DNA from: Cliona cf. orientalis
Taxonomy: Eukaryota > Porifera > Demospongiae > Clionaida > Clionaidae
DNA length: 64,000 nt
Assembly (NCBI GenBank): GCA_963930775.1
Contig: OZ005696.1
Coordinates: forward strand, 4,712,001 to 4,776,000
Reading direction: 5' to 3'
Shown here: piece by piece, positions 1 to 64,000 of the stretch
How the letters are laid out: every line of letters begins with the position of its first letter
Position numbering within the stretch: the stretch's first letter is position 1
Notes under the pieces: model-generated
What the model saw: only the letters and a program-made list of their open reading frames with translations
Database searches by the model: none
Told to the model about the DNA's origin: nothing
Translations under genes and position numbers: made by a program

Positions 1-264
1 TCTCTTCACTCAGTGAACTCACAAGTGTTTGTCAAAAAAATATGATAAGCGTGCGAACTGTCTGTTGTCTTGATTTTGCCACCATTGTGTTCTCAGTGCA
101 ATAACTGGACCACGCCCTATACGTGCTTGCGAGTGCGTGTGGATATGCACTAGTGTGAGAGTACCTGCGCTTGTGCATCTAGGATGCCTTTTTGTACCCA
201 CACGTGAACATCCTGGCTACACGAGTCACCTCGCTACTCACTCGTTTATCGAGTTGCCTATGAT
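1..264. repeat. Dispersed repeat, copy 1 (partner at 9,170-9,460)
   Basis: This block aligns along most of its length with 9,170-9,460 in the same orientation: both contain gaactgtctgttgtc-like and aattggaccacgccctata-like stretches in the same order. Short open frames inside it are not conserved between copies, so it is read as non-coding repeat. Its left end is outside the window. Confidence 0.6.
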
Positions 265-711
265 TGGTGCTATACAAGATAGTCTTAGTCGCTTGTTGCG
301 CTGGCTTCTATGATTGCTAGTCTACTCTACTCGGCTGGTTGCTGGAAACCAAATCAATAGCTTTTTTGCTCAAGGCAATCGCTTGAACTACTTGTGTAAA
401 ATGTACCTGGCAATCGACAATATACAAAAATACAGTTTGCTTTCTACATTATCAAGTCTGTGCGAGGGTTGATTGAGCTCTCCATCGCTCATGGCTTCTT
501 GAAAGCTTGTTTTATCCATGCGGCATTGAGAATGGTCAGTTATTGCAGTACGGACACGCCTAACAATTAAGGATTTGCGTGAACATACAAACGATGGGTG
601 TGGGTGCGTGCATACTTCCTCGTAACCCAGAACGGTGTGAAACGGAAATGCTCTCACCTCGAAACGATCGTACAACAGAACTAAACATTAACTTTATATT
701 GGCTGCTACTG
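265..711. mobile_element. Left-truncated MITE, CAGTAG/GGTCAATAAAAAG family
   Basis: The interior matches the interior of the complete copy at 1,521-2,108 (for example gctgcgctggcttcta and the cgatcgtacaac block). It ends with ...ggctgctactg followed by TA at 712-713, the same terminus as the complete copies. The left terminus is replaced by the preceding dispersed repeat. It is non-coding and presumably mobilised by the Tc1-like element that has the same ends. Confidence 0.6.
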
Positions 712-954
712 TACTTCCAAGTCTTTGATTGTGTGCTTTGCATAAGAGCTAGAATGCTCTTTGCAATTGCAACACACCCACAATAACTGAGAAATTAAGG
801 CAATGTTATGGTATGGCATTTCTGCATGAGTACTACATGTGAATCGGAAATCAATTAAATGGACTTGGGCAGAGCCGTTTCTAAACGAACATAATTTTAG
901 GGATCGCATAATTTGACGACAGCGTGAATGTATAACGAGTATGCTGTCTACATA

Positions 955-1270
955 GTCTCGTGCGCAGCCCCTCCTCTACACAAAAAGGGAGAAAGGGTCT
1001 GGTGATAAGGGTCACACTGCCGTTTCCCCACGTTGAAAATCGTATGTGGCCAATCAGATTGCAGTAGCATAGTCACATGACTATTTGAATGTAATTGTCT
1101 GTTGCACGTGTGCGCCCGACCTATGGCTGTGCGGGCGCACAGTATGGTTTATTTCTTATTTAACGCACACCAAAACGCCAATTATTGCATTCTGGAGGGA
1201 CACGATCATAGTGTGACCCTTTTCACCAGACCCTTCTTCCTTTTTGTGTAGTGAGGGCTGAGAACGAGAC
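955..1270. mobile_element. MITE with GTCTCGT...CAGCCC inverted termini (copy 1)
   Basis: Inverted termini read GTCTCGTGCGCAGCCCCTCC on the left and the complement of GTCTCGTTCTCAGCCCTCAC on the right, flanked by TA on both sides (953-954 and 1,271-1,272). About 316 bp, no coding capacity. A second copy lies at 37,455-37,757. TA duplication suggests Tc1/mariner-type mobilisation. Confidence 0.75.
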
Positions 1271-1348
1271 TACTGTCTACATTACGTCATACAAGCAAAT
1301 ATAGCTGGCCTCCAATATGGCTATGTCTATCACAATATGCATGTGGTA

Positions 1349-1374
1349 TGTATATATATATATATATATATATA
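1349..1374. repeat. (TA)n microsatellite
   Basis: An uninterrupted run of 13 TA units. The surrounding 1,271-1,520 shows no other feature. Confidence 0.95.
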
Positions 1375-1520
1375 GCATATTTTAAGATAGCCCTAGTAAA
1401 TCATCCAATACCATCATGTTTATACTAGGACATGGCCTGGGCACGTGGTTTGTGACCATAGTAATTCTCTTTGTAGTTACATCAGAGAAAAAGAGGATAT
1501 AATTTTTGCTAGTGCAAATA

Positions 1521-2108
1521 CACTAGTGGCCAATAAAAAGTTAATGTTCCGTTCACTATTCTACGATTGTTGAACAGTGTGAAAACGAGAATGAAACGGT
1601 AGTTGAACGGTACGGACAAAAAGGTGATAAGCGTTCATTTGGTAGGTGAGGAACGTTCAGAGTGAGCATAATGCGTAACAAGACAGTCTTTGTCACTTGC
1701 TGCGCTGGCTTCTACAATCCCTAGGCAGCTCTACTCAGCTGCTTGCTGGAAGCCAAGCCAATAGTTTTTTAACTCGAGGCGGTCACTTGAACTACTTGCT
1801 CGAAACGTACCTGACGATTGATAAGACACAATGATACAGCGATATCTGCTACATCATCGAGTCTGTATGAGGGTTGGCCATCGCTCACGGCTTTCCAAAA
1901 GCTCGTTTCTTCCATGTGACGTCGAGAATGGTCAATTATTGCAGTACGGTCACGCCTACTAATTAAGCATTTGCGCGAATGAAAAAGTGATGGATGCGCG
2001 TGCGTGCGTACTTCCCCGTACCGCGGAATGGTGTGAAAAACGGAAACGTTCTCACCTCAAAACGATCGTGCAACGGAACTGAACATGAACTTTTATTGAC
2101 TGCTACTG
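1521..2108. mobile_element. MITE, CAGTAG/GGTCAATAAAAAG family, complete copy N1
   Basis: The left terminus CACTAGTGGCCAATAAAAAG and the right terminus (complement of CAGTAGCAGTCAATAAAAGT) are inverted repeats flanked by TA (1,519-1,520 and 2,109-2,110). The 588-bp interior is non-coding. The termini match those of the Tc1+BEN elements at 12,087 and 27,950, so this is probably a non-autonomous relative. It ends only 65 bp before the RPL12 exon. Confidence 0.75.
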
Positions 2109-2173
2109 TATATTATGCTATTTGTTACCCTTATTGGTATAATAGTAAATATCAAATGTCTTTATTACTCTAG

Positions 2174-2354
2174 TCACCAAAAAAGGTTGGAGATGATATT
2201 GCTAAAGCAACACAAGAATGGAAAGGACTGAAAGTCACAGTAAAGCTTACCGTACAAAATAGACAAGCTAAGATAGAAGTGGTTCCAAGTGCTGCATCAC
2301 TGATAATAAGGGCATTGAAGGAGCCCCCAAGGGATAGAAAGAAGCAAAAAAATG
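2174..2354 (+). CDS. RPL12: Ribosomal protein uL11 (RPL12), internal exon
   Basis: Between a good acceptor (ttactctag) and donor (gtaagt) lie 181 nt encoding 60 codons plus one base. The peptide contains [30 protein letters not shown] and [17 protein letters not shown], the unmistakable middle of eukaryotic RPL12/uL11, the large-subunit stalk-base protein that binds the GTPase-centre rRNA in the cytosolic ribosome. The exon opens at the conserved SPKK. The N-terminal exon(s) coding for about 30-35 residues are not in the window and must lie upstream. It has no start codon of its own. The single leftover base joins in phase to the exon at 26,086, restoring KKQKN-V-KHSGN. No stops or frameshifts are present, so it is probably functional. 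Confidence 0.93.
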
Positions 2355-2939
2355 GTAAGTGTATACAGTGGAATGTTTAAAGACATCTCAAATATATAGG
2401 TACTCGCTGTACTGCCTATTCAGAAGTTAGGACAGACTTGACCTTCGGCTAATAGGTCACTAATGAAATTGCTAGTCATTAACGTTTGTAAGGCCTAAAT
2501 TTTGCTCTGGAGTGCTAGTTAGCAGGGGGCTCCACCCGTAGATCAATAGCACTGAGTTCGAAGATATCCTCTAAAAACTTTCAAGAAAGGCTATACTATC
2601 ATTGATTTAGTTAGTAACCTACTAGCCAAAGGTCAAGTCTGTCCTATAAATGCCGTGCATCCCAAATGCACGTGATATTCCGTGGACATACAGTACATGT
2701 AGCTACCATGAATACGCATAGAACACCCAAGGAAAAAGACAACCTCATCTTATTCAAAACAGTTGCACAAAGCCACCCTCTGAACGTCAAACTTATGACA
2801 GGCAATCTCCCGCTACCCTTCCCACCATACACTCCATTAATTTAAGTCTCGTGAGACCATGACTAATACTGCATTGATAGTTTACTTTTGTTGTTACCAA
2901 CATGTTTATTGTTTAAGGCCTGCAGTGCTCAATAATATT

Positions 2940-3185
2940 ATTAACCCTTGACACATACGTTGGAGGGTTACGGTAGTCATTCTGTATGTGCGTCTGTTAC
3001 TAAGCTAGTGGCTACATACCTCGTTTGCGAGTCGAAAATGTGGTGTTATAAGGTTCCTTATGACGTTTCAAATGCATGATTTGTGTGGATATCACCGAAA
3101 ACTCCAATTTTGTTGTCATTTGCTGATTCTAAGCTTCTTGATTCTCCCGGCTAGCGGTAGCATGACTTCATGTATAGAGCGTTGT
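2940..3185. repeat. Dispersed repeat (partner at 35,690-35,940)
   Basis: Shares a series of blocks with 35,690-35,940 in the same orientation, such as ttctgta-tgtgcgtctg, tgctacatacct and ttgtgtggat/ttgtgtgggt. No coding frame is maintained. Confidence 0.5.
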
Positions 3186-3213
3186 GTCTTGCACTACATA
3201 CAGTATATACGTA

Positions 3214-4128
3214 CAAGTATAAAAACAATATAAAATAGAAGGATGAAGTGGGGATGGCAGGGTCAAAAGTACATAAACAAGATTTGCAGGGATAATCACA
3301 TCCACTATACAGTAGCAGTCAATAAGAAGTAAACGTTCAGTTCCATTGTACGATCCTTTTGAGGTGAGAACGTTTCTATTTTCACACCGTTCTGCGGTAC
3401 AGGGAAGTATGCATGCGCGCGCATCCATCGTTTTTACGTTCGCGCAAACGCTTGATTGATAGGCATGGCCGTAAAGCAATAATTGACCATTCTCAATGCT
3501 GCGTGGAAGAAACGAGTTTTCGGGAAGCCGTGAGCGACGGAGAAGCACAGCCAACCCTCGTACAGACTCAATAATGTAGCAGACATCGAAAGAAAGCTGT
3601 ATCTTTGTGTCTTATCAATCGTCAGGTACGGTTTGAGCGAGTAGTTTGAGCGATCGCCTCGAGCTAAAAAAGCTATCGGCTTGGCTTCTAGCAAGCGACT
3701 GAGTAGAGCTGCCTAGCAATCGTAGAAATCAGCGCAGCAAGTGACTAGGACTGTCTTATTACGTATTGTGCTCACTCTGAACGTTTCTCACCTGCCAAAT
3801 GAACGCTTGTCACCTTTTTGTCCGTACCATTTAGTACCATTTCGTTCTCGTTTTCACACTATTCAACAATTGTAGAATAGGAAACGGAACGTTAACTTTT
3901 TATTGGCCACTACTGTACATCCATACACTTGGTTTTCTCTATTATCATGCACCTAACTTGTTCGTTAAGCACTCTGACTTGCATGTGGAAGATATTACTG
4001 TTTTAATTTGCACCCCTCAAAAAGCAAGTGTAGGGATGTATAGTGGATGTGATTATCCCTACAAATCTTGTTTATGTACTTTTTGACCCTGCCATCCCTA
4101 CTTCATCCTTCAATTTTATTGTTCTTTT
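3214..4128. mobile_element. Palindromic MITE P1, split by MITE N2
   Basis: Two long inverted arms (3,214-3,309 and about 4,035-4,128), each carrying gaaggatgaagt-ggatggcag and the aagcaagtgtagggatgtata type block, match the arms at 6,665-7,034. The arms are separated by the N2 element, inserted at the TA in ccactaTAcatcc. TA precedes the left end (3,212-3,213). Confidence 0.75.
3310..3915. mobile_element. MITE N2, CAGTAG/GGTCAATAAAAAG family
   Basis: A complete 606-bp copy, inverted in its interior relative to N1, with termini CAGTAGCAGTCAATAAGAAG and the complement of CAGTAGTGGCCAATAAAAAG. It is flanked by TA (3,308-3,309 and 3,916-3,917). Removing the element plus one TA reconstitutes the P1 palindrome, so the insertion is younger than P1. 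Confidence 0.8.
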
Positions 4129-4139
4129 TTTTTATTGCT

Positions 4140-4960
4140 CTCATCTTACATGGTTTGCTGTCAATATTCCAGTGTAGAAGATGGAAGATCATATCTGTGC
4201 AAAGTTCGTAGCCACGCCCCTCGTTGACTTGTGTTCCTATGCCTATGAGGCTGACAATAAAAGCAGATTAGGCGGCCGATGTAGCGATGAATATTCCATT
4301 TAGTTCTAAGTTTTATTGTTAGCAGCAGCTATTCTGTACGTTACCTCTCCTCGAGCCGCTTGCGCCGGCTTCATATCCATGATCTATATATTCAGTGGAG
4401 CACTAGCACTGCATGCGCTAGCGAGTAGCTCGCTTATGTCTAGCGCCTTAAATTACCGTTCCTCGAGCCTTGTGCTTTCATGTCCTTGATTGATCCAGTA
4501 GAGCACTGGAACACTAGTGCTGCATGAGCAAGGAATCGTCAAGGGCCTAGGGCCAGTGCGCTGTCACATGACTTCACCATGGCAGCACATTCTGAGCATG
4601 TGCATTATATCACAAAATGGCGTATCAGATATGCCCAGTTCTCAATGCGCCACACACACCCACTATTACGTAACTGTCAAGATAACGCAAAATTAGCATG
4701 CCACTGCACTGTGCGCTACCAAATAGAATGGATTTGTACTTAAACCAAGATGAGAGATCAAGGCAATCTTAAACTAAAAAAGTAGATAGTCAAAAGGAAA
4801 GGAATGCATATGGTATGGCAGCTAAACACACATACTTAGAGATGAAAGAAGCTACTATCACCGTCAAAAGTTTGCAGTGAGCTGAGCGAGGAAGGCTGGC
4901 GGTGATGCAGCGATTTTGCAACCGTGCCAAAAAGCGCATAGCTGAGGGTTAATATTCATA
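4140..4960. repeat. Arm of a long dispersed repeat (E family)
   Basis: Contains cacatgacttcaccatggca, gcgcattatatcacaaaatgg-like and aaatagaatggatttgtact-like blocks that recur at 7,770-8,010 and, inverted, at 20,060-20,560. No conserved frame. Probably part of a large non-autonomous element that has been repeatedly interrupted. Confidence 0.5.
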
Positions 4961-5005
4961 GTCAGTAGACTCTATAAGTAGGGATGACACGGATATGTAT
5001 AATAC

Positions 5006-5372
5006 CGTATAGCGGGAAATTTTCGAGGGTTTTAATTTTCGTGAAAAGTAAGATTTAGCCTCCAGATTTAATTTCATGGCTCTTGACGATTGCACTTGCC
5101 ACACCCCATTCGCCATCATCAAGCAAACTTACCGGTGACTGTCACCTAGGTGACAGAAACAGAAATTTTCCTGTCTCATACTGTGTTCGATGATCACAGA
5201 GACTCAACAGATTGGAGGCAGATGCCATGCGTTTTGATCATAACCGCGTGCACACTCGCGGCAACTTTATCAGACGACCTTTACCTACCCTACCGTGGCA
5301 AATTTTTGTGGGGTGTAAATTTTGTGACTGTTAGAGCAGTCACGAAAATAACGAAAATTACCCGCTATATGG
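5006..5372. mobile_element. MITE X1, CCGTATAGCGGG termini
   Basis: Termini CCGTATAGCGGGAAATTTTC and the complement of CCATATAGCGGGTAATTTTC, flanked by TA (5,004-5,005 and 5,373-5,374). Inserted in the left arm of repeat E; the uninterrupted sequence is seen in the other E arms. Related copies lie at 57,413-57,618 and 60,066-60,504. Confidence 0.75.
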
Positions 5373-5991
5373 TACATGTATGTAATACATTATAAATACC
5401 CAAATATCTCAAAACAGGTAACTTTTTGAAATTTCTAAGTGCCAAAATCAGAATCTCTAGGAAATTATCTAACAAGACCAAGATCATTCATCATATCCAT
5501 TGTTCATGCCAAAACGGCCATTTCTCATTCTTTCTTTCTAGTTTCTTGGGCTATACAGTGATTGGACCCATTAAAGTGAGCAACTTGTTATGATACACGG
5601 CAATACTGTGCAGTACTGCTCATGCAGTGCACTTTAGTCTTGCGCCAAGGTTTTGTATCATAGTCCTGTTTTGACGAAGGTAGCTAATGTCCCTAAGAAT
5701 CGATAACTAGCTACTGCGAGGGAAATTGACTTGAACACTCCTATGCAAGTGTAGGATTAGTCTCATCCTCAGCCCTTAATATTATAGTAGCCTTGCCCCC
5801 AGCCCTTTACCCCCTTTTCTGCATGAAATGCCATGCAACGTGCCAAGGGTTTTTTATGCTTGAGAGAGCTCAAGTTGCACTTTGAGTTCCCTTGAGCAAC
5901 TAATATTAGACACTGCTACTGGCAACTACTGACTGTACAATTGCACTCCTGAGTTTACCCTATAGCCTATGAACTGTATCCTGTAGCCATA

Positions 5992-6654
5992 CGTGACCGG
6001 ATTTGGGAAAACCCTCCGTAAGGGATCCGCGCGTGATTCGCGCAATGCACGTTTTTAATAGCTCAGGTTGAAATTTGTCAAAGTCCAGATTTTGTCATAT
6101 ACATGTCGAACAACCCTTCTAGCTTTTGCCGTTGTCTACGGAGGCTAGTCGTGCTATACAAAGGTGAAATAAGCCTTATTTTTGACCCACCTAGTCAGCC
6201 CAGCTGCCGTACCCGGAGCCAGTTGCTATGGGTGCTAATTAGAATTCTCTACCTAGATACAGCTAGATTCATCGAACTACTGTACGTTCGCTCACCTTTT
6301 TTGCTTCTTGGGCATCTAAGAACAATCGGCTGTCGTCAACAACAAAACTCAACTCTTGCTCGATCTTTACGTTCATTTCGAACGGCTCCGCCCAGGTCCA
6401 TTTAATTGATTTCCGGGTCACGCGTAGTATGCGGAAACGCCATAAGCGTGCATAACAACGCCTTTAGACTGCAATTTCTCGATTATTGGGGGTGTGGCGC
6501 AATTGCAAACAAAGCTTTGTATCTCCACAACGAAGCGCGTGATCGGCCTAAGACTTGAACGCGGGTTAGCTCTATGGTAGAGCTTATCAACCATGCATCA
6601 AACTCAATTTTCAGAAAAAATCCCATACGGAGGGTTTTCCCAAATCCGGTCATG
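5992..6654. mobile_element. MITE M1, TGACCGGATTTGGGAAAACC family
   Basis: Perfectly recognisable inverted termini (TGACCGGATTTGGGAAAACC...) with TA on both sides (5,990-5,991 and 6,655-6,656). It gives an uninterrupted reference for the copy at 26,309-32,670 and the copy at 25,351-25,963. The 100-codon open frame inside is not kept in the other copies. Confidence 0.8.
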
Positions 6655-6664
6655 TATATGGTTA

Positions 6665-7034
6665 CAAGTATAAAAAACAATTGAATAAAATTGAAGGATG
6701 AAGTAGGGATGGCAGTGCCAAAAAATACACAAACAAGATTCGTAGGGATAACGTATCAAATCCACTATACATCCCTACGCTTGCTTTTGAGTAGCCGTGC
6801 ACACACATATTATATGGGGCGCATGCTTGCAGGAATGCAAAATCAATACTGTATACCCATGGATCAATATCAAAATACAGCGACACTTTATAGAATCAGA
6901 AGTGGATGAGAAAAGCAAGCGTAGGGATGTATAATGGATGTGATACGTTATCCCTACGAATATTGTTCGTGTATTTTTTGGCACTGCCATCCCTACTTCA
7001 TCCTTCAATTTTATTCAGTTGTTTTTTATACTTG
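6665..7034. mobile_element. Palindromic MITE P2 (uninterrupted copy)
   Basis: Two inverted arms of about 120 bp, each with aagtataaaaaacaa, tgaaggatgaagtagggatg and cgtagggataacgtat-type blocks, around a spacer of about 120 bp. It starts 8 bp after MITE M1 ends. Open frames on both strands are mirror images of the palindrome, not genes. Confidence 0.8.
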
Positions 7035-8286
7035 TTACTGTTCTTTTTTTAGTGCCCTCAGGGCCTGGTAGTTCATGATTGTCATTAATTTTCATCAATG
7101 CCTCCTAGCTGACTAATCTCATGGGGACAGAGGCTGGGCATGAGATTATACATATACCATGGCGACCGGTTTGCCTATTCATTGTTTAATAATAAAAATT
7201 TATTAATGCATGGAACAATCAACTAGCTACAACTTCAAAAACAATAATATTATTATAGGAAGCAAGTACACCACTGATTCAGCATGTTTGTGTGATCTTA
7301 GCCTTTGAGTCAGGCAGCTATGGTACCCCAAACACACCGTAAGTTCTAACTTAAATACTCCTGTAAGTGCAAATCCCAGGCAGTCTTTTGATAGCTATAG
7401 CTAGGACTTCTTTTGCATCACACACTATTGAACGTGCATCAGTGGGGTTCTCGAAACAGCTCAGGTAACCATCGTCCAGATTTGACCTGCGAATGAAGCC
7501 ATGCCCCTCGTTATCTTGATCCTGAAGCTGCCAGGGCTGACTTAGCCTCATGCCCAGGCCCTTTGAGGCCTGGGCACGAGGGTAGGGCTGACTCGATCGG
7601 CGAACTTGAAAGAAGGCTGTTTAGAACCAAGGAGTGACGAAAACTTTCGGTTTCTGGAGCATATTTTATAGGCCAGTAAGCTTACTGTTGTTAAGTATCC
7701 ACCATAATCGACAGTTCAATCAGCTGAGCGCTCGATCGAGCAGGTCCTGGATGCGCCGGCGCATGCGCGCCACTTTACATCGGTCACATGACTTCACCAT
7801 GGCAACACCGTATGAGCATGCGCATTATACGACAAAATGGCTAATCAGACACACCCATTCGCAAAACGCGCGCTGTACACACCAACAATTCAATCGCTTT
7901 CCTGATAACACAAAACGAGCGTGCCACAGACGTGCGCGCTCCAAAATGGAGTGGATTTATACTCGAACTAAGGTGAGCGGTCATGGTAGCCTTGAGTTAG
8001 CCCAGGAAAACAGAAAGAAAGAAGAAAGAATGAGAAATGGCTATTTTTTTGAGCATCTGGTTCTGGCATATACAATTGAGTTGATGGATGATCTTGGTCT
8101 TGTTAGATAGATAATTTGCTGTAGATTCTGATTTTGACACTTAGAAAGTTCACAAAGTTACCTGTTTTGAGATATTTGGATTTTTATAATGTATTATATA
8201 TGGAGTATCCGTGCCATCCCTACTTATAGTCTACCGACTCTATGATAGACATTACGACAAGTAGTATACAGAGGGACTTAACCCTA

Positions 8287-8780
8287 CAGTAGGAGACAAA
8301 AAATTGATGTTTTTGTTACGTTCCGCCCCGTTGAGACGCAAGTAAAACGGCCGTTCCCCATGCACAAGAATGGAAATGGGACAGGCGGAGGCCGATGTGA
8401 CGGAAATACAGTCGACTATTCCAATCGTAGCTAGCACAAAAAGGACACCTCAAGAGCCTAAGAAAGCCAAAAGAAGCATCTCTCTATCCAAGCGATAGCA
8501 TTTTATAGGAGATCAGAGCCTCGATTGCAGAACTCGCTCAAAATCGAAGAGCAGCAGTAGTGAACTGCCCCAGAACAGTTTAGAAGACCATAGCAGTATG
8601 AAACTATCGATTCTAGTTGGCGAGTAGACGAGCTGGCTTTTGCACGTCGAAAGACCACGTCCAATTACTAATTATGCATGCGTGCATACGAAACGGAAAG
8701 GCTGGCATGAACAGTGCAATGGCGTCTGAACGGGATGGAACGAAACGGAAGCATCACCGTTTTTTTTTTTACTGCTACTG
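8287..8780. mobile_element. MITE Q1, CAGTAG + A-tract termini
   Basis: Termini CAGTAGGAGACAAAAAATTG and the complement of CAGTAGCAGTAAAAAAAAAA, with TA duplicated outside (8,285-8,286 and 8,781-8,782). Internal gcggaac/ccgtccc blocks match the copies at 48,433-49,007 and 46,600-46,915. Non-coding. Confidence 0.75.
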
Positions 8781-9169
8781 TAGATTACGGTACTGGGAAC
8801 TGAAAAATGGCAGACTTCACTGTGCTAAAAACGAAGAATACAGTACAGCTCACAGGCAACTTGACAAACAAGTGCAAGTGACACGCTTGTAGTGAAGCAC
8901 CTGCTCGTGAGTCAATTTCCGGCAACCGCGTGTACCTGGTACCCGCGTTTTGAGTGCACGCGTTCACGAGGGCACACGCAAGTATTCGAGACTTGACATA
9001 AAAAAACCTGCTAGTTTGTAGGCTAGGTATAGTTTTACTGCCTCATTTCTCTCAACAAGCTTGCTAAAGCTTTCGAAAAATCTCGTGCCTCGGCGGCTCG
9101 CGATCACAATCACGAGTACTTGAGACTCGTCATGAAAAAATACGGGGAATAGGAAGCTTGTCTATGCCT
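8781..9169. other. Gene-free stretch
   Basis: No open frame with recognisable similarity and no repeat shared with the rest of the window. A short gtacctggtac palindrome is present near 8,933. Confidence 0.5.
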
Positions 9170-9460
9170 AGCGAATCTTTTACTACCTCTCTGCGCTCAG
9201 TAAACTCACCAGCATTCATCAAAAAGTACGATAAGGACGCGAACCGCCTGTTGTCTCGATCTTGCCGCCATTATCTTGTTGGTGCGATAATTGGACCACG
9301 CCCTATACATACTCGCAAGTGTGTGCGGATATGCGCGAGCGTGCGGGTACTCAAGCTTGCGCGTCGAGGGCGCCTTTTGCATGCCCGCGTGAATGTCCAG
9401 GCCACGCAAGTCACCTCGTCGCTGCTCGCACTCGTTTGTCAAATTGCCTGTGATCTGGTA
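9170..9460. repeat. Dispersed repeat, copy 2 (partner at 1-264)
   Basis: Direct match to the start of the window. The overlapping frames on both strands (103 and 78 residues) are not shared with copy 1 and look like by-products of GC-rich repeat DNA. Confidence 0.6.
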
Positions 9461-9475
9461 TCCCTTTGATATTTT

Positions 9476-9589
9476 AACCCTTTTCTGAGAACTCTTCCAA
9501 ATATTGTATATAATGATAAACCCTTACACAAGACTCTTTCTGATCTTCACATGTGCTTGGCTGTTCTCGATCAGTCTTTGGCCAATCTG
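9476..9589 (+). other. Exon-like open segment, unidentified
   Basis: Thirty-eight codons (start NPFLRTLPNI, end LDQSLANL) run up to a GTATGT donor, with natural-looking composition including HKTLSDLHMCLAVL. No acceptor AG is visible directly upstream, because the dispersed repeat ends there. It may be a stranded exon of a transposon gene. I do not recognise the family. Confidence 0.2.
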
Positions 9590-9647
9590 GTATGTGTTAA
9601 TTATTAGTAATGCATACTATGTATAGCCTGGGAGACAAGGGGAAGCT

Positions 9648-9670
9648 CCCCCCCCCCCCCCCCCCCCCCC
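9648..9670. repeat. Poly-C tract (23 bp)
   Basis: A pure C homopolymer in otherwise AT-rich intron sequence. The flanking 9,680-10,325 shows no gene or recognisable repeat. Confidence 0.95.
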
Positions 9671-10329
9671 AAGAATTTTACTTTAATTAAAAATTAAGCA
9701 TCATAATAAGCCACCAAATCAAACCACTAGATTGTTGTTTTTGATCAAACATTACCCGAAACAGTCTGGAGGAATTAAAGAGATTCTCCTAAAATACTTC
9801 CAAGGAACTTGGCGTGCTAAATATGTCCACTCATTTATCGTGCTTCCACTCCAAATTTTGTCACTAGATGAAACCCTGTTTGTATAATATTTTGACCTAT
9901 ACCAATTTTTTTGAAATTAGACATTTTTTTATTTTGTCTAATCGAAACTAATTTATTTAAGTATCGTGGATAGAGAGAGAAAGTGATAAAATACTAGAAC
10001 AAAAGAGAGTGGAGCTAAGATGTACTGCACATGTTTACACATAGAAAACAAACTAAGTTTAAATTGGTTCACAAGCAGGGATCTCAGGCAGAAGACCGTG
10101 CTCTCTTCTGTTGGTGTGCCATGACTCCAACAAGCATCTTTGCTTCCATTACTGGTTGTTTGCATCCAGTACCTCTGCACTTTGATGCGCTTTTCCTTCC
10201 ACGCATGCTCGGACTAGACCGATGTGTTAACTAGTGTCTCCATTCTGTGCTGCTCTTTGGTGCTCCTTCACTCTGCAGCTTAGCAATACACACTTGCCTA
10301 TCATTTTAGTAGGCGTGCAATGTTTAATA

Positions 10330-10774
10330 CCGTATTTCTTCTAAAAATTCAGCATGAAAATAATAGTACCGTATCCGATCTAATTAACGCGCCTCTCTAA
10401 TAGATGCGCCACCTCGGCCTGAAGTGCAATTTTCACGCTCTATTTAAATGCGCCCACCCACGCGTCCCTATACGTTTGTGTACAAATTTCGCGTGCCACC
10501 TGGTCGCGAAGGGTAATTTTCACGCTTTAATGGCGCGCCACCCAGCACTCGTAATTATTTTTTCATGGCGCGTTAATTAGATCGAATACGGTATTGCTTT
10601 AGCTTTGCCGAATTTTTAGAGGTTAATACTCAACATTCTGTCTGCGTGCGCAATTCCATTCCCATTTATAGCATATACGCATGACGATATTTGCTGAAAA
10701 TTAGAGACTATTTTCAATCATTTAGTAAAGGGTACCGAATAATTAGAAGGGCCGAATTTTTAGAAGAAATACGG
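10330..10774. mobile_element. MITE inside MITE (CCGTATTTCTTCTAAAAATTC / CCGTATCCGATCTAATTAAC)
   Basis: The outer element has termini CCGTATTTCTTCTAAAAATT, flanked by TA. At TA 10,367-10,368 lies an inner element, 10,369-10,591, with inverted termini CCGTATCCGATCTAATTAAC and complement, again TA-flanked, containing repeated caatttt/gcgcc blocks. Both sets of termini start CCGTAT, hinting at one transposase group. Non-coding. Confidence 0.75.
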
Positions 10775-10968
10775 TAACATAGTTTGCTTGAATAGACTAG
10801 GCTGTGTGGTAGCAGGAACATATAAGTCACATAGATACAGTGGCAATTATTATTATCGACAAAGTAATTTTGGCAGCTTCTCGTGTAGGGTGATGTATAG
10901 TAGATACATGTACATGTACCTTGACTAAAAGTGTATTCTCCACTTAACATACATGTACCATTAAGTCG

Positions 10969-11973
10969 GGTTAATAAGCGCATGCGCTTATCACTCTTGG
11001 GGTGAGGACATCGCCTAAAAGACAATGTGCGCTTAATAGAGAGTGAAGTTTTGGCCCAGCACGTTCGAGTGCTTAATCACAAAGCTAGCAAGTTATGAAC
11101 ACAGCGATTCATGGAATTGGGTCTATAATTATATATATACAACGAAAATATTTTTCAGAGCGATAATTTTCTTTTATAGTCCGTGTCATTACATGAGGGA
11201 ATGGATACGCATCTTGGAAGCGCCTGGTTGCTATGAACGCACGGCGCAGGCGGAGAAAAAGTCCGCACTACAAGGCTCAGGATTGGTCAGAACTGTAGGG
11301 TCGTGTGCACAAAGAAGAGTGGCCTTAATGCCTCGGGCCATAGCTACAGCTAGAGACGCATTTTGTCGATCGAACGATGGGCGCAAAAGCGCCACGCGTT
11401 TCGAGAGGCCGGCTTGCTGAGCAGGCGCTGGCACTAGCCACAGAGCCTCGAGCGAAGCGAGAGGCAAGGTCTGTTTTTTGTCATACCTGTCAGTAGTCCA
11501 GTAACAACGTTAGAGCAGAGTGAGAACGTCGCCATTGCACACTTAGTTGGAGGGGTGTGGTCTCTGCAACCGCTTCCATCTGCGCGTGCGCATGGTACTA
11601 ATGGGCCATGTTTGTGAGCATGTACTGTTATTAAATACATGATCATGCATGCTAGCCACGGTATCCCATGATTGTGACATTAAACATACTTGTAGTTCAT
11701 AAAAGTATGATCGGTAGCCATCGCTGGAAGAAAACCAGGAAAAATAGGTGACTTGTTTTGGTGAGACTCTCTTTGAAGTCAAGGTCTGGAGTCCAAACTC
11801 ATCTCAGTCGAACATCATAGTGTTGACTGTAGCTGACCTCGTGCAGCTGGCTATCCAAAAATAGGTTGTAACGGTGAATATTACTGTCCTCTTTTTTTTG
11901 GGCGCATGCACTTATTAGACAATATTTAACAACAGGAAGGAAGCATGCGCTCATTAAAATGCGCTTATTAACC
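10969..11973. mobile_element. Putative MITE with GGTTAATAAGCGCAT termini
   Basis: The left end ggttaataagcgcatgcgc and the right end (complement of ggttaataagcgcatttt) are inverted. The interior includes a block (11,220-11,470) that recurs inverted at 43,910-44,330. The 78-125-residue frames within it are not conserved. Boundaries are approximate. Confidence 0.45.
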
Positions 11974-12315
11974 AACCAGTCTTTACGGTAACTAGTGACT
12001 GGAATACAAAAATGGCCACAATATGGAACGTTTGGCAAGTTAGACGACTATCATAATATATGGAAGTTTGGAACTACAGTAGTCTACAGTAGTGGTCAAT
12101 AAAAAGTTTACGTTTGTACAAGGATCATTTCAGCATACTACCATAACGGTCTTGACGCCGTTCCGAGCAAACATTCAAGTGTCTTGCGCTGCGCGCATGC
12201 GTTACCAGATATTACTTATTGTGGGCGGATTGAACCGCCTAAGTACAGTACTAGTACAAACGAACGGACATGTGGATGTTTGTACGTGTAAAAAGGATGG
12301 TGTACTCAACTTACA

Positions 12316-13670
12316 AGCAGCGGATTCTCTTTTGGTTCAACCAAGGCTTAAATCCACCATCCATAGCCTAAGCGCTCGAGGAGGAGAGGTTGAGTTGCTC
12401 TAGGTGCGGCATCGCAAAGTTTCTAAAAGTATACCAAGCGACTGGTATGATCGCGAGACAGCCAGGTTTTGGTCGACCCAGCAAGATCACCACGAGATCA
12501 AGTGCGTCGTGGAGGAGCAGATGAGGCTAGATGACAAGACGACAGCCCACCAGCTACAGAAAGGCTACTCGATCTCCTTGAGAACTATTCTACGGTGTAG
12601 AACGGCTTTGGGCTGGACCTTCCGTGGCTCGGCTTATTGCCAGCTAATCAGAGAAGCAAACAAGACCAAGATACTTGCCTGGGCACAGCAGCACTTACAC
12701 AGCGGTTTTGAAGATGCGATATGGTCAGATGAGTGCACAGTGCAAATGGAGAGTCATCGCCGTTTTGAGTGTAGAAAACGCTGTGAGGCACCACGTCCCA
12801 AGCCAAGGTGAGATGTAGACAATTTGTATCATCTCTCAGATGTTCAAATTTAATTTTAATGTGTACATGTACATCCATACATAGACCCAAGCATCCAACA
12901 AAAGTCCATGTGTGGGCTGGGATCAGCGAGAGGGGAAGGACAAGAATTTGTGTGTTTGAAGGCATCATGAAGAAAGAATTGTTTGTCGAGATCCTGGATG
13001 GAACACTGCTACCATTCGTGAATGAAATCTACCCAAGTGGTCACAAGTTTATGCAAGATAACGACCCTTAGCATACATCTGGGTATGCAGAGCAGTGGGT
13101 GAGGGACAACGATATCCCACTGGTGGAAGACCCCCGCCAAGTCACCAGACCTGAATCCAATTGAAAACTTGTGGCATGAGCTCAAAGAGTACATTCCAGG
13201 CCTTCATTTAGAAACTTTCCCAAGGGGGGGCACAGCCGAGCTAGTATGACATCAAGGGGGGGGGGGCAAGACTGTTTTCCGTGCACACAATCTCTAGCGG
13301 GGTCTGGGGGCATGCTCCCCCAGAAAATTTTTGCATTCTGGACTCCCGGAGATTGCTTCTGGTGCACTCTCAGGCACTACATTTTGAATACTTAATATCA
13401 TGATTATTATTCACGTTAGGCGATTTCTTGACTTTATGCGTGTGATAGTACCAGCTTTATAAGGGGGGGGGGGGCAAGGGGGGGCGAGAGTTTATCAAGG
13501 GGGGGGGCGAGCGCCCCCCCCTGCCCCCCCTAAATGAAGCCCTGCATTCACCGTGAAGTCAAGCCCAAGACAAAGGATGAATTGATGGACGGAATTATTG
13601 AATTTTGGTCAACAGTAGATCAAGATAAATGCATAAAGTACATTAGATTAGACACCTAAAAAAGTAATAC
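12316..13670 (+). pseudogene. Tc1-like DD34E transposase, copy A (decayed)
   Basis: Frames spliced across a 77-bp intron (12,808-12,884, gtgaga...tacatag) give a helix-turn-helix region with a GRPSK-like linker, then AIWSDECTVQME (first Asp), HPTKVHVWAGIS, FMQDNDP (second Asp) and PIENLWHELKEY (catalytic Glu at D+34). This is the Tc1 lineage of the Tc1/mariner superfamily, a nuclear cut-and-paste transposase. It is dead: there are frameshifts in the N-terminal part, a TAG directly after QDNDP, a frameshift before PIEN, and a 348-bp hAT MITE in the last exon at 13,197. Without the MITE the protein continues HREVKPKTK as in copy B. Confidence 0.85.
13197..13544. mobile_element. hAT-type MITE with 5-bp target duplication CATTC
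   Basis: Termini CAGGCCTTCATTTAG and CTAAATGAAGCCCTG are inverted and flanked by CATTC on both sides (13,192-13,196 and 13,545-13,549). Removing it restores the Tc1 transposase frame exactly. The interior is dominated by G runs at the left and C runs at the right. CAGG...CCTG ends suit hAT; 5-bp duplications are known from some hAT subgroups. A second element of this style is at 45,554-45,805. Confidence 0.8.
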
Positions 13671-13879
13671 CAAGTTATAGAACTAAATGTTGCTGCTACT
13701 GGTTATTATGAAGCAGTGCTGATCATTATTTTTTTTTAATTGATCTAACAATGTGTCAGGCCGACAGAGGATTTGCTCGGACATTGTCGGACAACAATTA
13801 TTTAATTAAAATTATGATAATGAGTATTATGATTGAGTAAATTTGCATGATCCATGGATATACATGTACAAAACCATGA

Positions 13880-16134
13880 TTAGTCTGAATCAAACGAGTC
13901 ATCCCAGTCATCCAAACTAAACTTGTCGACTGTAAAATCTGAGGATGCCTATGAAGAAGAGGGTTCACATGATGATGACTGGGAACTTGTGGTCTTGGGT
14001 CTGTACTCCTTTCTAGGTTAACTCTCCTAGTTGTTTTACAATCATCCCACCAATGTTTGACAGCTCTGTCAGGTGAAAATGTGGCAAGAGGTGGGCCTTC
14101 CACTTGAATTTCAAGAAGGTCTGAGAGAGTCGAGTACTGGTGTGCAAAGAGGTCCTCCTGTCAGTTTTTATAATCTTCATTATAGAGAAGATCCTCTCGA
14201 CACTGCCATTAGAGAAAGGTAAGCTAAAAACAAGTTCACTAAGAGCTAAGATGTTCCTCCACTTTTCCACATCTGGAGCTGTGTGAAGTCTGTAGTAGAT
14301 TTTTGGTCAATCCTGAGATAGTTCCTTGCATAGTCTACTGCTTCTTCGATTTCATCCTGAATGGATGCTAGGCTTGCACCTGCTGCCTCCAAGGGCTCCC
14401 TAAAGTGTGTTGATAGATATTCTATGGCACTCTTTATGCTAGCCATGTCATCTTCATCAGTCTCTGTTTGAAAGCAATGCCAGCTCTGTGTATCCAAAAA
14501 AGCCAAGGCTGATTGCAGCAGCTGTACATCAGACCACTCCAGTCTACTTCTAATTTGTGTGGCTAATTTTTGAGAGCTGTGTGTTCACACTGACTCAAAA
14601 CTGATTCACTGTATCTATGAAGAACTGTTCCTTGATAAATGTGATCTTCACCTTTGTCCTTAATCTTGGAACACACCAACTTGGGAAGCTGCCACTGCAG
14701 AAGATCATTTTCTGCCAAGGTTTTGAGTAACTTACTTCATTTGAGTACTGACTTAATGCCACCGACAATATCCAAATGATCATTTTGAAGACTCAAGCTA
14801 AGACAGGCTGGAGTTTTTAATACGCTGCACCAATAAGCATCCCCACTTCTGAAGATATCCTTTAAGTTTAGCTCAATAATCACTCCTGATACTTTTATCC
14901 TCTACAAGCGTATGAAGGTGGTTGATGTATGCACCATACCTGTCGATGAACCTTTGCAGTGCTTTTCGCTTGTGGATGATCCATTTGCTGCCTTGAGATC
15001 TAAGCTAATTTCCACCTTTCGGGAACTCGAACACCTCGTTACGATCTTCCACAATATCCGACAGCTCTCTGGACTTTTTTGGAGACTTCAATAAGATAAT
15101 AAAGTCGAAGAAGCATGTCATCGATGTCTTTGAAGAGTTGGCTTAGAGAGCATCTTTACATGCAAGCTCTAAACGATGTGCAAACCACCATGCCCAAAAC
15201 ATCCAGGGACATACTTGCTGTATTTTTCCCATCATTCATTCCATTCTGCTCGGACACGTTCACAGAAGCACCATCTGTTCCTCCACCAATCAAAACTGGT
15301 TCAATAAGAACACTTGCTTTGTCTTGGATATTCGTGATGCCCATCTTCCTCAAAGCCCTACCAAGACATTCGATTAGTCCATCGGCATCAGCCTTTTTGG
15401 CTCTTGCAAAGATAAAAATCTAGCACGTGTTCCAATCTCTTCTGCCTCAGTATCCTTTACAGAGTAGAGGATAATGATAAGCTGATCTTCCACATTACCT
15501 TTATCAGTGGAGCCATCCATCAGAAAGCTATAAAAATAGGAAGTTGAAAGAGACTCGAAAAGCTCTTGTCGCTGTCCCTCAGCTATGTAATGGCTCAACA
15601 ACTTTGCAGAGTCCTTGGTCTTGTACGCTTGACCAAGGTCCACACCGTGTCTTAGTTTCAATTCATGGAGAGCAGGGTATTTTGCGAAGGCCAAGCATTC
15701 TCTGGCCATAACATAGCAGATATCAAACTTTTTATTCATGCGATCTTGCGTTGCCTTGTCCATGTTGAGAAGGCCTCGTGCAATAGACGTGCCAGAACCC
15801 TTCCTTGCGTTCATGGCAGCCCCGTGCTGGTCACTCTTAGCATGGTCAATTACACAGCTGATTTTGTGATTCGTTGAACCGTTGATCCAAACATCTGAGT
15901 AGTTCTTCATGCCGATTATCCTAGCCTCGTTCGTTCTGCACACGTTGCACCACAGCATATCAACGACAGTGGGGTTGCTTTTATCCGTATCACAGCGTAA
16001 CCAAGTCATTGTCTGGTGTTTTCGTTCGAGTTGTGCTTGCATTTTTCAAATGTAGCCAGGCTTACTTGGTGACGCTTTGGCTTCTTGCTCGGACCTGAGT
16101 CGTCGCTCTCCGTTGCTTCATAGCCACGCTTCAT
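13880..16134 (-). pseudogene. hAT transposase (ZNF862-like type), frameshifted
   Basis: Reading right to left: start ATG at 16,134 with a basic stretch GPSKKPKRHQ, a C-x2-C...H-x5-H zinc finger (WCNVC ... HAKSDQH), the core with MDGSTDKGNVEDQLI and PVLIGGGTDGASVNVSEQNG, then the hAT C-terminal dimerisation region with LVFSLPFSNGSVERIFSIMK, and an acidic tail ending at 13,880. These are hallmarks of hAT transposases with a ZNF862-like body. At least three frame changes are needed (near 16,040, 15,360 and 14,500-14,600), so it is inactive. The region 14,590-15,150 is poorly conserved. Element termini were not identified confidently. Confidence 0.8.
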
Positions 16135-16246
16135 CCTTCTCGAAGTCACAACATTGAACACGAGGTAAAATGGGTGTGGTCACAACGTGCAACTTGCATA
16201 CGCATGCGCACATTAAGTATTATTCAGGTATTACACGTTTGCTAAC

Positions 16247-16264
16247 GGGGGGGGGGGGGGGGGG
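16247..16264. repeat. Poly-G tract (18 bp)
   Basis: A G homopolymer between the hAT remnant and the palindrome/minisatellite block. Confidence 0.95.
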
Positions 16265-16414
16265 AATCGTCCAGACATACTGTCAGACCAGGACTAAAAA
16301 TGACCGGACGTGTGACCTATTGACTCGGGAGAGAAGAGTGCAGGGGTACACCTTTCTTCCATTAATAGGTAGATTCAGGAAAACATGAGTGTGGGGGTAC
16401 GCTCTTTCTTGATT

Positions 16415-16625
16415 TAGGTATACACTCCTTCAGTGCATGAACACTAGGTAGCTAATTATCGGCAATTATCACTGCCAGTGCATGCACATTAATGACCATG
16501 CATCTGAGTGTAAGATAACATAGCTACTACATGCACACATATTAATGTGAATGCATTGGCAGTGATAATTGCCAATAATTAGCTAGCTAGTGCCATCATG
16601 TACTGAAGGAGTGTATACCTAAGTC
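16415..16625. repeat. Large imperfect palindrome
   Basis: The left arm runs aggtatacactccttcagt ... tagctaattatcggcaattatcac. The right arm is its inverted copy, ending actgaaggagtgtatacct, with arms of about 80 bp around a 50-bp centre. It could form a cruciform or be a MITE of its own. Non-coding. Confidence 0.75.
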
Positions 16626-17155
16626 ACGAAAGAGCGTACCCCCACGCTAATGCTTTCCCGAATCTAAATAATACTGGAAAGGAAGAGTATACCCCTGCAC
16701 TCTTCCCTCGCCGCTTACAACAGGCAAGAAAGAGTGTACCCTCACACTAATGCTTTCCCGAATCTACCTATTACTGGAAAGAAAGAGTGTACCCTTACAC
16801 TCTTGTCTCCCAGTTTACTAACAGGCAAGAATGAGTGTACCCCCACACTATTGCTCTCCCGACTTTTACTAACACTAGAAAGAAAGCGTGTACCCCTGCA
16901 CTCTTTTTTCCCTGCTTACTAACAGGCAAGAAAGAGTGTACCCCCACACTATTGCTCTCCTGAATCTAACTAATGCTGGAAAGAAAGAGTGTACCCCTGC
17001 ACTCTTCTCTCCCTGCTTATTAACAGGCAAGAAAGAGTGTACCCCCGCACTCTCCTCTTCCCGATAGTAACTGGCCAGAAAGAGTGTACCCCTACAACGG
17101 CAGCTTTCCCGTTATACTGGCAGGAAAGAGTGTAGGGGTACACTCTTTCCTTGAC
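16625..17155. repeat. Minisatellite, about 101-bp unit
   Basis: Aggcaagaaagagtgtaccc recurs near 16,722, 16,823, 16,924 and 17,026. Each unit consists of two half-units of about 50 bp, both containing gaaagagtgtacccc. An inverted version of the half-unit occurs at 16,330-16,415, before the palindrome. It sits just downstream of the BEN gene stop region on the - strand. Confidence 0.8.
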
Positions 17156-17210
17156 GCTGGAGCAAATCTTTGAATAGTGTAATATTGTACAGATCCCGAT
17201 GGCCTTATTG

Positions 17211-17582
17211 TCAAACTTTTGCATTGGTTCTTAAACGTTTACAAGCTTGTCCTGTTGATGCTTGACACTTTTTCCACAGCGGTTCAAATTCTTGTGGAGA
17301 ATGCCAGAACCGAGGGAACTGCATGAAAAGAGCATGCTTAAGCTGCTTTAGCTCCTCCTCAGGTAGCCCTGGGTAATCCTGCTCACCTGCGACTATACAC
17401 TGCATGAGCACATCGTCACCAAAGAAGGCCTCCCTAGCCAATTTGGTTGCTAGAGTACCAACCTTGCTTTCATAAATGAGACCTCGAAAGACAGTAGTTG
17501 CCTGCAGCAATTGGTCTTTGTTGATGGCTGATGACGGTAACTTGATTACCGCTACTTTCCTTTTAGATGGGGCTGGGCACAC
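17211..17582 (-). CDS. BEN-domain exon of the element-encoded gene, copy A
   Basis: This 124-codon open frame carries a basic start (CPAPSKRKVAVIK) and a C-terminal module with KVGTLATKLAREAFFGDD, LPEEELKQLKHALF, FPRFWHSPQEFEPLWKKC and ACKRLR, the layout of BEN domains (helical DNA- or protein-binding modules of chromatin proteins). The copy at 29,497-29,790 preserves the same signature (FPQYWRSPQEFEPVWNGC). Upstream on the same strand are a Pro-rich linker and coiled coil, then exons up to 24,628. It is open by itself, but the linker's poly-C tracts put it out of frame with the preceding exon unless the homopolymer lengths are wrong. BEN assignment is by motif recognition. Confidence 0.7.
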   Translation of the reverse strand: MCPAPSKRKVAVIKLPSSAINKDQLLQATTVFRGLIYESKVGTLATKLAREAFFGDDVLMQCIVAGEQDYPGLPEEELKQLKHALFMQFPRFWHSPQEFEPLWKKCQASTGQACKRLRTNAKV

Positions 17583-18384
17583 TGGCTAACTCCACTGACA
17601 CTGCCAGGGGGGGGGGGGGGGTGGTGGTACTTTGGCTGGAGAGGCCGGAAATGGTTTCGAGGAGGTGGGGGGGGGGGTGGGGGAATATCTGCTCCAAGGT
17701 TACGTTTACCAGTGGCATGGTCTTGGAGATTATCCTTACGGAAAGAATGGTGAGGTGGTGGATGGTTGGTGGATAAGGCAAGATCCGATCCATCATTCTC
17801 ATCCTCAAACGAATCAAGTCCCAAGAAATTATCACTCTCCTCTAGAAATGGAGGAGGGGATTGTCGTGATGGAGTATACAGACTGTGTGGTATGGGTTGC
17901 GGATCATGTGTAGCTGCTTATGCTGGAATATACGGAGGTGGGTGATTCCTGGGTGTTGTAGGACCTCCAGGGGAGTTGAAACTGAGGTCGAAGGAGGTAT
18001 CCAGCCTTGGAGGAGGAGGGATACAGACAGGTTGAAGACTGAGAAATGAGTGTTCGCAATAAGTGTATGAATTATCCAGTGCAGCAAGCCTCTCAAAAGT
18101 CTGCTGTTGGTCTCTCATGATGGAGTGTTGCATCTCAATGACGTACTTGGCCTGACTCCAACGTGGTTACTCTTTCCATGAAATCTTGAATTTCTGCCTC
18201 CTGAGTGAGGAAGTCTGTACCTTCTGATTCCTTATCCACTAACGAGGTGGTGGACAAAGACAGTGATGTTCCATGCACAAATGGAATTCGAGGTGGACTG
18301 GACTTTCTGGATGCTACTCCAGTCAAATCAATAATACTCGCACCTGTATTGAATAAATGGAGACATATATACATGTATGTAGTA

Positions 18385-18621
18385 ATCAGCTTTTTGATGA
18401 TGGGAAATGAGGGGGGAGGGGGGATAAAAGCAGACTACATGTACTACATGTATGCATGTACATGTAGCATGCCAATGGTATCCTGTAACCAGGTTAGCAC
18501 CAAGTACAATTACATGTAGGTTGGGAGCTGTTCTGTGCTTTGCAGGTCAGTTGTCTAGGAAAAGTCAAAAAAGTACCTTCTGTAATTGTATAAACTGACA
18601 GCCTTTGTGACTTGTAGTATC
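18385..18621. other. Intron sequence of the BEN gene
   Basis: Contains repeated tacatgta words and a short G-rich block. No gene seen. Confidence 0.5.
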
Positions 18622-20580
18622 ATGGAGTCGGTAGACTCTATAAGTAGGGATGGCCCGGATATGCCATATATGTAATACATTACAAATATCTCAAAATAGG
18701 TAATTGTGTGAAATTTCTAAGTGTGAAAATCAGAATCTCCAGCAAATTATCTAACAAGACCAAGATCATTCATGAAATCAATTGCAGAACCAGATATTCC
18801 AAAAAAATGGCCATTTCTCAATCTTTCTTTCTTTCAAGGAGACCAGAACACTAAGCAGAAAAAAAAAATTTTTATCCAAAAACCACCATAAATAATATAA
18901 TCGAGCTGGATGCATAGTGGAACCATACAATGCAAGCAGGCAGCCTAAATTTCAATTTTGTCAAAAAGTTGGTAAAGGTCGTCACGTTTATGTGCGCGCA
19001 TAGCCCCGCCCCTCACGTAGTGCGTGGGCGGAAACATTGCAAACGCATGGCTTCGCTGTACAAACATATGGGGAAACTTCAAGGGCCGTAACTTTAATTC
19101 TAAGGTGTGAATCAAAATTCCTAAAGGTCAAATCTCTGCATTCGATACATTCTGCGCGCCGGTGCAAAAATTATGTCCCCAAGTGCTCCCAGTTCCCCCC
19201 TGAATTAATTAATTAAAATCTTTTTTTTCTACTTAGTGTTTCAAGCTATCGTGCACACTAAGCAGAAAAAAATTATCCAGAAAACCACATAATACACCTA
19301 GGATGCACAGTAGAGCCATACAAAGCAAGTAAACAACCTAGGATGCACAGTAAAGCCGTACAAAGCAAGCAAACCACCTATACTCCAATTTTGAAAATTT
19401 TTCTAAATAATGCACACCACGGGTATTCTCCGTTTTTCACATAGCGCGTGGGCGGAAAACGTTGCAAACGCATGGCTTCCCTATACAAACATATGGGAAA
19501 ACTTTAAAGGGCCGTAACTTTAATTCTAAGGCATGAATCAAAAGTCCCCAAGGTCAAATCTCTAGTTTCAACCCATTTTGCGTGCCCATGTAAAAATTAT
19601 CTCCCGAAGTGCTCCCAAACCCCCCGTGAATTTTTATTTATTTTTTTTTTTCAAGGAGACCAGAACACTAAGCAGAAAAAAAAACTTTGTCCAGAAATGC
19701 CACATAGTCGAGCTGGATGCTTAGTAGAGCCATACAATGCAAGCAGACAGCTTATTCTCGAATTTTGACCATGTTTGGTAAAGGTCGTCACATCTATGTG
19801 CGCGCGCGTGGCCCCGTCCCTCACGTAGCGCATGGGCGGAAAACATTGCAAATGCATGGCTTCCTATACAAACGTATGGGGATACTTCAAAGGGCCATAA
19901 CTTTAATTCTAAGGTGTGAATCAAAATTCTTTCAGGTCAAATCTCTAGTTTCGACTCATTCTGCGTGCCCATGTAAAAATTATCCCCCCGAAGTACTCCC
20001 AAATCCTCCATGAATTACATTATTTAAATTTACTTTTTTTTCTACTTAGTGTGTAATAACTATCTTTCTTTCTCATTTCCGGGACTAGCTCAAGACTATC
20101 TGGACCTCTCTCACCTTAGTTCTCATATAAATTCACTCTATTTTGTAGCGCGCAGTGCAGTGGCACGCTAGTTTGGCGTTATCTCGACAACCGTACGTAA
20201 TGGTGGGTGTGTACAGCGCATTATCGAATGGGTGTGTCTGATACACCATTTTGTGATATAATGCGCATGCTCAGAATATGTTGCTTTGGTGAAGTCATGT
20301 GACAGCGCCTGACCCTAGGCACCTAGGCAAGCTAGCTATTTACTCGTACATCGCTAACGTGTGCAACGGCGTGCTGGACCGATCATGGATGTGAAGGTTC
20401 AAGGCTCGAGGAGCGGTAAGGCGCTAGGCATAGGCGAGTTACTCGCTAGTGCTACGCTGAATCGATCATAGCCTCGTACCCAGGCCTGGGTACGAGGCTA
20501 AATCGATCATAGATATCATACCATCATACGAAGGCACAAGGCTTGAGGAGCGGTATTAAACGTACAGATCATAAAATTAT
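18622..20580. mobile_element. Dispersed repeat E, third copy, carrying a tandem array
   Basis: It begins gtcggtagactctataagta-gggatgg and proceeds through the same arm as 4,961-5,565 to the ctttctttctttcaagg block. It is then interrupted by three tandem 400-bp units and resumes at tctttctttctcatttcc (about 20,062), with the inner E sequence in inverted order relative to 4,140-4,960. No gene found. A perfect 32-bp hairpin (tagcctcgtacccagg and complement) lies near 20,475. Confidence 0.55.
18845..20052. repeat. Three tandem units of about 405 bp
   Basis: Each unit begins cactaagcagaaaaaa, contains ccatacaa-gcaag, gcgtgggcggaaa, agggccgtaactttaattct and ctcccgaagtgctccc-like blocks in the same order, and the last ends ttttctacttagtg, an inverted copy of the start. 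This could be a MITE that amplified head to tail. Frames inside (98, 68 and 67 residues) are not conserved between units. Confidence 0.8.
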
Positions 20581-20991
20581 CCCGGGTAGCTAGCTCGCGA
20601 CTGCCAATAGTAAAACTTAGAACTTGGTTTTCTCCCAAAGCGGAAAAGTCTCATCACTACTTGGGCCGCCTAAAGCAGCCTTCTTTATCATCCTGTTCAT
20701 CGTCATAATAGTAGTATTATTATGAACGCACGTTATTGAGGGGCGTGGCAAAGGCAAACCGTGTAAGATGGCATTGATAAATTTAATACACTAAGTGCAA
20801 TAAAAAAGAATAGAAACAAGTATAAAAACGATTGAATAAAATTGAAGAATGAAGTAGGGATGGCAGGATCAAAAAGTACACAAATAAGAGATAATCGCAT
20901 CTACGGAGGTTTGCAGGTTGGTTGAGAATTCAAGTATCACGCATGTGTGTAAGCCTTAACCCTTGAACCTATCCGCCTTGGCCAAATCAAC

Positions 20992-22146
20992 ATGGAAAGG
21001 AGTCAAAGCCCTGAATCCAGTGGATGCAAGGTGTCTGTCACCGTAAATAATGAATCGACAACTTCGAATGTGGGGCGTGTTGGAGGTGGCAGACAGTTAG
21101 TGACAATTACTCCTCTTCCTCCTGGTGCTGCAGTTAAAAGGCCGTCCTTCAATCCGACGCCACGTGCTCATCGGCCATCTAGTGCTGTCATCATTCAGCC
21201 ACTGACTGCCACTGCACAACAGCTTCTACCTGCTAATGTTTTCCAGCATTCTGGAGGACCACGGCAAGTTGCTAATAAACTAGACAAGGTTTTTTTGAAG
21301 GCAACATACAAGGGACAGAAAGAAGTCAAAAAGTTTACCCTTCGTAATGTTGATCCTACGTTGATGACGTCATCTAGTGACCTCAAGGATTTAATTAAGA
21401 CCAACTTTCACGACGATATTAAGTCTGGAGACTTTGATGTTGGCTATATGGTGGGAACTGAGATCATCAGAGTCCGGACAGAAGAAGATTTAAAAGAAAT
21501 GTGGGGTGAGATAAGGAAGAATCGGTGTACAGCCCTCTGGTGTGATGGCCTGGTTGATGATGAGAGTGGCAAGTCCAGTAAATCAAGTAAACCTGGACGT
21601 AAAAGAAAGCATGCAGCATCTGATGAGGAATCAGATTACGAGGCAACTTCAAGTCAGTCAACAAAGACACAGAAAAAGAAGAAGATGGGTAATGAAACTA
21701 AAGTGCAGGAAGTAGTAGACAGCCTTAAATCAAAGCATGGAACCAAGTACACAGTCTTACAGTTACGAATATGGGCTGAGCTAGTATCCAGTGGCCTGTA
21801 CACTAGCATTGAGGAACCGCCATGCAATAATTCAATGTTCCAAAGAGCTGGGGGTGGTTCCAGTAGTAAGAAAAAGCAAGATCGAAGTGGGTCTGGTGTT
21901 GCTCAAGCCCTGACCGCATTTACCCAAGTTCTCACTGGTGCTACAAAAGCAGTATCAGTACCATCATCTGGTCAGGGAGTGAGTTCAAGTAGCCCGGCAA
22001 GGCTGATTGACAGCCGATCAAAGCTCTACAAACAACTATCTGAACTACAGAACTTAAAGAGTGCTGGAATACTTACCGATAGTGTGTATGCCACTGAAAA
22101 AGAGACAATAATGGATTTGTTGAAGCTGCTAAAGGGAAAGTATTAA
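20992..22146 (+). CDS. Accessory protein of the IS630-like element (Ubl/PB1-like + tail motif)
   Basis: An intact 384-codon ORF with a good ATG, 88 bp from the left terminus. Low-complexity N-terminus (1-95). A compact region at about 97-187 starts KVFLKATYKGQKEVKKFTL and looks like a PB1/ubiquitin-like fold (beta strands, then EEDLKEMWGEI). Two basic clusters (PGRKRKH at 201-207, KTQKKKKM at 225-232) are likely nuclear signals. A conserved-looking block TVLQLRIWAELVSSGLYTSI is at 254-273. The C-terminal 345-381, LYKQLSELQNLKSAGILTDS and on, resembles a SHOCT-type short domain. The function is unknown. By position it may help the transposase bind DNA or enter the nucleus. A homologous fragment lies at 34,960-35,200. 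Domain calls are by eye. Confidence 0.75.
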   Translation: MERSQSPESSGCKVSVTVNNESTTSNVGRVGGGRQLVTITPLPPGAAVKRPSFNPTPRAHRPSSAVIIQPLTATAQQLLPANVFQHSGGPRQVANKLDKVFLKATYKGQKEVKKFTLRNVDPTLMTSSSDLKDLIKTNFHDDIKSGDFDVGYMVGTEIIRVRTEEDLKEMWGEIRKNRCTALWCDGLVDDESGKSSKSSKPGRKRKHAASDEESDYEATSSQSTKTQKKKKMGNETKVQEVVDSLKSKHGTKYTVLQLRIWAELVSSGLYTSIEEPPCNNSMFQRAGGGSSSKKKQDRSGSGVAQALTAFTQVLTGATKAVSVPSSGQGVSSSSPARLIDSRSKLYKQLSELQNLKSAGILTDSVYATEKETIMDLLKLLKGKY

Positions 22147-22225
22147 TTATTAGTACAATGTCACTTTTTTGCAGACTCATAGTACATGATATTCACTATG
22201 ATATTAAAATTCTTGATGCTATCAA

Positions 22226-23175
22226 CAGTAACCTGCATGAGCACTGTGAGAATAGCAGTCTTCTTTGGACACCATTCCGAATGCAAGAGTAAGCAGTGCT
22301 CTTGGCATACTACTGGCCATCATATGTCTTCATGATGCCCTTTACCTTGCTGAAGACCTTAAGAGAGGATTTAGGTCTGGTGAATAAGGGGGTAAAAAAA
22401 GCAACCGAGCACCTGCTTCGTCCTCAAGTATGTCTGATATCTCTTGTGCATGATGTATAGAAGCATTGTCTAGTATGACAACGGAGTGTGGGTTTGTATA
22501 GTTAAATGGCTGAAGAACTGGTAATGGGCAGCTTCTCACAAAAGTAGCAAATTTGTCACCATTCACGTTACCTTCTGCCAGGTATACGTCGTGGATACCA
22601 TCAAGAGACATCACCGGTATTGCTGAATAGCGGGTACCGCACACCAGCAATCGATGGTCTTTTGGTGTCATGCCTCTCAAACTGTATCCACGCTTTCGTA
22701 TGCAATTGCGCCGGTCACATCCACTCTCGTCGATCCAGATGAGCATGGACGGATCGTACCTGGACACATCAGCCATAAACTTAGCCCTTTGCTCCTCACT
22801 ATGTTGCAGAGCAACTCGCTGAATCACTTGGCGCGTGCAACCCATGAATTTGAGTGTTTTGCATATGATTGACACGTTGACAGTGACTCCAAATTTTGAA
22901 ACAAGCCTCGCTTGAATTTCACCAAGGTAAATGCCAGGGTTAGTCAGTGTTAGCCTAAGCAAAACTAACTGCTCCAGGTCTCCAAGAAGTTTAGGAGGTC
23001 CGTGGCGGTAGCTTCTTGGCTTTACATCGCCTGTTTGTTGGAATAACTCAATGTATCTGTACACTGAACTTTGAGAAACAGATAAGCACTGTGATATCTT
23101 GGCCACATCCAGATCGTGCGCAAGGTAAAGCCACACAGCTCTCCATCGCAAATCGGTAGAAAAGGCTCTTGGCAT
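22226..23175 (-). pseudogene. IS630-like (DDE_3) transposase, missing catalytic Glu
   Basis: It starts at ATG 23,175 with a homeodomain-like HTH (residues 1-60: RWRAVWLYLAHDLDVAKISQ), a winged region, then the catalytic core with LIWIDESGC (Asp149), HSVVILDNASIHH (Asp236) and LPPYSPDLNP (262-270). Directly after DLNP, where PIEE should follow, a 1-nt deletion shifts the frame and the open frame ends at 22,342. The remaining C-terminus is still readable in other frames (VFSKVKGIMK, then LAFGMVSKEDCYSHSAHAGY) down to about 22,226. The third catalytic acid is therefore lost and the product is presumably inactive. Convergent with the 384-aa gene. Confidence 0.85.
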
Positions 23176-23654
23176 CCTGATTTCGATTTAAACTTTGCGC
23201 GGTACCACAAAATACTTGCTGCGTTATACGCATGCATGAGACTCACAAAAAATGTTTTTGTCAACTAACCTGCAAACTTCTGTACTATACATTTCTACGC
23301 TTGCTTTTTGAGGGGTGCAAAAATAACCAGTAATAATGTGATTGAATCAAAACTGATAAACCTGAGCCATCGTGACAACTAGGGAACAACCTGCACGAAA
23401 CATAGCTACCACACTCAACAAACGCATCAAGATTAATAGGTGCACAATAGTCGAGAAAAGCAAGCGTAGGGATGTATAGTAGATGCGATTATCTCTTGTT
23501 TGTGTACTTTTTGATCCTGCCATCCCTAAAGTAAGCACTTGAGAGCCACTGCCTATTTATCCTTTCACTGGACAACTGACTTACCGAACACAGTAGGGCT
23601 TCAGGACCAGCTAAACAACAAATTGCCCCACAGGACACCAATCTGTGATAATTT

Positions 23655-23820
23655 ACCTTGTTTAGTAGATGGATGCTGTCCTGCTCTTTCAATAAACTCA
23701 GAATATCCTGCTCTCTCTGTAGACTGAGGCTGTCCTGCTCTCTCCGTAGACTCAGGGTGTCCTCTCTCCGTAGACTGAGGCTATCCTGCTCTCTCGGTAG
23801 ACTGAGGCTGTTCTGCATTT
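23655..23820 (-). repeat. 24-bp tandem repeat in a BEN-gene exon (copy A)
   Basis: Six to seven units related to caggatagcctcagtctacg-gaga, one of them 3 bp shorter. In one frame they read REQDSLSL-like; in another, PQSTERAG-like with one stop. Unit length keeps frame. The equivalent exon of copy B holds an unrelated 73-bp repeat. Confidence 0.8.
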
Positions 23821-24628
23821 GAGGACGACTGATGAGGGAACCTCTCCCACGTTTCCTGAAGACTGGATAGAGGATAGATCTGCTGCTGGTTCTTTCTCTG
23901 ATGACTGGGTAGATATAGATGGAGCATGACTTTCAATGCGTATAATTTTGCCTGTACATAACAATAGCATAAAATCGTAAACAAAACGATAGAAAAATGC
24001 AGAACAAACCTTCTGCCTTCTTTATTGGTGGTTTCCCACTCACAGCTTCAGTCTTTTCTCCCAGTCGTTTCTTAGCTGCATATGTACATAAATATTTCAA
24101 TGCTGTACATGTACATTGTCAGTGCATGTAAATGTACATATCAGTGCAAGTAAGATGTTATCGAGGTAACATCTACACTCGATATTAAAGCTTACATTTC
24201 GGTTTAGCACCCCTACTACTTTTCGAGTCTTTATCTGCTGTCGTTTGTTTTGCAAGTACATGTGAGTATGTATGAAATGAACATATTTACATGTACATGT
24301 ATCATTCTATAACTTCACTGTACTTCCAATATTAATAATTGCTAAAAATGTATGTGTGCATGCAAGTCGGACAATCTGCCATATACACGCCATATTACAT
24401 TATTATAGCTTAAGTCACTGTTTATTTCAACTGGTGACCCGTCTATGTTGTTGCCCTCCAGTTCCCTCATGCGCGCGTCAACATCCGCTCAGGTTCCCAC
24501 GGCTGCCACTTTGCCGAAATAAACTTTTCCTCCTTCCTTCACTTTCGGATCTTTGGGTTGTACTATTCTGGACTCGTGGATAACACTGTACATTTTCTCT
24601 GACGGCCAAAATATCAGGTAGTAGCACT

Positions 24629-25149
24629 CTGTGGTACAGCAATTTTAAAATTTAATAACACAGCTAGACAGAGCACTCTCCAGCATGCTATGCTTTATGA
24701 GCGACATCATCAGTAGCTACAAGCACTGTTAATAGCTGTATTTTGTGGCTAATACTTTTCTTCTCCTGAATCTTTTGTATTCGCTTTCACAGTGCCATGG
24801 TTGAAGCTGGTTGAGTTCTGCCCTGGCCAGCTGGTTCGATGTGTGGACTAGCTTGTGCTGAATATACGCGATGGTAAAACAGACAGATGAATAGCTTCTA
24901 CGATGAGGTACACTTGTAGAATGATGAGGAGCTTCTGCGATCAGCTGGCCCATGATCGTTATTTTAAACCTCCCAGCGTCTTCTCACCAGGTGTCAAAAC
25001 GATTGCGACCTTTGTACTGTCCACATCGTTCCATACCGTATGGTCCATATTATGCACGTCGTTTCCGCTTCGTTTTTTTTAGACGGAACACATGCGTTCC
25101 AACGATCGTAGAACGGTGAACAGAACAAATTTTTTATTGATGACTGCTG
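24629..25149. other. 5' flank of BEN gene and right end of element copy A
   Basis: No exon equivalent to MATKKSVSRTLRK of copy B could be found here. The segment ends with the right terminus of the element. Confidence 0.4.
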
Positions 25150-25350
25150 TATATGCCAATAACTTGTGGCCACACTATGCATTATATGTACTATGCAGTA
25201 GTATAGCACCTACTATAATCATCTGTGAATTTAGCTAGGTCGATTTATTGAGGCTAGTATTGGACATTTCTGCAGTTGACTTTATTTTCAGTAATTGTAG
25301 ATGTATATGTACATTTTTTTCATATGCTCCTAGTGATAGTCATTGAGATA

Positions 25351-25963
25351 TGTGACCGGATCTGAGAAAACCCACCATATTGGTCAATCCATAAAAATTT
25401 GGTTGCCTCCAAGTCTGAGACACATTGCTTGCTTGGCTGTGGAGCTAGAGTGCTTTGTTTGTGATTTCACCACACCCTCAATAGTCAAGAAATTACGGTC
25501 TAAAGGCGTTGCTATGCATGCATATGGCGTTTCCGTATACTACGTGTGAATCGGAAATCAATTAAATGGACGTGGGTGGAGCCATTCGAAATGAACATAA
25601 AGATCGAGCAAGGGTCGGATTTCAATATTGACAACGGTTGCCGATTGTTCTTTGATGCCCAAGAAGCTAAAAAAGTGAGGGAACGTACAGTAGTTTGATA
25701 AATCGCTGTATCTAAATAGAGAATTCTAATTAGTGCCCATAGCAACAGGCTCTGTGTACAGCAGCTGTACTGACTAGGTAGGTTAAAATGAAGGCTTATT
25801 TCGTCTTGGTAGCTTACGCAACTGTTACAGTTAGTAGAAGAGTTCTTTGACATAAATGTGGCAAAAACTGGACTTTGTTATTTTTTGACTGTTGATACTT
25901 AAATTGCGCATTGCACCATAAGCACGTTTTGACAATATGCCGGGTTTCTCAAGTCCAGTTGCA
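25351..25963. mobile_element. MITE M2, TGTGACCGGATCTGAGAAAA end
   Basis: Termini TGTGACCGGATCTGAGAAAA and the complement of TGCAACTGGACTTGAGAAAC, TA-flanked (25,349-25,350 and 25,964-25,965). The interior matches M1 in inverted orientation. It lies 120 bp upstream of the RPL12 exon. Confidence 0.75.
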
Positions 25964-26085
25964 TAAAATAGGAAGTGCTTCACAATAATATTTAATTTTT
26001 CTTAAATTATTTGTGTGGATGTTTGGTGCGGGGCTTAGGAGAAGCCTGCAAATACCAAAGTGTTTTTCTTCATTTCTTTATTCAG

Positions 26086-26282
26086 TGAAGCATAGTGGAA
26101 ACATTTCCATGGACCAAGTGATTGAAATAGCACGAACTATGCGTGATAGATCGATGGCCCGCCACTTATCTGGAACAGTGAAAGAAATCCTTGGAACTGC
26201 CCAATCAGTTGGCTGTACTGTCGATGGAGCACACCCACATGACAAAGTTGATGAAATCAATGATGGAACACTCATCATTCCT
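26086..26282 (+). CDS. RPL12: Ribosomal protein uL11 (RPL12), penultimate exon
   Basis: After the acceptor tttattcag, 197 nt encode (completing the split Val codon) [18 protein letters not shown], then [19 protein letters not shown] and [12 protein letters not shown], ending TLIIP directly before a gtaagt donor. This is the conserved C-terminal domain of RPL12. Only about two residues are missing from the protein end, as in other uL11 proteins that stop a few residues after this point. Reading through the donor would add a non-conserved tail, so the spliced model is preferred. Intact. Confidence 0.93.
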
Positions 26283-26368
26283 GTAAGTCGGCAGCAACAT
26301 ACACTGTATGTGACCAGATTTGGGAAACCCTCCATAATGAATTTTCCTGTAAATTGAGTTTCATGTAC

Positions 26369-27614
26369 AGTTCTCCACAGCAACAGAGTAGATTTTTACC
26401 ACTGTGTGGATTTTACAGTGTTTTGTGGTTAAACTTGCATGTATCTATATTTGATTTGATACCCAGTTAGGTCAGTGGATGGAGTGTGCAGTGGGAAATT
26501 GATGTCACCTATATGGCTTCAGCATGCAAAAATGGCCAAAAATTTCCAGTTCTTATGTTAGGCACAATTTCATGGGATTGGATTATTATTAAGAAGCCAG
26601 ATATGCGACGAAGATAGACACCAACTAGATACATCTTTGTGCCAAATAAGAAGTCTTAACCAGAAAGGGTCTTGGAGATATTGACCAAAATAGCCTGAAA
26701 TGTGACAGGATCTGAGAAAAGGGACCACTTTGCGCTATTTCCGAATTGTTGTTTTAAAATGCTTGTATCTCTTGAACCATAGCAGCTATCAACTTTAAAC
26801 CTGGTATGAATATTCTTTCATCATTCTACTACACTCGCTGCAAAGTACAGGCCCCGCCCACTTTCAGTATGGGTGGGGTGATCACGCGTGTCAATCGTAT
26901 TTGAAAATCATCGTTTTATGCTTCACTTTGGTGGCTCACCACTCGGGGCTGGAGGGTTGCTGTAGCTTCTGACATTGGATCTGTGAAATAGAAGGCCCAA
27001 ACTGCCTACAAACCAAGTCTGAAGCTTGGGGCTCTGACAGTTTGTAAAAAATCGAGTTTAGCACAAAGTGGTCCCTTTTCTCAGATCCTATCGCAAATAT
27101 GGTCTATTTACATTAGGCACAGAATCGTGCATGAAAATATTGGTTTAACAGTCAATATTGTGCTCCAATCCTAGTGCGTGGAGCACTTTGCTTCTAAGGT
27201 GTCCAAGTGAGATAAGATAGAAACTATACACAGCCCAACAGCCTTTTTAATACTCTGAAGTTGTTTTGTAGGGTTGACAGTCACTGGCTCACTAGGCAGT
27301 CTGACAGTCGCTTGTGTTAGCTACATACAGTAATACTGTGTAGAAGTAGACATACCAGAGCGATTCCCTACCTTCAGAAGCTTACCTCAACTTGTCTATA
27401 ACCTATCTAGTGGTTTTTGATTGTATTGTTATGTACACATGTATTGTGCACATGATACCAGACCAATATCATAGTTCATCATAGCTTCTGTTATGGAGTG
27501 GTCTTTTATTGACGCTTTGCACACTAAATCTGCTGCTAAAAGTGGTATTTCTATTTATTATAGGTAAAAATAAGTGTGCATGAAAAAAATCTAATCTTTT
27601 GCTGTGTAGCACCG
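26369..27614. mobile_element. Non-autonomous element R1 (TA-flanked), split by MITE S
   Basis: Termini CAGTTCTCCACAGCAACAGA and the complement of CGGTGCTACACAGCAAAAGA, with TA duplicated (26,367-26,368 and 27,615-27,616). It shares most of its length with R2 (33,455-34,512). No coding frame is preserved in both copies. Confidence 0.75.
26702..27094. mobile_element. MITE S inside R1, with empty site in R2
   Basis: Near-perfect inverted termini of about 31 bp (GTGACAGGATCTGAGAAAAG; right end complement of GCGATAGGATCTGAGAAAAG). R2 shows the uninterrupted site aatagcctaaaatatggtct at about 33,786, fixing the boundaries to a few bases and suggesting a short A/T-rich target duplication. Confidence 0.8.
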
Positions 27615-28189
27615 TATGTTTGATCAGCTCTACCATAGAGCTAGCCCATGTTCAAGTTTTAAACCGATTGTACACTTCGCTGTGGTTGAGATACAACACT
27701 TTTTGATTGTGCCACATCCCTAATAATCGAGAAATTGCGGTCTGAAGGTATTGCTATGCACATGCATGGTGTTTCTGCATATTGCATGTGAACCAGAAAT
27801 CAATTAAATGGGCCTGGGAAGAGCTGTTTGAAATGAACGTAAAGATTGAGCAAGTCAAATTTTGTTATAGATAACGACAGCCGATTGTTCATCGAAGCTA
27901 AAGGGTGAGCAATCATAATATAGTAGTTCATTAAATTGAGCTGCATCTACAGTAGCGGTCAATAAAAAGGTAATGTTTCGTTTCGTAAGAACGATAGTAC
28001 TAACGTTTGTATGTGATCGTTTTAGCACTGTTTGCATGCAGCGAGCAACACGCATAATAGTAGGCGTGAACGTACTTGCACTAGTGCCTCAACATGCGAA
28101 CGTAATCCAATATCCGGTTTGCTAAGTACAGCGGTCACACCCCCTTTGCTGGTTCAGACCAGCCGCGTTCTTTTTTCATGGACGTGTGA

Positions 28190-29245
28190 AACAGAACAGA
28201 GATGGTCTATTCCGACTACAAGAAAAGCGTGTACTTGCACTCGCCTCACAGGGCTGCGAAGCCCCAAAGGTCGCCAAGGAACTCCAGAAAGAAAATATGA
28301 AGTGCTCTCGAGTCGGCGAACACAAGTTTCTCTAAGTTTCAAGAGACTGGCTCAATCTTGAGGAGAGTAGGGTCAGGACGATCTTCGAAGGTGACCGCTG
28401 AAATAAAGCAACTAGCAGAAGAGCAAATGCGTAAAGATGACGAGACGACAGCGTACCAGCTGTACCAGTTGCTTTCGCGCACGATTTTGCAATGTCGAAC
28501 GACGCTAGGTTGGACCTTTCGAGGAAGCGCATATTGTCAGTTGATCTGCAACACCAACAAGGTGAAATAGACTCCAGTGGGCCCAGGAATACAGAGACGA
28601 CTCATTTGACAATGTTATATGGACGGACGAGTGTACAGTACGAATGGAAAGCCACAGACGCTTTGCCCATCAAAAGCATGGAGAAGCACCTCGACCTAAA
28701 TCAAGGAGAGGCTAAAATTGTTTATTTAGTTCTACAATGTTACCTTTGTTATGTGTACAACGTACATGTATACTGTAGGCCTAAGCATCCAACCAAGGTG
28801 CACGTATGGGCAAGGATCAGCAAAAAAGGACGTACTGAGATATGTATCTTTGATGGAATTATGAAGAAAGAGCTATTTATTAGTATTCTGGAGGGCACCC
28901 TGCTACCCTTTGTCAAGGATGTGTACCCAGATGGTCACAAACTGATGCAGGACAGTGATCCTCTACACACATCGTAGTACGCCAAAGAATGGATTGATGA
29001 AAATGGAGTGAACTGGTGGAAAACCCCAGCTGAATCGCCTGATCTTAACCCAATTGAAGACCTTTGGCATGAGCTAAAGGAATGTATCTGGAGAGGAGAG
29101 AAGTGAAGCCAAAGACCAAAGAGCAGCTAATACAAGGAATAGCAGTTTGGGGGCACTGTAGATAAGATCAAGTATTTAAAATACATAAGACATTTGAAAA
29201 AAGTTATTCCCAAGGTTATATACTTGGAAGGTGCTGCTACTGGTT
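28190..29245 (+). pseudogene. Tc1-like DD34E transposase, copy B (decayed)
   Basis: Readable in pieces: an N-terminal HTH (ALASQGCEAPKVAKELQKEN), a second HTH/linker with RVGSGRSSKVTAEI, TIWTDECTV-like first Asp region at about 28,620, HPTKVHVWARIS, LMQDSDPLHTS (second Asp) and ESPDLNPIEDLWHELKE (Glu at D+34), ending KVIYLEGAATGY. Lesions: frameshifts near 28,335, 28,560 and 29,100, and a TAG after DPLHTS. The intron homologous to copy A's (12,808-12,884) has its donor changed from GT to GA. The N-terminal exon boundary is uncertain. Confidence 0.85.
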
Positions 29246-29493
29246 ACTAGTATTTCTTATGTTTATTCGTGCATATTATATAATACAAGGTCACCTAGCA
29301 TATAAAATGTGTGTGCAATACAGTAAAACTAATATACTATTCATAACAATACATGGCATACTTGTACATTAGTCATGTACAACATCCTAGAATTTAGTAG
29401 TATCAATGTGTACACATTCGATAAACTCGTATGAAATTAGTTTATAAGCATGTGCAAAAAGAAGTATTATAATAAAGCAAAATAAAAGTTCAT

Positions 29494-32133
29494 TAACTAC
29501 AGTGGGATCGATATCTTTCCACTTGTGCGTAGACGTTCGCAACCCTGACCAATCAAGTTGATGCACCCATTCCAAACGGGTTCGAACTCTTGTGGTGATC
29601 TCCAATATTGAGGGAAAAAAGAGAACAGTAAGTTCTTTAGCTGATTCTTTTGTGCAGTTGGCAGGGCTGGAAGGTCACAAGTACCGGCAAACGTACACCT
29701 TGCCATCACATCCTCTCCAAAGAATGACTCTTGCCAACTTTAAAGCTAAAGTTGGTACCTTACTTTGGCACATCAGTTTTTGGTTGCTCTGAATGACAAC
29801 CATGGAGGAACAAGTTTTTCTTGTTGATGGCAGAAGAAGGAAGTGAGGCACAAGCTGCAGGGCATGATTTTCTCATACTCTGTCCCACAGAGGCATTAAG
29901 TATGGGTACAGCTGTCAAAATGGAGCACGAACATGTGGTGGCAGATGTGAAGGAGGTGTGTGACGACTGGAGGAGAGTAAGGAGGGTGTGGATTGCGTGG
30001 AGCTGGGGGAGGGTGTGGATCCCGTGGAGTTGGAGGAGGGTGGGGATTGTGTGGAGCCGGGGGAGGGTGTGGATCCCGTGGAGTTGCAAGAGGGCAGTCA
30101 TTAGGCCAGCGATCCAAAATAGTACAAACGTTGCAGATCCAGGAAGTGCATCCGGTGGCACATTCCAGTGCATGCAATTTTTGCCGTTCTTTTATCTATT
30201 TTTCTTATCTGTCCTATCTAGGCCATCTTTCACTTCTAGGACTCCAAACAAAGACCAGAAGACAGAGAAACTCTTCTACCTTCTGCTCGTTCAAGTCCCA
30301 TAACCCGGAGACATTCATGAGCTCCGCGGCGACCGCTTTTGTGCATGCTACTCTCAAGCGCTCACAAAAAGTGCCTCGCACAAAAAGTGGCACGTTTTGG
30401 TTCCCTAGGATGGATTCCCATGATTCAAGTACCATTCAATAGCTCTTGTGTTGCTCTACAGTATGAGACTGGAATGACGTGGAGGTTGTAGGAGATGTTG
30501 CACTGGTGGAGGAGGAATGTAAGCTGGTGGTAGCATGTAACTGTCCAAGTCCCCAGCAGCTCCAGTGTCATAAAAGATTCATCTTGTGAGTACTGAGTAC
30601 CAGGCAGGCCTTCCGTAAGGAGATGCCTGGTCACACTTCTCAAGAGCTGCAAGCCTGGCAAGTATCTGCTTTTGATTCTGTAATATTGATCTCTGGACTC
30701 CAAGCATGTGCTCATGCCCCTCCTCCAAGATAGTCACCCTATCGATCAATTTCTGCACTTCCATTTCCAAAGTCAGTAGATCCTTTGATTGGTGATGATC
30801 TTCTGGCTCCTTATTTGGATTACCCAACTTATTTGGAGAAGGTAGCAATGGAACAGACGATGGGGTAGAGATAGTACTACTGAGATTATACCGGTGTGAT
30901 CAACAATTCCGGCTGGTGTTTCAATATTGCCTACATGTAAAAGTGCAGGAGATCAATGTATATGTACATTGTACATGTACATGTTATGCATACTTGGTGC
31001 ATATGTTCATATAGTATCTGTACATAATATTGGTTATTATTATACATGTACCTTTGTTAGATACCTCTATCACTTGAAAGGGGCAGGCAGGGAGAGGGTG
31101 GGGGGCTCTGTCACTTCGGATCAGCCAGCCTCAGTGGAAATGGTGGGATCAGTCATTGTGGGCAGGGAGGGGGTGGGGCTCCGTCGCTTCGGATCGGCCA
31201 GCCTCAATGGAGATGGTGGGGGCAGTCACTGTGGGCAGGGGGGGTGGGGAGCTTCGTCACTTTGGATCGGCCAGCCTTAGTGGAGATGGTGGGTCAGTCA
31301 CTGTGGACTGGGAGGGGGTGGGGGCTCCGTCACTTTCGAAGAAGAATCATCATGAGGCACTATTCGAAGGATTGTTCCAGCTGTGTGTACAAGTAGAAAT
31401 ACTATGAGTGACACCAACCCTACAGGTGTATGAGAGCACACTAACCTTCAATTTTTGCTTTTTTCTTGGGAGATTTCTTGGACACTGTTTTTTTCTCTAG
31501 GTTGTTTCTTTGCTGTATAAAAATGATATGACGCATCAATAATTATGTACCTGTATAATATTAAATTTGGTTAGTTACCTCTCTTTTTTTGTTGAGTCTC
31601 CACATTACCTCTTTCTTCTTCTATAACAACCATGTACTGAAGAATTAAACAGTACCATAAAGCAAATGTACTTAAATGCGTACGAAAGCATGTAACTAAT
31701 GCTAGTTGCATGTTCACGTATACATGTATGTATATATACCTTGCTCTCCTTCAGTTGCTGTTTCCTCTTTATCATCATCTTGCCCCTCTAAATCTAACAT
31801 CAGCTTCTCGCTACCTTACTTCCAAACCCTGCCACCTCCCCTGTGTGCACTTTCGTTTTATCTTTCACTGACTTTGTCCCCAATTCCAGGCTTCTTGTGC
31901 TCAACCAGTTTGGATGGTGGGACCTCGCTGTAGCTGTCTTTTTCTGGCCAATAGATGAGGCACCATTGCTCTAAGAAATTAGAGGCTAACAGTATCATAC
32001 TAAGATCATCAGTTACTAAAGTTTTGCATGTATTAAACTTCATTCAACGTGCACATACACACTTACTCTTCCGTTCCTATATTTCTTTGAGTTGCTTCCT
32101 CAATGTTCTTGAAACTGACTTCTTTGTAGCCAT
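29494..32133 (-). pseudogene. BEN-domain gene of element copy B (multi-exon, decayed)
   Basis: Exons right to left: ATG at 32,133 (MATKKSVSRTLRKQLKE) to a gtaagt donor at 32,066; 31,740-31,970 with WCLIYWPEKDSYSEVPPSKL; a short exon near 31,581-31,637; 31,446-31,512 (KKTVSKKSPKKKAKIE); 31,065-31,380 with 73-bp repeats; 30,440-30,920 with a coiled coil (EMEVQKLIDRVTILEEGHEH ... QILARLAALEK); a Pro/His-rich linker; and the BEN module at about 29,497-29,790. Several frameshifts, a stop in exon 1 and another in exon 2 make it a pseudogene. The architecture equals copy A: N-terminal module, Lys-rich segment, coiled coil, Pro-rich linker, BEN. This suggests a nuclear DNA-binding protein. Confidence 0.7.
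31065..31380 (-). repeat. 73-bp tandem repeat in a BEN-gene exon (copy B)
   Basis: The block tca(c/g)ttcggatc-ggccagcctca recurs at 31,111, 31,184, 31,257 and (diverged) 31,330, an exact 73-bp period. Because 73 is not a multiple of three, the reading frame cycles. It is bounded by plausible acceptor and donor sites (cacacag at 31,381; gtatct at 31,064). Confidence 0.8.
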
Positions 32134-32718
32134 CTTTCTAACAAACACAACTACAGCTGAGGTGAGTAATGAGTCAATGAGCAGATCGTGAATAGCCAAA
32201 AAGAGCAGAGTCGAGTTGGTGAGCAGATTGTAGATAGCAAGCTGGGTGAGGAGAGCGTCGAGTCAGTGTCAATGAGTGAAGAGAAGCAGTGTCGAAGTAG
32301 CTTGTTCTTGGCAAATATAGACACGCGGCTGCCTCTCAACTGGTGTCGATCACTCGCGACCTTCGCACTTTACCGTAATAAGCGTTTTTTCATAGTGCGA
32401 ATGTTTCCGTTTCATTTTTTAGATTGCGAACGAGCCTAGTCCTGCTGGGCATGAACGTAATCGTTCTGTTCTTCAAACATGCGCGAAGTGTTCTACGTTG
32501 GTACTAACGAAAATGGAACGTTAACTTTTTATTGATCGCTACTGTAGATTGGGTATTTGACATGGATATGACAAAATTTGAATGTAGACAAACTTCGACC
32601 TGAGCTACGTCCATTGCATGAATCATACGCAGATCCCATACGGAGGAGGGTTTTCTCGAATTTAGTCACATAATATTATAATATTATTAGCATATCACTT
32701 GTTGATTCACATGTGCAG

Positions 32719-32727
32719 GAAAAGTGA
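32719..32727 (+). CDS. RPL12: Ribosomal protein uL11 (RPL12), last coding exon
   Basis: After the acceptor atgtgcag, the bases GAAAAGTGA continue in phase from ...TLIIP of the previous exon as Glu-Lys-stop. The protein would then end IIPEK, a normal length for uL11. Strong support comes from the intron: once the TA-flanked M3 composite (26,309-32,670) is removed, only 72 bp remain between gtaagt and this acceptor, a typical small intron. No AATAAA signal is seen soon after, and the exon is too short to be sure without transcripts. Confidence 0.65.
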   Translation, partial: EK

Positions 32728-32891
32728 TTTGAACACTGAACAGATTTCCTTAGTGATAATAGCTTGACTAGTGCAATTATACTTGATTTACATATCTTGG
32801 ACATTAATTTTGGTTCACTTAACATATGTTGACCAGTATAATATTATACGTTATGCATGACGAATACTGCTTCAAATACAGTTCATTAGCT

Positions 32892-32990
32892 TGTTCTTTG
32901 ATTGCTGTGGATCTTGTACTGCTGTGTGTGGTAGCTGAATGAAAGCTTAGACCTTACATTGATATAACAATATTACCCTGAAAATGAACT
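32892..32990 (-). pseudogene. Fragment of the RhoGAP last exon
   Basis: This segment aligns with 43,037-43,160, including the intron acceptor (ctgaaa-tgaac), the ttgttctttga...tggatcttgtact block and the ctgtgtgt-agc-actgaat block. It covers roughly the first third of that exon and no longer keeps a frame. It is a partial duplicate lying about 165 bp after the RPL12 stop codon. Confidence 0.6.
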
Positions 32991-33299
32991 GGGAGGGCCT
33001 AAAGGCTGCAATTAATTACAGGAAATTTCAGGTTCATTGTCAACCCACCCTTTAGTACCAACTTGCACATGCATAAATCAGTGAAAGCAGTAAAAAAAAT
33101 GGCAAGCTCAGGTGAATTACATTAGCTCATAGGCCATAGGCTTTTGTGACAGTGAACAAAGGTAGAGATTGGGTGAGGCAACCCCTACCATTAGACGTAT
33201 CCACCACTCGTGCTGGCTCTTACCACTCTAGTCAGTTCACCTCTGATTACTTTACAAAAATTGATTTAAGCTATCAGGAGTGCATGATGAATAATGAAG

Positions 33300-33454
33300 A
33301 GGAGGAGGGGAAGGGAAGGAGCGCGAAACGCCCATGCGAAAGATTTAAATTTCAAATTTTCCCATGGTAGTTGCGTTACTAAGTTTAGAACAATGGCGCT
33401 AACCAGCCAGATGCTAGACGAGTCAGCAATTTTTTCAATGGACACGAGAAGCTA
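33300..33454 (+). other. First-exon-like sequence, copy 1 of an inverted pair
   Basis: Contains actaagtttagaacaATGGC followed by codons for MALTSQMLDESAIFSMDTR. The same sequence occurs inverted at 34,735-34,870. Here it is cut by element R2 at the TA after gaagc. No family recognised. Confidence 0.35.
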
Positions 33455-34512
33455 CAGTGCTACAGAGCAAGAGAGTAGATTTTTACCACCATGTGGTTTT
33501 GCTATGTTTTGTGGTTAAACTTGCATGTATCTTTATTTGATTTGATACCCAGTTGGGTCAATGGATGGACTATCTACATATGCAGTGGAAAGCTGATATC
33601 ACCTATATGGCTTCAGCATGCAAGAATGGCCAAAAGTTCCGATTCTTATGTTAGGCACAGTTTCACGGGATTGGATTATAGTTAAGAACCATGATTTGAA
33701 TTGAAGATAGGCACCAACTAGATACATCTTTGTGCCAAATAATGAGTCTTAACCACAAAGAGTCACGAAGATATTCACCAAAATAGCCTAAAATATGGTC
33801 TATTTACGTTAGGCACAGAATCTTGCATGAAAGCTATAGTTAAGAGTCAATATTGTGCTCTAAGAACCTTATCCATTAACAATCCTAGTTTATATGTGAA
33901 ACTGCGAATATGTTGCAGGAAACGCCCAATCCAGAAGCAAATATTTCCGCCGGTTGCTCCAGACAGGTCGAAGTCTGCCTTGATGACGTATGCCCAACGC
34001 ACGTATATACAATAGTGACGTTTACATTGACCACGCCCACTGGCGATCTAAGAACGAGAGGCAGCGAGAACTGAGCTCTTAGCGTTCAACGCATGGAGCA
34101 CTTCGCTTCTGAAGCGTTGAAGGAAGGTAAGATAGTAACGATAAGCAGCCTAAAAGCCTTTTTAATGCTCCATAGTATTTTTGTGGGGTTGATAGCTACC
34201 ACTTGACTATGCAGTCCGACAGTCGCTCGTGTTAGCTACGTACGGTATTACTGTGTAGAAGCAGACATACCAGAGTGATTCTCTACCTTCATAGCCTTCG
34301 ATCTTGCAATTTTTGATCGTTTGTATTGCTATGTATAGCGCACGTGATACCAGACCAACGTCATCGTTCGTCATACCTTCTGTTACGGAGCTACGTTTGT
34401 TTGATACTTTACACACCAGTACTACAGCTATAAGTGCTATTTCTATTCATTGTAGGTCAAAACAAGTGTGCATGTAAAGTTGGAAAAAATCTACTCTTGC
34501 TCTGTAGCACTG
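33455..34512. mobile_element. Non-autonomous element R2 (TA-flanked)
   Basis: Termini CAGTGCTACAGAGCAAGAGA and the complement of CAGTGCTACAGAGCAAGAGT, TA outside (33,453-33,454 and 34,513-34,514). Closely similar to R1 but without MITE S, so it supplies the empty site. No conserved ORF. Confidence 0.8.
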
Positions 34513-34734
34513 TAGTCACTGTTTTAGATGCCATGGGAGACTCTGGAGCTCGTCTGCAAACCGAAAGAGGTAGCAGTATGCCCAGATCGTTCTGATTTAA
34601 CACCCCCTCTCCAAACACACGATCGGACTTGACAAGTACGTGTATTAATTATACGTACGTTCTTTCTCTTGGCATGGATCAACTCGTTTGGTACATGTAC
34701 AGTACTAATAGCTCGCGATCACGAAGCCAGTCTT

Positions 34735-34870
34735 ACCCACAGCAACTAGCTTCTTGTCCATTGTCCATCGCAAAAGTTGCTGACTCGTCTAGCATCTGGC
34801 CGGTTAGCGCCATGCGCGTTGTGCCATTGTTCTAAACTTAGTAATACGACTACCGTGGGAAAATTTTGAA
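34735..34870 (-). other. First-exon-like sequence, copy 2 of an inverted pair
   Basis: On the - strand: ATG at 34,813, MALTGQMLDESATFAMDNGQ then EASCCG, ending at a gtaagac donor. It is preceded by the same actaagtttagaacaatgg as copy 1. Conserved coding-like sequence in two copies plus a splice donor suggests a real first exon of an unidentified protein. Confidence 0.35.
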
Positions 34871-34959
34871 ATTTTATAAGGAGATAATAAAGTCCAGTGC
34901 CATATTGGAGTTGAAGGAGAAATGTGGAGAGTGACATGCACATCGATATAGTACTGTAT

Positions 34960-35205
34960 ATGGGCCTAGTTATTAAGTAAGGAAGTTTATAGCAGTACCT
35001 CTGAAGCACCCACGTATGAAAGCAGGAACTGGAGGAGCACAGAAAAGGCAAAGCCATGATGAAGCTAATGCTCAGGCTACCTCAAGTTCAAGCACTGTTG
35101 GGACTAGTCTAATAGACAACAGACCCAAATGTTACAAGCAACTGGCCAATCTTAACACACGGCAAAGTATCGGCCCGATAGCTGGCCGACCCCGCTCTTG
35201 ATTGG
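34960..35205 (+). pseudogene. Fragment related to the IS630-like accessory protein
   Basis: YSSTSEAP, then GGAQKRQSH and SSSTVGTSLIDNRPKCYKQL follow the same order as SGLYTSIEEP, GGGSSSKKKQ and SSSPARLIDSRSKLYKQL of the 384-aa protein at 20,992. It breaks off before the tail motif. It shows that this accessory family has more than one lineage in the genome. Confidence 0.55.
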
Positions 35206-35689
35206 TAACCATGTTTGAATCAGCCTGAAATCAATAGCTGCTGCTACTATTCAGATAGTGTGAAGTATTTTATTTTATACCTGGGCACTCTTTTGTGTCT
35301 GAATGTGACACTGCAAATGTCGGCCCACCCCCCAGTGTAAGATGCCACTGCCCATGGGCCCTCTTCAACGAGGGTACAGCAATACAGTGACATGAATAAA
35401 ATTAATAAGGATTGTGTTGCAATTGCCATTGTCATTGTTATAGATGTCCACAATTTATGATATGACCATAGCCATCCCAAATATTAACGTCATAAGGTTG
35501 TGGGTCTGCACACACTTGAAAGAGGTCATGATGTTTTAGAGTAGACTTCACTTGACTAAAGGCACCCTCTGCTGTGTTTAAGTCAGGTGAGTAGAGCGAT
35601 AAAAATAGAGTTCGGTGCAGTATTGGCTTTTAGCATAATAGTGCTATTATATGCTAATGCACACCACTTTTTGCTCGACCCTCGGCGCA
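35206..35689. other. Gene-free stretch
   Basis: Short open frames only, none recognisable. Probably repeat-derived. Confidence 0.4.
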
Positions 35690-35940
35690 TGCGCAAGGGG
35701 TACAGTAGTCGTTCTGTACTGTGTGTGTGTCTGCTACCATGCCAGCTGCTACATACCTGGTTAATACTATGCAAATCAGGTTTCATTAGGCTTTTTATGG
35801 CATTTTCAAGGTCTGAATTGTGTGGGTTTCGTTGAAAAACTTTATTCAAAAGTTTTGGTGACATTTGCTGACCACCATGGCCACATTTGCTTCTTGACAA
35901 GCTCTCGATCGATGAAAGAGCGATGGCTTCATTTCAAGAC
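35690..35940. repeat. Dispersed repeat (partner at 2,940-3,185)
   Basis: Same orientation as its partner. The 105-residue - strand frame across it is not shared. Confidence 0.5.
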
Positions 35941-36339
35941 AAGTAGTGTGTAGCTCTAGCGATACTTGACTGACTCTTCTCCGATCATAGTAGGCTATCA
36001 ACTACGCTTCTTGGCTTTAGATCTGCTGATCTGGCATGCAAGTGGTACTAGTACGTAATACCGTGCAATCCGTATAGTGCATTCTTGTGGCTACTCTACA
36101 CTTACATAATAGGCACTACAGCCCTGTTTACACGCAGTCTTTAACTCAAGCTGGAATCCGGATTGAACTAATCCAGGTTCGTGTAAACGTGCTAACTCGC
36201 ATTGGAATGTGGATTACATATCCCACCTCAGGATGTGGGTTGGAACCGGATTGAATCTGGATTAGGCGCGAAGCGTGTGCATGTAAACAGCTGACTCGGA
36301 TAGTAAGTGGATTAACCTTGAGGTCAATATAAACCACAA

Positions 36340-37360
36340 TGGCTGCCAGCACTACTCGTGGAAGTTTGTGATCTGACAGTGAGGTTAGAGCCCTGATAGC
36401 CAGCCATCTGGAGAGTGATGTACAGGATGAGCTGGATGGTGCTGTTTCTAGTAGTGTTTGAAGAAATAGCGAAGAAGCTACAAGAGCAAGGGTACACCAG
36501 AGATTGGGATCAATGTAGAAATAAAATTTTAAAAAAACTTCAAGAATACAGAAGTGTAAAGGACAACAATGGGCCGGGAGACAGGAAGAGGCGGGAAAAC
36601 TTGTAAATTTTATAAAGAGCTGGATGAGATTCTTGGGCATCGGCCAGCATCAGTTCCAGTCTCTTGATTGGACACTGGTACCAGTAGCATCAGCACACCA
36701 GAAGTGAGTGCTGAAGAAACTAATGCACATGGTAAATATTTTTAACAATAATTATTTTAGCTATAGTGTATTTACCTTTGACAACATATCCACAGAAGGC
36801 GATGATATTCAGCCACAAGCACCGATGGCTAGTGCTCTTGTGCCACAGACACCTCAAGAAGGCAGCTGCAACAAGCAACTTGGAGATTTCATACCCACAT
36901 TAAGCTCTTTGTTTATACACATCCATGCATACACATACATACACACCCTACCTCCTTTCTCCTCCCCGCTCTCCCTTGGACTCTTTCTACTCCACCTTCC
37001 CTACTAATTTTCCCTCCATCTACCCGACTTTTTTGAAACAATAATATTATGTGTGTATGCACAGCTCAAACATCAGAAATGTGAGAAGATGAAAGCCGAG
37101 AGAGGAATGGAGAAAGTGACAGATACCTTCCTAAAGTACCAGCTTGAAGCAGAGGAGAGTTGAATCAATATGAGAATGAACAATGGGAAAAAGTGGAATT
37201 GAAAGAAAAACGAGGACAGGATTACCAAGAGTATGAAATGAGAATGTTGGGTGTATTGGCCAGGATGTTTCAACCTAGTCATCATAACTACACTGGAGCA
37301 TACAACTTTGACGAACATGACTTCCATGCTGACTTACCCTACACAGTAACACTACTAAAC
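36340..37360 (+). pseudogene. Harbinger-associated Myb/SANT-like DNA-binding protein
   Basis: ATG at 36,340 (MAASTTRGSL), then SDSEVRALIASHLESDVQDE, EEIAKKLQEQGYTRDWDQCR and FYKELDEILGHRPASVPV: a trihelix/Myb-like domain as found in the second protein of PIF/Harbinger elements, which carries the transposase to the termini. Downstream pieces (GDDIQPQAPMASALVPQT; EKRGQDYQEYEMRMLGVLAR) match the usual charged C-terminus. Lesions: a TGA where Trp is expected after RGSL, frameshifts near 36,455, 36,530 and 36,590, and stops at about 37,080. Confidence 0.75.
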
Positions 37361-37454
37361 ACAGCTTGTTATCCAGATCAGCATAACATTTATGTATGCA
37401 CAATGTGGTGTATATTGCATCCTAGCAGCTGTCTTATTAGTACTATATTTATTA

Positions 37455-37757
37455 GTCTTGTGCCCAGCCCCTCCTACGCAAAAGGGAGAAAGGGTCGCAC
37501 TACCGTGTCCCTCTGGAATGCAATAATTGGCGTATTGGTGTGCGTTAAATAGAAACAAACTGTACCATGCACGCAAAGCTAATATAGCTATAGGCTGGGC
37601 ACACGCATGCAATGGATAATTACATTCCAATAGTCATGTGACTACACTACTGCAATCTGATTGGCTACGTACGATTTTCAACGTGGGGTCACGGTAGTGC
37701 GATCTTTTTCACCAGACTCATTCTCCCTTTTTGCGTAGGAGGCGCTGGGCACAAGAC
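37455..37757. mobile_element. MITE T2, GTCTTGTGCCCAGCCCCTCC family
   Basis: Inverted termini GTCTTGTGCCCAGCCCCTCC / complement of GTCTTGTGCCCAGCGCCTCC, TA duplicated (37,453-37,454 and 37,758-37,759). Same family as 955-1,270. Confidence 0.8.
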
Positions 37758-37762
37758 TAAAT

Positions 37763-38180
37763 GAAGGGGTCAGTGGAAAAAGGGGATAAGTCATATTTTA
37801 GTACTTTTGAGAAAACTGGCATTTAAGTATGGACATATAATATTATACATTGTTGCCTGTATCTCTGTTTTGGAGCAATAAAACTTTTTAAAAACTGTTT
37901 TAGACACAGAGCATTGCACACACAGTATTCTAGTGTTGTAAGTTATAGGATTTTCGAATATTTGGAAATGGTCGTCACTTGCATAAACGCAGTGCGGGTA
38001 AAAATTACGCGATTTGAAAAGTTTGCGTTCAAATAATTATTACGGATCACCCAAAAAGATTGCGTGTGCGTGCTTAAAACATTGCGTGCGAATAGTAGAT
38101 GAGTTGACCTTAGTAGCAGCATGCAAAACTCCATTTTATCAAAAACATGACTTATCCCCTTTTTCCACTGACCCCTTCAA
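37763..38180. mobile_element. MITE U, GAAGGGGTCAGTGGAAAAAG termini
   Basis: About 30 bp of near-perfect inverted terminus (GAAGGGGTCAGTGGAAAAAG gggataagtcat). Starts within a few bases of the end of T2 and ends next to the transposase stop at 38,192. Non-coding. Confidence 0.75.
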
Positions 38181-38191
38181 ATGTTTATTGG

Positions 38192-38900
38192 CTAAAATAT
38201 GACAAAGGCATTACGGATATCGACTGCATTTTCTTTCGGTTGCACTGGCACTGAGATCTTCATGCTCTACTCCATCAAGCCACTCCTCTAAAGAGTCTCC
38301 GTGGACCTCACACATATTGTCTAACACAACAAGTGGCAACAAGTTCAGGGACATCACTAATATCAAGATCAAGCACCACCCGGGCTTTGCTAAGGGAATA
38401 ATTAAATGTTTTTAAGCTGGATCTTCAAGAAGGACAAGTGGACTTCCTGGCCAACAATTGATGCTTTGCGATCAGGAAAGTGTATTGCTTTGACCTCTCT
38501 GATAGAGGCTAGAATTTGCTAACGTGTGCATCATGGGCTCGCCCAGACCATCCAACTATTCTCGTGAACCAGACCACTCCCTCCGCAGTGCTGGATGTAT
38601 TGCATCACCAGCACGCGGTGATGCAGCACTGCAGAGGGAGTGGTCTGGTTCACAAGACTAGCCATCCAACATATACAGCAATGAAACGTTCTTTGTGATA
38701 TATTACTCCTTGTAGGATGATCGAATGCCACCCCTTCCAGTTATAGTAGTCTGCAGGACACTCATGGGGCGATATGGGGGGTATGAGTGCCATCAACTGC
38801 TCCAACACGCTGAGGGAATGCATTGTCAACTTGGAAGCTTTCAATAACCTCGGTCAATGCTTCTCCAGTTGGTATCTTTATGTACCCAGGCAACAAACAC
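38192..38900 (-). pseudogene. PIF/Harbinger transposase (DDE_4 type), C-terminal half
   Basis: Pieces right to left: GYIKIPTGEALTEVIESF, VGAVDGTHTPP (catalytic Asp region), ADYYNWKGWHSIILQGV, ERFIAVYVGW, then after a hairpin insertion ANSSLYQRGQSN, and CEVHGDSLEEWLDGVEHEDL near the stop. These are signature blocks of Harbinger transposases. Frameshifts occur at about 38,700-38,760 and 38,235. The frame is interrupted at VGW by the hairpin at 38,573. The N-terminal half was not found upstream. Confidence 0.8.
38573..38654. mobile_element. Small hairpin insertion in the Harbinger transposase
   Basis: An 82-bp near-perfect foldback: gtgaaccagaccactccctc ... gagggagtggtctggttcac. It separates two normally adjacent parts of the transposase (VGW and the HDARV-like block), so it is a secondary insertion. 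Confidence 0.75.
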
Positions 38901-38910
38901 TTAACTTAAA

Positions 38911-40130
38911 GGCATTGTATCACGATATAAGCAGTGATTGTTACTATTTTTAGATCCAGTGTACGGGCTCGCGTTGTGATAAATCACGCACGTGCAAAAA
39001 TATTGTCGCATGCTCCTCGTGGACTCCAGAACACCATCGAAGGACAAGGCAAGGACTTAGCTACTCGTGGCGCTGCCATAGAACTGGTATCTCTGTCTGC
39101 TTCTCGCCCTTGCTAAAGGTAATCTACACGTGGTATACCACCTCGCACATGGTGGATCTAGCTAGACATAGACATCGCTACTCTGGCACTTGCTCGTCCC
39201 CCTGGTAGATTTCTTACCTTCCGCCACTAGCTGAAGACCTTCCAACTCCAACCCTTGAGCCTTTCTTGGACCGATCGCGTTCTGCTACCACGAACTACAA
39301 TTATTGATTGAAAAGTGGCTGCCAGATTTCAATCTAATGGGCGCAGTTATATCATGTGACACTGATTTACTAAAAGTAGACCTTATATCGTGGCAAAATA
39401 ATAATGGACGTACATGTTCTGGAGCCTGGTTGGTCCCCACGCTAGTGAAGCTTCGAGCCACTAATGGTCAAAAACGCTTCTCCTGGCACCTGCTTGCTTG
39501 TAGCTGTTTTCTTAGGCTAATTTGGCTTCACAGGAAAGGTGGAAACCACAGGCATGATAAGCGCAAACCCAATAATTACCCTGCGCGCACGTGCACAGCA
39601 AGGGGTAAAGCAATTAGGTTTTTTCCATCTGTTCATCAGTACAAAATCACCAGATCTCAAGATATAGGCATCTGAGCGACTCGTTAACACAATGAATCCG
39701 TCTAAACCTTCGAATCATTTGGTAGGGTCCACGAGTGTTGAAAACACTGGAGTTTGTTGACCACACCTATTAACTGCACCCCCATGCGCTTTCTGCTCAT
39801 GCATATCGTGTAGGTAAAGGTCGTCAACCAAGCAGACACGTATTGCATCACAGATTAGTGTATAAATACGTATGTCGTCTATGGATGCACTGCAGGATGC
39901 ATGCAATTGCAGCGTGGGGTATGTGCTCTACAGAGCTCTAGTTTACTCCATGGTTTAGTGCTAGCTACAAGCAGTGCACTCGAGTGGGACAAAATGGATA
40001 GTCACATCATAATCCCAGAAGTTGATATCATGTATACTGATGATTACTTTATCATAGAAATGAATGTTTGATCAGATGACATGCCAGCTAAAGATTATAA
40101 GGATTAAATTTCCATTCTTACCCATTATTA
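38911..40130. other. Gene-free region with a dispersed repeat
   Basis: No recognisable gene. The segment 39,430-39,660 (gaagcttcgagccactaatggtca, ggtgccaggagaagcg-type block in inverted order) is an inverted relative of 42,270-42,480. The 123-residue frame there is not conserved in that copy. Confidence 0.45.
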
Positions 40131-40548
40131 TTTTAAGGTACCATCAAAGTACGTGGGCGTGAGGTGGGGAATGACACCTAAACCACATCAAAATCTTAAG
40201 GGAGGTGCATGTTGTGTGACCACGCCCTTTTAATTACCCAGGTCTCAGGGGTGTGGCTGCTAGAGCCAAAAGTGTTCATTTAATATCCTCAATGGACCGA
40301 AAGGGAGGGGTCAGGCCACGCCCAAAACAGCACCACCCTGTGCCTCAAGGACCACCATTCTCAATCAAGTGCCGACTGGCCACCAGAAGCCCACAATCGA
40401 TCCCAATTAAAACACACAGCTTCCTCAAGGCCAAAACACAAACACTTCAAGGCCGTTCTGCCACACTGCCCACGTAAGAGCTCACCTCATTTCCTGTGTG
40501 GGCGGGGTAACAACACGTCATCGCAACCACATCCGCTTCAAACCATCG

Positions 40549-40780
40549 TCAGCTTCCGTCCAGCCGTACGGTCCCCTCGATCACACTGCCGTACAGTGCC
40601 TCATTAACTGTCAAGGCCTCACATTTGACCTGCCACGCCCCCAAAGCCTCATCGCGGGGTTCAAAGGTCACCACCGCATCCGGGACACCCCCACGGCCAA
40701 ATCCTAGGCCCCGATGTCCAAGCACTGGCCCGTGAAGCCACACCCAATCGGAAGCAATAAAACCTGTATTAACGCACACG
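40549..40780 (-). other. Unidentified candidate exon
   Basis: After a possible acceptor (cgttaatacag) the - strand reads about 70 codons with protein-like composition (VWLHGPVLGHRGLGFG ... VVTFEPRDEALGAWQVKC ... ALTVNEALYGSVIEG), ending in TGA at 40,549. It is GC-rich compared with its surroundings. I recognise no family, and a competing frame exists on the + strand (40,498-40,707), so this is only a candidate. Confidence 0.25.
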
Positions 40781-41333
40781 CACACACTGCCTGGAACACA
40801 CCCACATGCTTAATTCGTGGTGGTTAATAGTTAAGAAAGAATGCTTTGATCTTGCTTTGATGTGGGCAATTACCGGTCTTTTCTTCAGGGGCCACTTCTG
40901 GTCGCTAATTACACGCGCATGCGCGTACATGTACAATACAAGCGCAAGGAATGGTCTAGCTCGATAGACTAAATCATCCCTTGCTCTTTCTGGACACGCC
41001 CACCTTCAACCAAAATAACTCGTATGGCCTCTTTGGCCACGCCCCTCACGATTCACTAATTGAATTAGCCAATCACACTCATGCCCACGCACTTTAATGG
41101 TACCTTAAAGCCGGCCATATCTAGTCCGTTATAGCCATGCAAAATAACTTGTGTATGACTCCCAAAAATAAAGGATATCATATTTAAGATCATGTTATCA
41201 ATGAATAATAACTGAAGGAACAGATTGAGATGGCCACATGTGGACGGCTGGCTGGTGTTGTTCCCACTGGTAGGTGAAAACATTTAAAAATTTTGTGCAC
41301 AATATTATGCACTAGAGGAATAAAGCAATTATG

Positions 41334-41417
41334 TAGCCTTGTCCCCAGGCTGCACCCCGATCTTTTCAACTGCACGCAAGCAGTTGAAAAGATAGGGGCG
41401 CCTGGGAACGAGGCTAG
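41334..41417. mobile_element. Small hairpin element
   Basis: An 84-bp foldback, agccttgtccccaggctgca against the complement of agcctcgttcccaggcgccc, around caactgc-acgc. A similar tagcctcgtacccagg hairpin is at about 20,475. The rest of 40,800-42,270 shows no gene. Confidence 0.65.
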
Positions 41418-42269
41418 CAATTATGCTTACCAATTAAGGTCGTGTAAGTGGAATCGCCACCAAAACAAAAAAATTAGACATGTCGTGTGCTGTTGATAGT
41501 ATAGATTAGTAGGATAAGAATCTGAATACTCTAGGTATAAACTCATCAAACTAGTGATCCATGTGTAAGTAGGCTGTGAAATACCAAAGTGGTAAGCAAG
41601 GTCATTATCCATCACAGAACATCTCAGTCGATACAAGGCAAGTCATTGAATGGTTAAAGCTCTAGGAGCACCTCTACTTTCAGCAGCTATACGTATAGTG
41701 GAAACTGAAAGCATAATATATAGCTCTCAAATCCACTTACAAATCAACAGCATTGTCATTAATAAACGGCTCTATGCTAAAATTTAATGGTGTTTGCAAA
41801 TTGATAACTCAATCAGTAGCAGTTGATGCATTGGTAGTAGATACAGGTGGATCTGATGTAAAAATATATCATCACTAATAGCAATAGGTGTTAAATAATC
41901 CAGGTACTAGCAATATAGATGGTGATCAATAATCATGTGTAAGCTAATGGTCGTTAACAGTCTGAGATCGGGATAATTAATTTAGGTACCATAATAATAT
42001 TATTATTCAAAGTGTATATACCTCTTACCAAGGAAATATTTGAGGGAGATCCTTGTTTTTAAAATGTGTACTGCATACTCTGCTCCGTATTGTACCTTGT
42101 TCTCATCGTCTGCACACCACAGTGTTAGCCATGTTTGCAGCAATCATCGGAGGGTGTAAGTGGTTGGTACAGCCAGGTGCAATTATAAATGCATGCCAGA
42201 GTCATCATTTTTACGGTAATACAAGTATTGTATTGCAGGTTTACCCTTAGACATGCAAATACCCACAGG

Positions 42270-42480
42270 AATTCATTTATAGTGGTTGGTTTCCCCATCC
42301 TGTTAGCCATTCCCTTATCATGCCTGTGATTTCCACTCCTTCTGTGAAGCCAAATTAGCCCCGCCTATGCAAGTAAACAGCTGCAGGCAAGCAGTAGGTG
42401 CCAGGAGAAGCGTTTCTGACCATAGTGGCTTGAAGCTTCACTAGCGAGCTACTCAAGACTAGTGAATAGTGCAGTTATGA
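42270..42480. repeat. Dispersed repeat (inverted partner at 39,430-39,660)
   Basis: Shares tcatgcctgtgatttcca-ct, gaagccaaattagcc and aggtgccaggagaagcgttt with the complement of the partner. The following 42,480-42,896 shows nothing recognisable. Confidence 0.55.
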
Positions 42481-42896
42481 ATAATTTAGGACTGTGTGAC
42501 GAGAATAAAGCAGCTGCAATTTGAAGATAAACTACACTATGATTATGAGTCATTTCTTGAGTGAGCTATAGGTTAGAATGGCTGGGGAGTCACTCGAGCC
42601 TGCCAGAATAAGGCAAAAATTGATGTTACGGTTTACCACAATCTGCATCAAAGCATTGGTCACACCTTGTGCTATTTGTCCACTGTGGACTCTGCAAATA
42701 AACAAGTGATGTAAATAAGTTGACTAGATACTACGCTACTAGCAACCTTCATAGAAACCATAGTACTTATATTTCACAAATTGCCATGTACATGTATGCC
42801 TCCACTCTGCAACAATTTCTTTTGAACTATAATAATTGTAGCACTATCAAAATATACTATTATAGTATAATAATATACAAAATTTATCACAAGCAC

Positions 42897-43148
42897 CTAG
42901 AGCACAGAATGCGATTGCTTAAGTGTCTCATAGTCAACAATCAAACGTTCAGTAAGCACAGTAGCTTTGGAGGGATCCAGCTGTGGAAATAAGGAGAGAC
43001 CACATGCTATTCCCAGGGTATGAGCAGTCATCTTGTTCTTTGAGCGCCATGGATCTTGTACTACTGTGTGTAGCAACTGAATTATATCCGTTAAGATTAT
43101 CAACTCGGATGATGCTAAATCTGACATAACAATTGATACAATGTCCCC
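42897..43148 (-). CDS. RhoGAP-domain protein, last exon
   Basis: From the acceptor ttcactttcag (ending at 43,149) 83 codons and a stop: GDIVSIVMSDLASSELIIL, LLHTVVQDPWRSKNKMTAHT, LGIACGLSLFPQLDP, then LTERLIVDYETL. NKMT-x-HTLGIACGLSLF is the typical C-terminal helix pair of RhoGAP domains, which stimulate GTP hydrolysis by Rho-family GTPases. The protein stops about 20 residues after the domain. The upstream exon joins in phase at a codon boundary. No lesions. A partial copy lies at 32,892. Confidence 0.85.
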   Translation of the reverse strand, partial: GDIVSIVMSDLASSELIILTDIIQLLHTVVQDPWRSKNKMTAHTLGIACGLSLFPQLDPSKATVLTERLIVDYETLKQSHSVL

Positions 43149-43303
43149 CTGAAAGTGAACATCCACAAAAATTGAAAGCACAACACCAGACCTTTACTAC
43201 ATTATTGCGGGATATACAGAGATCTCTCACAGATGGGATGACAATTAGCATAATACGCTTTTTGCAATCCATTTCATAACTACTATAATTGCATGGTATT
43301 TAC

Positions 43304-43430
43304 CTTATCTTTCTGCATGGCAGTGTCCAGTGCAGTAATGCTTTGATGCGACAGAAAAGGATGTTCTCGCAAATGAAGTTTCAACAGGCTACTAACGGTA
43401 TTCGGATCTTCTTGCTTCATAATGGATGCT
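43304..43430 (-). CDS. RhoGAP-domain protein, penultimate exon
   Basis: 127 nt between acceptor cacacag and donor gtaaat encode EDPNTVSSLLKLHLREHPF and SHQSITALDTAMQKDK, the central RhoGAP helix (normally ..tVasLLKlfLReLP..). The N-terminal part of the domain, with the catalytic Arg finger, must be further right on the - strand. I could not find it in 43,431-46,900, which is repeat-rich. Confidence 0.85.
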
Positions 43431-43909
43431 CTGTGTGCATGTGGTGATAACAGCACTAGCAACAGTACAATGGCATAATAGAGGGATGTATCAGTCTGCC
43501 CTGTACAAAGTTTTACTAAAATGATCCGTACAATCCAATATCATGCATGGTTTCAGTGCATCTGATGAGAATGATTATAATTATTATACATACAGTGAGA
43601 CCAAGCAAGAGAACAAAAATCTTCAAGATCACTAATGGCTACTATAACCATTTTCTATAAAACTTCATTTTCCCCATATTATTATTAGAGAAGCCATGCA
43701 TATATGGGGCAGGAAATCAACACTTACCATTTGACGCTTAGTATTAAACTTTATACAAGTGCTATCTACTCCCTTACCACAAATGAAGGCAGGAAAATTA
43801 TTATCTAATACATTTGGCCCTCAAAAGTGTTCATGGGCAATACCTGGCAAACAGATAATCATAGAATGATGGCTAATATGCACGAGTTATTCATAGTATT
43901 AAAGCTCAC

Positions 43910-44330
43910 AGAAATCTCATCTCCCTAGCTGTACGTATGTCAATCGTTAGTACAGTGCGCATGCCAGCTGCAGCAGCATAAAGTTTGAACCTATTAGTAT
44001 TACTTCGTAGACCACACCCCTCGATGCAGGTCAACAGCAGCTGCTTGAACTCGCCACTGCCATGGCAATGTCCTCGCTCTGTCGAATCTACCACCAGGCT
44101 ATGGACGAAGAATAAACCTCGTCTCTTGCTTCGCACAAGGCTCGGTGGCCTGCTTAGCAGGCCTCTAGCTCTCGAAACGCGGGGTGCTTTGCGCCATTCG
44201 TTCGAGAATGCATCTCTATGGCCACCCTTGTTTATGCAACACGGCACTGCAATTCTGACCAATCGTGGGCCTTCTGAACTTGTAGAAGAGCGCATCTTTT
44301 ATGCCCTCCAGGTTAGGACACGGACTATAG
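43910..44330. repeat. Dispersed repeat (inverted partner at 11,220-11,470)
   Basis: The complement shares gattggtcagaa, gtggcc, cgcgtttcgagag and aggcctgct-agcaggc blocks with 11,220-11,470. Overlapping open frames of 128-129 residues on both strands arise from it and are not conserved in the partner. Confidence 0.6.
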
Positions 44331-44859
44331 AACTAGAGCTCTGTAGAGCACATACACCGCACGCTCTATAGCCACTGTAGCGTAGTATTGCAACACTCTG
44401 CGGCATATAAAGCTGTTCTATGACTTGACGACCCTTTCCAACATTAAGCTTGAGCATGCGCAGTCACATCAGCATACTATTCTGCTAAAGAGTGGGTGTG
44501 GTCGATAAACCAGAGGCATGCTGAACAGAAAATGCACGGTTTGTAGCACTAGTAAGCCTTTTTGAACAATTCAAAATGCGTACAAACCAGTTTTTCATCG
44601 ATATCTACCGATCAGTTGTGCTTACAGCACGCATAGATGCCTAGAACGCGAGATCTGGCAATTTTCATGCCGACGACAACGACAACGACAACCACGACAG
44701 ACGGACAAACCGATTGCTTTACCCCTTGCGCATGCGTGCGGCGTAAAAATGATCACCTGAAAAATATTTTTCGTTGTATATAGTATGAGGTAATCATGGT
44801 GTACATGTACATAACCTACGGTGAAATTATGATGAATCTATAATGCAACCTATGAGGTA
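44331..44859. other. Gene-free stretch
   Basis: Includes a gac/gacaac simple repeat (about 44,672-44,700) and a block near 44,735-44,790 (aaaatatttttcgttgtata) whose complement recurs at 11,130-11,160. No gene. Confidence 0.45.
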
Positions 44860-45510
44860 ATTCCAGTGCCTCACTGGAGCCTTTCTGGGACTTGAAAATC
44901 AGTATATATGTGGAGTATCTTGCATGTGTGTCCAGCAAATACACTACAAGCTGAATGCTGCTTTCTCTGAAAAGTAATGCTGGTTGAACTTCACACGTTT
45001 CTTGGCTTATGTAATGCCGTGGATAAATACAGCTAGCCTTGCGCTATATATAGCACGCATCATTGTGAAGGGGCTGGCCCGTGCGAGACTGCAACTCAAC
45101 CAACCTGAAGTTCGAAAAGTATACTGTGCTGTCTAGTTCGTTTCTGTAATGGAAGCATTGAAATTTGTCGCTATTGAGGTTGAATCAGTCTTATAATTAC
45201 CTCATAGATTACACCATAGGTTTCATCATAACCACAGCGAAGTAAATTGCTACTGGGGATGTGATTATGGGATTATGAACACTTGACCATATCCCCAGTA
45301 GCGGCATAGTGTAGTTGTGCATGTGGTAAAATGTCATCAATAGAATGTGTACACATGGATGCCGGTGCCAGAAATTATGGAGATGAAGTCTAAGAAAATT
45401 CAGGTCCTCAAAGGAGCCTTTCTGAGACTTGAAAATCGTTAAGTATCTGATGCCTGTATCCAGCAAATACATTAAAAGCTGAATGCTGCATTCTCCGACA
45501 AGTACGAGTC
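44860..45510. repeat. Two diverged direct copies of a 130-bp block
   Basis: Ggagcctttctg-gacttgaaaat ... ccagcaaatacattaaaagctgaatgctgc occurs at 44,876-44,985 and again at 45,413-45,500. Between them is a non-coding spacer containing the ctactgggga-tgtg motif, which also recurs at 45,862. Confidence 0.65.
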
Positions 45511-45553
45511 AGTCTCAGACTCCATCTCTGCAACTGATGTGCTGGCATGGATG

Positions 45554-45805
45554 CAGGGTTGCATACAGGATTTTTTTCTGGGGGGGGGGGGGGGCGATCT
45601 CACGGATGACTTACGTATGTATATGCGCCGCTGCCATGCGTAGTAAATAAATCACACAATAATGCTGTGATAACAAACGATTTCTTTTTGTTTGTGTATG
45701 TAATCATATTATTTATGCTGTATATATTACATGTATATTATTATGGAATTCTGAGGGGGGGGGGGGAGATCCCAGTGCACCCCCCCCCCCCTGTATGCAA
45801 CCCTG
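45554..45805. mobile_element. hAT-type MITE with 5-bp target duplication GGATG
   Basis: Termini CAGGGTTGCATACAGG and CCTGTATGCAACCCTG are perfect inverted repeats, flanked by GGATG on both sides (45,549-45,553 and 45,806-45,810). The interior begins with a G run and ends with a G run and a C run, the same construction as 13,197-13,544. The following 45,811-46,600 shows no gene; a CCGTATGGCCGG-type MITE end is at 46,161. Confidence 0.85.
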
Positions 45806-46599
45806 GGATGCATATATTGACGACCTTTTACCACATGCACCCTCAAAACTATGTATGCAGCTACTGGGGATGTGGTGAATTTTTTTTTATTTTAATCTCA
45901 TATACAATGTAGAGTTGTATCAAACAAGTTGGGTATTAAATTTCAACCTCTAATCTATTAATTTGAAAACTTGATTAAGAGCTATGCAATTACAAGATTT
46001 TGGGCACATAACCACCTTGCAAAAAATTCACAATTGTGCAACGCATTGACCATTGCTTGATTTAGGGCAGAATTATTTGGTATGCAATAGGTCATGTGGT
46101 CTATCAACTTTAGTTACCACACCCCTCAACATTGCACAATTGAATAATCAAAATATGTATACCGTATGGCCGGAAATCTTTGAGGGATCCAATTTGTGAT
46201 CTAATTTTCATGGATGGACATTCCAGAGTTGCTCCACCCACAATATCCGTTAGGCTATGTATGCCTCTTACTGCACACATGCCATGGCTCAAATAGAAGT
46301 GATCGATCGATCATACTTGAACTTAGCAGAAATGGCATGAGTGTCGCATATGATTGAGGCTAGACATAATTAATAATAATGAACTGGTGTGAAGTAAACC
46401 AGCTGCTAGATCGATCCAGCAGTGGCATGCACCATGATGGCCACGCCCCCTGTTATTGTGCATGCATTGACATCACGAGAACGTGCGTTTAGGCTTTTTA
46501 TTTCATGGGTTTAATTCTCGTGGATTGCCAGTCAACTGCAAAAACCATGAAAATAGGCTCTTTTCGTAAAACTTTCAGAAATTATATATATTATACTGT

Positions 46600-46915
46600 A
46601 TCGCTGGAAAATATGGCAGGAATTAAATTTGGCCGATTGGTCTCAACTGATGATCAATCGATCTAGTGTTGCCAGTCAACTCCTGATCGCCTCCAAATGT
46701 GATCGCTTGGATAGAGCAATGCTTCTTTTGGCTTTCTTATGCTCTTGAGGCGTCGTTTTCGTGCTAGCTACGATTGGAATAGTCGACTGCATTTTCCGTC
46801 GAGTCTGCCTCCGCCCGTCCCGTTTCCATTCTTGTGCATGGGGAATGGCCGTTTTACTTCCATGTTGACAGGGCGGAACATAATGAAAATGTCACTGTTT
46901 TTTTGTCTCCTACTG
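46600..46915. mobile_element. MITE Q3 (left-truncated)
   Basis: The right end is the complement of CAGTAGGAGACAAAAAAACA, followed by TA (46,916-46,917). The interior (gatcgcctccaaatg, gcttcttttggctttctta, cgcccgtcccgtttccattc) matches Q1/Q2. The left terminus is missing. Confidence 0.65.
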
Positions 46916-48432
46916 TAAATCAATCCAGTTAGATTGAATGGAGTGCTGTGTACGGAGGCATCATAGTATTTGGACTCTAACCATCAGTGATAGATTATCC
47001 TGCACTAAAGGAGAAATCAAAAATGAGCCTTGAAGGGTCAGTACGCAGTAAAAGTGATTCAAGCGAGTGATACCAGGTACAGAGTTAGTGCAAAGATTAT
47101 ACATACCAGTTTGCTTCGTAATGCACAATGATCTTCGCCTGTGCAAAATTAGGAATGGCTCAATATTGGCGGATTTTAATTTGGTGGCTGGCTGGTTGAT
47201 CTGCCAAACCACCAAATTTCATTCCCCACCAAATTTTCCGGCTATGTTTGACTGGCATAATTAGGGATGGCCCGGACATTCCCATATTATATGTAATACA
47301 GAACAAAATCTTGGCATAGGTGTCGAGTTCACAAATAATTACATGTATATCAACAATATTCAATAGAGACAGCGACAACAGTACAATACAACTCAGATAC
47401 TAATATGCACAGAACTGAACTGAACATGTGTTCGACCTCTAGCTAGAAGTCATGTGATGATTATGTGTTAAATCACGTGACATTTGTGTGCCAATACTGT
47501 AACAGTACTCCCTCTCCAGTGAACTGGCCCGGTGAACGATCATTTGGAAAGCGGACACCCAGAATGTCATCCAGATCGGGTGACTCACGTAGGTGTAGCT
47601 GGTTGAGCTTCTGTGGTGACAGGAGGGGCAGCTGAGGGTGTGATACTAGTTTCCAAATGACTACTGTTATCTAGGTGTGCAGCTTTGAGTCGATCGAGGG
47701 AGATGGTATCTCTTTTGCCCTTGATGTTGATGACAAAGTACTTCCTGGAATGTTCTAAAACTTTGTATTGGCCATCATATGGAGGTTGGAGTTGTTTATA
47801 CGAACTGCATTGTGGTGCACAAAGACATGAGTGTGAGTAGCTAATGTATTGCTGATTTGCACTGTTGCACTGTTCGCTGTGGGTGACTGCGAACAGGTAT
47901 GGCCTTTAGTTCCTGCATAGCAGACTTCAAATTTTGGATATATGTGGCTGGATCAGCAGGTGTTGTGTCTTCTTTGGTGAAGTCACAAATCACTGGGCAG
48001 GTGCATGCTTGTGCCATACGCCAACTCTGCAGAAGTGAAATGTACATTGATATCCTTCTTGAGGGCCATTCGGATACCAAGAAGAATAAATGGAAGATAT
48101 TCAACCCAGTGATCTGAGTGGGATTGGTACGGGATTTGAGGGCCGCCATGAGTTGGCGGTGTAGCTGTTTGACGAAACTGTTTGCAATTGGGTGGTATGC
48201 AGTAGTACGGATACCGTATTTATTGGAATAGAAGCCACATCCCGATTAGTAGCCGCCCTCAAATAGTAGCCACACATGGAGCTCTGTGAAAGAAATAGTA
48301 GCCGCATGCATGAACAAAAATAATTAAGTGGGCGTACCCATGATCACAAGCCATGAACAATCACTAATTCGAGGCAAAATATGGCAGAAAATGTCTTTAG
48401 CTTGGTTCTGCTGCTTATTTATCCATTATCTA

Positions 48433-49007
48433 CAGTAGCAGTAAAAAAAACGGTGACGCTTCCTTTCTGTTCCATCCCGTTCAGACGCCGTTGCACCTTT
48501 CATGCCAGCCGTACCATTTCCGTTCCGTATGCACACGTGCATAATTAGTAATTGGGTGTGCTCTTTCGATGTGCAAAAAAAGGAAGGCCAGCTCGTCAAA
48601 TCGCCAACTAGAATTGATAGTTTCATGCTGCTACGGTCTTCTAAACTGTTCTGGGGCAGTTCACTACTGCCGCTCTTCGATTTTTTCGATTTTTAGCGAG
48701 TTCTGCCATCAACGCTCAACTGGGTTTGAAGTCTGCTATTGATGATCGATCGATCTCGCGTTGCCAATCAACTCTGATCGCCTCCAAATGCCATCGCTTG
48801 GATAGAGCAATGCTTCTTTTTGGCTTTCTTAGGCTCTTGAGGCGTTATTTTTATGCTAGCTACGATTGGAATAGTTGACGGCATTTTCCGTTGCGTCGGC
48901 CTCCGCCCGTCCCGTTTCCATTCTTGTGTATGGGGAACAGCCGTTTTACTTCCATCTCGACAGGGCGGAACGGAACGAAAATGTCACCGTTTTTTTGTCT
49001 CCTACTG
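48433..49007. mobile_element. MITE Q2, CAGTAG + A-tract termini (complete)
   Basis: Termini CAGTAGCAGTAAAAAAAACG and the complement of CAGTAGGAGACAAAAAAACG, flanked by TA (48,431-48,432 and 49,008-49,009). Interior as Q1, in inverted orientation. Confidence 0.8.
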
Positions 49008-49676
49008 TATCATGAATATTCGAAAATCAGTCATGAAAAATGAGTCTATTGTGTCTGCATTTTAGCGTCGTCCCCAAGCACCCTGATTTTTTCTACGTTG
49101 AAAGATCGGGGTGCCCGGACACGACTCTCTCTGCAGTCAGAGAGGTAGGGGGCTTATACACGAGATAAAAATACCTACATGTATGCAGGAACTTGAGCTA
49201 AAAATGCAGGGGGCTTATGCGCGAGGGGGAGGGATTCTACGGTACACTCTTTCGTTAGTTAGTGGATGGATTTTCAGATTTGGCATCCCCTCCACTGTCA
49301 CAATTGATCATGGGTCCCAATTTGAATGTGCTTTCTGGACAACTGCTAGGATCCAAGTGTACCATATATACTTGAATACTAACTGTGGCTACTATTAATT
49401 TCAGCCTTGCTGGGGTGAGGCTACTTAATCGAGGGTGCGACACATCTAGCTTGGTGATGTTGAACATTACAGACCATAAGCCATAAGCCACAACTAACCA
49501 GCTAGCCATTTGTATCATTACTTTCTTAAATTTTGTCCACCAAACAGCCAGAGAAAGTACAGAGATCGTGCGCCCACGTGGCATTTGATGGTCCGTAATG
49601 GTTGTCACACGGAAACGTTAGGGTCCCACGTATAAGCCCCCCTCTCCACTTTGCCCAATGCTAGCAGGCACAAAGT

Positions 49677-49704
49677 GGGGGGGGGGGGGGGGGGGGGGGG
49701 GGGG
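49677..49704. repeat. Poly-G tract (28 bp)
   Basis: The longest homopolymer in the window, within a MITE-like block with gggggcttata / tataagcccccc arms (about 49,148-49,730). Confidence 0.95.
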
Positions 49705-50577
49705 CATAATAGCGGGATTCTATGGTACTACCGTCACTGCTGTTATGCCTGTGATTGGGATGGCTTCTGGCCAGCAGGTAAATTGGTTATTGCTAGTAAG
49801 CAGGTAGGAATAGCCTCTTGACGGTGGCAGGATCCCACAATGTTGATTCATGAATATTATTGAATCTGATGTCTGGAGTAGCAAGTATGCCTATGAACTG
49901 AACACATGTTCCCTAGTTATGTGATGATCATGTGTTAGCTAGTCACGTGACATTGTGTGCTACTACATACATGTAGGTACTGTTTCATGATCTCTATGGT
50001 ACATACCGTGTTTATGCTAAGGCCAGACCAATTTAATTTGTTGTTGCTCGGATATTGTGAGGTAAAAATTGGACCGAGTGACCAAACAAAAAAAAGCAAT
50101 CACTTGGGGTGTGGTCATAGACCACAATCTAATTAACCTATTATACGCGAAGATCGCGCCACGCGCGATGTTCTATTGGAACGAAATTAAATTTTTATGG
50201 AACGTAATTTTTGACACCATATGACTGAAAGCGGTTAGAACTGGCTATGGATCGACGATTGTGCAAGGATGAAACCACCGGACTCGAGAGCAATCAAGGG
50301 GCTCTCCATTGATACCTAGCTCGATCGTGAATAACAGTTCTGGAAACGAGATCGCCACGAGTCAGTTCAGGTAAGTATTGCATGTCATGTTAGATAGCAT
50401 AACTACAGTTAGTATGAGTGTAAATTTATGTTGATCGCTTGAGTATTTGTTCAGTTGGTAGGCTCTTTGGCCTAGGAAGTTGTTTATAAGTGTTGCAAAA
50501 GCATGCAGGGGCAGTATCTGGTAGCTGCCATAAAATATATAACAACATAAATTATTATAAAACTACGTTGCAGTATA

Positions 50578-51589
50578 ATCACAGTTCAGGGATGTGTTGG
50601 GCGTGCCACAACATGAAGCAGTCTGTGCTCTGCTCTCCTATATGACACAGCCACTGCTGACACAGGGGCAGTACCAGAGTACCAGGAGGTGTACACACTC
50701 CATTTGGACCGGCTATAACATCGGGTGCAGCGTGCCCGCTTATGCTTGGCCTTCTTGGATGGATTGCTCTCGGGGATGGTGGTGGGAAAGTGGCGGAGAG
50801 GGAGGGAATGCACAACTCCTCCACTACGGCCGGCTCGTCTCCTGCTGCAGTAGTCCCCTATCAGCTCACTGGCCGAGTCGAAACTCTTTGATGGAGCTAA
50901 AAGGTGCGTTAGCACAATAGCCTTTTTGAAGAATGAAGGCATTTGTTACGGCCACGTCAAGCAGAAAGTGAAAAATGTATTTGTAAAATTTTCTGCATTT
51001 TGTTCTGCAGCTATAGTACCCCCTGACTTGGTCTCCTCTGTCGACCCACCCATGAAAGTATTATAATCAACGATGGATGTGGGACAGGGAACAGATATCC
51101 TCGAACCATCCTTTTGGTGCCGGAGTACAGTGCTTGACTCGGGCTGGCTAGTGGTTGACATCACTGTGACAACCTTCCTGTTCATCCAAGAACTGGCACA
51201 CACGTTGCCTTTCTGGACTGTAAGGAAGTCACCTCTATGTTATGTGTGTATTTAGTAGTTATATTTGAGCACGTTAGTGATGTTATGTGATACGTTCATG
51301 CTAGGCGTACACGTGTATGGTAGAATTGTGCTTGTGTATACGGTACATAAGGAAATGTGATGGATTACAAAAAATGAAACATCCGTACATGTACATGCAC
51401 ATGTACACACATGCACAACACTCACATACACATGCACACACATACATACACACACACATATTATGTACATGCATGTACATACACATGTACATGCAACACA
51501 CACATACATGCACATGCACGTACACACACACAAATGTACATAGACATACACACACGTACATGCACATGCATACACACATAATGCACAAC
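50578..51589 (-). pseudogene. piggyBac transposase 3' part, first copy (with Cys-rich end)
   Basis: Pieces: SSWMNRKVVTVMSTTSQPE at about 51,190, VDYNTFMGG then (after a 1-nt loss) VDRGDQVRGYYSCRTKC, FLLDVAVTNAFILQK, SELIGDYCSRRRAG, and a C-terminal Cys-rich zinc region (RARCTRC, CQQWLCH, DCFMLWH) ending at 50,578. This end is absent from the second copy. Frameshifts at about 51,040, 50,880 and 50,695. The right edge is the DIRS-like insertion; positions 50,796-51,589 are duplicated at 56,241-57,034. Confidence 0.8.
50796..51589. repeat. 794-bp duplicated piggyBac segment, left copy
   Basis: Equal in length to 56,241-57,034, with about six substitutions and no indels seen by eye (about 99% identity). 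It includes a CA/TACATG microsatellite (51,385-51,580) that lies in a piggyBac intron. It starts at gagagggagg and ends at gcacaac, exactly where the DIRS-like element begins. Confidence 0.85.
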
Positions 51590-51645
51590 GTGTATTTTCT
51601 GTCGTTTTAACGCAGTTAATTAGACGGAAAATAAGCTCTCTAGCG
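51590..51645 (+). repeat. Terminal direct repeat A1 of the DIRS-like element
   Basis: Gtgtattttctgtcg ... gacggaaaataagctctctagcg, 56 bp, begins precisely at the piggyBac/DIRS junction. Confidence 0.85.
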
Positions 51646-51724
51646 ACTGAACCGATCTGTCTGCCTTTGATTATGTTTGGTGGTTATGTAATGTATCAAT
51701 AATTATAATGAGCATTGCTGTTTC

Positions 51725-53890
51725 ATGTTTTGCACACATTATTGTCTAGACTATGGCCCTTGCCCATACTTTGGGGATGATTGTTTGGATCCGTCTATCC
51801 TTGAGTGGTCCCATTATTTTGGAGGGGACGGCCTGGAGTCAGATCCTGGTGTGGTTACTATAGGTGATGTGACATGTACTAAGTCACAGACAGATGCTGT
51901 TTCCAAGTCTGTTCCCTCTGTCCAGGGAAGGTTAAAGCAGCATGAAAGATTTTGGCTTGATGAGCTTGAGCCCTCATCTTTTGTGGCAGGTATTGTCACG
52001 GAAGGTTACCGACTGCCCTTTCTGAGATTGCCTGATCCCTTATTTCAGATGAATCATAGGTCTGCTATGGAAAATGCAATATTTGTATCTCGTGCTATCG
52101 ATGAGCTTGTATCGGGTCGATGTGTGGTTGAATGTGGGTCTTGTCCTGCTGTTTGTAGCCCTCTATCTGTTGTAACTAATGCTGCTGGGAAGCAACGTTT
52201 AGTTCTCGACTTGAGATATGTTAATCAGTTTCTACCTGACCGTAAATTCAAGTATGAGGGTTTGGAGCTTGTTCCTACCTTATTTAACAGTGGTGATTTT
52301 TTCACAACTTTTGACCTGAAATCAGGTTACCACCATGTAGACATACATGAGGATAGTTGGTCATATCTGGGATTTTCCTGGAACTATGGACCCGATAGGA
52401 AGTGGTACACATTTCGGGTATTACCATTTGGCCTCTCCACTGCATGCTATGTTTTTACCAAGCTCTTAAGACCTTTGGTTAAAAGATGGAGGTCTAGAGG
52501 TTTGCGATGCATCGTGTATATTGACGATGGTATCTGTGCTTCTAAATCTCGTGAGCAGTGTTCTAAGGATACAAAAATTATAGTAGACGACCTTGCATTA
52601 GCAGGTTTTATTCTAAACACGACAAAGTCGAAGCTTTCCCCCCAGCAGACTGGCCAATGGCTTGGGGTAATTATAGACGCTCTGACTGGGAGGTATTTTG
52701 TGCCCGAGGAAAAAATCGTCAAGCTTATGCATTCCATAGACAGTGTATTGGCTACCCGGCTAGTTCCTGCACGTCTTTTGGCTAGTATTACTGGTCAAAT
52801 TATATCTATGAACCTGGCTATAGGTCCAGTGGCTCGTTTGCGTACGAGAGCACTATATGAGGTGATCAATAAGAGGAGATTTTGGTCAGATAAGCTTCAG
52901 CTTTCCCTCCTAGCTCATGATGAAGTTTTGTTTTGGCAGTCTTCTTTACCATCTCTTAACGGCAGGCCAATTTGGTTTTCTCCTAGTGCTACGAGAGTAG
53001 TGTTCTCAGATGCTAGCTCTACCGGTTATGGTGGCTGTCATACAGTGGAAATTGGCCCGAGTATTGCCCATGGGCAGTGGTCTCAGTACGAAGCTACGCT
53101 TAGTTCTACTTGGAGGGAGCTCAAGGCAGTATCTCTGGTTTTGGATTCATTTGCTACCAAACTAGCTGGGCACAGAGTTAAGTGGTTCACCGATAACCAA
53201 AATGTTGTCCGTATTGTGGAGGCAGGTAGCAAGAAGCAGCACCTGCAGTCCATAGCTCTGTCCATTTTTGTGACCTGCTTTCGTCAGGGTATCCGGCTGG
53301 ACATGGAATGGATTCCACGTAGCCTAAATGACAAGGCCGACTATATTAGTCGCATTTGGGATTATGACGACTGGAAAATCAATCCTGGTATCTTTTCTTG
53401 GATAGATGCAATGAGGGGACCTCATTCTGTGGACTGTTTTGCCCATGTCGATAATACGCAGCTCCCAACATTCTATAGCAGATTCTGGTGCCCAGGTTCC
53501 ACTGCCATAGATGCCTTTACTGTCAATTGGGCTGGCAATATAAATTGGTGGGCCCCGCCTATCCATTTGATTGGCCGAGTCTTAAGGCACGCAGAGACCT
53601 GCAGTGCTATGGGTAGTTTAATTGTTCCTGTATGGAAATCAGCCTCATTTTGGCCGTTGATATGCCCTGATGGCACTCATCTAGCTCCTTTTGTCCACAA
53701 GTGGGTGTACATTCCCTTTCAACCTACCACTTTCATCCCCGGGAAGAGTGGCAACAACATAGGCCAGGCCATGAACTCAGACTCAATTATTTTGTGTTTG
53801 TGGGTGGATTTTACTGCCTCCCCTAGAGACTATATTTATGGATTTTGCACAAAAGACTTTACAGGAGCTTGTGCTGTATGCACTCATTAA
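51725..53890 (+). CDS. Reverse transcriptase / RNase H of the DIRS-like element
   Basis: An intact 721-codon ORF. N-terminal about 1-70 unassigned; FWLDELEPSSFVAGI (76-90) and the RT core follow: LVLDLRYVN (159-167), FDLKSGYHHVD (196-206), LPFGLSTACYVFTKLL (233-248), the catalytic YIDDG (265-269) and QWLGVIIDALTG (311-322). RNase H: SDASSTGYGG (428-437), Glu465 in STWRELKAV, Asp490 in FTDNQNVV, and KADYISR (537-543). The C-terminus ends with the WVDF-type segment usual in DIRS RTs. It would make cDNA copies in the nucleus or cytoplasm. No stops or frameshifts. The upstream leader is only 80 bp from repeat A1. Confidence 0.92.
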   Translation: MFCTHYCLDYGPCPYFGDDCLDPSILEWSHYFGGDGLESDPGVVTIGDVTCTKSQTDAVSKSVPSVQGRLKQHERFWLDELEPSSFVAGIVTEGYRLPFLRLPDPLFQMNHRSAMENAIFVSRAIDELVSGRCVVECGSCPAVCSPLSVVTNAAGKQRLVLDLRYVNQFLPDRKFKYEGLELVPTLFNSGDFFTTFDLKSGYHHVDIHEDSWSYLGFSWNYGPDRKWYTFRVLPFGLSTACYVFTKLLRPLVKRWRSRGLRCIVYIDDGICASKSREQCSKDTKIIVDDLALAGFILNTTKSKLSPQQTGQWLGVIIDALTGRYFVPEEKIVKLMHSIDSVLATRLVPARLLASITGQIISMNLAIGPVARLRTRALYEVINKRRFWSDKLQLSLLAHDEVLFWQSSLPSLNGRPIWFSPSATRVVFSDASSTGYGGCHTVEIGPSIAHGQWSQYEATLSSTWRELKAVSLVLDSFATKLAGHRVKWFTDNQNVVRIVEAGSKKQHLQSIALSIFVTCFRQGIRLDMEWIPRSLNDKADYISRIWDYDDWKINPGIFSWIDAMRGPHSVDCFAHVDNTQLPTFYSRFWCPGSTAIDAFTVNWAGNINWWAPPIHLIGRVLRHAETCSAMGSLIVPVWKSASFWPLICPDGTHLAPFVHKWVYIPFQPTTFIPGKSGNNIGQAMNSDSIILCLWVDFTASPRDYIYGFCTKDFTGACAVCTH

Positions 53891-54069
53891 TGTGGTATTA
53901 TGCCTGTATACCATTTGTGAATCTTAATAATAATAACATGCTGCAGTTCTTAGTTACTGGTGCATGTGTATAATAAATTGGTAATTCATCTCACCCCGTG
54001 GTGTGGTACTGGTACTCCAGCGTTTTGGCGTATTGAACAATTTCACTATTTTTGGTGATCACACTTAAT

Positions 54070-54510
54070 ATTGTGGCCTCGGTGGCCGTACTGCCGCCCC
54101 ATTAGGACTTATGGGGGTTCAATGTCTTGGCATGTTCATGCACTGCAGCAACCTCCTTGGTTAAGAGTTAGTGACGACCTCGGTGGTCAAAATGCCAGGT
54201 GGCATACAAGTTACTGTAAAGCAGATATGCACGTATACTATTGGGCCCTGGTGGTCACATTTAATTTCAAAGGATATGACCTCGGTGGTCGAATGTCAAG
54301 TAGTCTGGCCTCGGTGGTCAAAACAAGCCTCAAGTACATGTAGTCTGGCCTCGGTGGTCAAGTGTCAAGTGGTCGACCTCGGTGGTCAAATGTCAAGTGG
54401 TTGACCTCGGTGGTCAAGTGTTGAGTGGTTGACCTCGGTGGTCAAGTAGCATGACCTCAGTGGTCTATAGGTTGAATGCCAGGGACTGTGACCTCGGTGG
54501 TCTACAATGG
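54070..54510 (+). repeat. Interspersed cctcggtggtca repeats between RT and recombinase
   Basis: The core cctcggtggtc occurs about a dozen times with irregular spacers, closest in 54,300-54,460 (agtggttgacctcggtggtcaagtg). It fills much of the 815-bp gap between the two ORFs of the DIRS-like element. No frame is kept. Confidence 0.85.
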
Positions 54511-54705
54511 GTAGCTTGTGGCAGCATGCCACGATTGAACTGCATGTGCCAGTTGCGTTATACATACTTGCCAGAGTAGGCTGGGTTCAGTCAAAGTGGG
54601 GGGATATACCTTTAGACCAGCTAATAGTAATAGGTTCGGTTGTAGCATGCACAATAATATTTTATGTTTTACGTATGGATGGTCCCTGTTTAATTTCCAG
54701 ATGTA

Positions 54706-55707
54706 TTGTCGAATGGCATCTGGCCACAGATAGACCAGATACACGACCCAGAGCTAAAAGAGTTGGCAGAGTCTCTTCCATTGATTGCTCTCCGTAGCAA
54801 GGCACCAGCTACAGTGAAAAAGTACGCTGGTGGTTTCAATAGGTGGAAGAAGTCGGCTGATTCAAAACCTGGTATCGATTCCTTCCCAGTTAAGCCCTTT
54901 CAGCTCGCTTTATATCTGGCCTTCCTAACCCAATCAGCTAAGACTAGCGCACCAATTGAGGAAGCTGTCCATTCCCTCTCATGGGCACATCAGCTGGCGG
55001 TGGTGGAAGACCCTACGGACCACCCGCTAGTCAAACAGGTCTTGGCAGGTTCCAAACGTATTTTGGCGCACAAGACAACAAAGAAGGAACCAATTACGCC
55101 GGAGATACTCAACAAAATGTTCGATAAGTTTGTTACGCCAGCGTCACAACTGCCTATTGTTCGTACTATGAGTATCTGTCTCCTCGGCTATGCGGGCTTC
55201 CTCCGATTTAGTGAACTGGCGTCCCTAAGAGAATGTGATATTTCCTTTTACGACGAACACATGGAAGTTTTTATAGAATCGAGCAAAACGGATCAATTCA
55301 GAGAAGGAGCTTGGGTCCCTATCGCACGCACCGGCTCAAAAATCTGCCCAGTCTCAATGGTAGAACGATATTTTCAAGTAGCTGAGATCAAAGGCGATAC
55401 AGACAAGTTGTTATTCAGAGGCCTGACGTCGACTAAGCAAGGATACCGCCTACGCCCATCAGGCGGGATAAGCTATACCCGAGTGCGGGAATTGGTCCTA
55501 GGGAAGCTAGAAGAGATCGGATTGGACCGAAAGTCATTTGGCCTCCACAGCCTTAGATCTGGAGGCGCGTCTGCTGCAGCAAATGCAGGTATACCTGACC
55601 GTTGGTTTAAACGGCATGGCAGGTGGCTGTCAGAGAATGCCAAAGATGGTTACGTTAAAGATAAACTTGAAGATAGACTCCGTGTAACTAAGAATTTAGG
55701 TTTGTAA
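54706..55707 (+). CDS. Tyrosine recombinase of the DIRS-like element
   Basis: Open for 333 codons from 54,706. The first codon is TTG and the frame extends a few codons upstream to a splice-like tttaatttccag, so translation may start by splicing or frameshift. SAM-like core-binding domain at about 25-120; catalytic domain at 130-330 with Arg167 (GYAGFLRFSEL), Lys194, HSLR (281-284), His304 in RHGRW and Tyr316 in DGYVKDK. All residues of the R-K-H-R-H-Y set are present. It integrates the circular cDNA of YR retrotransposons. No lesion. Confidence 0.92.
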   Translation: MSNGIWPQIDQIHDPELKELAESLPLIALRSKAPATVKKYAGGFNRWKKSADSKPGIDSFPVKPFQLALYLAFLTQSAKTSAPIEEAVHSLSWAHQLAVVEDPTDHPLVKQVLAGSKRILAHKTTKKEPITPEILNKMFDKFVTPASQLPIVRTMSICLLGYAGFLRFSELASLRECDISFYDEHMEVFIESSKTDQFREGAWVPIARTGSKICPVSMVERYFQVAEIKGDTDKLLFRGLTSTKQGYRLRPSGGISYTRVRELVLGKLEEIGLDRKSFGLHSLRSGGASAAANAGIPDRWFKRHGRWLSENAKDGYVKDKLEDRLRVTKNLGL

Positions 55708-55833
55708 CTCTTGCCACCTAACTACTTTCTTTGAGTCTCGCTGTTCATTGCCCCACAATTACCCAATTTATCCCAATTGAGAAATGTGTCCAATATCGCA
55801 TGATGCATGATGCATGCACACCTTTAGTGAGAG

Positions 55834-55889
55834 GTGTATTTTCTGTCGTTTGAACGCAGTGAATTAGACGGAAAATAAGCTCTCTAGCG
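55834..55889 (+). repeat. Direct repeat A2 of the DIRS-like element
   Basis: Matches 51,590-51,645 with two substitutions. The 351 bp beyond it (to 56,240) belongs to the element or to unidentified flank. It includes a short gene-like + frame reading into the duplicated piggyBac block. Confidence 0.85.
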
Positions 55890-56240
55890 CTAGGGCTCTG
55901 CATGCAGAAATGGGGGTGGGGCTCGTGAGGGCGCATGTACATGTTGTGCATTCCTGAGTTGTCAGGTACAAGGATAGTGGCTATTTAAAGCGGGAACTGC
56001 GTGATGGTAGTCCTCTCAAGCAAGAACAGCAACGTCTGCTACCTGTGAATTTCAAATTTCAAAATGGAAAACGCAAGTTGCCAAGCGTAGCATTACCTGT
56101 ATTGTGGTATACCTAGACTATAGTGCATTTCTCACATGCTCCCCTTCTACCCTTGCAAGTCCCACCCCAGTCCAGGACCTGTGCAAATGACGTCCCACCT
56201 AGGCAAACTCCCCACCATGGAGACTCCGGACGAAGATCAA

Positions 56241-57034
56241 GAGAGGGAGGGAATGCACAACTCCTCCACTACAGCCGGCTCGTCTCCTGCTGCAGTAGTC
56301 CCCTATCAGCTCACTGGCCGAGTCGAAACTCTTTGATGGAGCTAAAAGGTGCGTTAGCACAATAGCCTTTTTGAAGAATGAAGGCATTTGTTACGGCCAC
56401 GTCAAGCAGAAAGTGAAAAATGTATTTGTAAAATTTTCTGCATTTTGTTCTGCAGCTATAGTACCCCCTGACTTGGTCTCCTCTGTCGACCCACCCATGA
56501 AAGTATTATAATCAACGATGGATGTGGGACAGGGAACAGATATCCTCGAACCATCCTTTTGGTGCCGGAGTACAGTGCTTGACTCGGGCTGGCTAGTGGT
56601 TGACATCACTGTGACAACCTTCCTGTTCATCCAAGAACTGGCACACACGTTGCCTTTCTGGACTGTAAGGAAGTCACCTCTATGTTATGTGTGTATTTAG
56701 TAGTTATATTTGAGCACGTTAGTGATGTTATGTGATACGTTCATGCTAGGCATACACGTGTATGGTAGAATTGTGCTTGTGTATACGGTACATAAGGAAA
56801 TGTGATGGATTACAAAAAATGAAACATCCGTACATGTACATGCACATGTACACACATGCACAACACTCACATACACATGCACACACATACATACACACAC
56901 ACATATTATGTACATGCATGTACATACACATGTACATGTAACACACACATACATGCACATGCACGTACACACACACGAATGTACATGGACATACACACAC
57001 GTACATGCACATGCATGCACACATAATGCACAAC
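56241..57034. repeat. 794-bp duplicated piggyBac segment, right copy
   Basis: See the left copy. Here the block continues without a break into the rest of the piggyBac gene (attcacttatatac...). It shares the same frameshifts (at the MGG-VD and FRL-ASE positions) as the left copy, so it was duplicated after the gene had died. Confidence 0.85.
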
Positions 57035-57065
57035 ATTCACTTATATACACGCTCACATGCTACGT
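56828..57065. repeat. CA / TACATG microsatellite (right copy)
   Basis: Long alternation of acacac, acatac and gtacatgcac words. Open frames over it give Cys/Val/Met-only or Thr/His-only peptides and are artefacts. The same tract is in the left copy at 51,385-51,580. Confidence 0.95.
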
Positions 57066-57412
57066 ACACATACACACTTATTCTTCAGATTCGGCTTCTT
57101 CAACTGGGGGGAAAACCTTCCGATCTTTTCTCGCAGTGCCGCAGGCATAGATGTTGTCCTTCTCAAGATCCTCCAGGAGTTTGAGGCTGGTGAAATAATT
57201 GTCGAAATAGACATGGTGGTGCCTTTCTTTCAGATCAGAGGTGAGTGTCTTTACGACTCGAGCTCCTAAGCCATGCTCAGTGGTGTTGTTCTTTCCCGTG
57301 TAGACCTCAAACCTCGAAAAGTAGCCGTTTGTGCTGTCTGCGGCAACCCAGACCTTGATCCCACGCTTGGTGGGTTTCAGTGGCATGTATATACTGTTTC
57401 AGCGATGATCTA

Positions 57413-57618
57413 CCGTATAGCGGGAAACTTTCGAGGGAGAAAACTTTCACAAATTTCGCGATTTTTCCGCCATCGGCGAAGGTTTTCTCCACAAAATTTA
57501 GGCATGCCACACCCATTATGCGACCAATTTTAACATTCCACGAAAGTTTTCTCCGTGAAATGCTCCTTTCCTACCGATCCGCGAAAGTTTTCTCCCTCGA
57601 AAATTTCCCACTATACGG
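57413..57618. mobile_element. MITE X2, CCGTATAGCGGG termini, inside the piggyBac ORF
   Basis: A 206-bp element with inverted termini CCGTATAGCGGGAAACTTTC and complement of CCGTATAGTGGGAAATTTTC, and TA duplicated (57,411-57,412 and 57,619-57,620). Excision with one TA restores FQGRSSLKQY, the conserved piggyBac sequence. Confidence 0.85.
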
Positions 57619-58848
57619 TACCCTGAAACCTGATCATCGCCTCATCAACAGCAATGTCACGGTGAGGCTCGTAGGTCTGAGCAAACTTGGTTGACAGGTG
57701 GTCAATCAGTGGTCTGACCTTCCCGAGACGATCATGGCCATTCTTGCCACGCCGGTACAAGGGTGTCATTGTCCACAAAGTGGAGATACCGGGAGATCTC
57801 GCGGAATCTGTCTCGGGTGATGCGGTCAGCCACTGGAGCATACCTAAGATTAGGGTCTCGTGACCAGTACATGTAGTCGTTGAGAGACGGAAGATGATTT
57901 ATGCCCATCAAAACGCTGAATCCCAAGAATGCCTTCTACTCATCCACTATTATCTTTGACCATTTGTCATATTGCTCATCACCCATTGCTATTTTTGCAT
58001 ATGCATTGCTCTCTTTCACAATGATTTCCATTAGGTCTGGCGAGAAAAATAGGTCAAAGACTTCCAGTGGCGAAGAGGAGATTTCTTGAGTAGGGCCTAC
58101 TGGAGAGGTGAAAGGATGGATGGATAGGTGTTGTATGGTGGTGCTCCATGTTGAATCATCCCCAGAAGAGGTGGAGGCTCCTGCGCTACTGGAAGCTGGA
58201 GTATCAGGGGTGGTGTCAGGGTCATCGTCCATATCATTGTCAGGCTCATCTCCTTCCAAGTCGCTAAATTCATCATCACTGCCCTCCATGACAGGCTCAT
58301 CTGGGTCATACTCAAAGTCAGCATAGTCATCATCACTATCAGCACACTGCTGCACTACGTCATCCACCGTCAAGCGGGCCCTTTTAGCCATTCTTTAGGT
58401 AATTATTGAATATTCATGCAATGAACTTTATACTGTGTACTATCACTTACCAGTTCGAGAAGTACTCGCTAATAGCGATCGAGAGCGATAAATAAGTGGT
58501 GGGAGTGGTCGCCGGTAAGGGTGTAGTCAACGTAGAGCAGCGTAGCTAGGCCGGTGGCTCCTCCTTCGAAGTGCGGTCATGACCAAAGGTAAGCGCGGTA
58601 CAGCTATAGCGAATTCGCTACAACCGCCGTTTAGTGTTCGCGCATGCGTGTAGCGAATTCGCTACAATCGCGCATAATTGGTTAAGACAGACTAATGTGA
58701 CTATCTAGGACCAGGGAATCAAGATAGAATACAAAAACCACTCTACAGTATATAAGCTCCACCCAACTTAGTTAAATTTTTTTCTTCTGTTTGCCCAAAA
58801 ATAGGAGCGAGCGAATCTGTGCGATAACCTATTTAATTGGTCTGGCCT

Positions 58849-59212
58849 AATAGAACACAAGCTAAAAATAATTGACAGTTTTAAGATTCATGTGATTTTA
58901 TGGTATAGGTCGTCACACGCTCCATTAAGATACATTTTAAAAAATCCTAGAGAACACAAATTTTAATTAGATCTTGCATTTTATTAGCATAAGCACGGTA
59001 AGCGTGATTTTCGGCCAATTTCCAATCCAGAAAAACCAAAAATTTAATATGTTTCTAAAGACTATCGTAGAGAAGCTGCAACCAAGGGGTGACAAATACG
59101 ACCACTTGGCAATCTTCAGACATTTTTTTCTCAATGTATCTTGACACTCCAAATTTTTCATATTAACTTTGGCACGGATCAGCTCCATTTTATACTGCAT
59201 ATTTGTGCACTA
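58849..59212. other. Gene-free stretch
   Basis: AT-rich, without recognisable genes or repeats. Confidence 0.5.
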
Positions 59213-59671
59213 CAGTGGAACTTGTCTAAAGTGGTCACCATTGGGCCAAATATTTGTGGCTGCAATATGCAAAACATAGGGGGTGTGGCTTGCAGGAGAA
59301 GTGAGGCCTAAGTGGTTGCAAACGTAACTGTGGGCTGCAATAGAGCAATACGTATCGGGCACTATCAAGTGCTGGGAATGCCTGCAAGCGCGATTAGCAG
59401 GTGGTCTAACAAACCCACAAGTTGTACCTGGCAGCCAAGTGGGGTTACCCTGGGGGCTGTCCTGCAGTGGCCACTATAGGCAAGCTAATTTGTACTAGTG
59501 TAAACGCCATGGGGCCTGGCTAACTGACTGGTATACGCAATAGGCAAGTGGCCATCCTATCCAGGTTGCATTCCATAGTAAATGCATTGTGGCTGTTTGG
59601 GACCCACAGGATGTGGCTGTATTAAGGAGGTGACCGCCTTAATCAGGTGACTGTAGAGGCAGGTTCCACTG
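59213..59671. mobile_element. MITE V, CAGTGGAACYTG termini
   Basis: Termini CAGTGGAACTTGTCTAAAGT and the complement of CAGTGGAACCTGCCTCTACA, flanked by TA (59,211-59,212 and 59,672-59,673). CAGTGGAAC-type ends are common among mariner-like MITEs of animals. Non-coding. Confidence 0.75.
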
Positions 59672-59674
59672 TAT

Positions 59675-59824
59675 AGCCCTGTTTACACGTACCAAACCAG
59701 TTTAAACTGAACCGGATTAAACCACGTTTACACGCACGAGCTTGACCCGAGTTAAGATATTCATAGCCCACTACTATGCACGTAACCCACTTCTAATCCA
59801 CATCAGGACCGTGTAAATGGGGCT
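59675..59824. mobile_element. Harbinger-type MITE W
   Basis: A 150-bp element with ends agccctgtttacacg and ccgtgtaaatggggct, flanked by TAT on both sides (3-bp duplication as in PIF/Harbinger), with ccggatta-type internal motifs as in the Harbinger left end at 36,119. It starts 3 bp after MITE V ends. Confidence 0.7.
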
Positions 59825-60065
59825 TATGATTGTTTTACCATAGCTTCTTCTGTAATGATGGCATTTTCGCTATCCTTGGTTGAAGGTTCATTGTAGGAAG
59901 CCATTTAGCATAAGCAAATGTGGCACTGGGAGCCAACTTTTACCATGGACAGCAGGACTAACAAGTATACAAACAAAAATTATGTTGTAGGCATGGCATG
60001 AATAATACTATATCGCTTGAGAGGTAAATATTCAACATTCCATCCACATGTACATACATGTACTA

Positions 60066-60504
60066 CTGTATGGCGGGTAATTTTTGTGGGGACTAATTTT
60101 TGTGGAAAGTCCGAAAAGGCCCACAAAATTAATTTTCGTGGTTTTAAATTTCATGACAGCAACCAGTCCAGGGGCGTGGCACTGCTGCACAAGCGATGAT
60201 GTAATCGATACAAGCGCTCGCGATCTTCTTTGTTACTAAGCCATACCTACAGAGACTCGAGATAGAAGAATTATCAGTGTCAAAGATGCTATCAGCTGGA
60301 TGACAGTGGTTACTGTTGCTTGCTATACTGGAAAGTATTGGCCACATTGCCACGATATTTGTGGCCATGCCCATCATCATGGACTCGCATTGTACCATAC
60401 CCACTGTAGGCATTAATTTTCGTGGGTGGGAAAATTTCGTGACTGCCAAGTCAACCACGAAAATAACAAAAATTAGCACCCCACGAAAGTTACCCACCAT
60501 ACGG
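60066..60504. mobile_element. MITE X3, CTGTATGGCGGGTAATTTTT type
   Basis: Inverted ends CTGTATGGCGGGTAATTTTT / complement of CCGTATGGTGGGTAACTTTC; internal aattttcgtgg blocks. Same family as X1/X2. The 143-residue - strand frame overlapping it (60,144-60,575) is not a gene. Confidence 0.7.
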
Positions 60505-60636
60505 TGTTCCCATTTATAGCATATATATATAGTACACATGACTACCTTTACCAAAATTATACTATTTTCAATCATTTAGTGAAGGGTGCTACACAATTAA
60601 TTATGATTTCTAAAACTATATATGGTAGTACTTCAT

Positions 60637-61090
60637 CAGAGGAGGTTGGACACAATCACGTGCGGACAAAAAGTGGGCGTGCATGTTGCCCCATGTACAA
60701 CACTGTACGAAATGTAAGTCACGATCTAAAGCCTTGAAGACAGTTGTAAATGTGAAAGCAAGTTGAAATCCACGAGAAAAGAAGATCCAGCGCCATACCC
60801 CGCCCGTCCACCACTCATACTTTTTGCAAATCAAGAAAACTCGTTTCTCAGAATGGCAACAACAAAACCAGTATTTGTCGATCGCAGTCGGCTTCTTTCG
60901 ATGTTACAACATTAGATCTACACGATTCATCTCTGTTCCAGCTTTAGATTTGGCCATAGTTCACAAACACAAACATTTTAGCTACCAGCTACACTCGCAA
61001 ATGGCATTCTTTTGAACGCGTGGCAGCATAATTGCATACCAAGGTCATGTGACTATAGCGTAAATGCACGTCATGTCCAACCTCCTCTGG
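60637..61090. mobile_element. MITE Y, CAGAGGAGGTTGGACA termini
   Basis: Cagaggaggttggacacaat on the left and the complement of cagaggaggttggacatgac on the right. The interior includes a short ATG frame (MATTKPVFVDRSRLLSMLQH) of unknown meaning at 60,853-60,915. Confidence 0.65.
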
Positions 61091-61540
61091 TACTTCATAT
61101 AGGCCATCCCTACTTGTAGAGTGCCTGATTATACATGTAAATCAAAACTCTGATCATGTCATTGCATAATGGACCGTATTCATAATTATTGTTCTAAATA
61201 ACGCACGCCTGTGCGCCATTAGGCGGGAAAAATTCCAGGGTAAAACGGCCGCATGCCATTTTTACTTGTATTTTCATGCACTTTCGAAGGCTATACTGAC
61301 AGCTGCAGACGATAGTTTTGATTATTTTTCAGAAATACAGTGAGGACAACAAACGAGTAAGTGGACAAAGAGTTGACTTGGGTGAAACTGGCTATTTACC
61401 AATTTTTCAGGAGGTTTTCCACAAGGTATTTTGCTTCTGTCAATAGGTGGCAGTTTCGGGGGGGGGGGGGGGGCCCACGCTTGCAATATAGCTTGACTTT
61501 CATTTCATTCTTGCAACACTTGCTACTAGGACTATACAAA
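61091..61540. other. Left part of the ISL2EU-like element or flank
   Basis: No recognisable gene. A poly-G tract of 16 bp lies at 61,458-61,473. The left terminus of the following element was not identified. Confidence 0.4.
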
Positions 61541-61544
61541 CTGC

Positions 61545-63093
61545 TTGCATCAGCAAATGGGCAGGGTGGGAACCCATACTAATATTTATCATTTCCACTT
61601 GACATTTACCACAGGAATGCAGAATAAAGATTGGCCCTCCAGCAGCTTTTTTGTACCTTTACTCCAAATTCATGCACCACCACAGTTTACTATTGGCAAT
61701 ATCACCATTTCATTACCCGCATTGCATCAGATGGTAAATCAGCTAACGACTTCAAGAATATCAACTCAAGAGCCTTTCCACTGTTTAAGGATGGTCATAT
61801 ACAGAACATTATGGCATACAAGAGTACTTCTGGAGATACTACTTACTATCAAGCCAGCTGTCTACCTGAAATGAAGAAAAACACAATATATACTATTAGG
61901 ATTGCACTAAACAACAGCAGTGGTGATATTGTGTATGCTCAATGTGGATGTGCCGCTGGCAGTGGACCTACAGGCAGTTGTAAGCACATAGCAGCTAAGT
62001 GCTATGCCTTAGAAGATTTTGTCGTATCCATCAACTTCGTGATCACGTGCCATGTACTTCTCAGCTTCAGACGTGGAACCAACCTCGAAAACGTACCCTG
62101 GACTCAGCAGACATTGAAGAAATCAAATTCATTAAAATGGAATACAGGAAAACGAAGCGCAAACCAACGGTTGTCCCATATGATCCACGTCCGGTTCCAC
62201 TTCGATGCACTACAGCTGAAGAAATACAGTCCCTGCGGCAAGCTCTTGAAAGTAAGGGATCAGATATAGCACTGCTGCATGTTCTACCTGGCGTAGTGAC
62301 ATCACAAGGTCCCCAACTCCCTTTGATCCCAAGGTCATCACAAGAACGAATTCGACACCTGCTGCTCACACAACTAATTCAACCAGTATCTATCCGCGAT
62401 ATCTTATTGTATGGTGAAAAGTTAGTGGAAATGTTGACACCCTCCCCCCATGATATTGCAGCCATAGAACAGGCTACAAGAAAACAACATGATAGCAAAC
62501 ATTGGCATGAAGAGCGGTATGGGAGACTAACATCCTCAGGGTTTGGAGAGATCATTAAATGCAGAACGTATGAAGGGCATGCACAGAGGAAGCTTTATCC
62601 AACACAGAGCAAACTATCAACATCGTCAATCCAGTGGGGAAAGCACAATGAACCTATAGCTCGGCAGCAGTATGAACGATCCTCCAAATTGAAAGTTCGC
62701 AATTGTGGCTTATACATTTCCAAACATGGATTCCTTGCTGCTTCACCAGATGGCGTCATCTGTGATGAAGATGGGTCTCCAAAGGGAACACTTGAAATTA
62801 AGTGCCCGTACACACAAAGAAATTCAAGTGTTGTTGATACTTGCAGTACAGCCACTTTCTTTTGTAAACTAGATGATAAAGATAAGACCACAATACACTT
62901 AAAGAAAAACCATAACTATTATTATCAAGTGCAAGGCCAAATGGCAGTGCTTAACATGCCATGGTGTGATTTTGTGGTGTGGACTACAAAAGACATGCAC
63001 ATAGAAAGGATTTTTTTGATGAAATCTTTTGGAAAACTCATTGTTACCCTAAACTACGTTCCTTTTATTATGGTATTATCTTACCTGAGTTAG
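61545..63093 (+). pseudogene. SWIM zinc finger + YqaJ-like nuclease of an ISL2EU-like element
   Basis: Frames joined across short shifts give a SWIM finger (IVYAQCGCAAGSGPTGSCKH, C-x-C...C-x-H) at about 61.93-61.99 kb, followed by a 364-codon frame from 61,999 containing a YqaJ/lambda-exonuclease-type domain: RYGRLTSSGFGEIIK, WGKHNEPIARQQYE (Glu218), AASPDGVI (Asp251), LEIKCPY (Glu266, Lys268) and YYYQVQGQMAVL. All metal-binding residues are present. A single-base loss in a T run at about 62,019 separates the finger from the nuclease, and another shift lies near 61,700. If these are sequencing errors the gene is intact. SWIM+YqaJ proteins accompany the transposase in ISL2EU-type elements. Confidence 0.75.
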
Positions 63094-63244
63094 TGTACCC
63101 TAGGTACCCTCTGAGTCTTAGTATTTTGGATTATAGGCCATATCTTTCATAGCTAGTCTTTATTATTTTTGTACTTTGTACTCACACTATCATGCCAAAT
63201 TCATGTGATGTGTCATGTGACAGGTACATACATAACTAAGTAAA

Positions 63245-64000
63245 CTAAACAAGGGATTTTTGAAAGTTGCTGCAGAAACTACAAACGAAAAAGACCTGAT
63301 CAGCTATCCCTGCCATGCAGTTTGGTATGACTTCAAGAATCTTAAAAGCTTTTATTCTTTTGATGGCCCTCTCCACATGAATTCGTACAGAAGTTATACG
63401 CCTTGTAACAAGCAGCTGTTGTTCTGTGAGTTGGTCTTGTGTCTTCATTGGAGGGATATTGAGGCTCACACCTCGTGCTGCCAGAAGATCAGCAATCGTG
63501 AAACCCTTATCGGCCATTACAGAGTCTCCTGGTTCAAGAATATCCAGAAGACCACTCTTGATGGTGAGCTCACGATCAGAGATGCTTCCACCATACAGCT
63601 TAGACACGAAACTTATTGCTCCAGAAGGTGTAATACCGATCAGAACTTTCAGTGTGTTATGGTTTTTATATGAACTAAATGTCTGCTGCTGTGCTACTGG
63701 ACTGGAAGGTTGTTCAATAAAGACTTCGGTCGCATCTATAACAACACGTGTTGTTGGATATTCGCCAAAAGAAGCCGGCATTGTGGTATTTACTTGCTCT
63801 CGGGTTGGCCAAATATTCACTTCTTTAAATTTGGAGTACATGACATTTACCCATGTAATAAAAATCCTCGACACAGTTGCCTGGGAAATGCCGAAGCGAA
63901 AAGCCAAATCCTGCTCGAATAAACCAAGCCGTAGCCTACAAAGAACAAGGAAGAACTCATTTTCTGGCGATAATATACGAGGTGCACCACGTGTTTCCTG
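63245..64000 (-). CDS. ISL2EU-like DDE transposase (N-terminus beyond window)
   Basis: Open from 63,245 to the window edge. The visible part has an HTH (AFRFGISQATVSRIFITWV), VVIDATEVFIEQP (Asp), a THNTLK-like stretch, GGSISDRELTIKSGLL, SVMADKGFTIADLL (Asp) and RIHVERAIKRIKAFKIL (Glu), matching the DDE_Tnp_4 group with HTH_4 seen in ISL2EU/Harbinger relatives. The reading continues upstream past 63,907 (SPENEFFLVLCRLRLGLFEQ), so the start lies outside. No stop in the visible 250 codons. Convergent with the YqaJ gene, 150 bp apart at their 3' ends. Confidence 0.85.
   Translation of the reverse strand, partial: QETRGAPRILSPENEFFLVLCRLRLGLFEQDLAFRFGISQATVSRIFITWVNVMYSKFKEVNIWPTREQVNTTMPASFGEYPTTRVVIDATEVFIEQPSSPVAQQQTFSSYKNHNTLKVLIGITPSGAISFVSKLYGGSISDRELTIKSGLLDILEPGDSVMADKGFTIADLLAARGVSLNIPPMKTQDQLTEQQLLVTRRITSVRIHVERAIKRIKAFKILEVIPNCMAGIADQVFFVCSFCSNFQKSLV

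Follow-up and report, generated by a model that had tools for sequence, protein, structure and literature searches.

The window, a stretch of 64,000 nucleotides from the 217 Mb genome of Cliona cf. orientalis, holds two damaged copies of a Tc1 element that carries a BEN gene. The first, copy A, starts at 12087 with CAGTAGTGGTCAATAAAAAG; the second, copy B, lies downstream of it. Two short elements with the same termini lie upstream. The features are as follows.

1521..2108, no strand: short element, 588 bp, same termini as copies A and B
3310..3915, no strand: short element, 606 bp, same termini as copies A and B
12087..25149, + strand: copy A, BEN-bearing Tc1 element, flanked by TA at 12085-12086 and 25150-25151; homologous to the copy L010 on C1
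12087..12137, + strand: copy A, left terminal inverted repeat
12297..12808, + strand: copy A, transposase exon 1 in two frames (tblastn)
12886..13644, + strand: copy A, transposase exon 2, broken (pieces 12886-13195 and 13546-13644, insert 13195-13544)
13712..17204, no strand: copy A, insert containing an ORF (15374-16045, - strand) that weakly matches a C17orf113-type zinc finger
17211..17585, - strand: copy A, BEN exon (piece 17217-17540), with 90 genome matches, aligned with PF10523-matching relatives
18047..18239, - strand: copy A, coiled coil of the BEN gene, by homology
18621..23638, no strand: copy A, insert or inserts, including a separate TIR element (20855-23528)
24450..24623, - strand: copy A, N-terminal WP module (WPxE..YS) with one internal stop; fold model
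25110..25149, - strand: copy A, right terminus
27950..32544, + strand: copy B, BEN-bearing Tc1 element, damaged though not split by inserts, flanked by TA at 27948-27949 and 32545-32546
27950..27983, + strand: copy B, left terminal inverted repeat
28202..28706, + strand: copy B, transposase exon 1 in two frames
28780..29247, + strand: copy B, transposase exon 2, with 4 stops
29515..29823, - strand: copy B, BEN exon, broken
30621..30887, - strand: copy B, coiled coil of the BEN gene
31786..31968, - strand: copy B, N-terminal WP module, broken
32511..32544, - strand: copy B, right terminal inverted repeat

The original prediction of two copies with matching, TA-flanked ends was correct: the ends at 12087/25149 and 27950/32544 are inverted repeats. 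The ends of copy B pair over 39 nt at 87% (27945-27983 and 32511-32549), and the left end of copy A pairs with the right end of copy B at 91% (12083-12114 and 32517-32548). Pieces of a transposase on the + strand and of a BEN-type gene on the opposite strand were located in both copies, also as predicted. Copy A is an element of ~4.8 kb, now split by inserts (13195-13544, 13712-17204 and 18621-23638); compared with an unbroken relative, it matches at 85-89% up to 18620 and at 79-87% in the right-hand pieces. Its WP module has a stop and its transposase both a stop and an insert, while the BEN exon remains open (124 aa). In copy B, the BEN and WP stretches have stops in all three frames.

The transposase belongs to the Tc1 group

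The predicted DD34E transposase is found in relatives of the window copies: the transposase of the C2d subfamily has a D-83-D-34-E triad, and 34 residues separate the second D from the E in all three proteins measured. The window copies themselves are broken, and the triad was measured on relatives alone. All four transposases scanned match DDE_3 above the cut-off (82.5 bits is the score quoted), while their matches to HTH_Tnp_Tc3_2, at 25.8, 24.3, 25.5 and 17.6 bits, lie below the cut-off of 31.5. Sleeping Beauty is the only PDB match at E <= 0.1 (2.1e-23). One scan each of a viral and a prokaryote collection revealed no relatives of one of the transposases.

The elements resemble the Tc1 group (IS630-Tc1-mariner) in TA target site, DDE_3 domain and D..D34E spacing, with a candidate Tc3-type HTH below cut-off, and they have the CAGT-type termini typical of Tc1. 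They differ from the group in their length of 4.0-5.6 kb, in the second, BEN-domain gene, and in an intron-like stretch with GT..AG ends that interrupts the transposase in seven of nine elements inspected, with 82-443 bp between the flanking motifs.

The second gene encodes a BEN-domain protein

The second gene is multi-exon. Its product starts with a small predicted N-terminal beta-module, followed by repeat-rich stretches and a coiled coil, and a Pro-rich linker leads to the BEN domain. A profile search had been proposed as a check on the domain; it supports BEN in the relatives but not in the window exon alone. Pfam finds no BEN match in the single BEN exon of the window, and so the identification rests on the relatives: in an alignment of 19 family members, 14 hit PF10523 with E <= 1, the best at 2.8e-8, and the genome contains 35 PF10523 matches, all above the cut-off, with element-borne members among them. 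Searched as a profile against PDB, the BEN alignment gave BEND3 chains at E 0.21-0.35, ranking below two unrelated matches, and this is therefore not taken as proof. The BEN exon model, built from the two window sequences only, is all-helical, like solved BEN domains, with a pLDDT of 42.3, and is not relied on.

A single-sequence fold of the WP module gave five strands and a helix with a pLDDT of 74.5 (47-52 for the other four models). The best Foldseek match to this model is a double Tudor domain at E 0.76, with none at 0.001, and thus "Tudor-like" is only a lead from the predicted fold. The scattered, single-member Pfam matches of the module (E 0.027 or worse) and its PDB match to an excinuclease (E 0.04) were taken as chance.

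Transposase and BEN gene share their ends across the genome

The terminus pattern matches at 260 sites, versus 5 for the reversed control. Among 100 listed of these 260 termini, 19 end pairs were formed: six of MITE size (569-614 bp), one of 2230 bp with neither a transposase exon-2 nor a BEN match inside, nine of 4036-5598 bp, one of 6610 bp without a BEN or transposase match, and two above 12 kb that span neighbouring elements. All nine pairs of 4036-5598 bp enclose both the transposase and the BEN gene. None of the 19 has the size expected of a transposase-only element (1.3-2 kb), which bears out the claim that the right terminus does not normally lie directly after the transposase. The terminal inverted repeats, present in all ten aligned elements, cover 35-51 columns with 46/51 to 39/39 identical. 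TA stands at both ends of the window copies, the C2 and C4 copies and five further elements (L071, L072, L073, L075 and L079); an intact TA is absent from the right end of L012. Other complete copies measure 4115 bp (C2 and C4), 4349 bp (C4) and 4606 bp (C10).

A genome search with the BEN exon of the window showed that the gene recurs between such ends at many loci beyond the window, as anticipated. A related transposase lies tail-to-tail within 3 kb at 61 of 79 BEN loci. Conversely, a BEN match lies within 5 kb at 79 of 120 related transposase loci, versus 4 of 138 loci of another DDE_3 family used as control. For the other 41 of the 120, the surrounding 5 kb gave no BEN match, and a later search added one for three of them. 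A BEN-less reading of the transposases L076-L078 was rejected, as a diverged BEN lies nearby. In a second gene order, BEN and Tc1 lie on the same strand inside their own terminal repeats. Together, these results leave little doubt that the family consists of Tc1 transposons carrying a BEN gene between their ends, mostly tail-to-tail.

Both genes move together and are kept by selection

Two copies of equal span, C2:7449562-7453676 and C4:5615253-5619367 (4115 bp each), are 99.94% identical over the 3327 bp compared, with TA on both sides and different flanks. Equal span, near identity, TA and unlike flanks together indicate recent movement of elements holding the two genes, as one unit. The transposase of the C2 copy is open for 331 aa. 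The C1 copies L009 and L010 were rejected as two insertions; their 94% similarity extends past the element for ~7.9 kb, and they represent a segmental duplicate.

dN/dS was computed for 24 pairs. Seven between-subfamily pairs had a measurable dS, and for these the BEN exon gave 0.09, 0.09, 0.12, 0.09, 0.11, 0.16 and 0.06; three more between-subfamily pairs were saturated; close pairs were noisy, from 0 to 1.40 (for example, 0.49 for C7-C2a). These ratios indicate purifying selection on the BEN exon, although it evolves faster than the transposase (dN 0.28 versus 0.11 for C2c-C10). Purifying selection acts on the transposase as well. Divergence of the two genes is correlated, with a Mantel r of 0.53 over 30 elements (0 of 5000 shuffles) and 0.39 over 18 representatives (4 of 5000 shuffles). 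Their trees agree in part: many deep forks are unresolved, and C12 groups with C4a in the BEN tree, whereas their broken transposases do not pair. Selection and co-divergence together support the suggestion of a stable two-gene lineage. Since selection has kept the BEN gene, the elements look like two-gene rather than one-gene movers.

A candidate binding site near the ends

CGATCG occurs at 3.80/kb (19 sites) within 250 bases of the ends in ten elements, versus 0.17/kb (7 sites) inside and 0.25/kb in the window. The palindrome ACGATCGT lies ~40 bases from the end in several subfamilies, and 23 of the 51 end sequences examined contain the palindrome; the C2d and C4b subfamilies lack it at their ends, though both carry BEN. 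As the ends share ancestry, this enrichment is not independent evidence, and the palindrome could equally be a transposase site.

We then propose a model for this lineage. DD34E Tc1-type transposons would have gained a gene with a BEN domain and, over a long diversification, retained it as a second, functioning gene. The BEN protein may dimerise via its coiled coil and BEN domain, bind palindromic sites just inside the ends, such as ACGATCGT in several subfamilies, and help to bring the transposase to the ends or to join two ends, like the Myb-like protein of PIF/Harbinger. BEN proteins are described as dimers on DNA that bind a palindromic motif (PMC5043383). We hold the whole explanation, a two-gene Tc1 lineage with a BEN end-binding helper, to be slightly short of an even prospect, and the end-binding role taken by itself, though the likeliest one for the BEN protein, is slightly more tentative. 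A stronger version is rather unlikely: an obligate two-component Tc1 system, in which BEN would be a partner in end recognition or synapsis, fixed early in the clade and since rearranged to give two or more gene orders (a convergent one, one with BEN on the same strand within its own repeats, and possibly a third with BEN upstream).

Alternative roles for the BEN protein

The BEN protein might instead protect the element, either as a chromatin boundary or anti-silencing factor or as a silencer that limits damage, and have no part in transposition. BEN proteins are known to act as chromatin boundary and repressor factors (PMC5043383; also the titles of PMC3510454 and PMC9233729). The WP module model, with its five strands and helix (pLDDT 74.5), points in the same direction through its insignificant top match to a double Tudor domain (E 0.76). 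However, clustering of the palindrome in the outer 250 bases leans toward end binding, although the 5' ends of the genes lie there too. We consider a protective role unlikely, but with a substantial chance of being right.

Other transposons have accessory targeting or regulatory proteins, and by this precedent the BEN protein could target insertion or control transposase dose by autoregulation, with no part in catalysis; this is improbable. A single capture of the BEN gene, followed by copying as a neutral passenger, is very improbable. The MITE-sized pairs, which have no room for either gene, do suggest that the ends can move without genes in cis. Yet the BEN dN/dS of 0.06-0.16 in the seven between-subfamily pairs largely refutes a passenger. 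Further evidence against it comes from the exon, still recognizable in many other subfamilies where protein identity is 43-66%, and from the second arrangement of BEN and Tc1 inside its own ends. That host BEN genes merely lie next to Tc1 insertions through an insertion preference, as 21 of 100 BEN loci without a related transposase nearby might suggest, is hardly credible and was rejected, because a single pair of inverted repeats, with TA outside, encloses both genes and same-span copies sit in different flanks.

Relation to known systems

The statement that Tc1/mariner elements normally encode only a transposase stands as a rule but has published exceptions: Mariner elements have captured Fanzor1, a GIY-YIG or EcoRII-type endonuclease, or a methyltransferase (PMC3627910). 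Those elements likewise combine a Mariner-type transposase with extra genes between TIRs and TA target sites, and the best examples described are single-copy and from algal viruses (PMC3627910). The present elements differ in that the captured gene encodes a BEN protein and the family is large, diversified and in a cellular genome. No TnpB/Fanzor match was found among the scanned proteins, a set without the repeat-rich exons.

PIF/Harbinger elements offer a parallel, as their second gene also encodes a DNA-binding-type protein kept with the transposase; here, DNA binding is predicted. In Harbinger3_DR, a subterminal motif of 9 bp is bound by the Myb-like protein, and nuclear co-localisation depends on this protein (PMC9710019). 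Transposase family and DNA-binding domain are nonetheless unrelated: Pfam scans of our transposases and BEN exons gave DDE_3, HTH and BEN, with no Myb/SANT or PIF transposase.

Through the PF10523 matches of relatives, and through weak PDB profile matches in the case of BEND3, the second gene resembles BEND3, Insensitive, Elba and bracoviral BEN, and it departs from known BEN-domain proteins in its place inside a transposon, its WP beta-module and its repeat-rich exons. No BEN gene in a transposon was found among the titles and abstract openings of papers on BEN domains and transposition, or in passages of PMC5704228, PMC11075544 and PMC5043383, a coverage that did not extend to Repbase or to most subscription journals.

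Tc1/mariner serves as the textbook example of a one-gene transposon and is used for gene delivery. A large lineage that keeps a chromatin-type, DNA-binding-type partner under selection is a natural test of the limits on such elements, with a parallel in PIF/Harbinger, where the partner protein is required for transposition. Since open, nearly identical copies exist, the two-gene idea is testable. The BEN-carrying Tc1 lineage may also supply hosts with BEN genes.

Results

Two damaged Tc1-type elements with a BEN-type gene, copies A and B, lie in the window (C8:4712001-4776000 of a source genome of 216,785,154 bases and 149 contigs, here C1, C2 and so on).

12087-25149: copy A, TA outside both ends
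27950-32544: copy B, TA outside both ends
13195-13544, 13712-17204 and 18621-23638: inserts in copy A, placed by comparison with locus L010

The termini of both copies are inverted repeats. Copy A shares a 4.8 kb layout with L010, an unbroken relative on C1 (77-89% identity per piece), and copy B is alignable over most of its length with an element on C9 (long pieces at 70-76%). Since their relatives differ, the two copies are, judged by sequence, members of two subfamilies. In copy A the BEN exon is open, the N-terminal WP module of the BEN gene has one stop and the transposase is broken; in copy B the transposase, BEN and WP stretches are all broken. The original prediction, two Tc1-like copies in which a BEN-type gene runs opposite to the transposase, was right, with TA-flanked inverted ends and a layout common to the relatives.

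The window holds other elements as well. In the copy A insert at 13712-17204, an ORF (15374-16045, - strand) scores 27.1 bits for a C17orf113-type zinc finger, short of the cut-off of 29.5; positions 16615-17096 of the same insert are a ~100-bp tandem array. Nested in copy A is a separate element (20855-23528) that may also be of the two-gene kind. It is bounded by 50-bp terminal repeats of 98% similarity and codes for a DDE_3 transposase on the - strand (22342-23187), and its + strand has a 397-aa ORF (20953-22146) that matches PB1 weakly, at 18.6 bits and under the cut-off. The transposase of this element has at least 138 relatives in the genome, many open over more than 300 aa, and by its sequence relatives belongs to a successful DDE_3 lineage. 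A YqaJ-type recombinase/nuclease ORF (61999-63093, 78 bits), downstream of a cysteine-rich ORF, is probably another mobile element. The stretch 51692-55707 holds two ORFs close together on the + strand, one of 732 aa that by eye is reverse transcriptase-like and one of 337 aa that by eye is tyrosine recombinase-like.

Profile searches bore out the BEN identity: PF10523, the Pfam BEN domain, was matched at E <= 1 by 14 of 19 aligned family exons (best 2.8e-8; 20 invariant columns), and a diverged BEN at locus L078 scored 27.5 bits, above the cut-off of 23.2. Upstream of the domain are a Pro-rich linker and a coiled coil (both by eye) and repeat-rich exons. One such exon (L009 3037-3760, L072, L073) consists of a coding repeat of minisatellite type, and close copies appear to differ in the number of its units. 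The N-terminal module, of ~65 residues with six invariant columns including W7, E10 and S14 (seven sequences), has 33 matches in the genome; a single-sequence model (pLDDT 74.5) predicts five strands and a helix, and a structure search with this model gave no significant match.

The transposase matched the DDE_3 profile in four of four proteins (78-82.5 bits), and Sleeping Beauty was its only PDB match at E <= 0.1 (E = 2.1e-23). The catalytic triad is D-83-D-34-E in element C2d, with 34 residues from the second D to E in C10 and C1a too. In seven of nine elements inspected the gene is interrupted after a PRPKPR motif by a GT..AG-ended stretch (82-443 bp, measured between flanking motifs), which C2d and C4b lack.

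The window BEN exon gave 90 matches in the genome, merged into 79 loci; 61 have a related (clade) transposase within 3 kb in convergent orientation and 18 do not. Adding 35 Pfam BEN matches brought the BEN loci to 100, with no clade transposase within 5 kb at 21. The transposase query gave at least 148 matches (150 of 319 candidates scored), merged into at least 120 loci. A BEN match lies within 5 kb of 79 of the 120 listed (64 convergent and 15 on the same strand, BEN being downstream in 10 of these and upstream in five); at 41 there was none, three of which (C16:5052068, C10:1939076, C15:5968019) gain a convergent BEN by eye. A first reading of some transposases as BEN-less was rejected, diverged BEN being found nearby. 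With the nested DDE_3 transposase as control (at least 138 loci; 138 of 516 candidates scored), a BEN match lay within 5 kb of four of the 138 listed: one is the nested copy itself, and three (C11, C3, C4) adjoin BEN loci having a clade transposase.

The terminus pattern CAGTAGYGGTCAATAAAAAG (up to two mismatches) has 260 matches in the genome versus five for a reversed control. Pairing facing ends no more than 20 kb apart among 100 listed of the 260 gave 19 pairs. Nine of them measure 4036-5598 bp and six 569-614 bp; single pairs are 2230 bp and 6610 bp long, and the remaining two, of >12 kb, extend across neighbouring elements. All nine pairs of 4.0-5.6 kb contain both a BEN and a transposase match. 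Transposase-only Tc1 elements measure 1.3-2 kb, a size seen in none of the 19 pairs, in agreement with the earlier claim that the right terminus does not directly follow the transposase. The 2230 bp pair (L013) retains a WP match, with no transposase exon-2 or BEN match found inside; the 6610 bp pair matched neither the BEN exon nor the transposase query. Two MITE-size elements of ~0.6 kb in the window (1521-2108 and 3310-3915) share their termini with the BEN elements, and the ends may thus be moved in trans.

Terminal repeats aligned over 35-51 columns in ten extracted elements, several perfectly or nearly so (C9 39/39, C4b 37/37, C2d 39/40). Two copies of equal span (4115 bp; C2:7449562-7453676 and C4:5615253-5619367) are 99.94% identical over 3327 comparable bp. 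Each has TA at both ends, and the DNA around them is quite different, so that both genes have moved together recently. The transposase of the C2 copy is open (331 aa). Other close pairs, mostly on different contigs, have long pieces 90-99% alike. The similarity of L009 and L010 (both on C1) continues past the element borders, and therefore they represent one insertion.

A second gene order also occurs, and possibly a third. In one second-order family, which is among those with a diverged BEN, the 5' end was placed by comparing C2 and C13 copies, where homology starts at TACAGTACGG, and the terminal repeat recurs inverted on the far side of BEN.

C13:2743302-2746937, C2:7111539-7115720 and C11:7993735-8002183: second-order elements, BEN and transposase inside, same strand
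C4:4003935, C1:29350131, C1:37291144 and C14:6093989: Pfam BEN matches upstream of a clade transposase, same strand

The latter four, which may be a third gene order, score highest (41.6-43 bits) among the Pfam BEN matches listed genome-wide; their open frames, of 520-728 aa, are located 1.7-2.0 kb upstream of the transposases.

Among 24 pairs compared by NG86, seven between-subfamily pairs had measurable BEN dS and three further such pairs were saturated.

dN/dS in the seven between-subfamily pairs, near saturation at dS 1.0-2.3
Pair; BEN exon; transposase exon 2
C1b-C7; 0.09; 0.05
C1a-C7; 0.09; 0.04
C1b-C2a; 0.12; 0.11
C10-C3a; 0.09; 0.04
C1d-C3a; 0.11; saturated
C2c-C10; 0.16; saturated
C2f-C12; 0.06; 0.24 (transposase broken in one copy)

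Within subfamilies dN/dS was noisy (BEN 0 to 1.40). Change is quicker in the BEN exon than in the transposase (for C2c-C10, dN 0.28 versus 0.11). Distances of the two genes were correlated (r 0.53, 30 elements, 0/5000 permutations; r 0.39, 18 representatives, 4/5000). Both trees support a clade of C1a/C1b and C2a/C7, with many deep forks left without resolution. C12 and C4a pair in the BEN tree and not by their broken transposases. Their loci L055 and L060 have close BEN exons (dN 0.045, dS 0.22) and distant transposase stretches (dN 0.77, dS 2.07), so the two genes may have separate histories there, or the transposase match may be unreliable.

Discussion

Across ten elements, a set without C1b and copy A, the density of CGATCG is 3.80/kb over the outermost 250 bases; it is 0.17/kb in the element interior, and the window as a whole has 0.25/kb. 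Many termini have the palindrome ACGATCGT some 40 bases in from the end, and ACGATCG or its complement falls between bases 29 and 80 in 23 of 51 distinct end sequences; the C2d and C4b ends lack the palindrome. It is tempting to speculate that the coiled-coil BEN protein would bind this palindrome near each element end, though it may instead be a site for the transposase. Such a BEN protein would resemble the Harbinger Myb-like protein, which is described as binding a 9-bp subterminal motif and as required for joint nuclear arrival of both Harbinger proteins (PMC9710019).

The gene orders may reflect either a single capture with reshuffling or multiple captures. Gene capture by this superfamily is already known, since genes for Fanzor1, an endonuclease or a methyltransferase have been described as captured by Mariner elements (PMC3627910). 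A BEN gene is not among these, and titles and abstract openings of the literature on BEN domains and transposition report no transposon BEN gene. The kind of event is thus known, and what appears new here is BEN as the captured gene.
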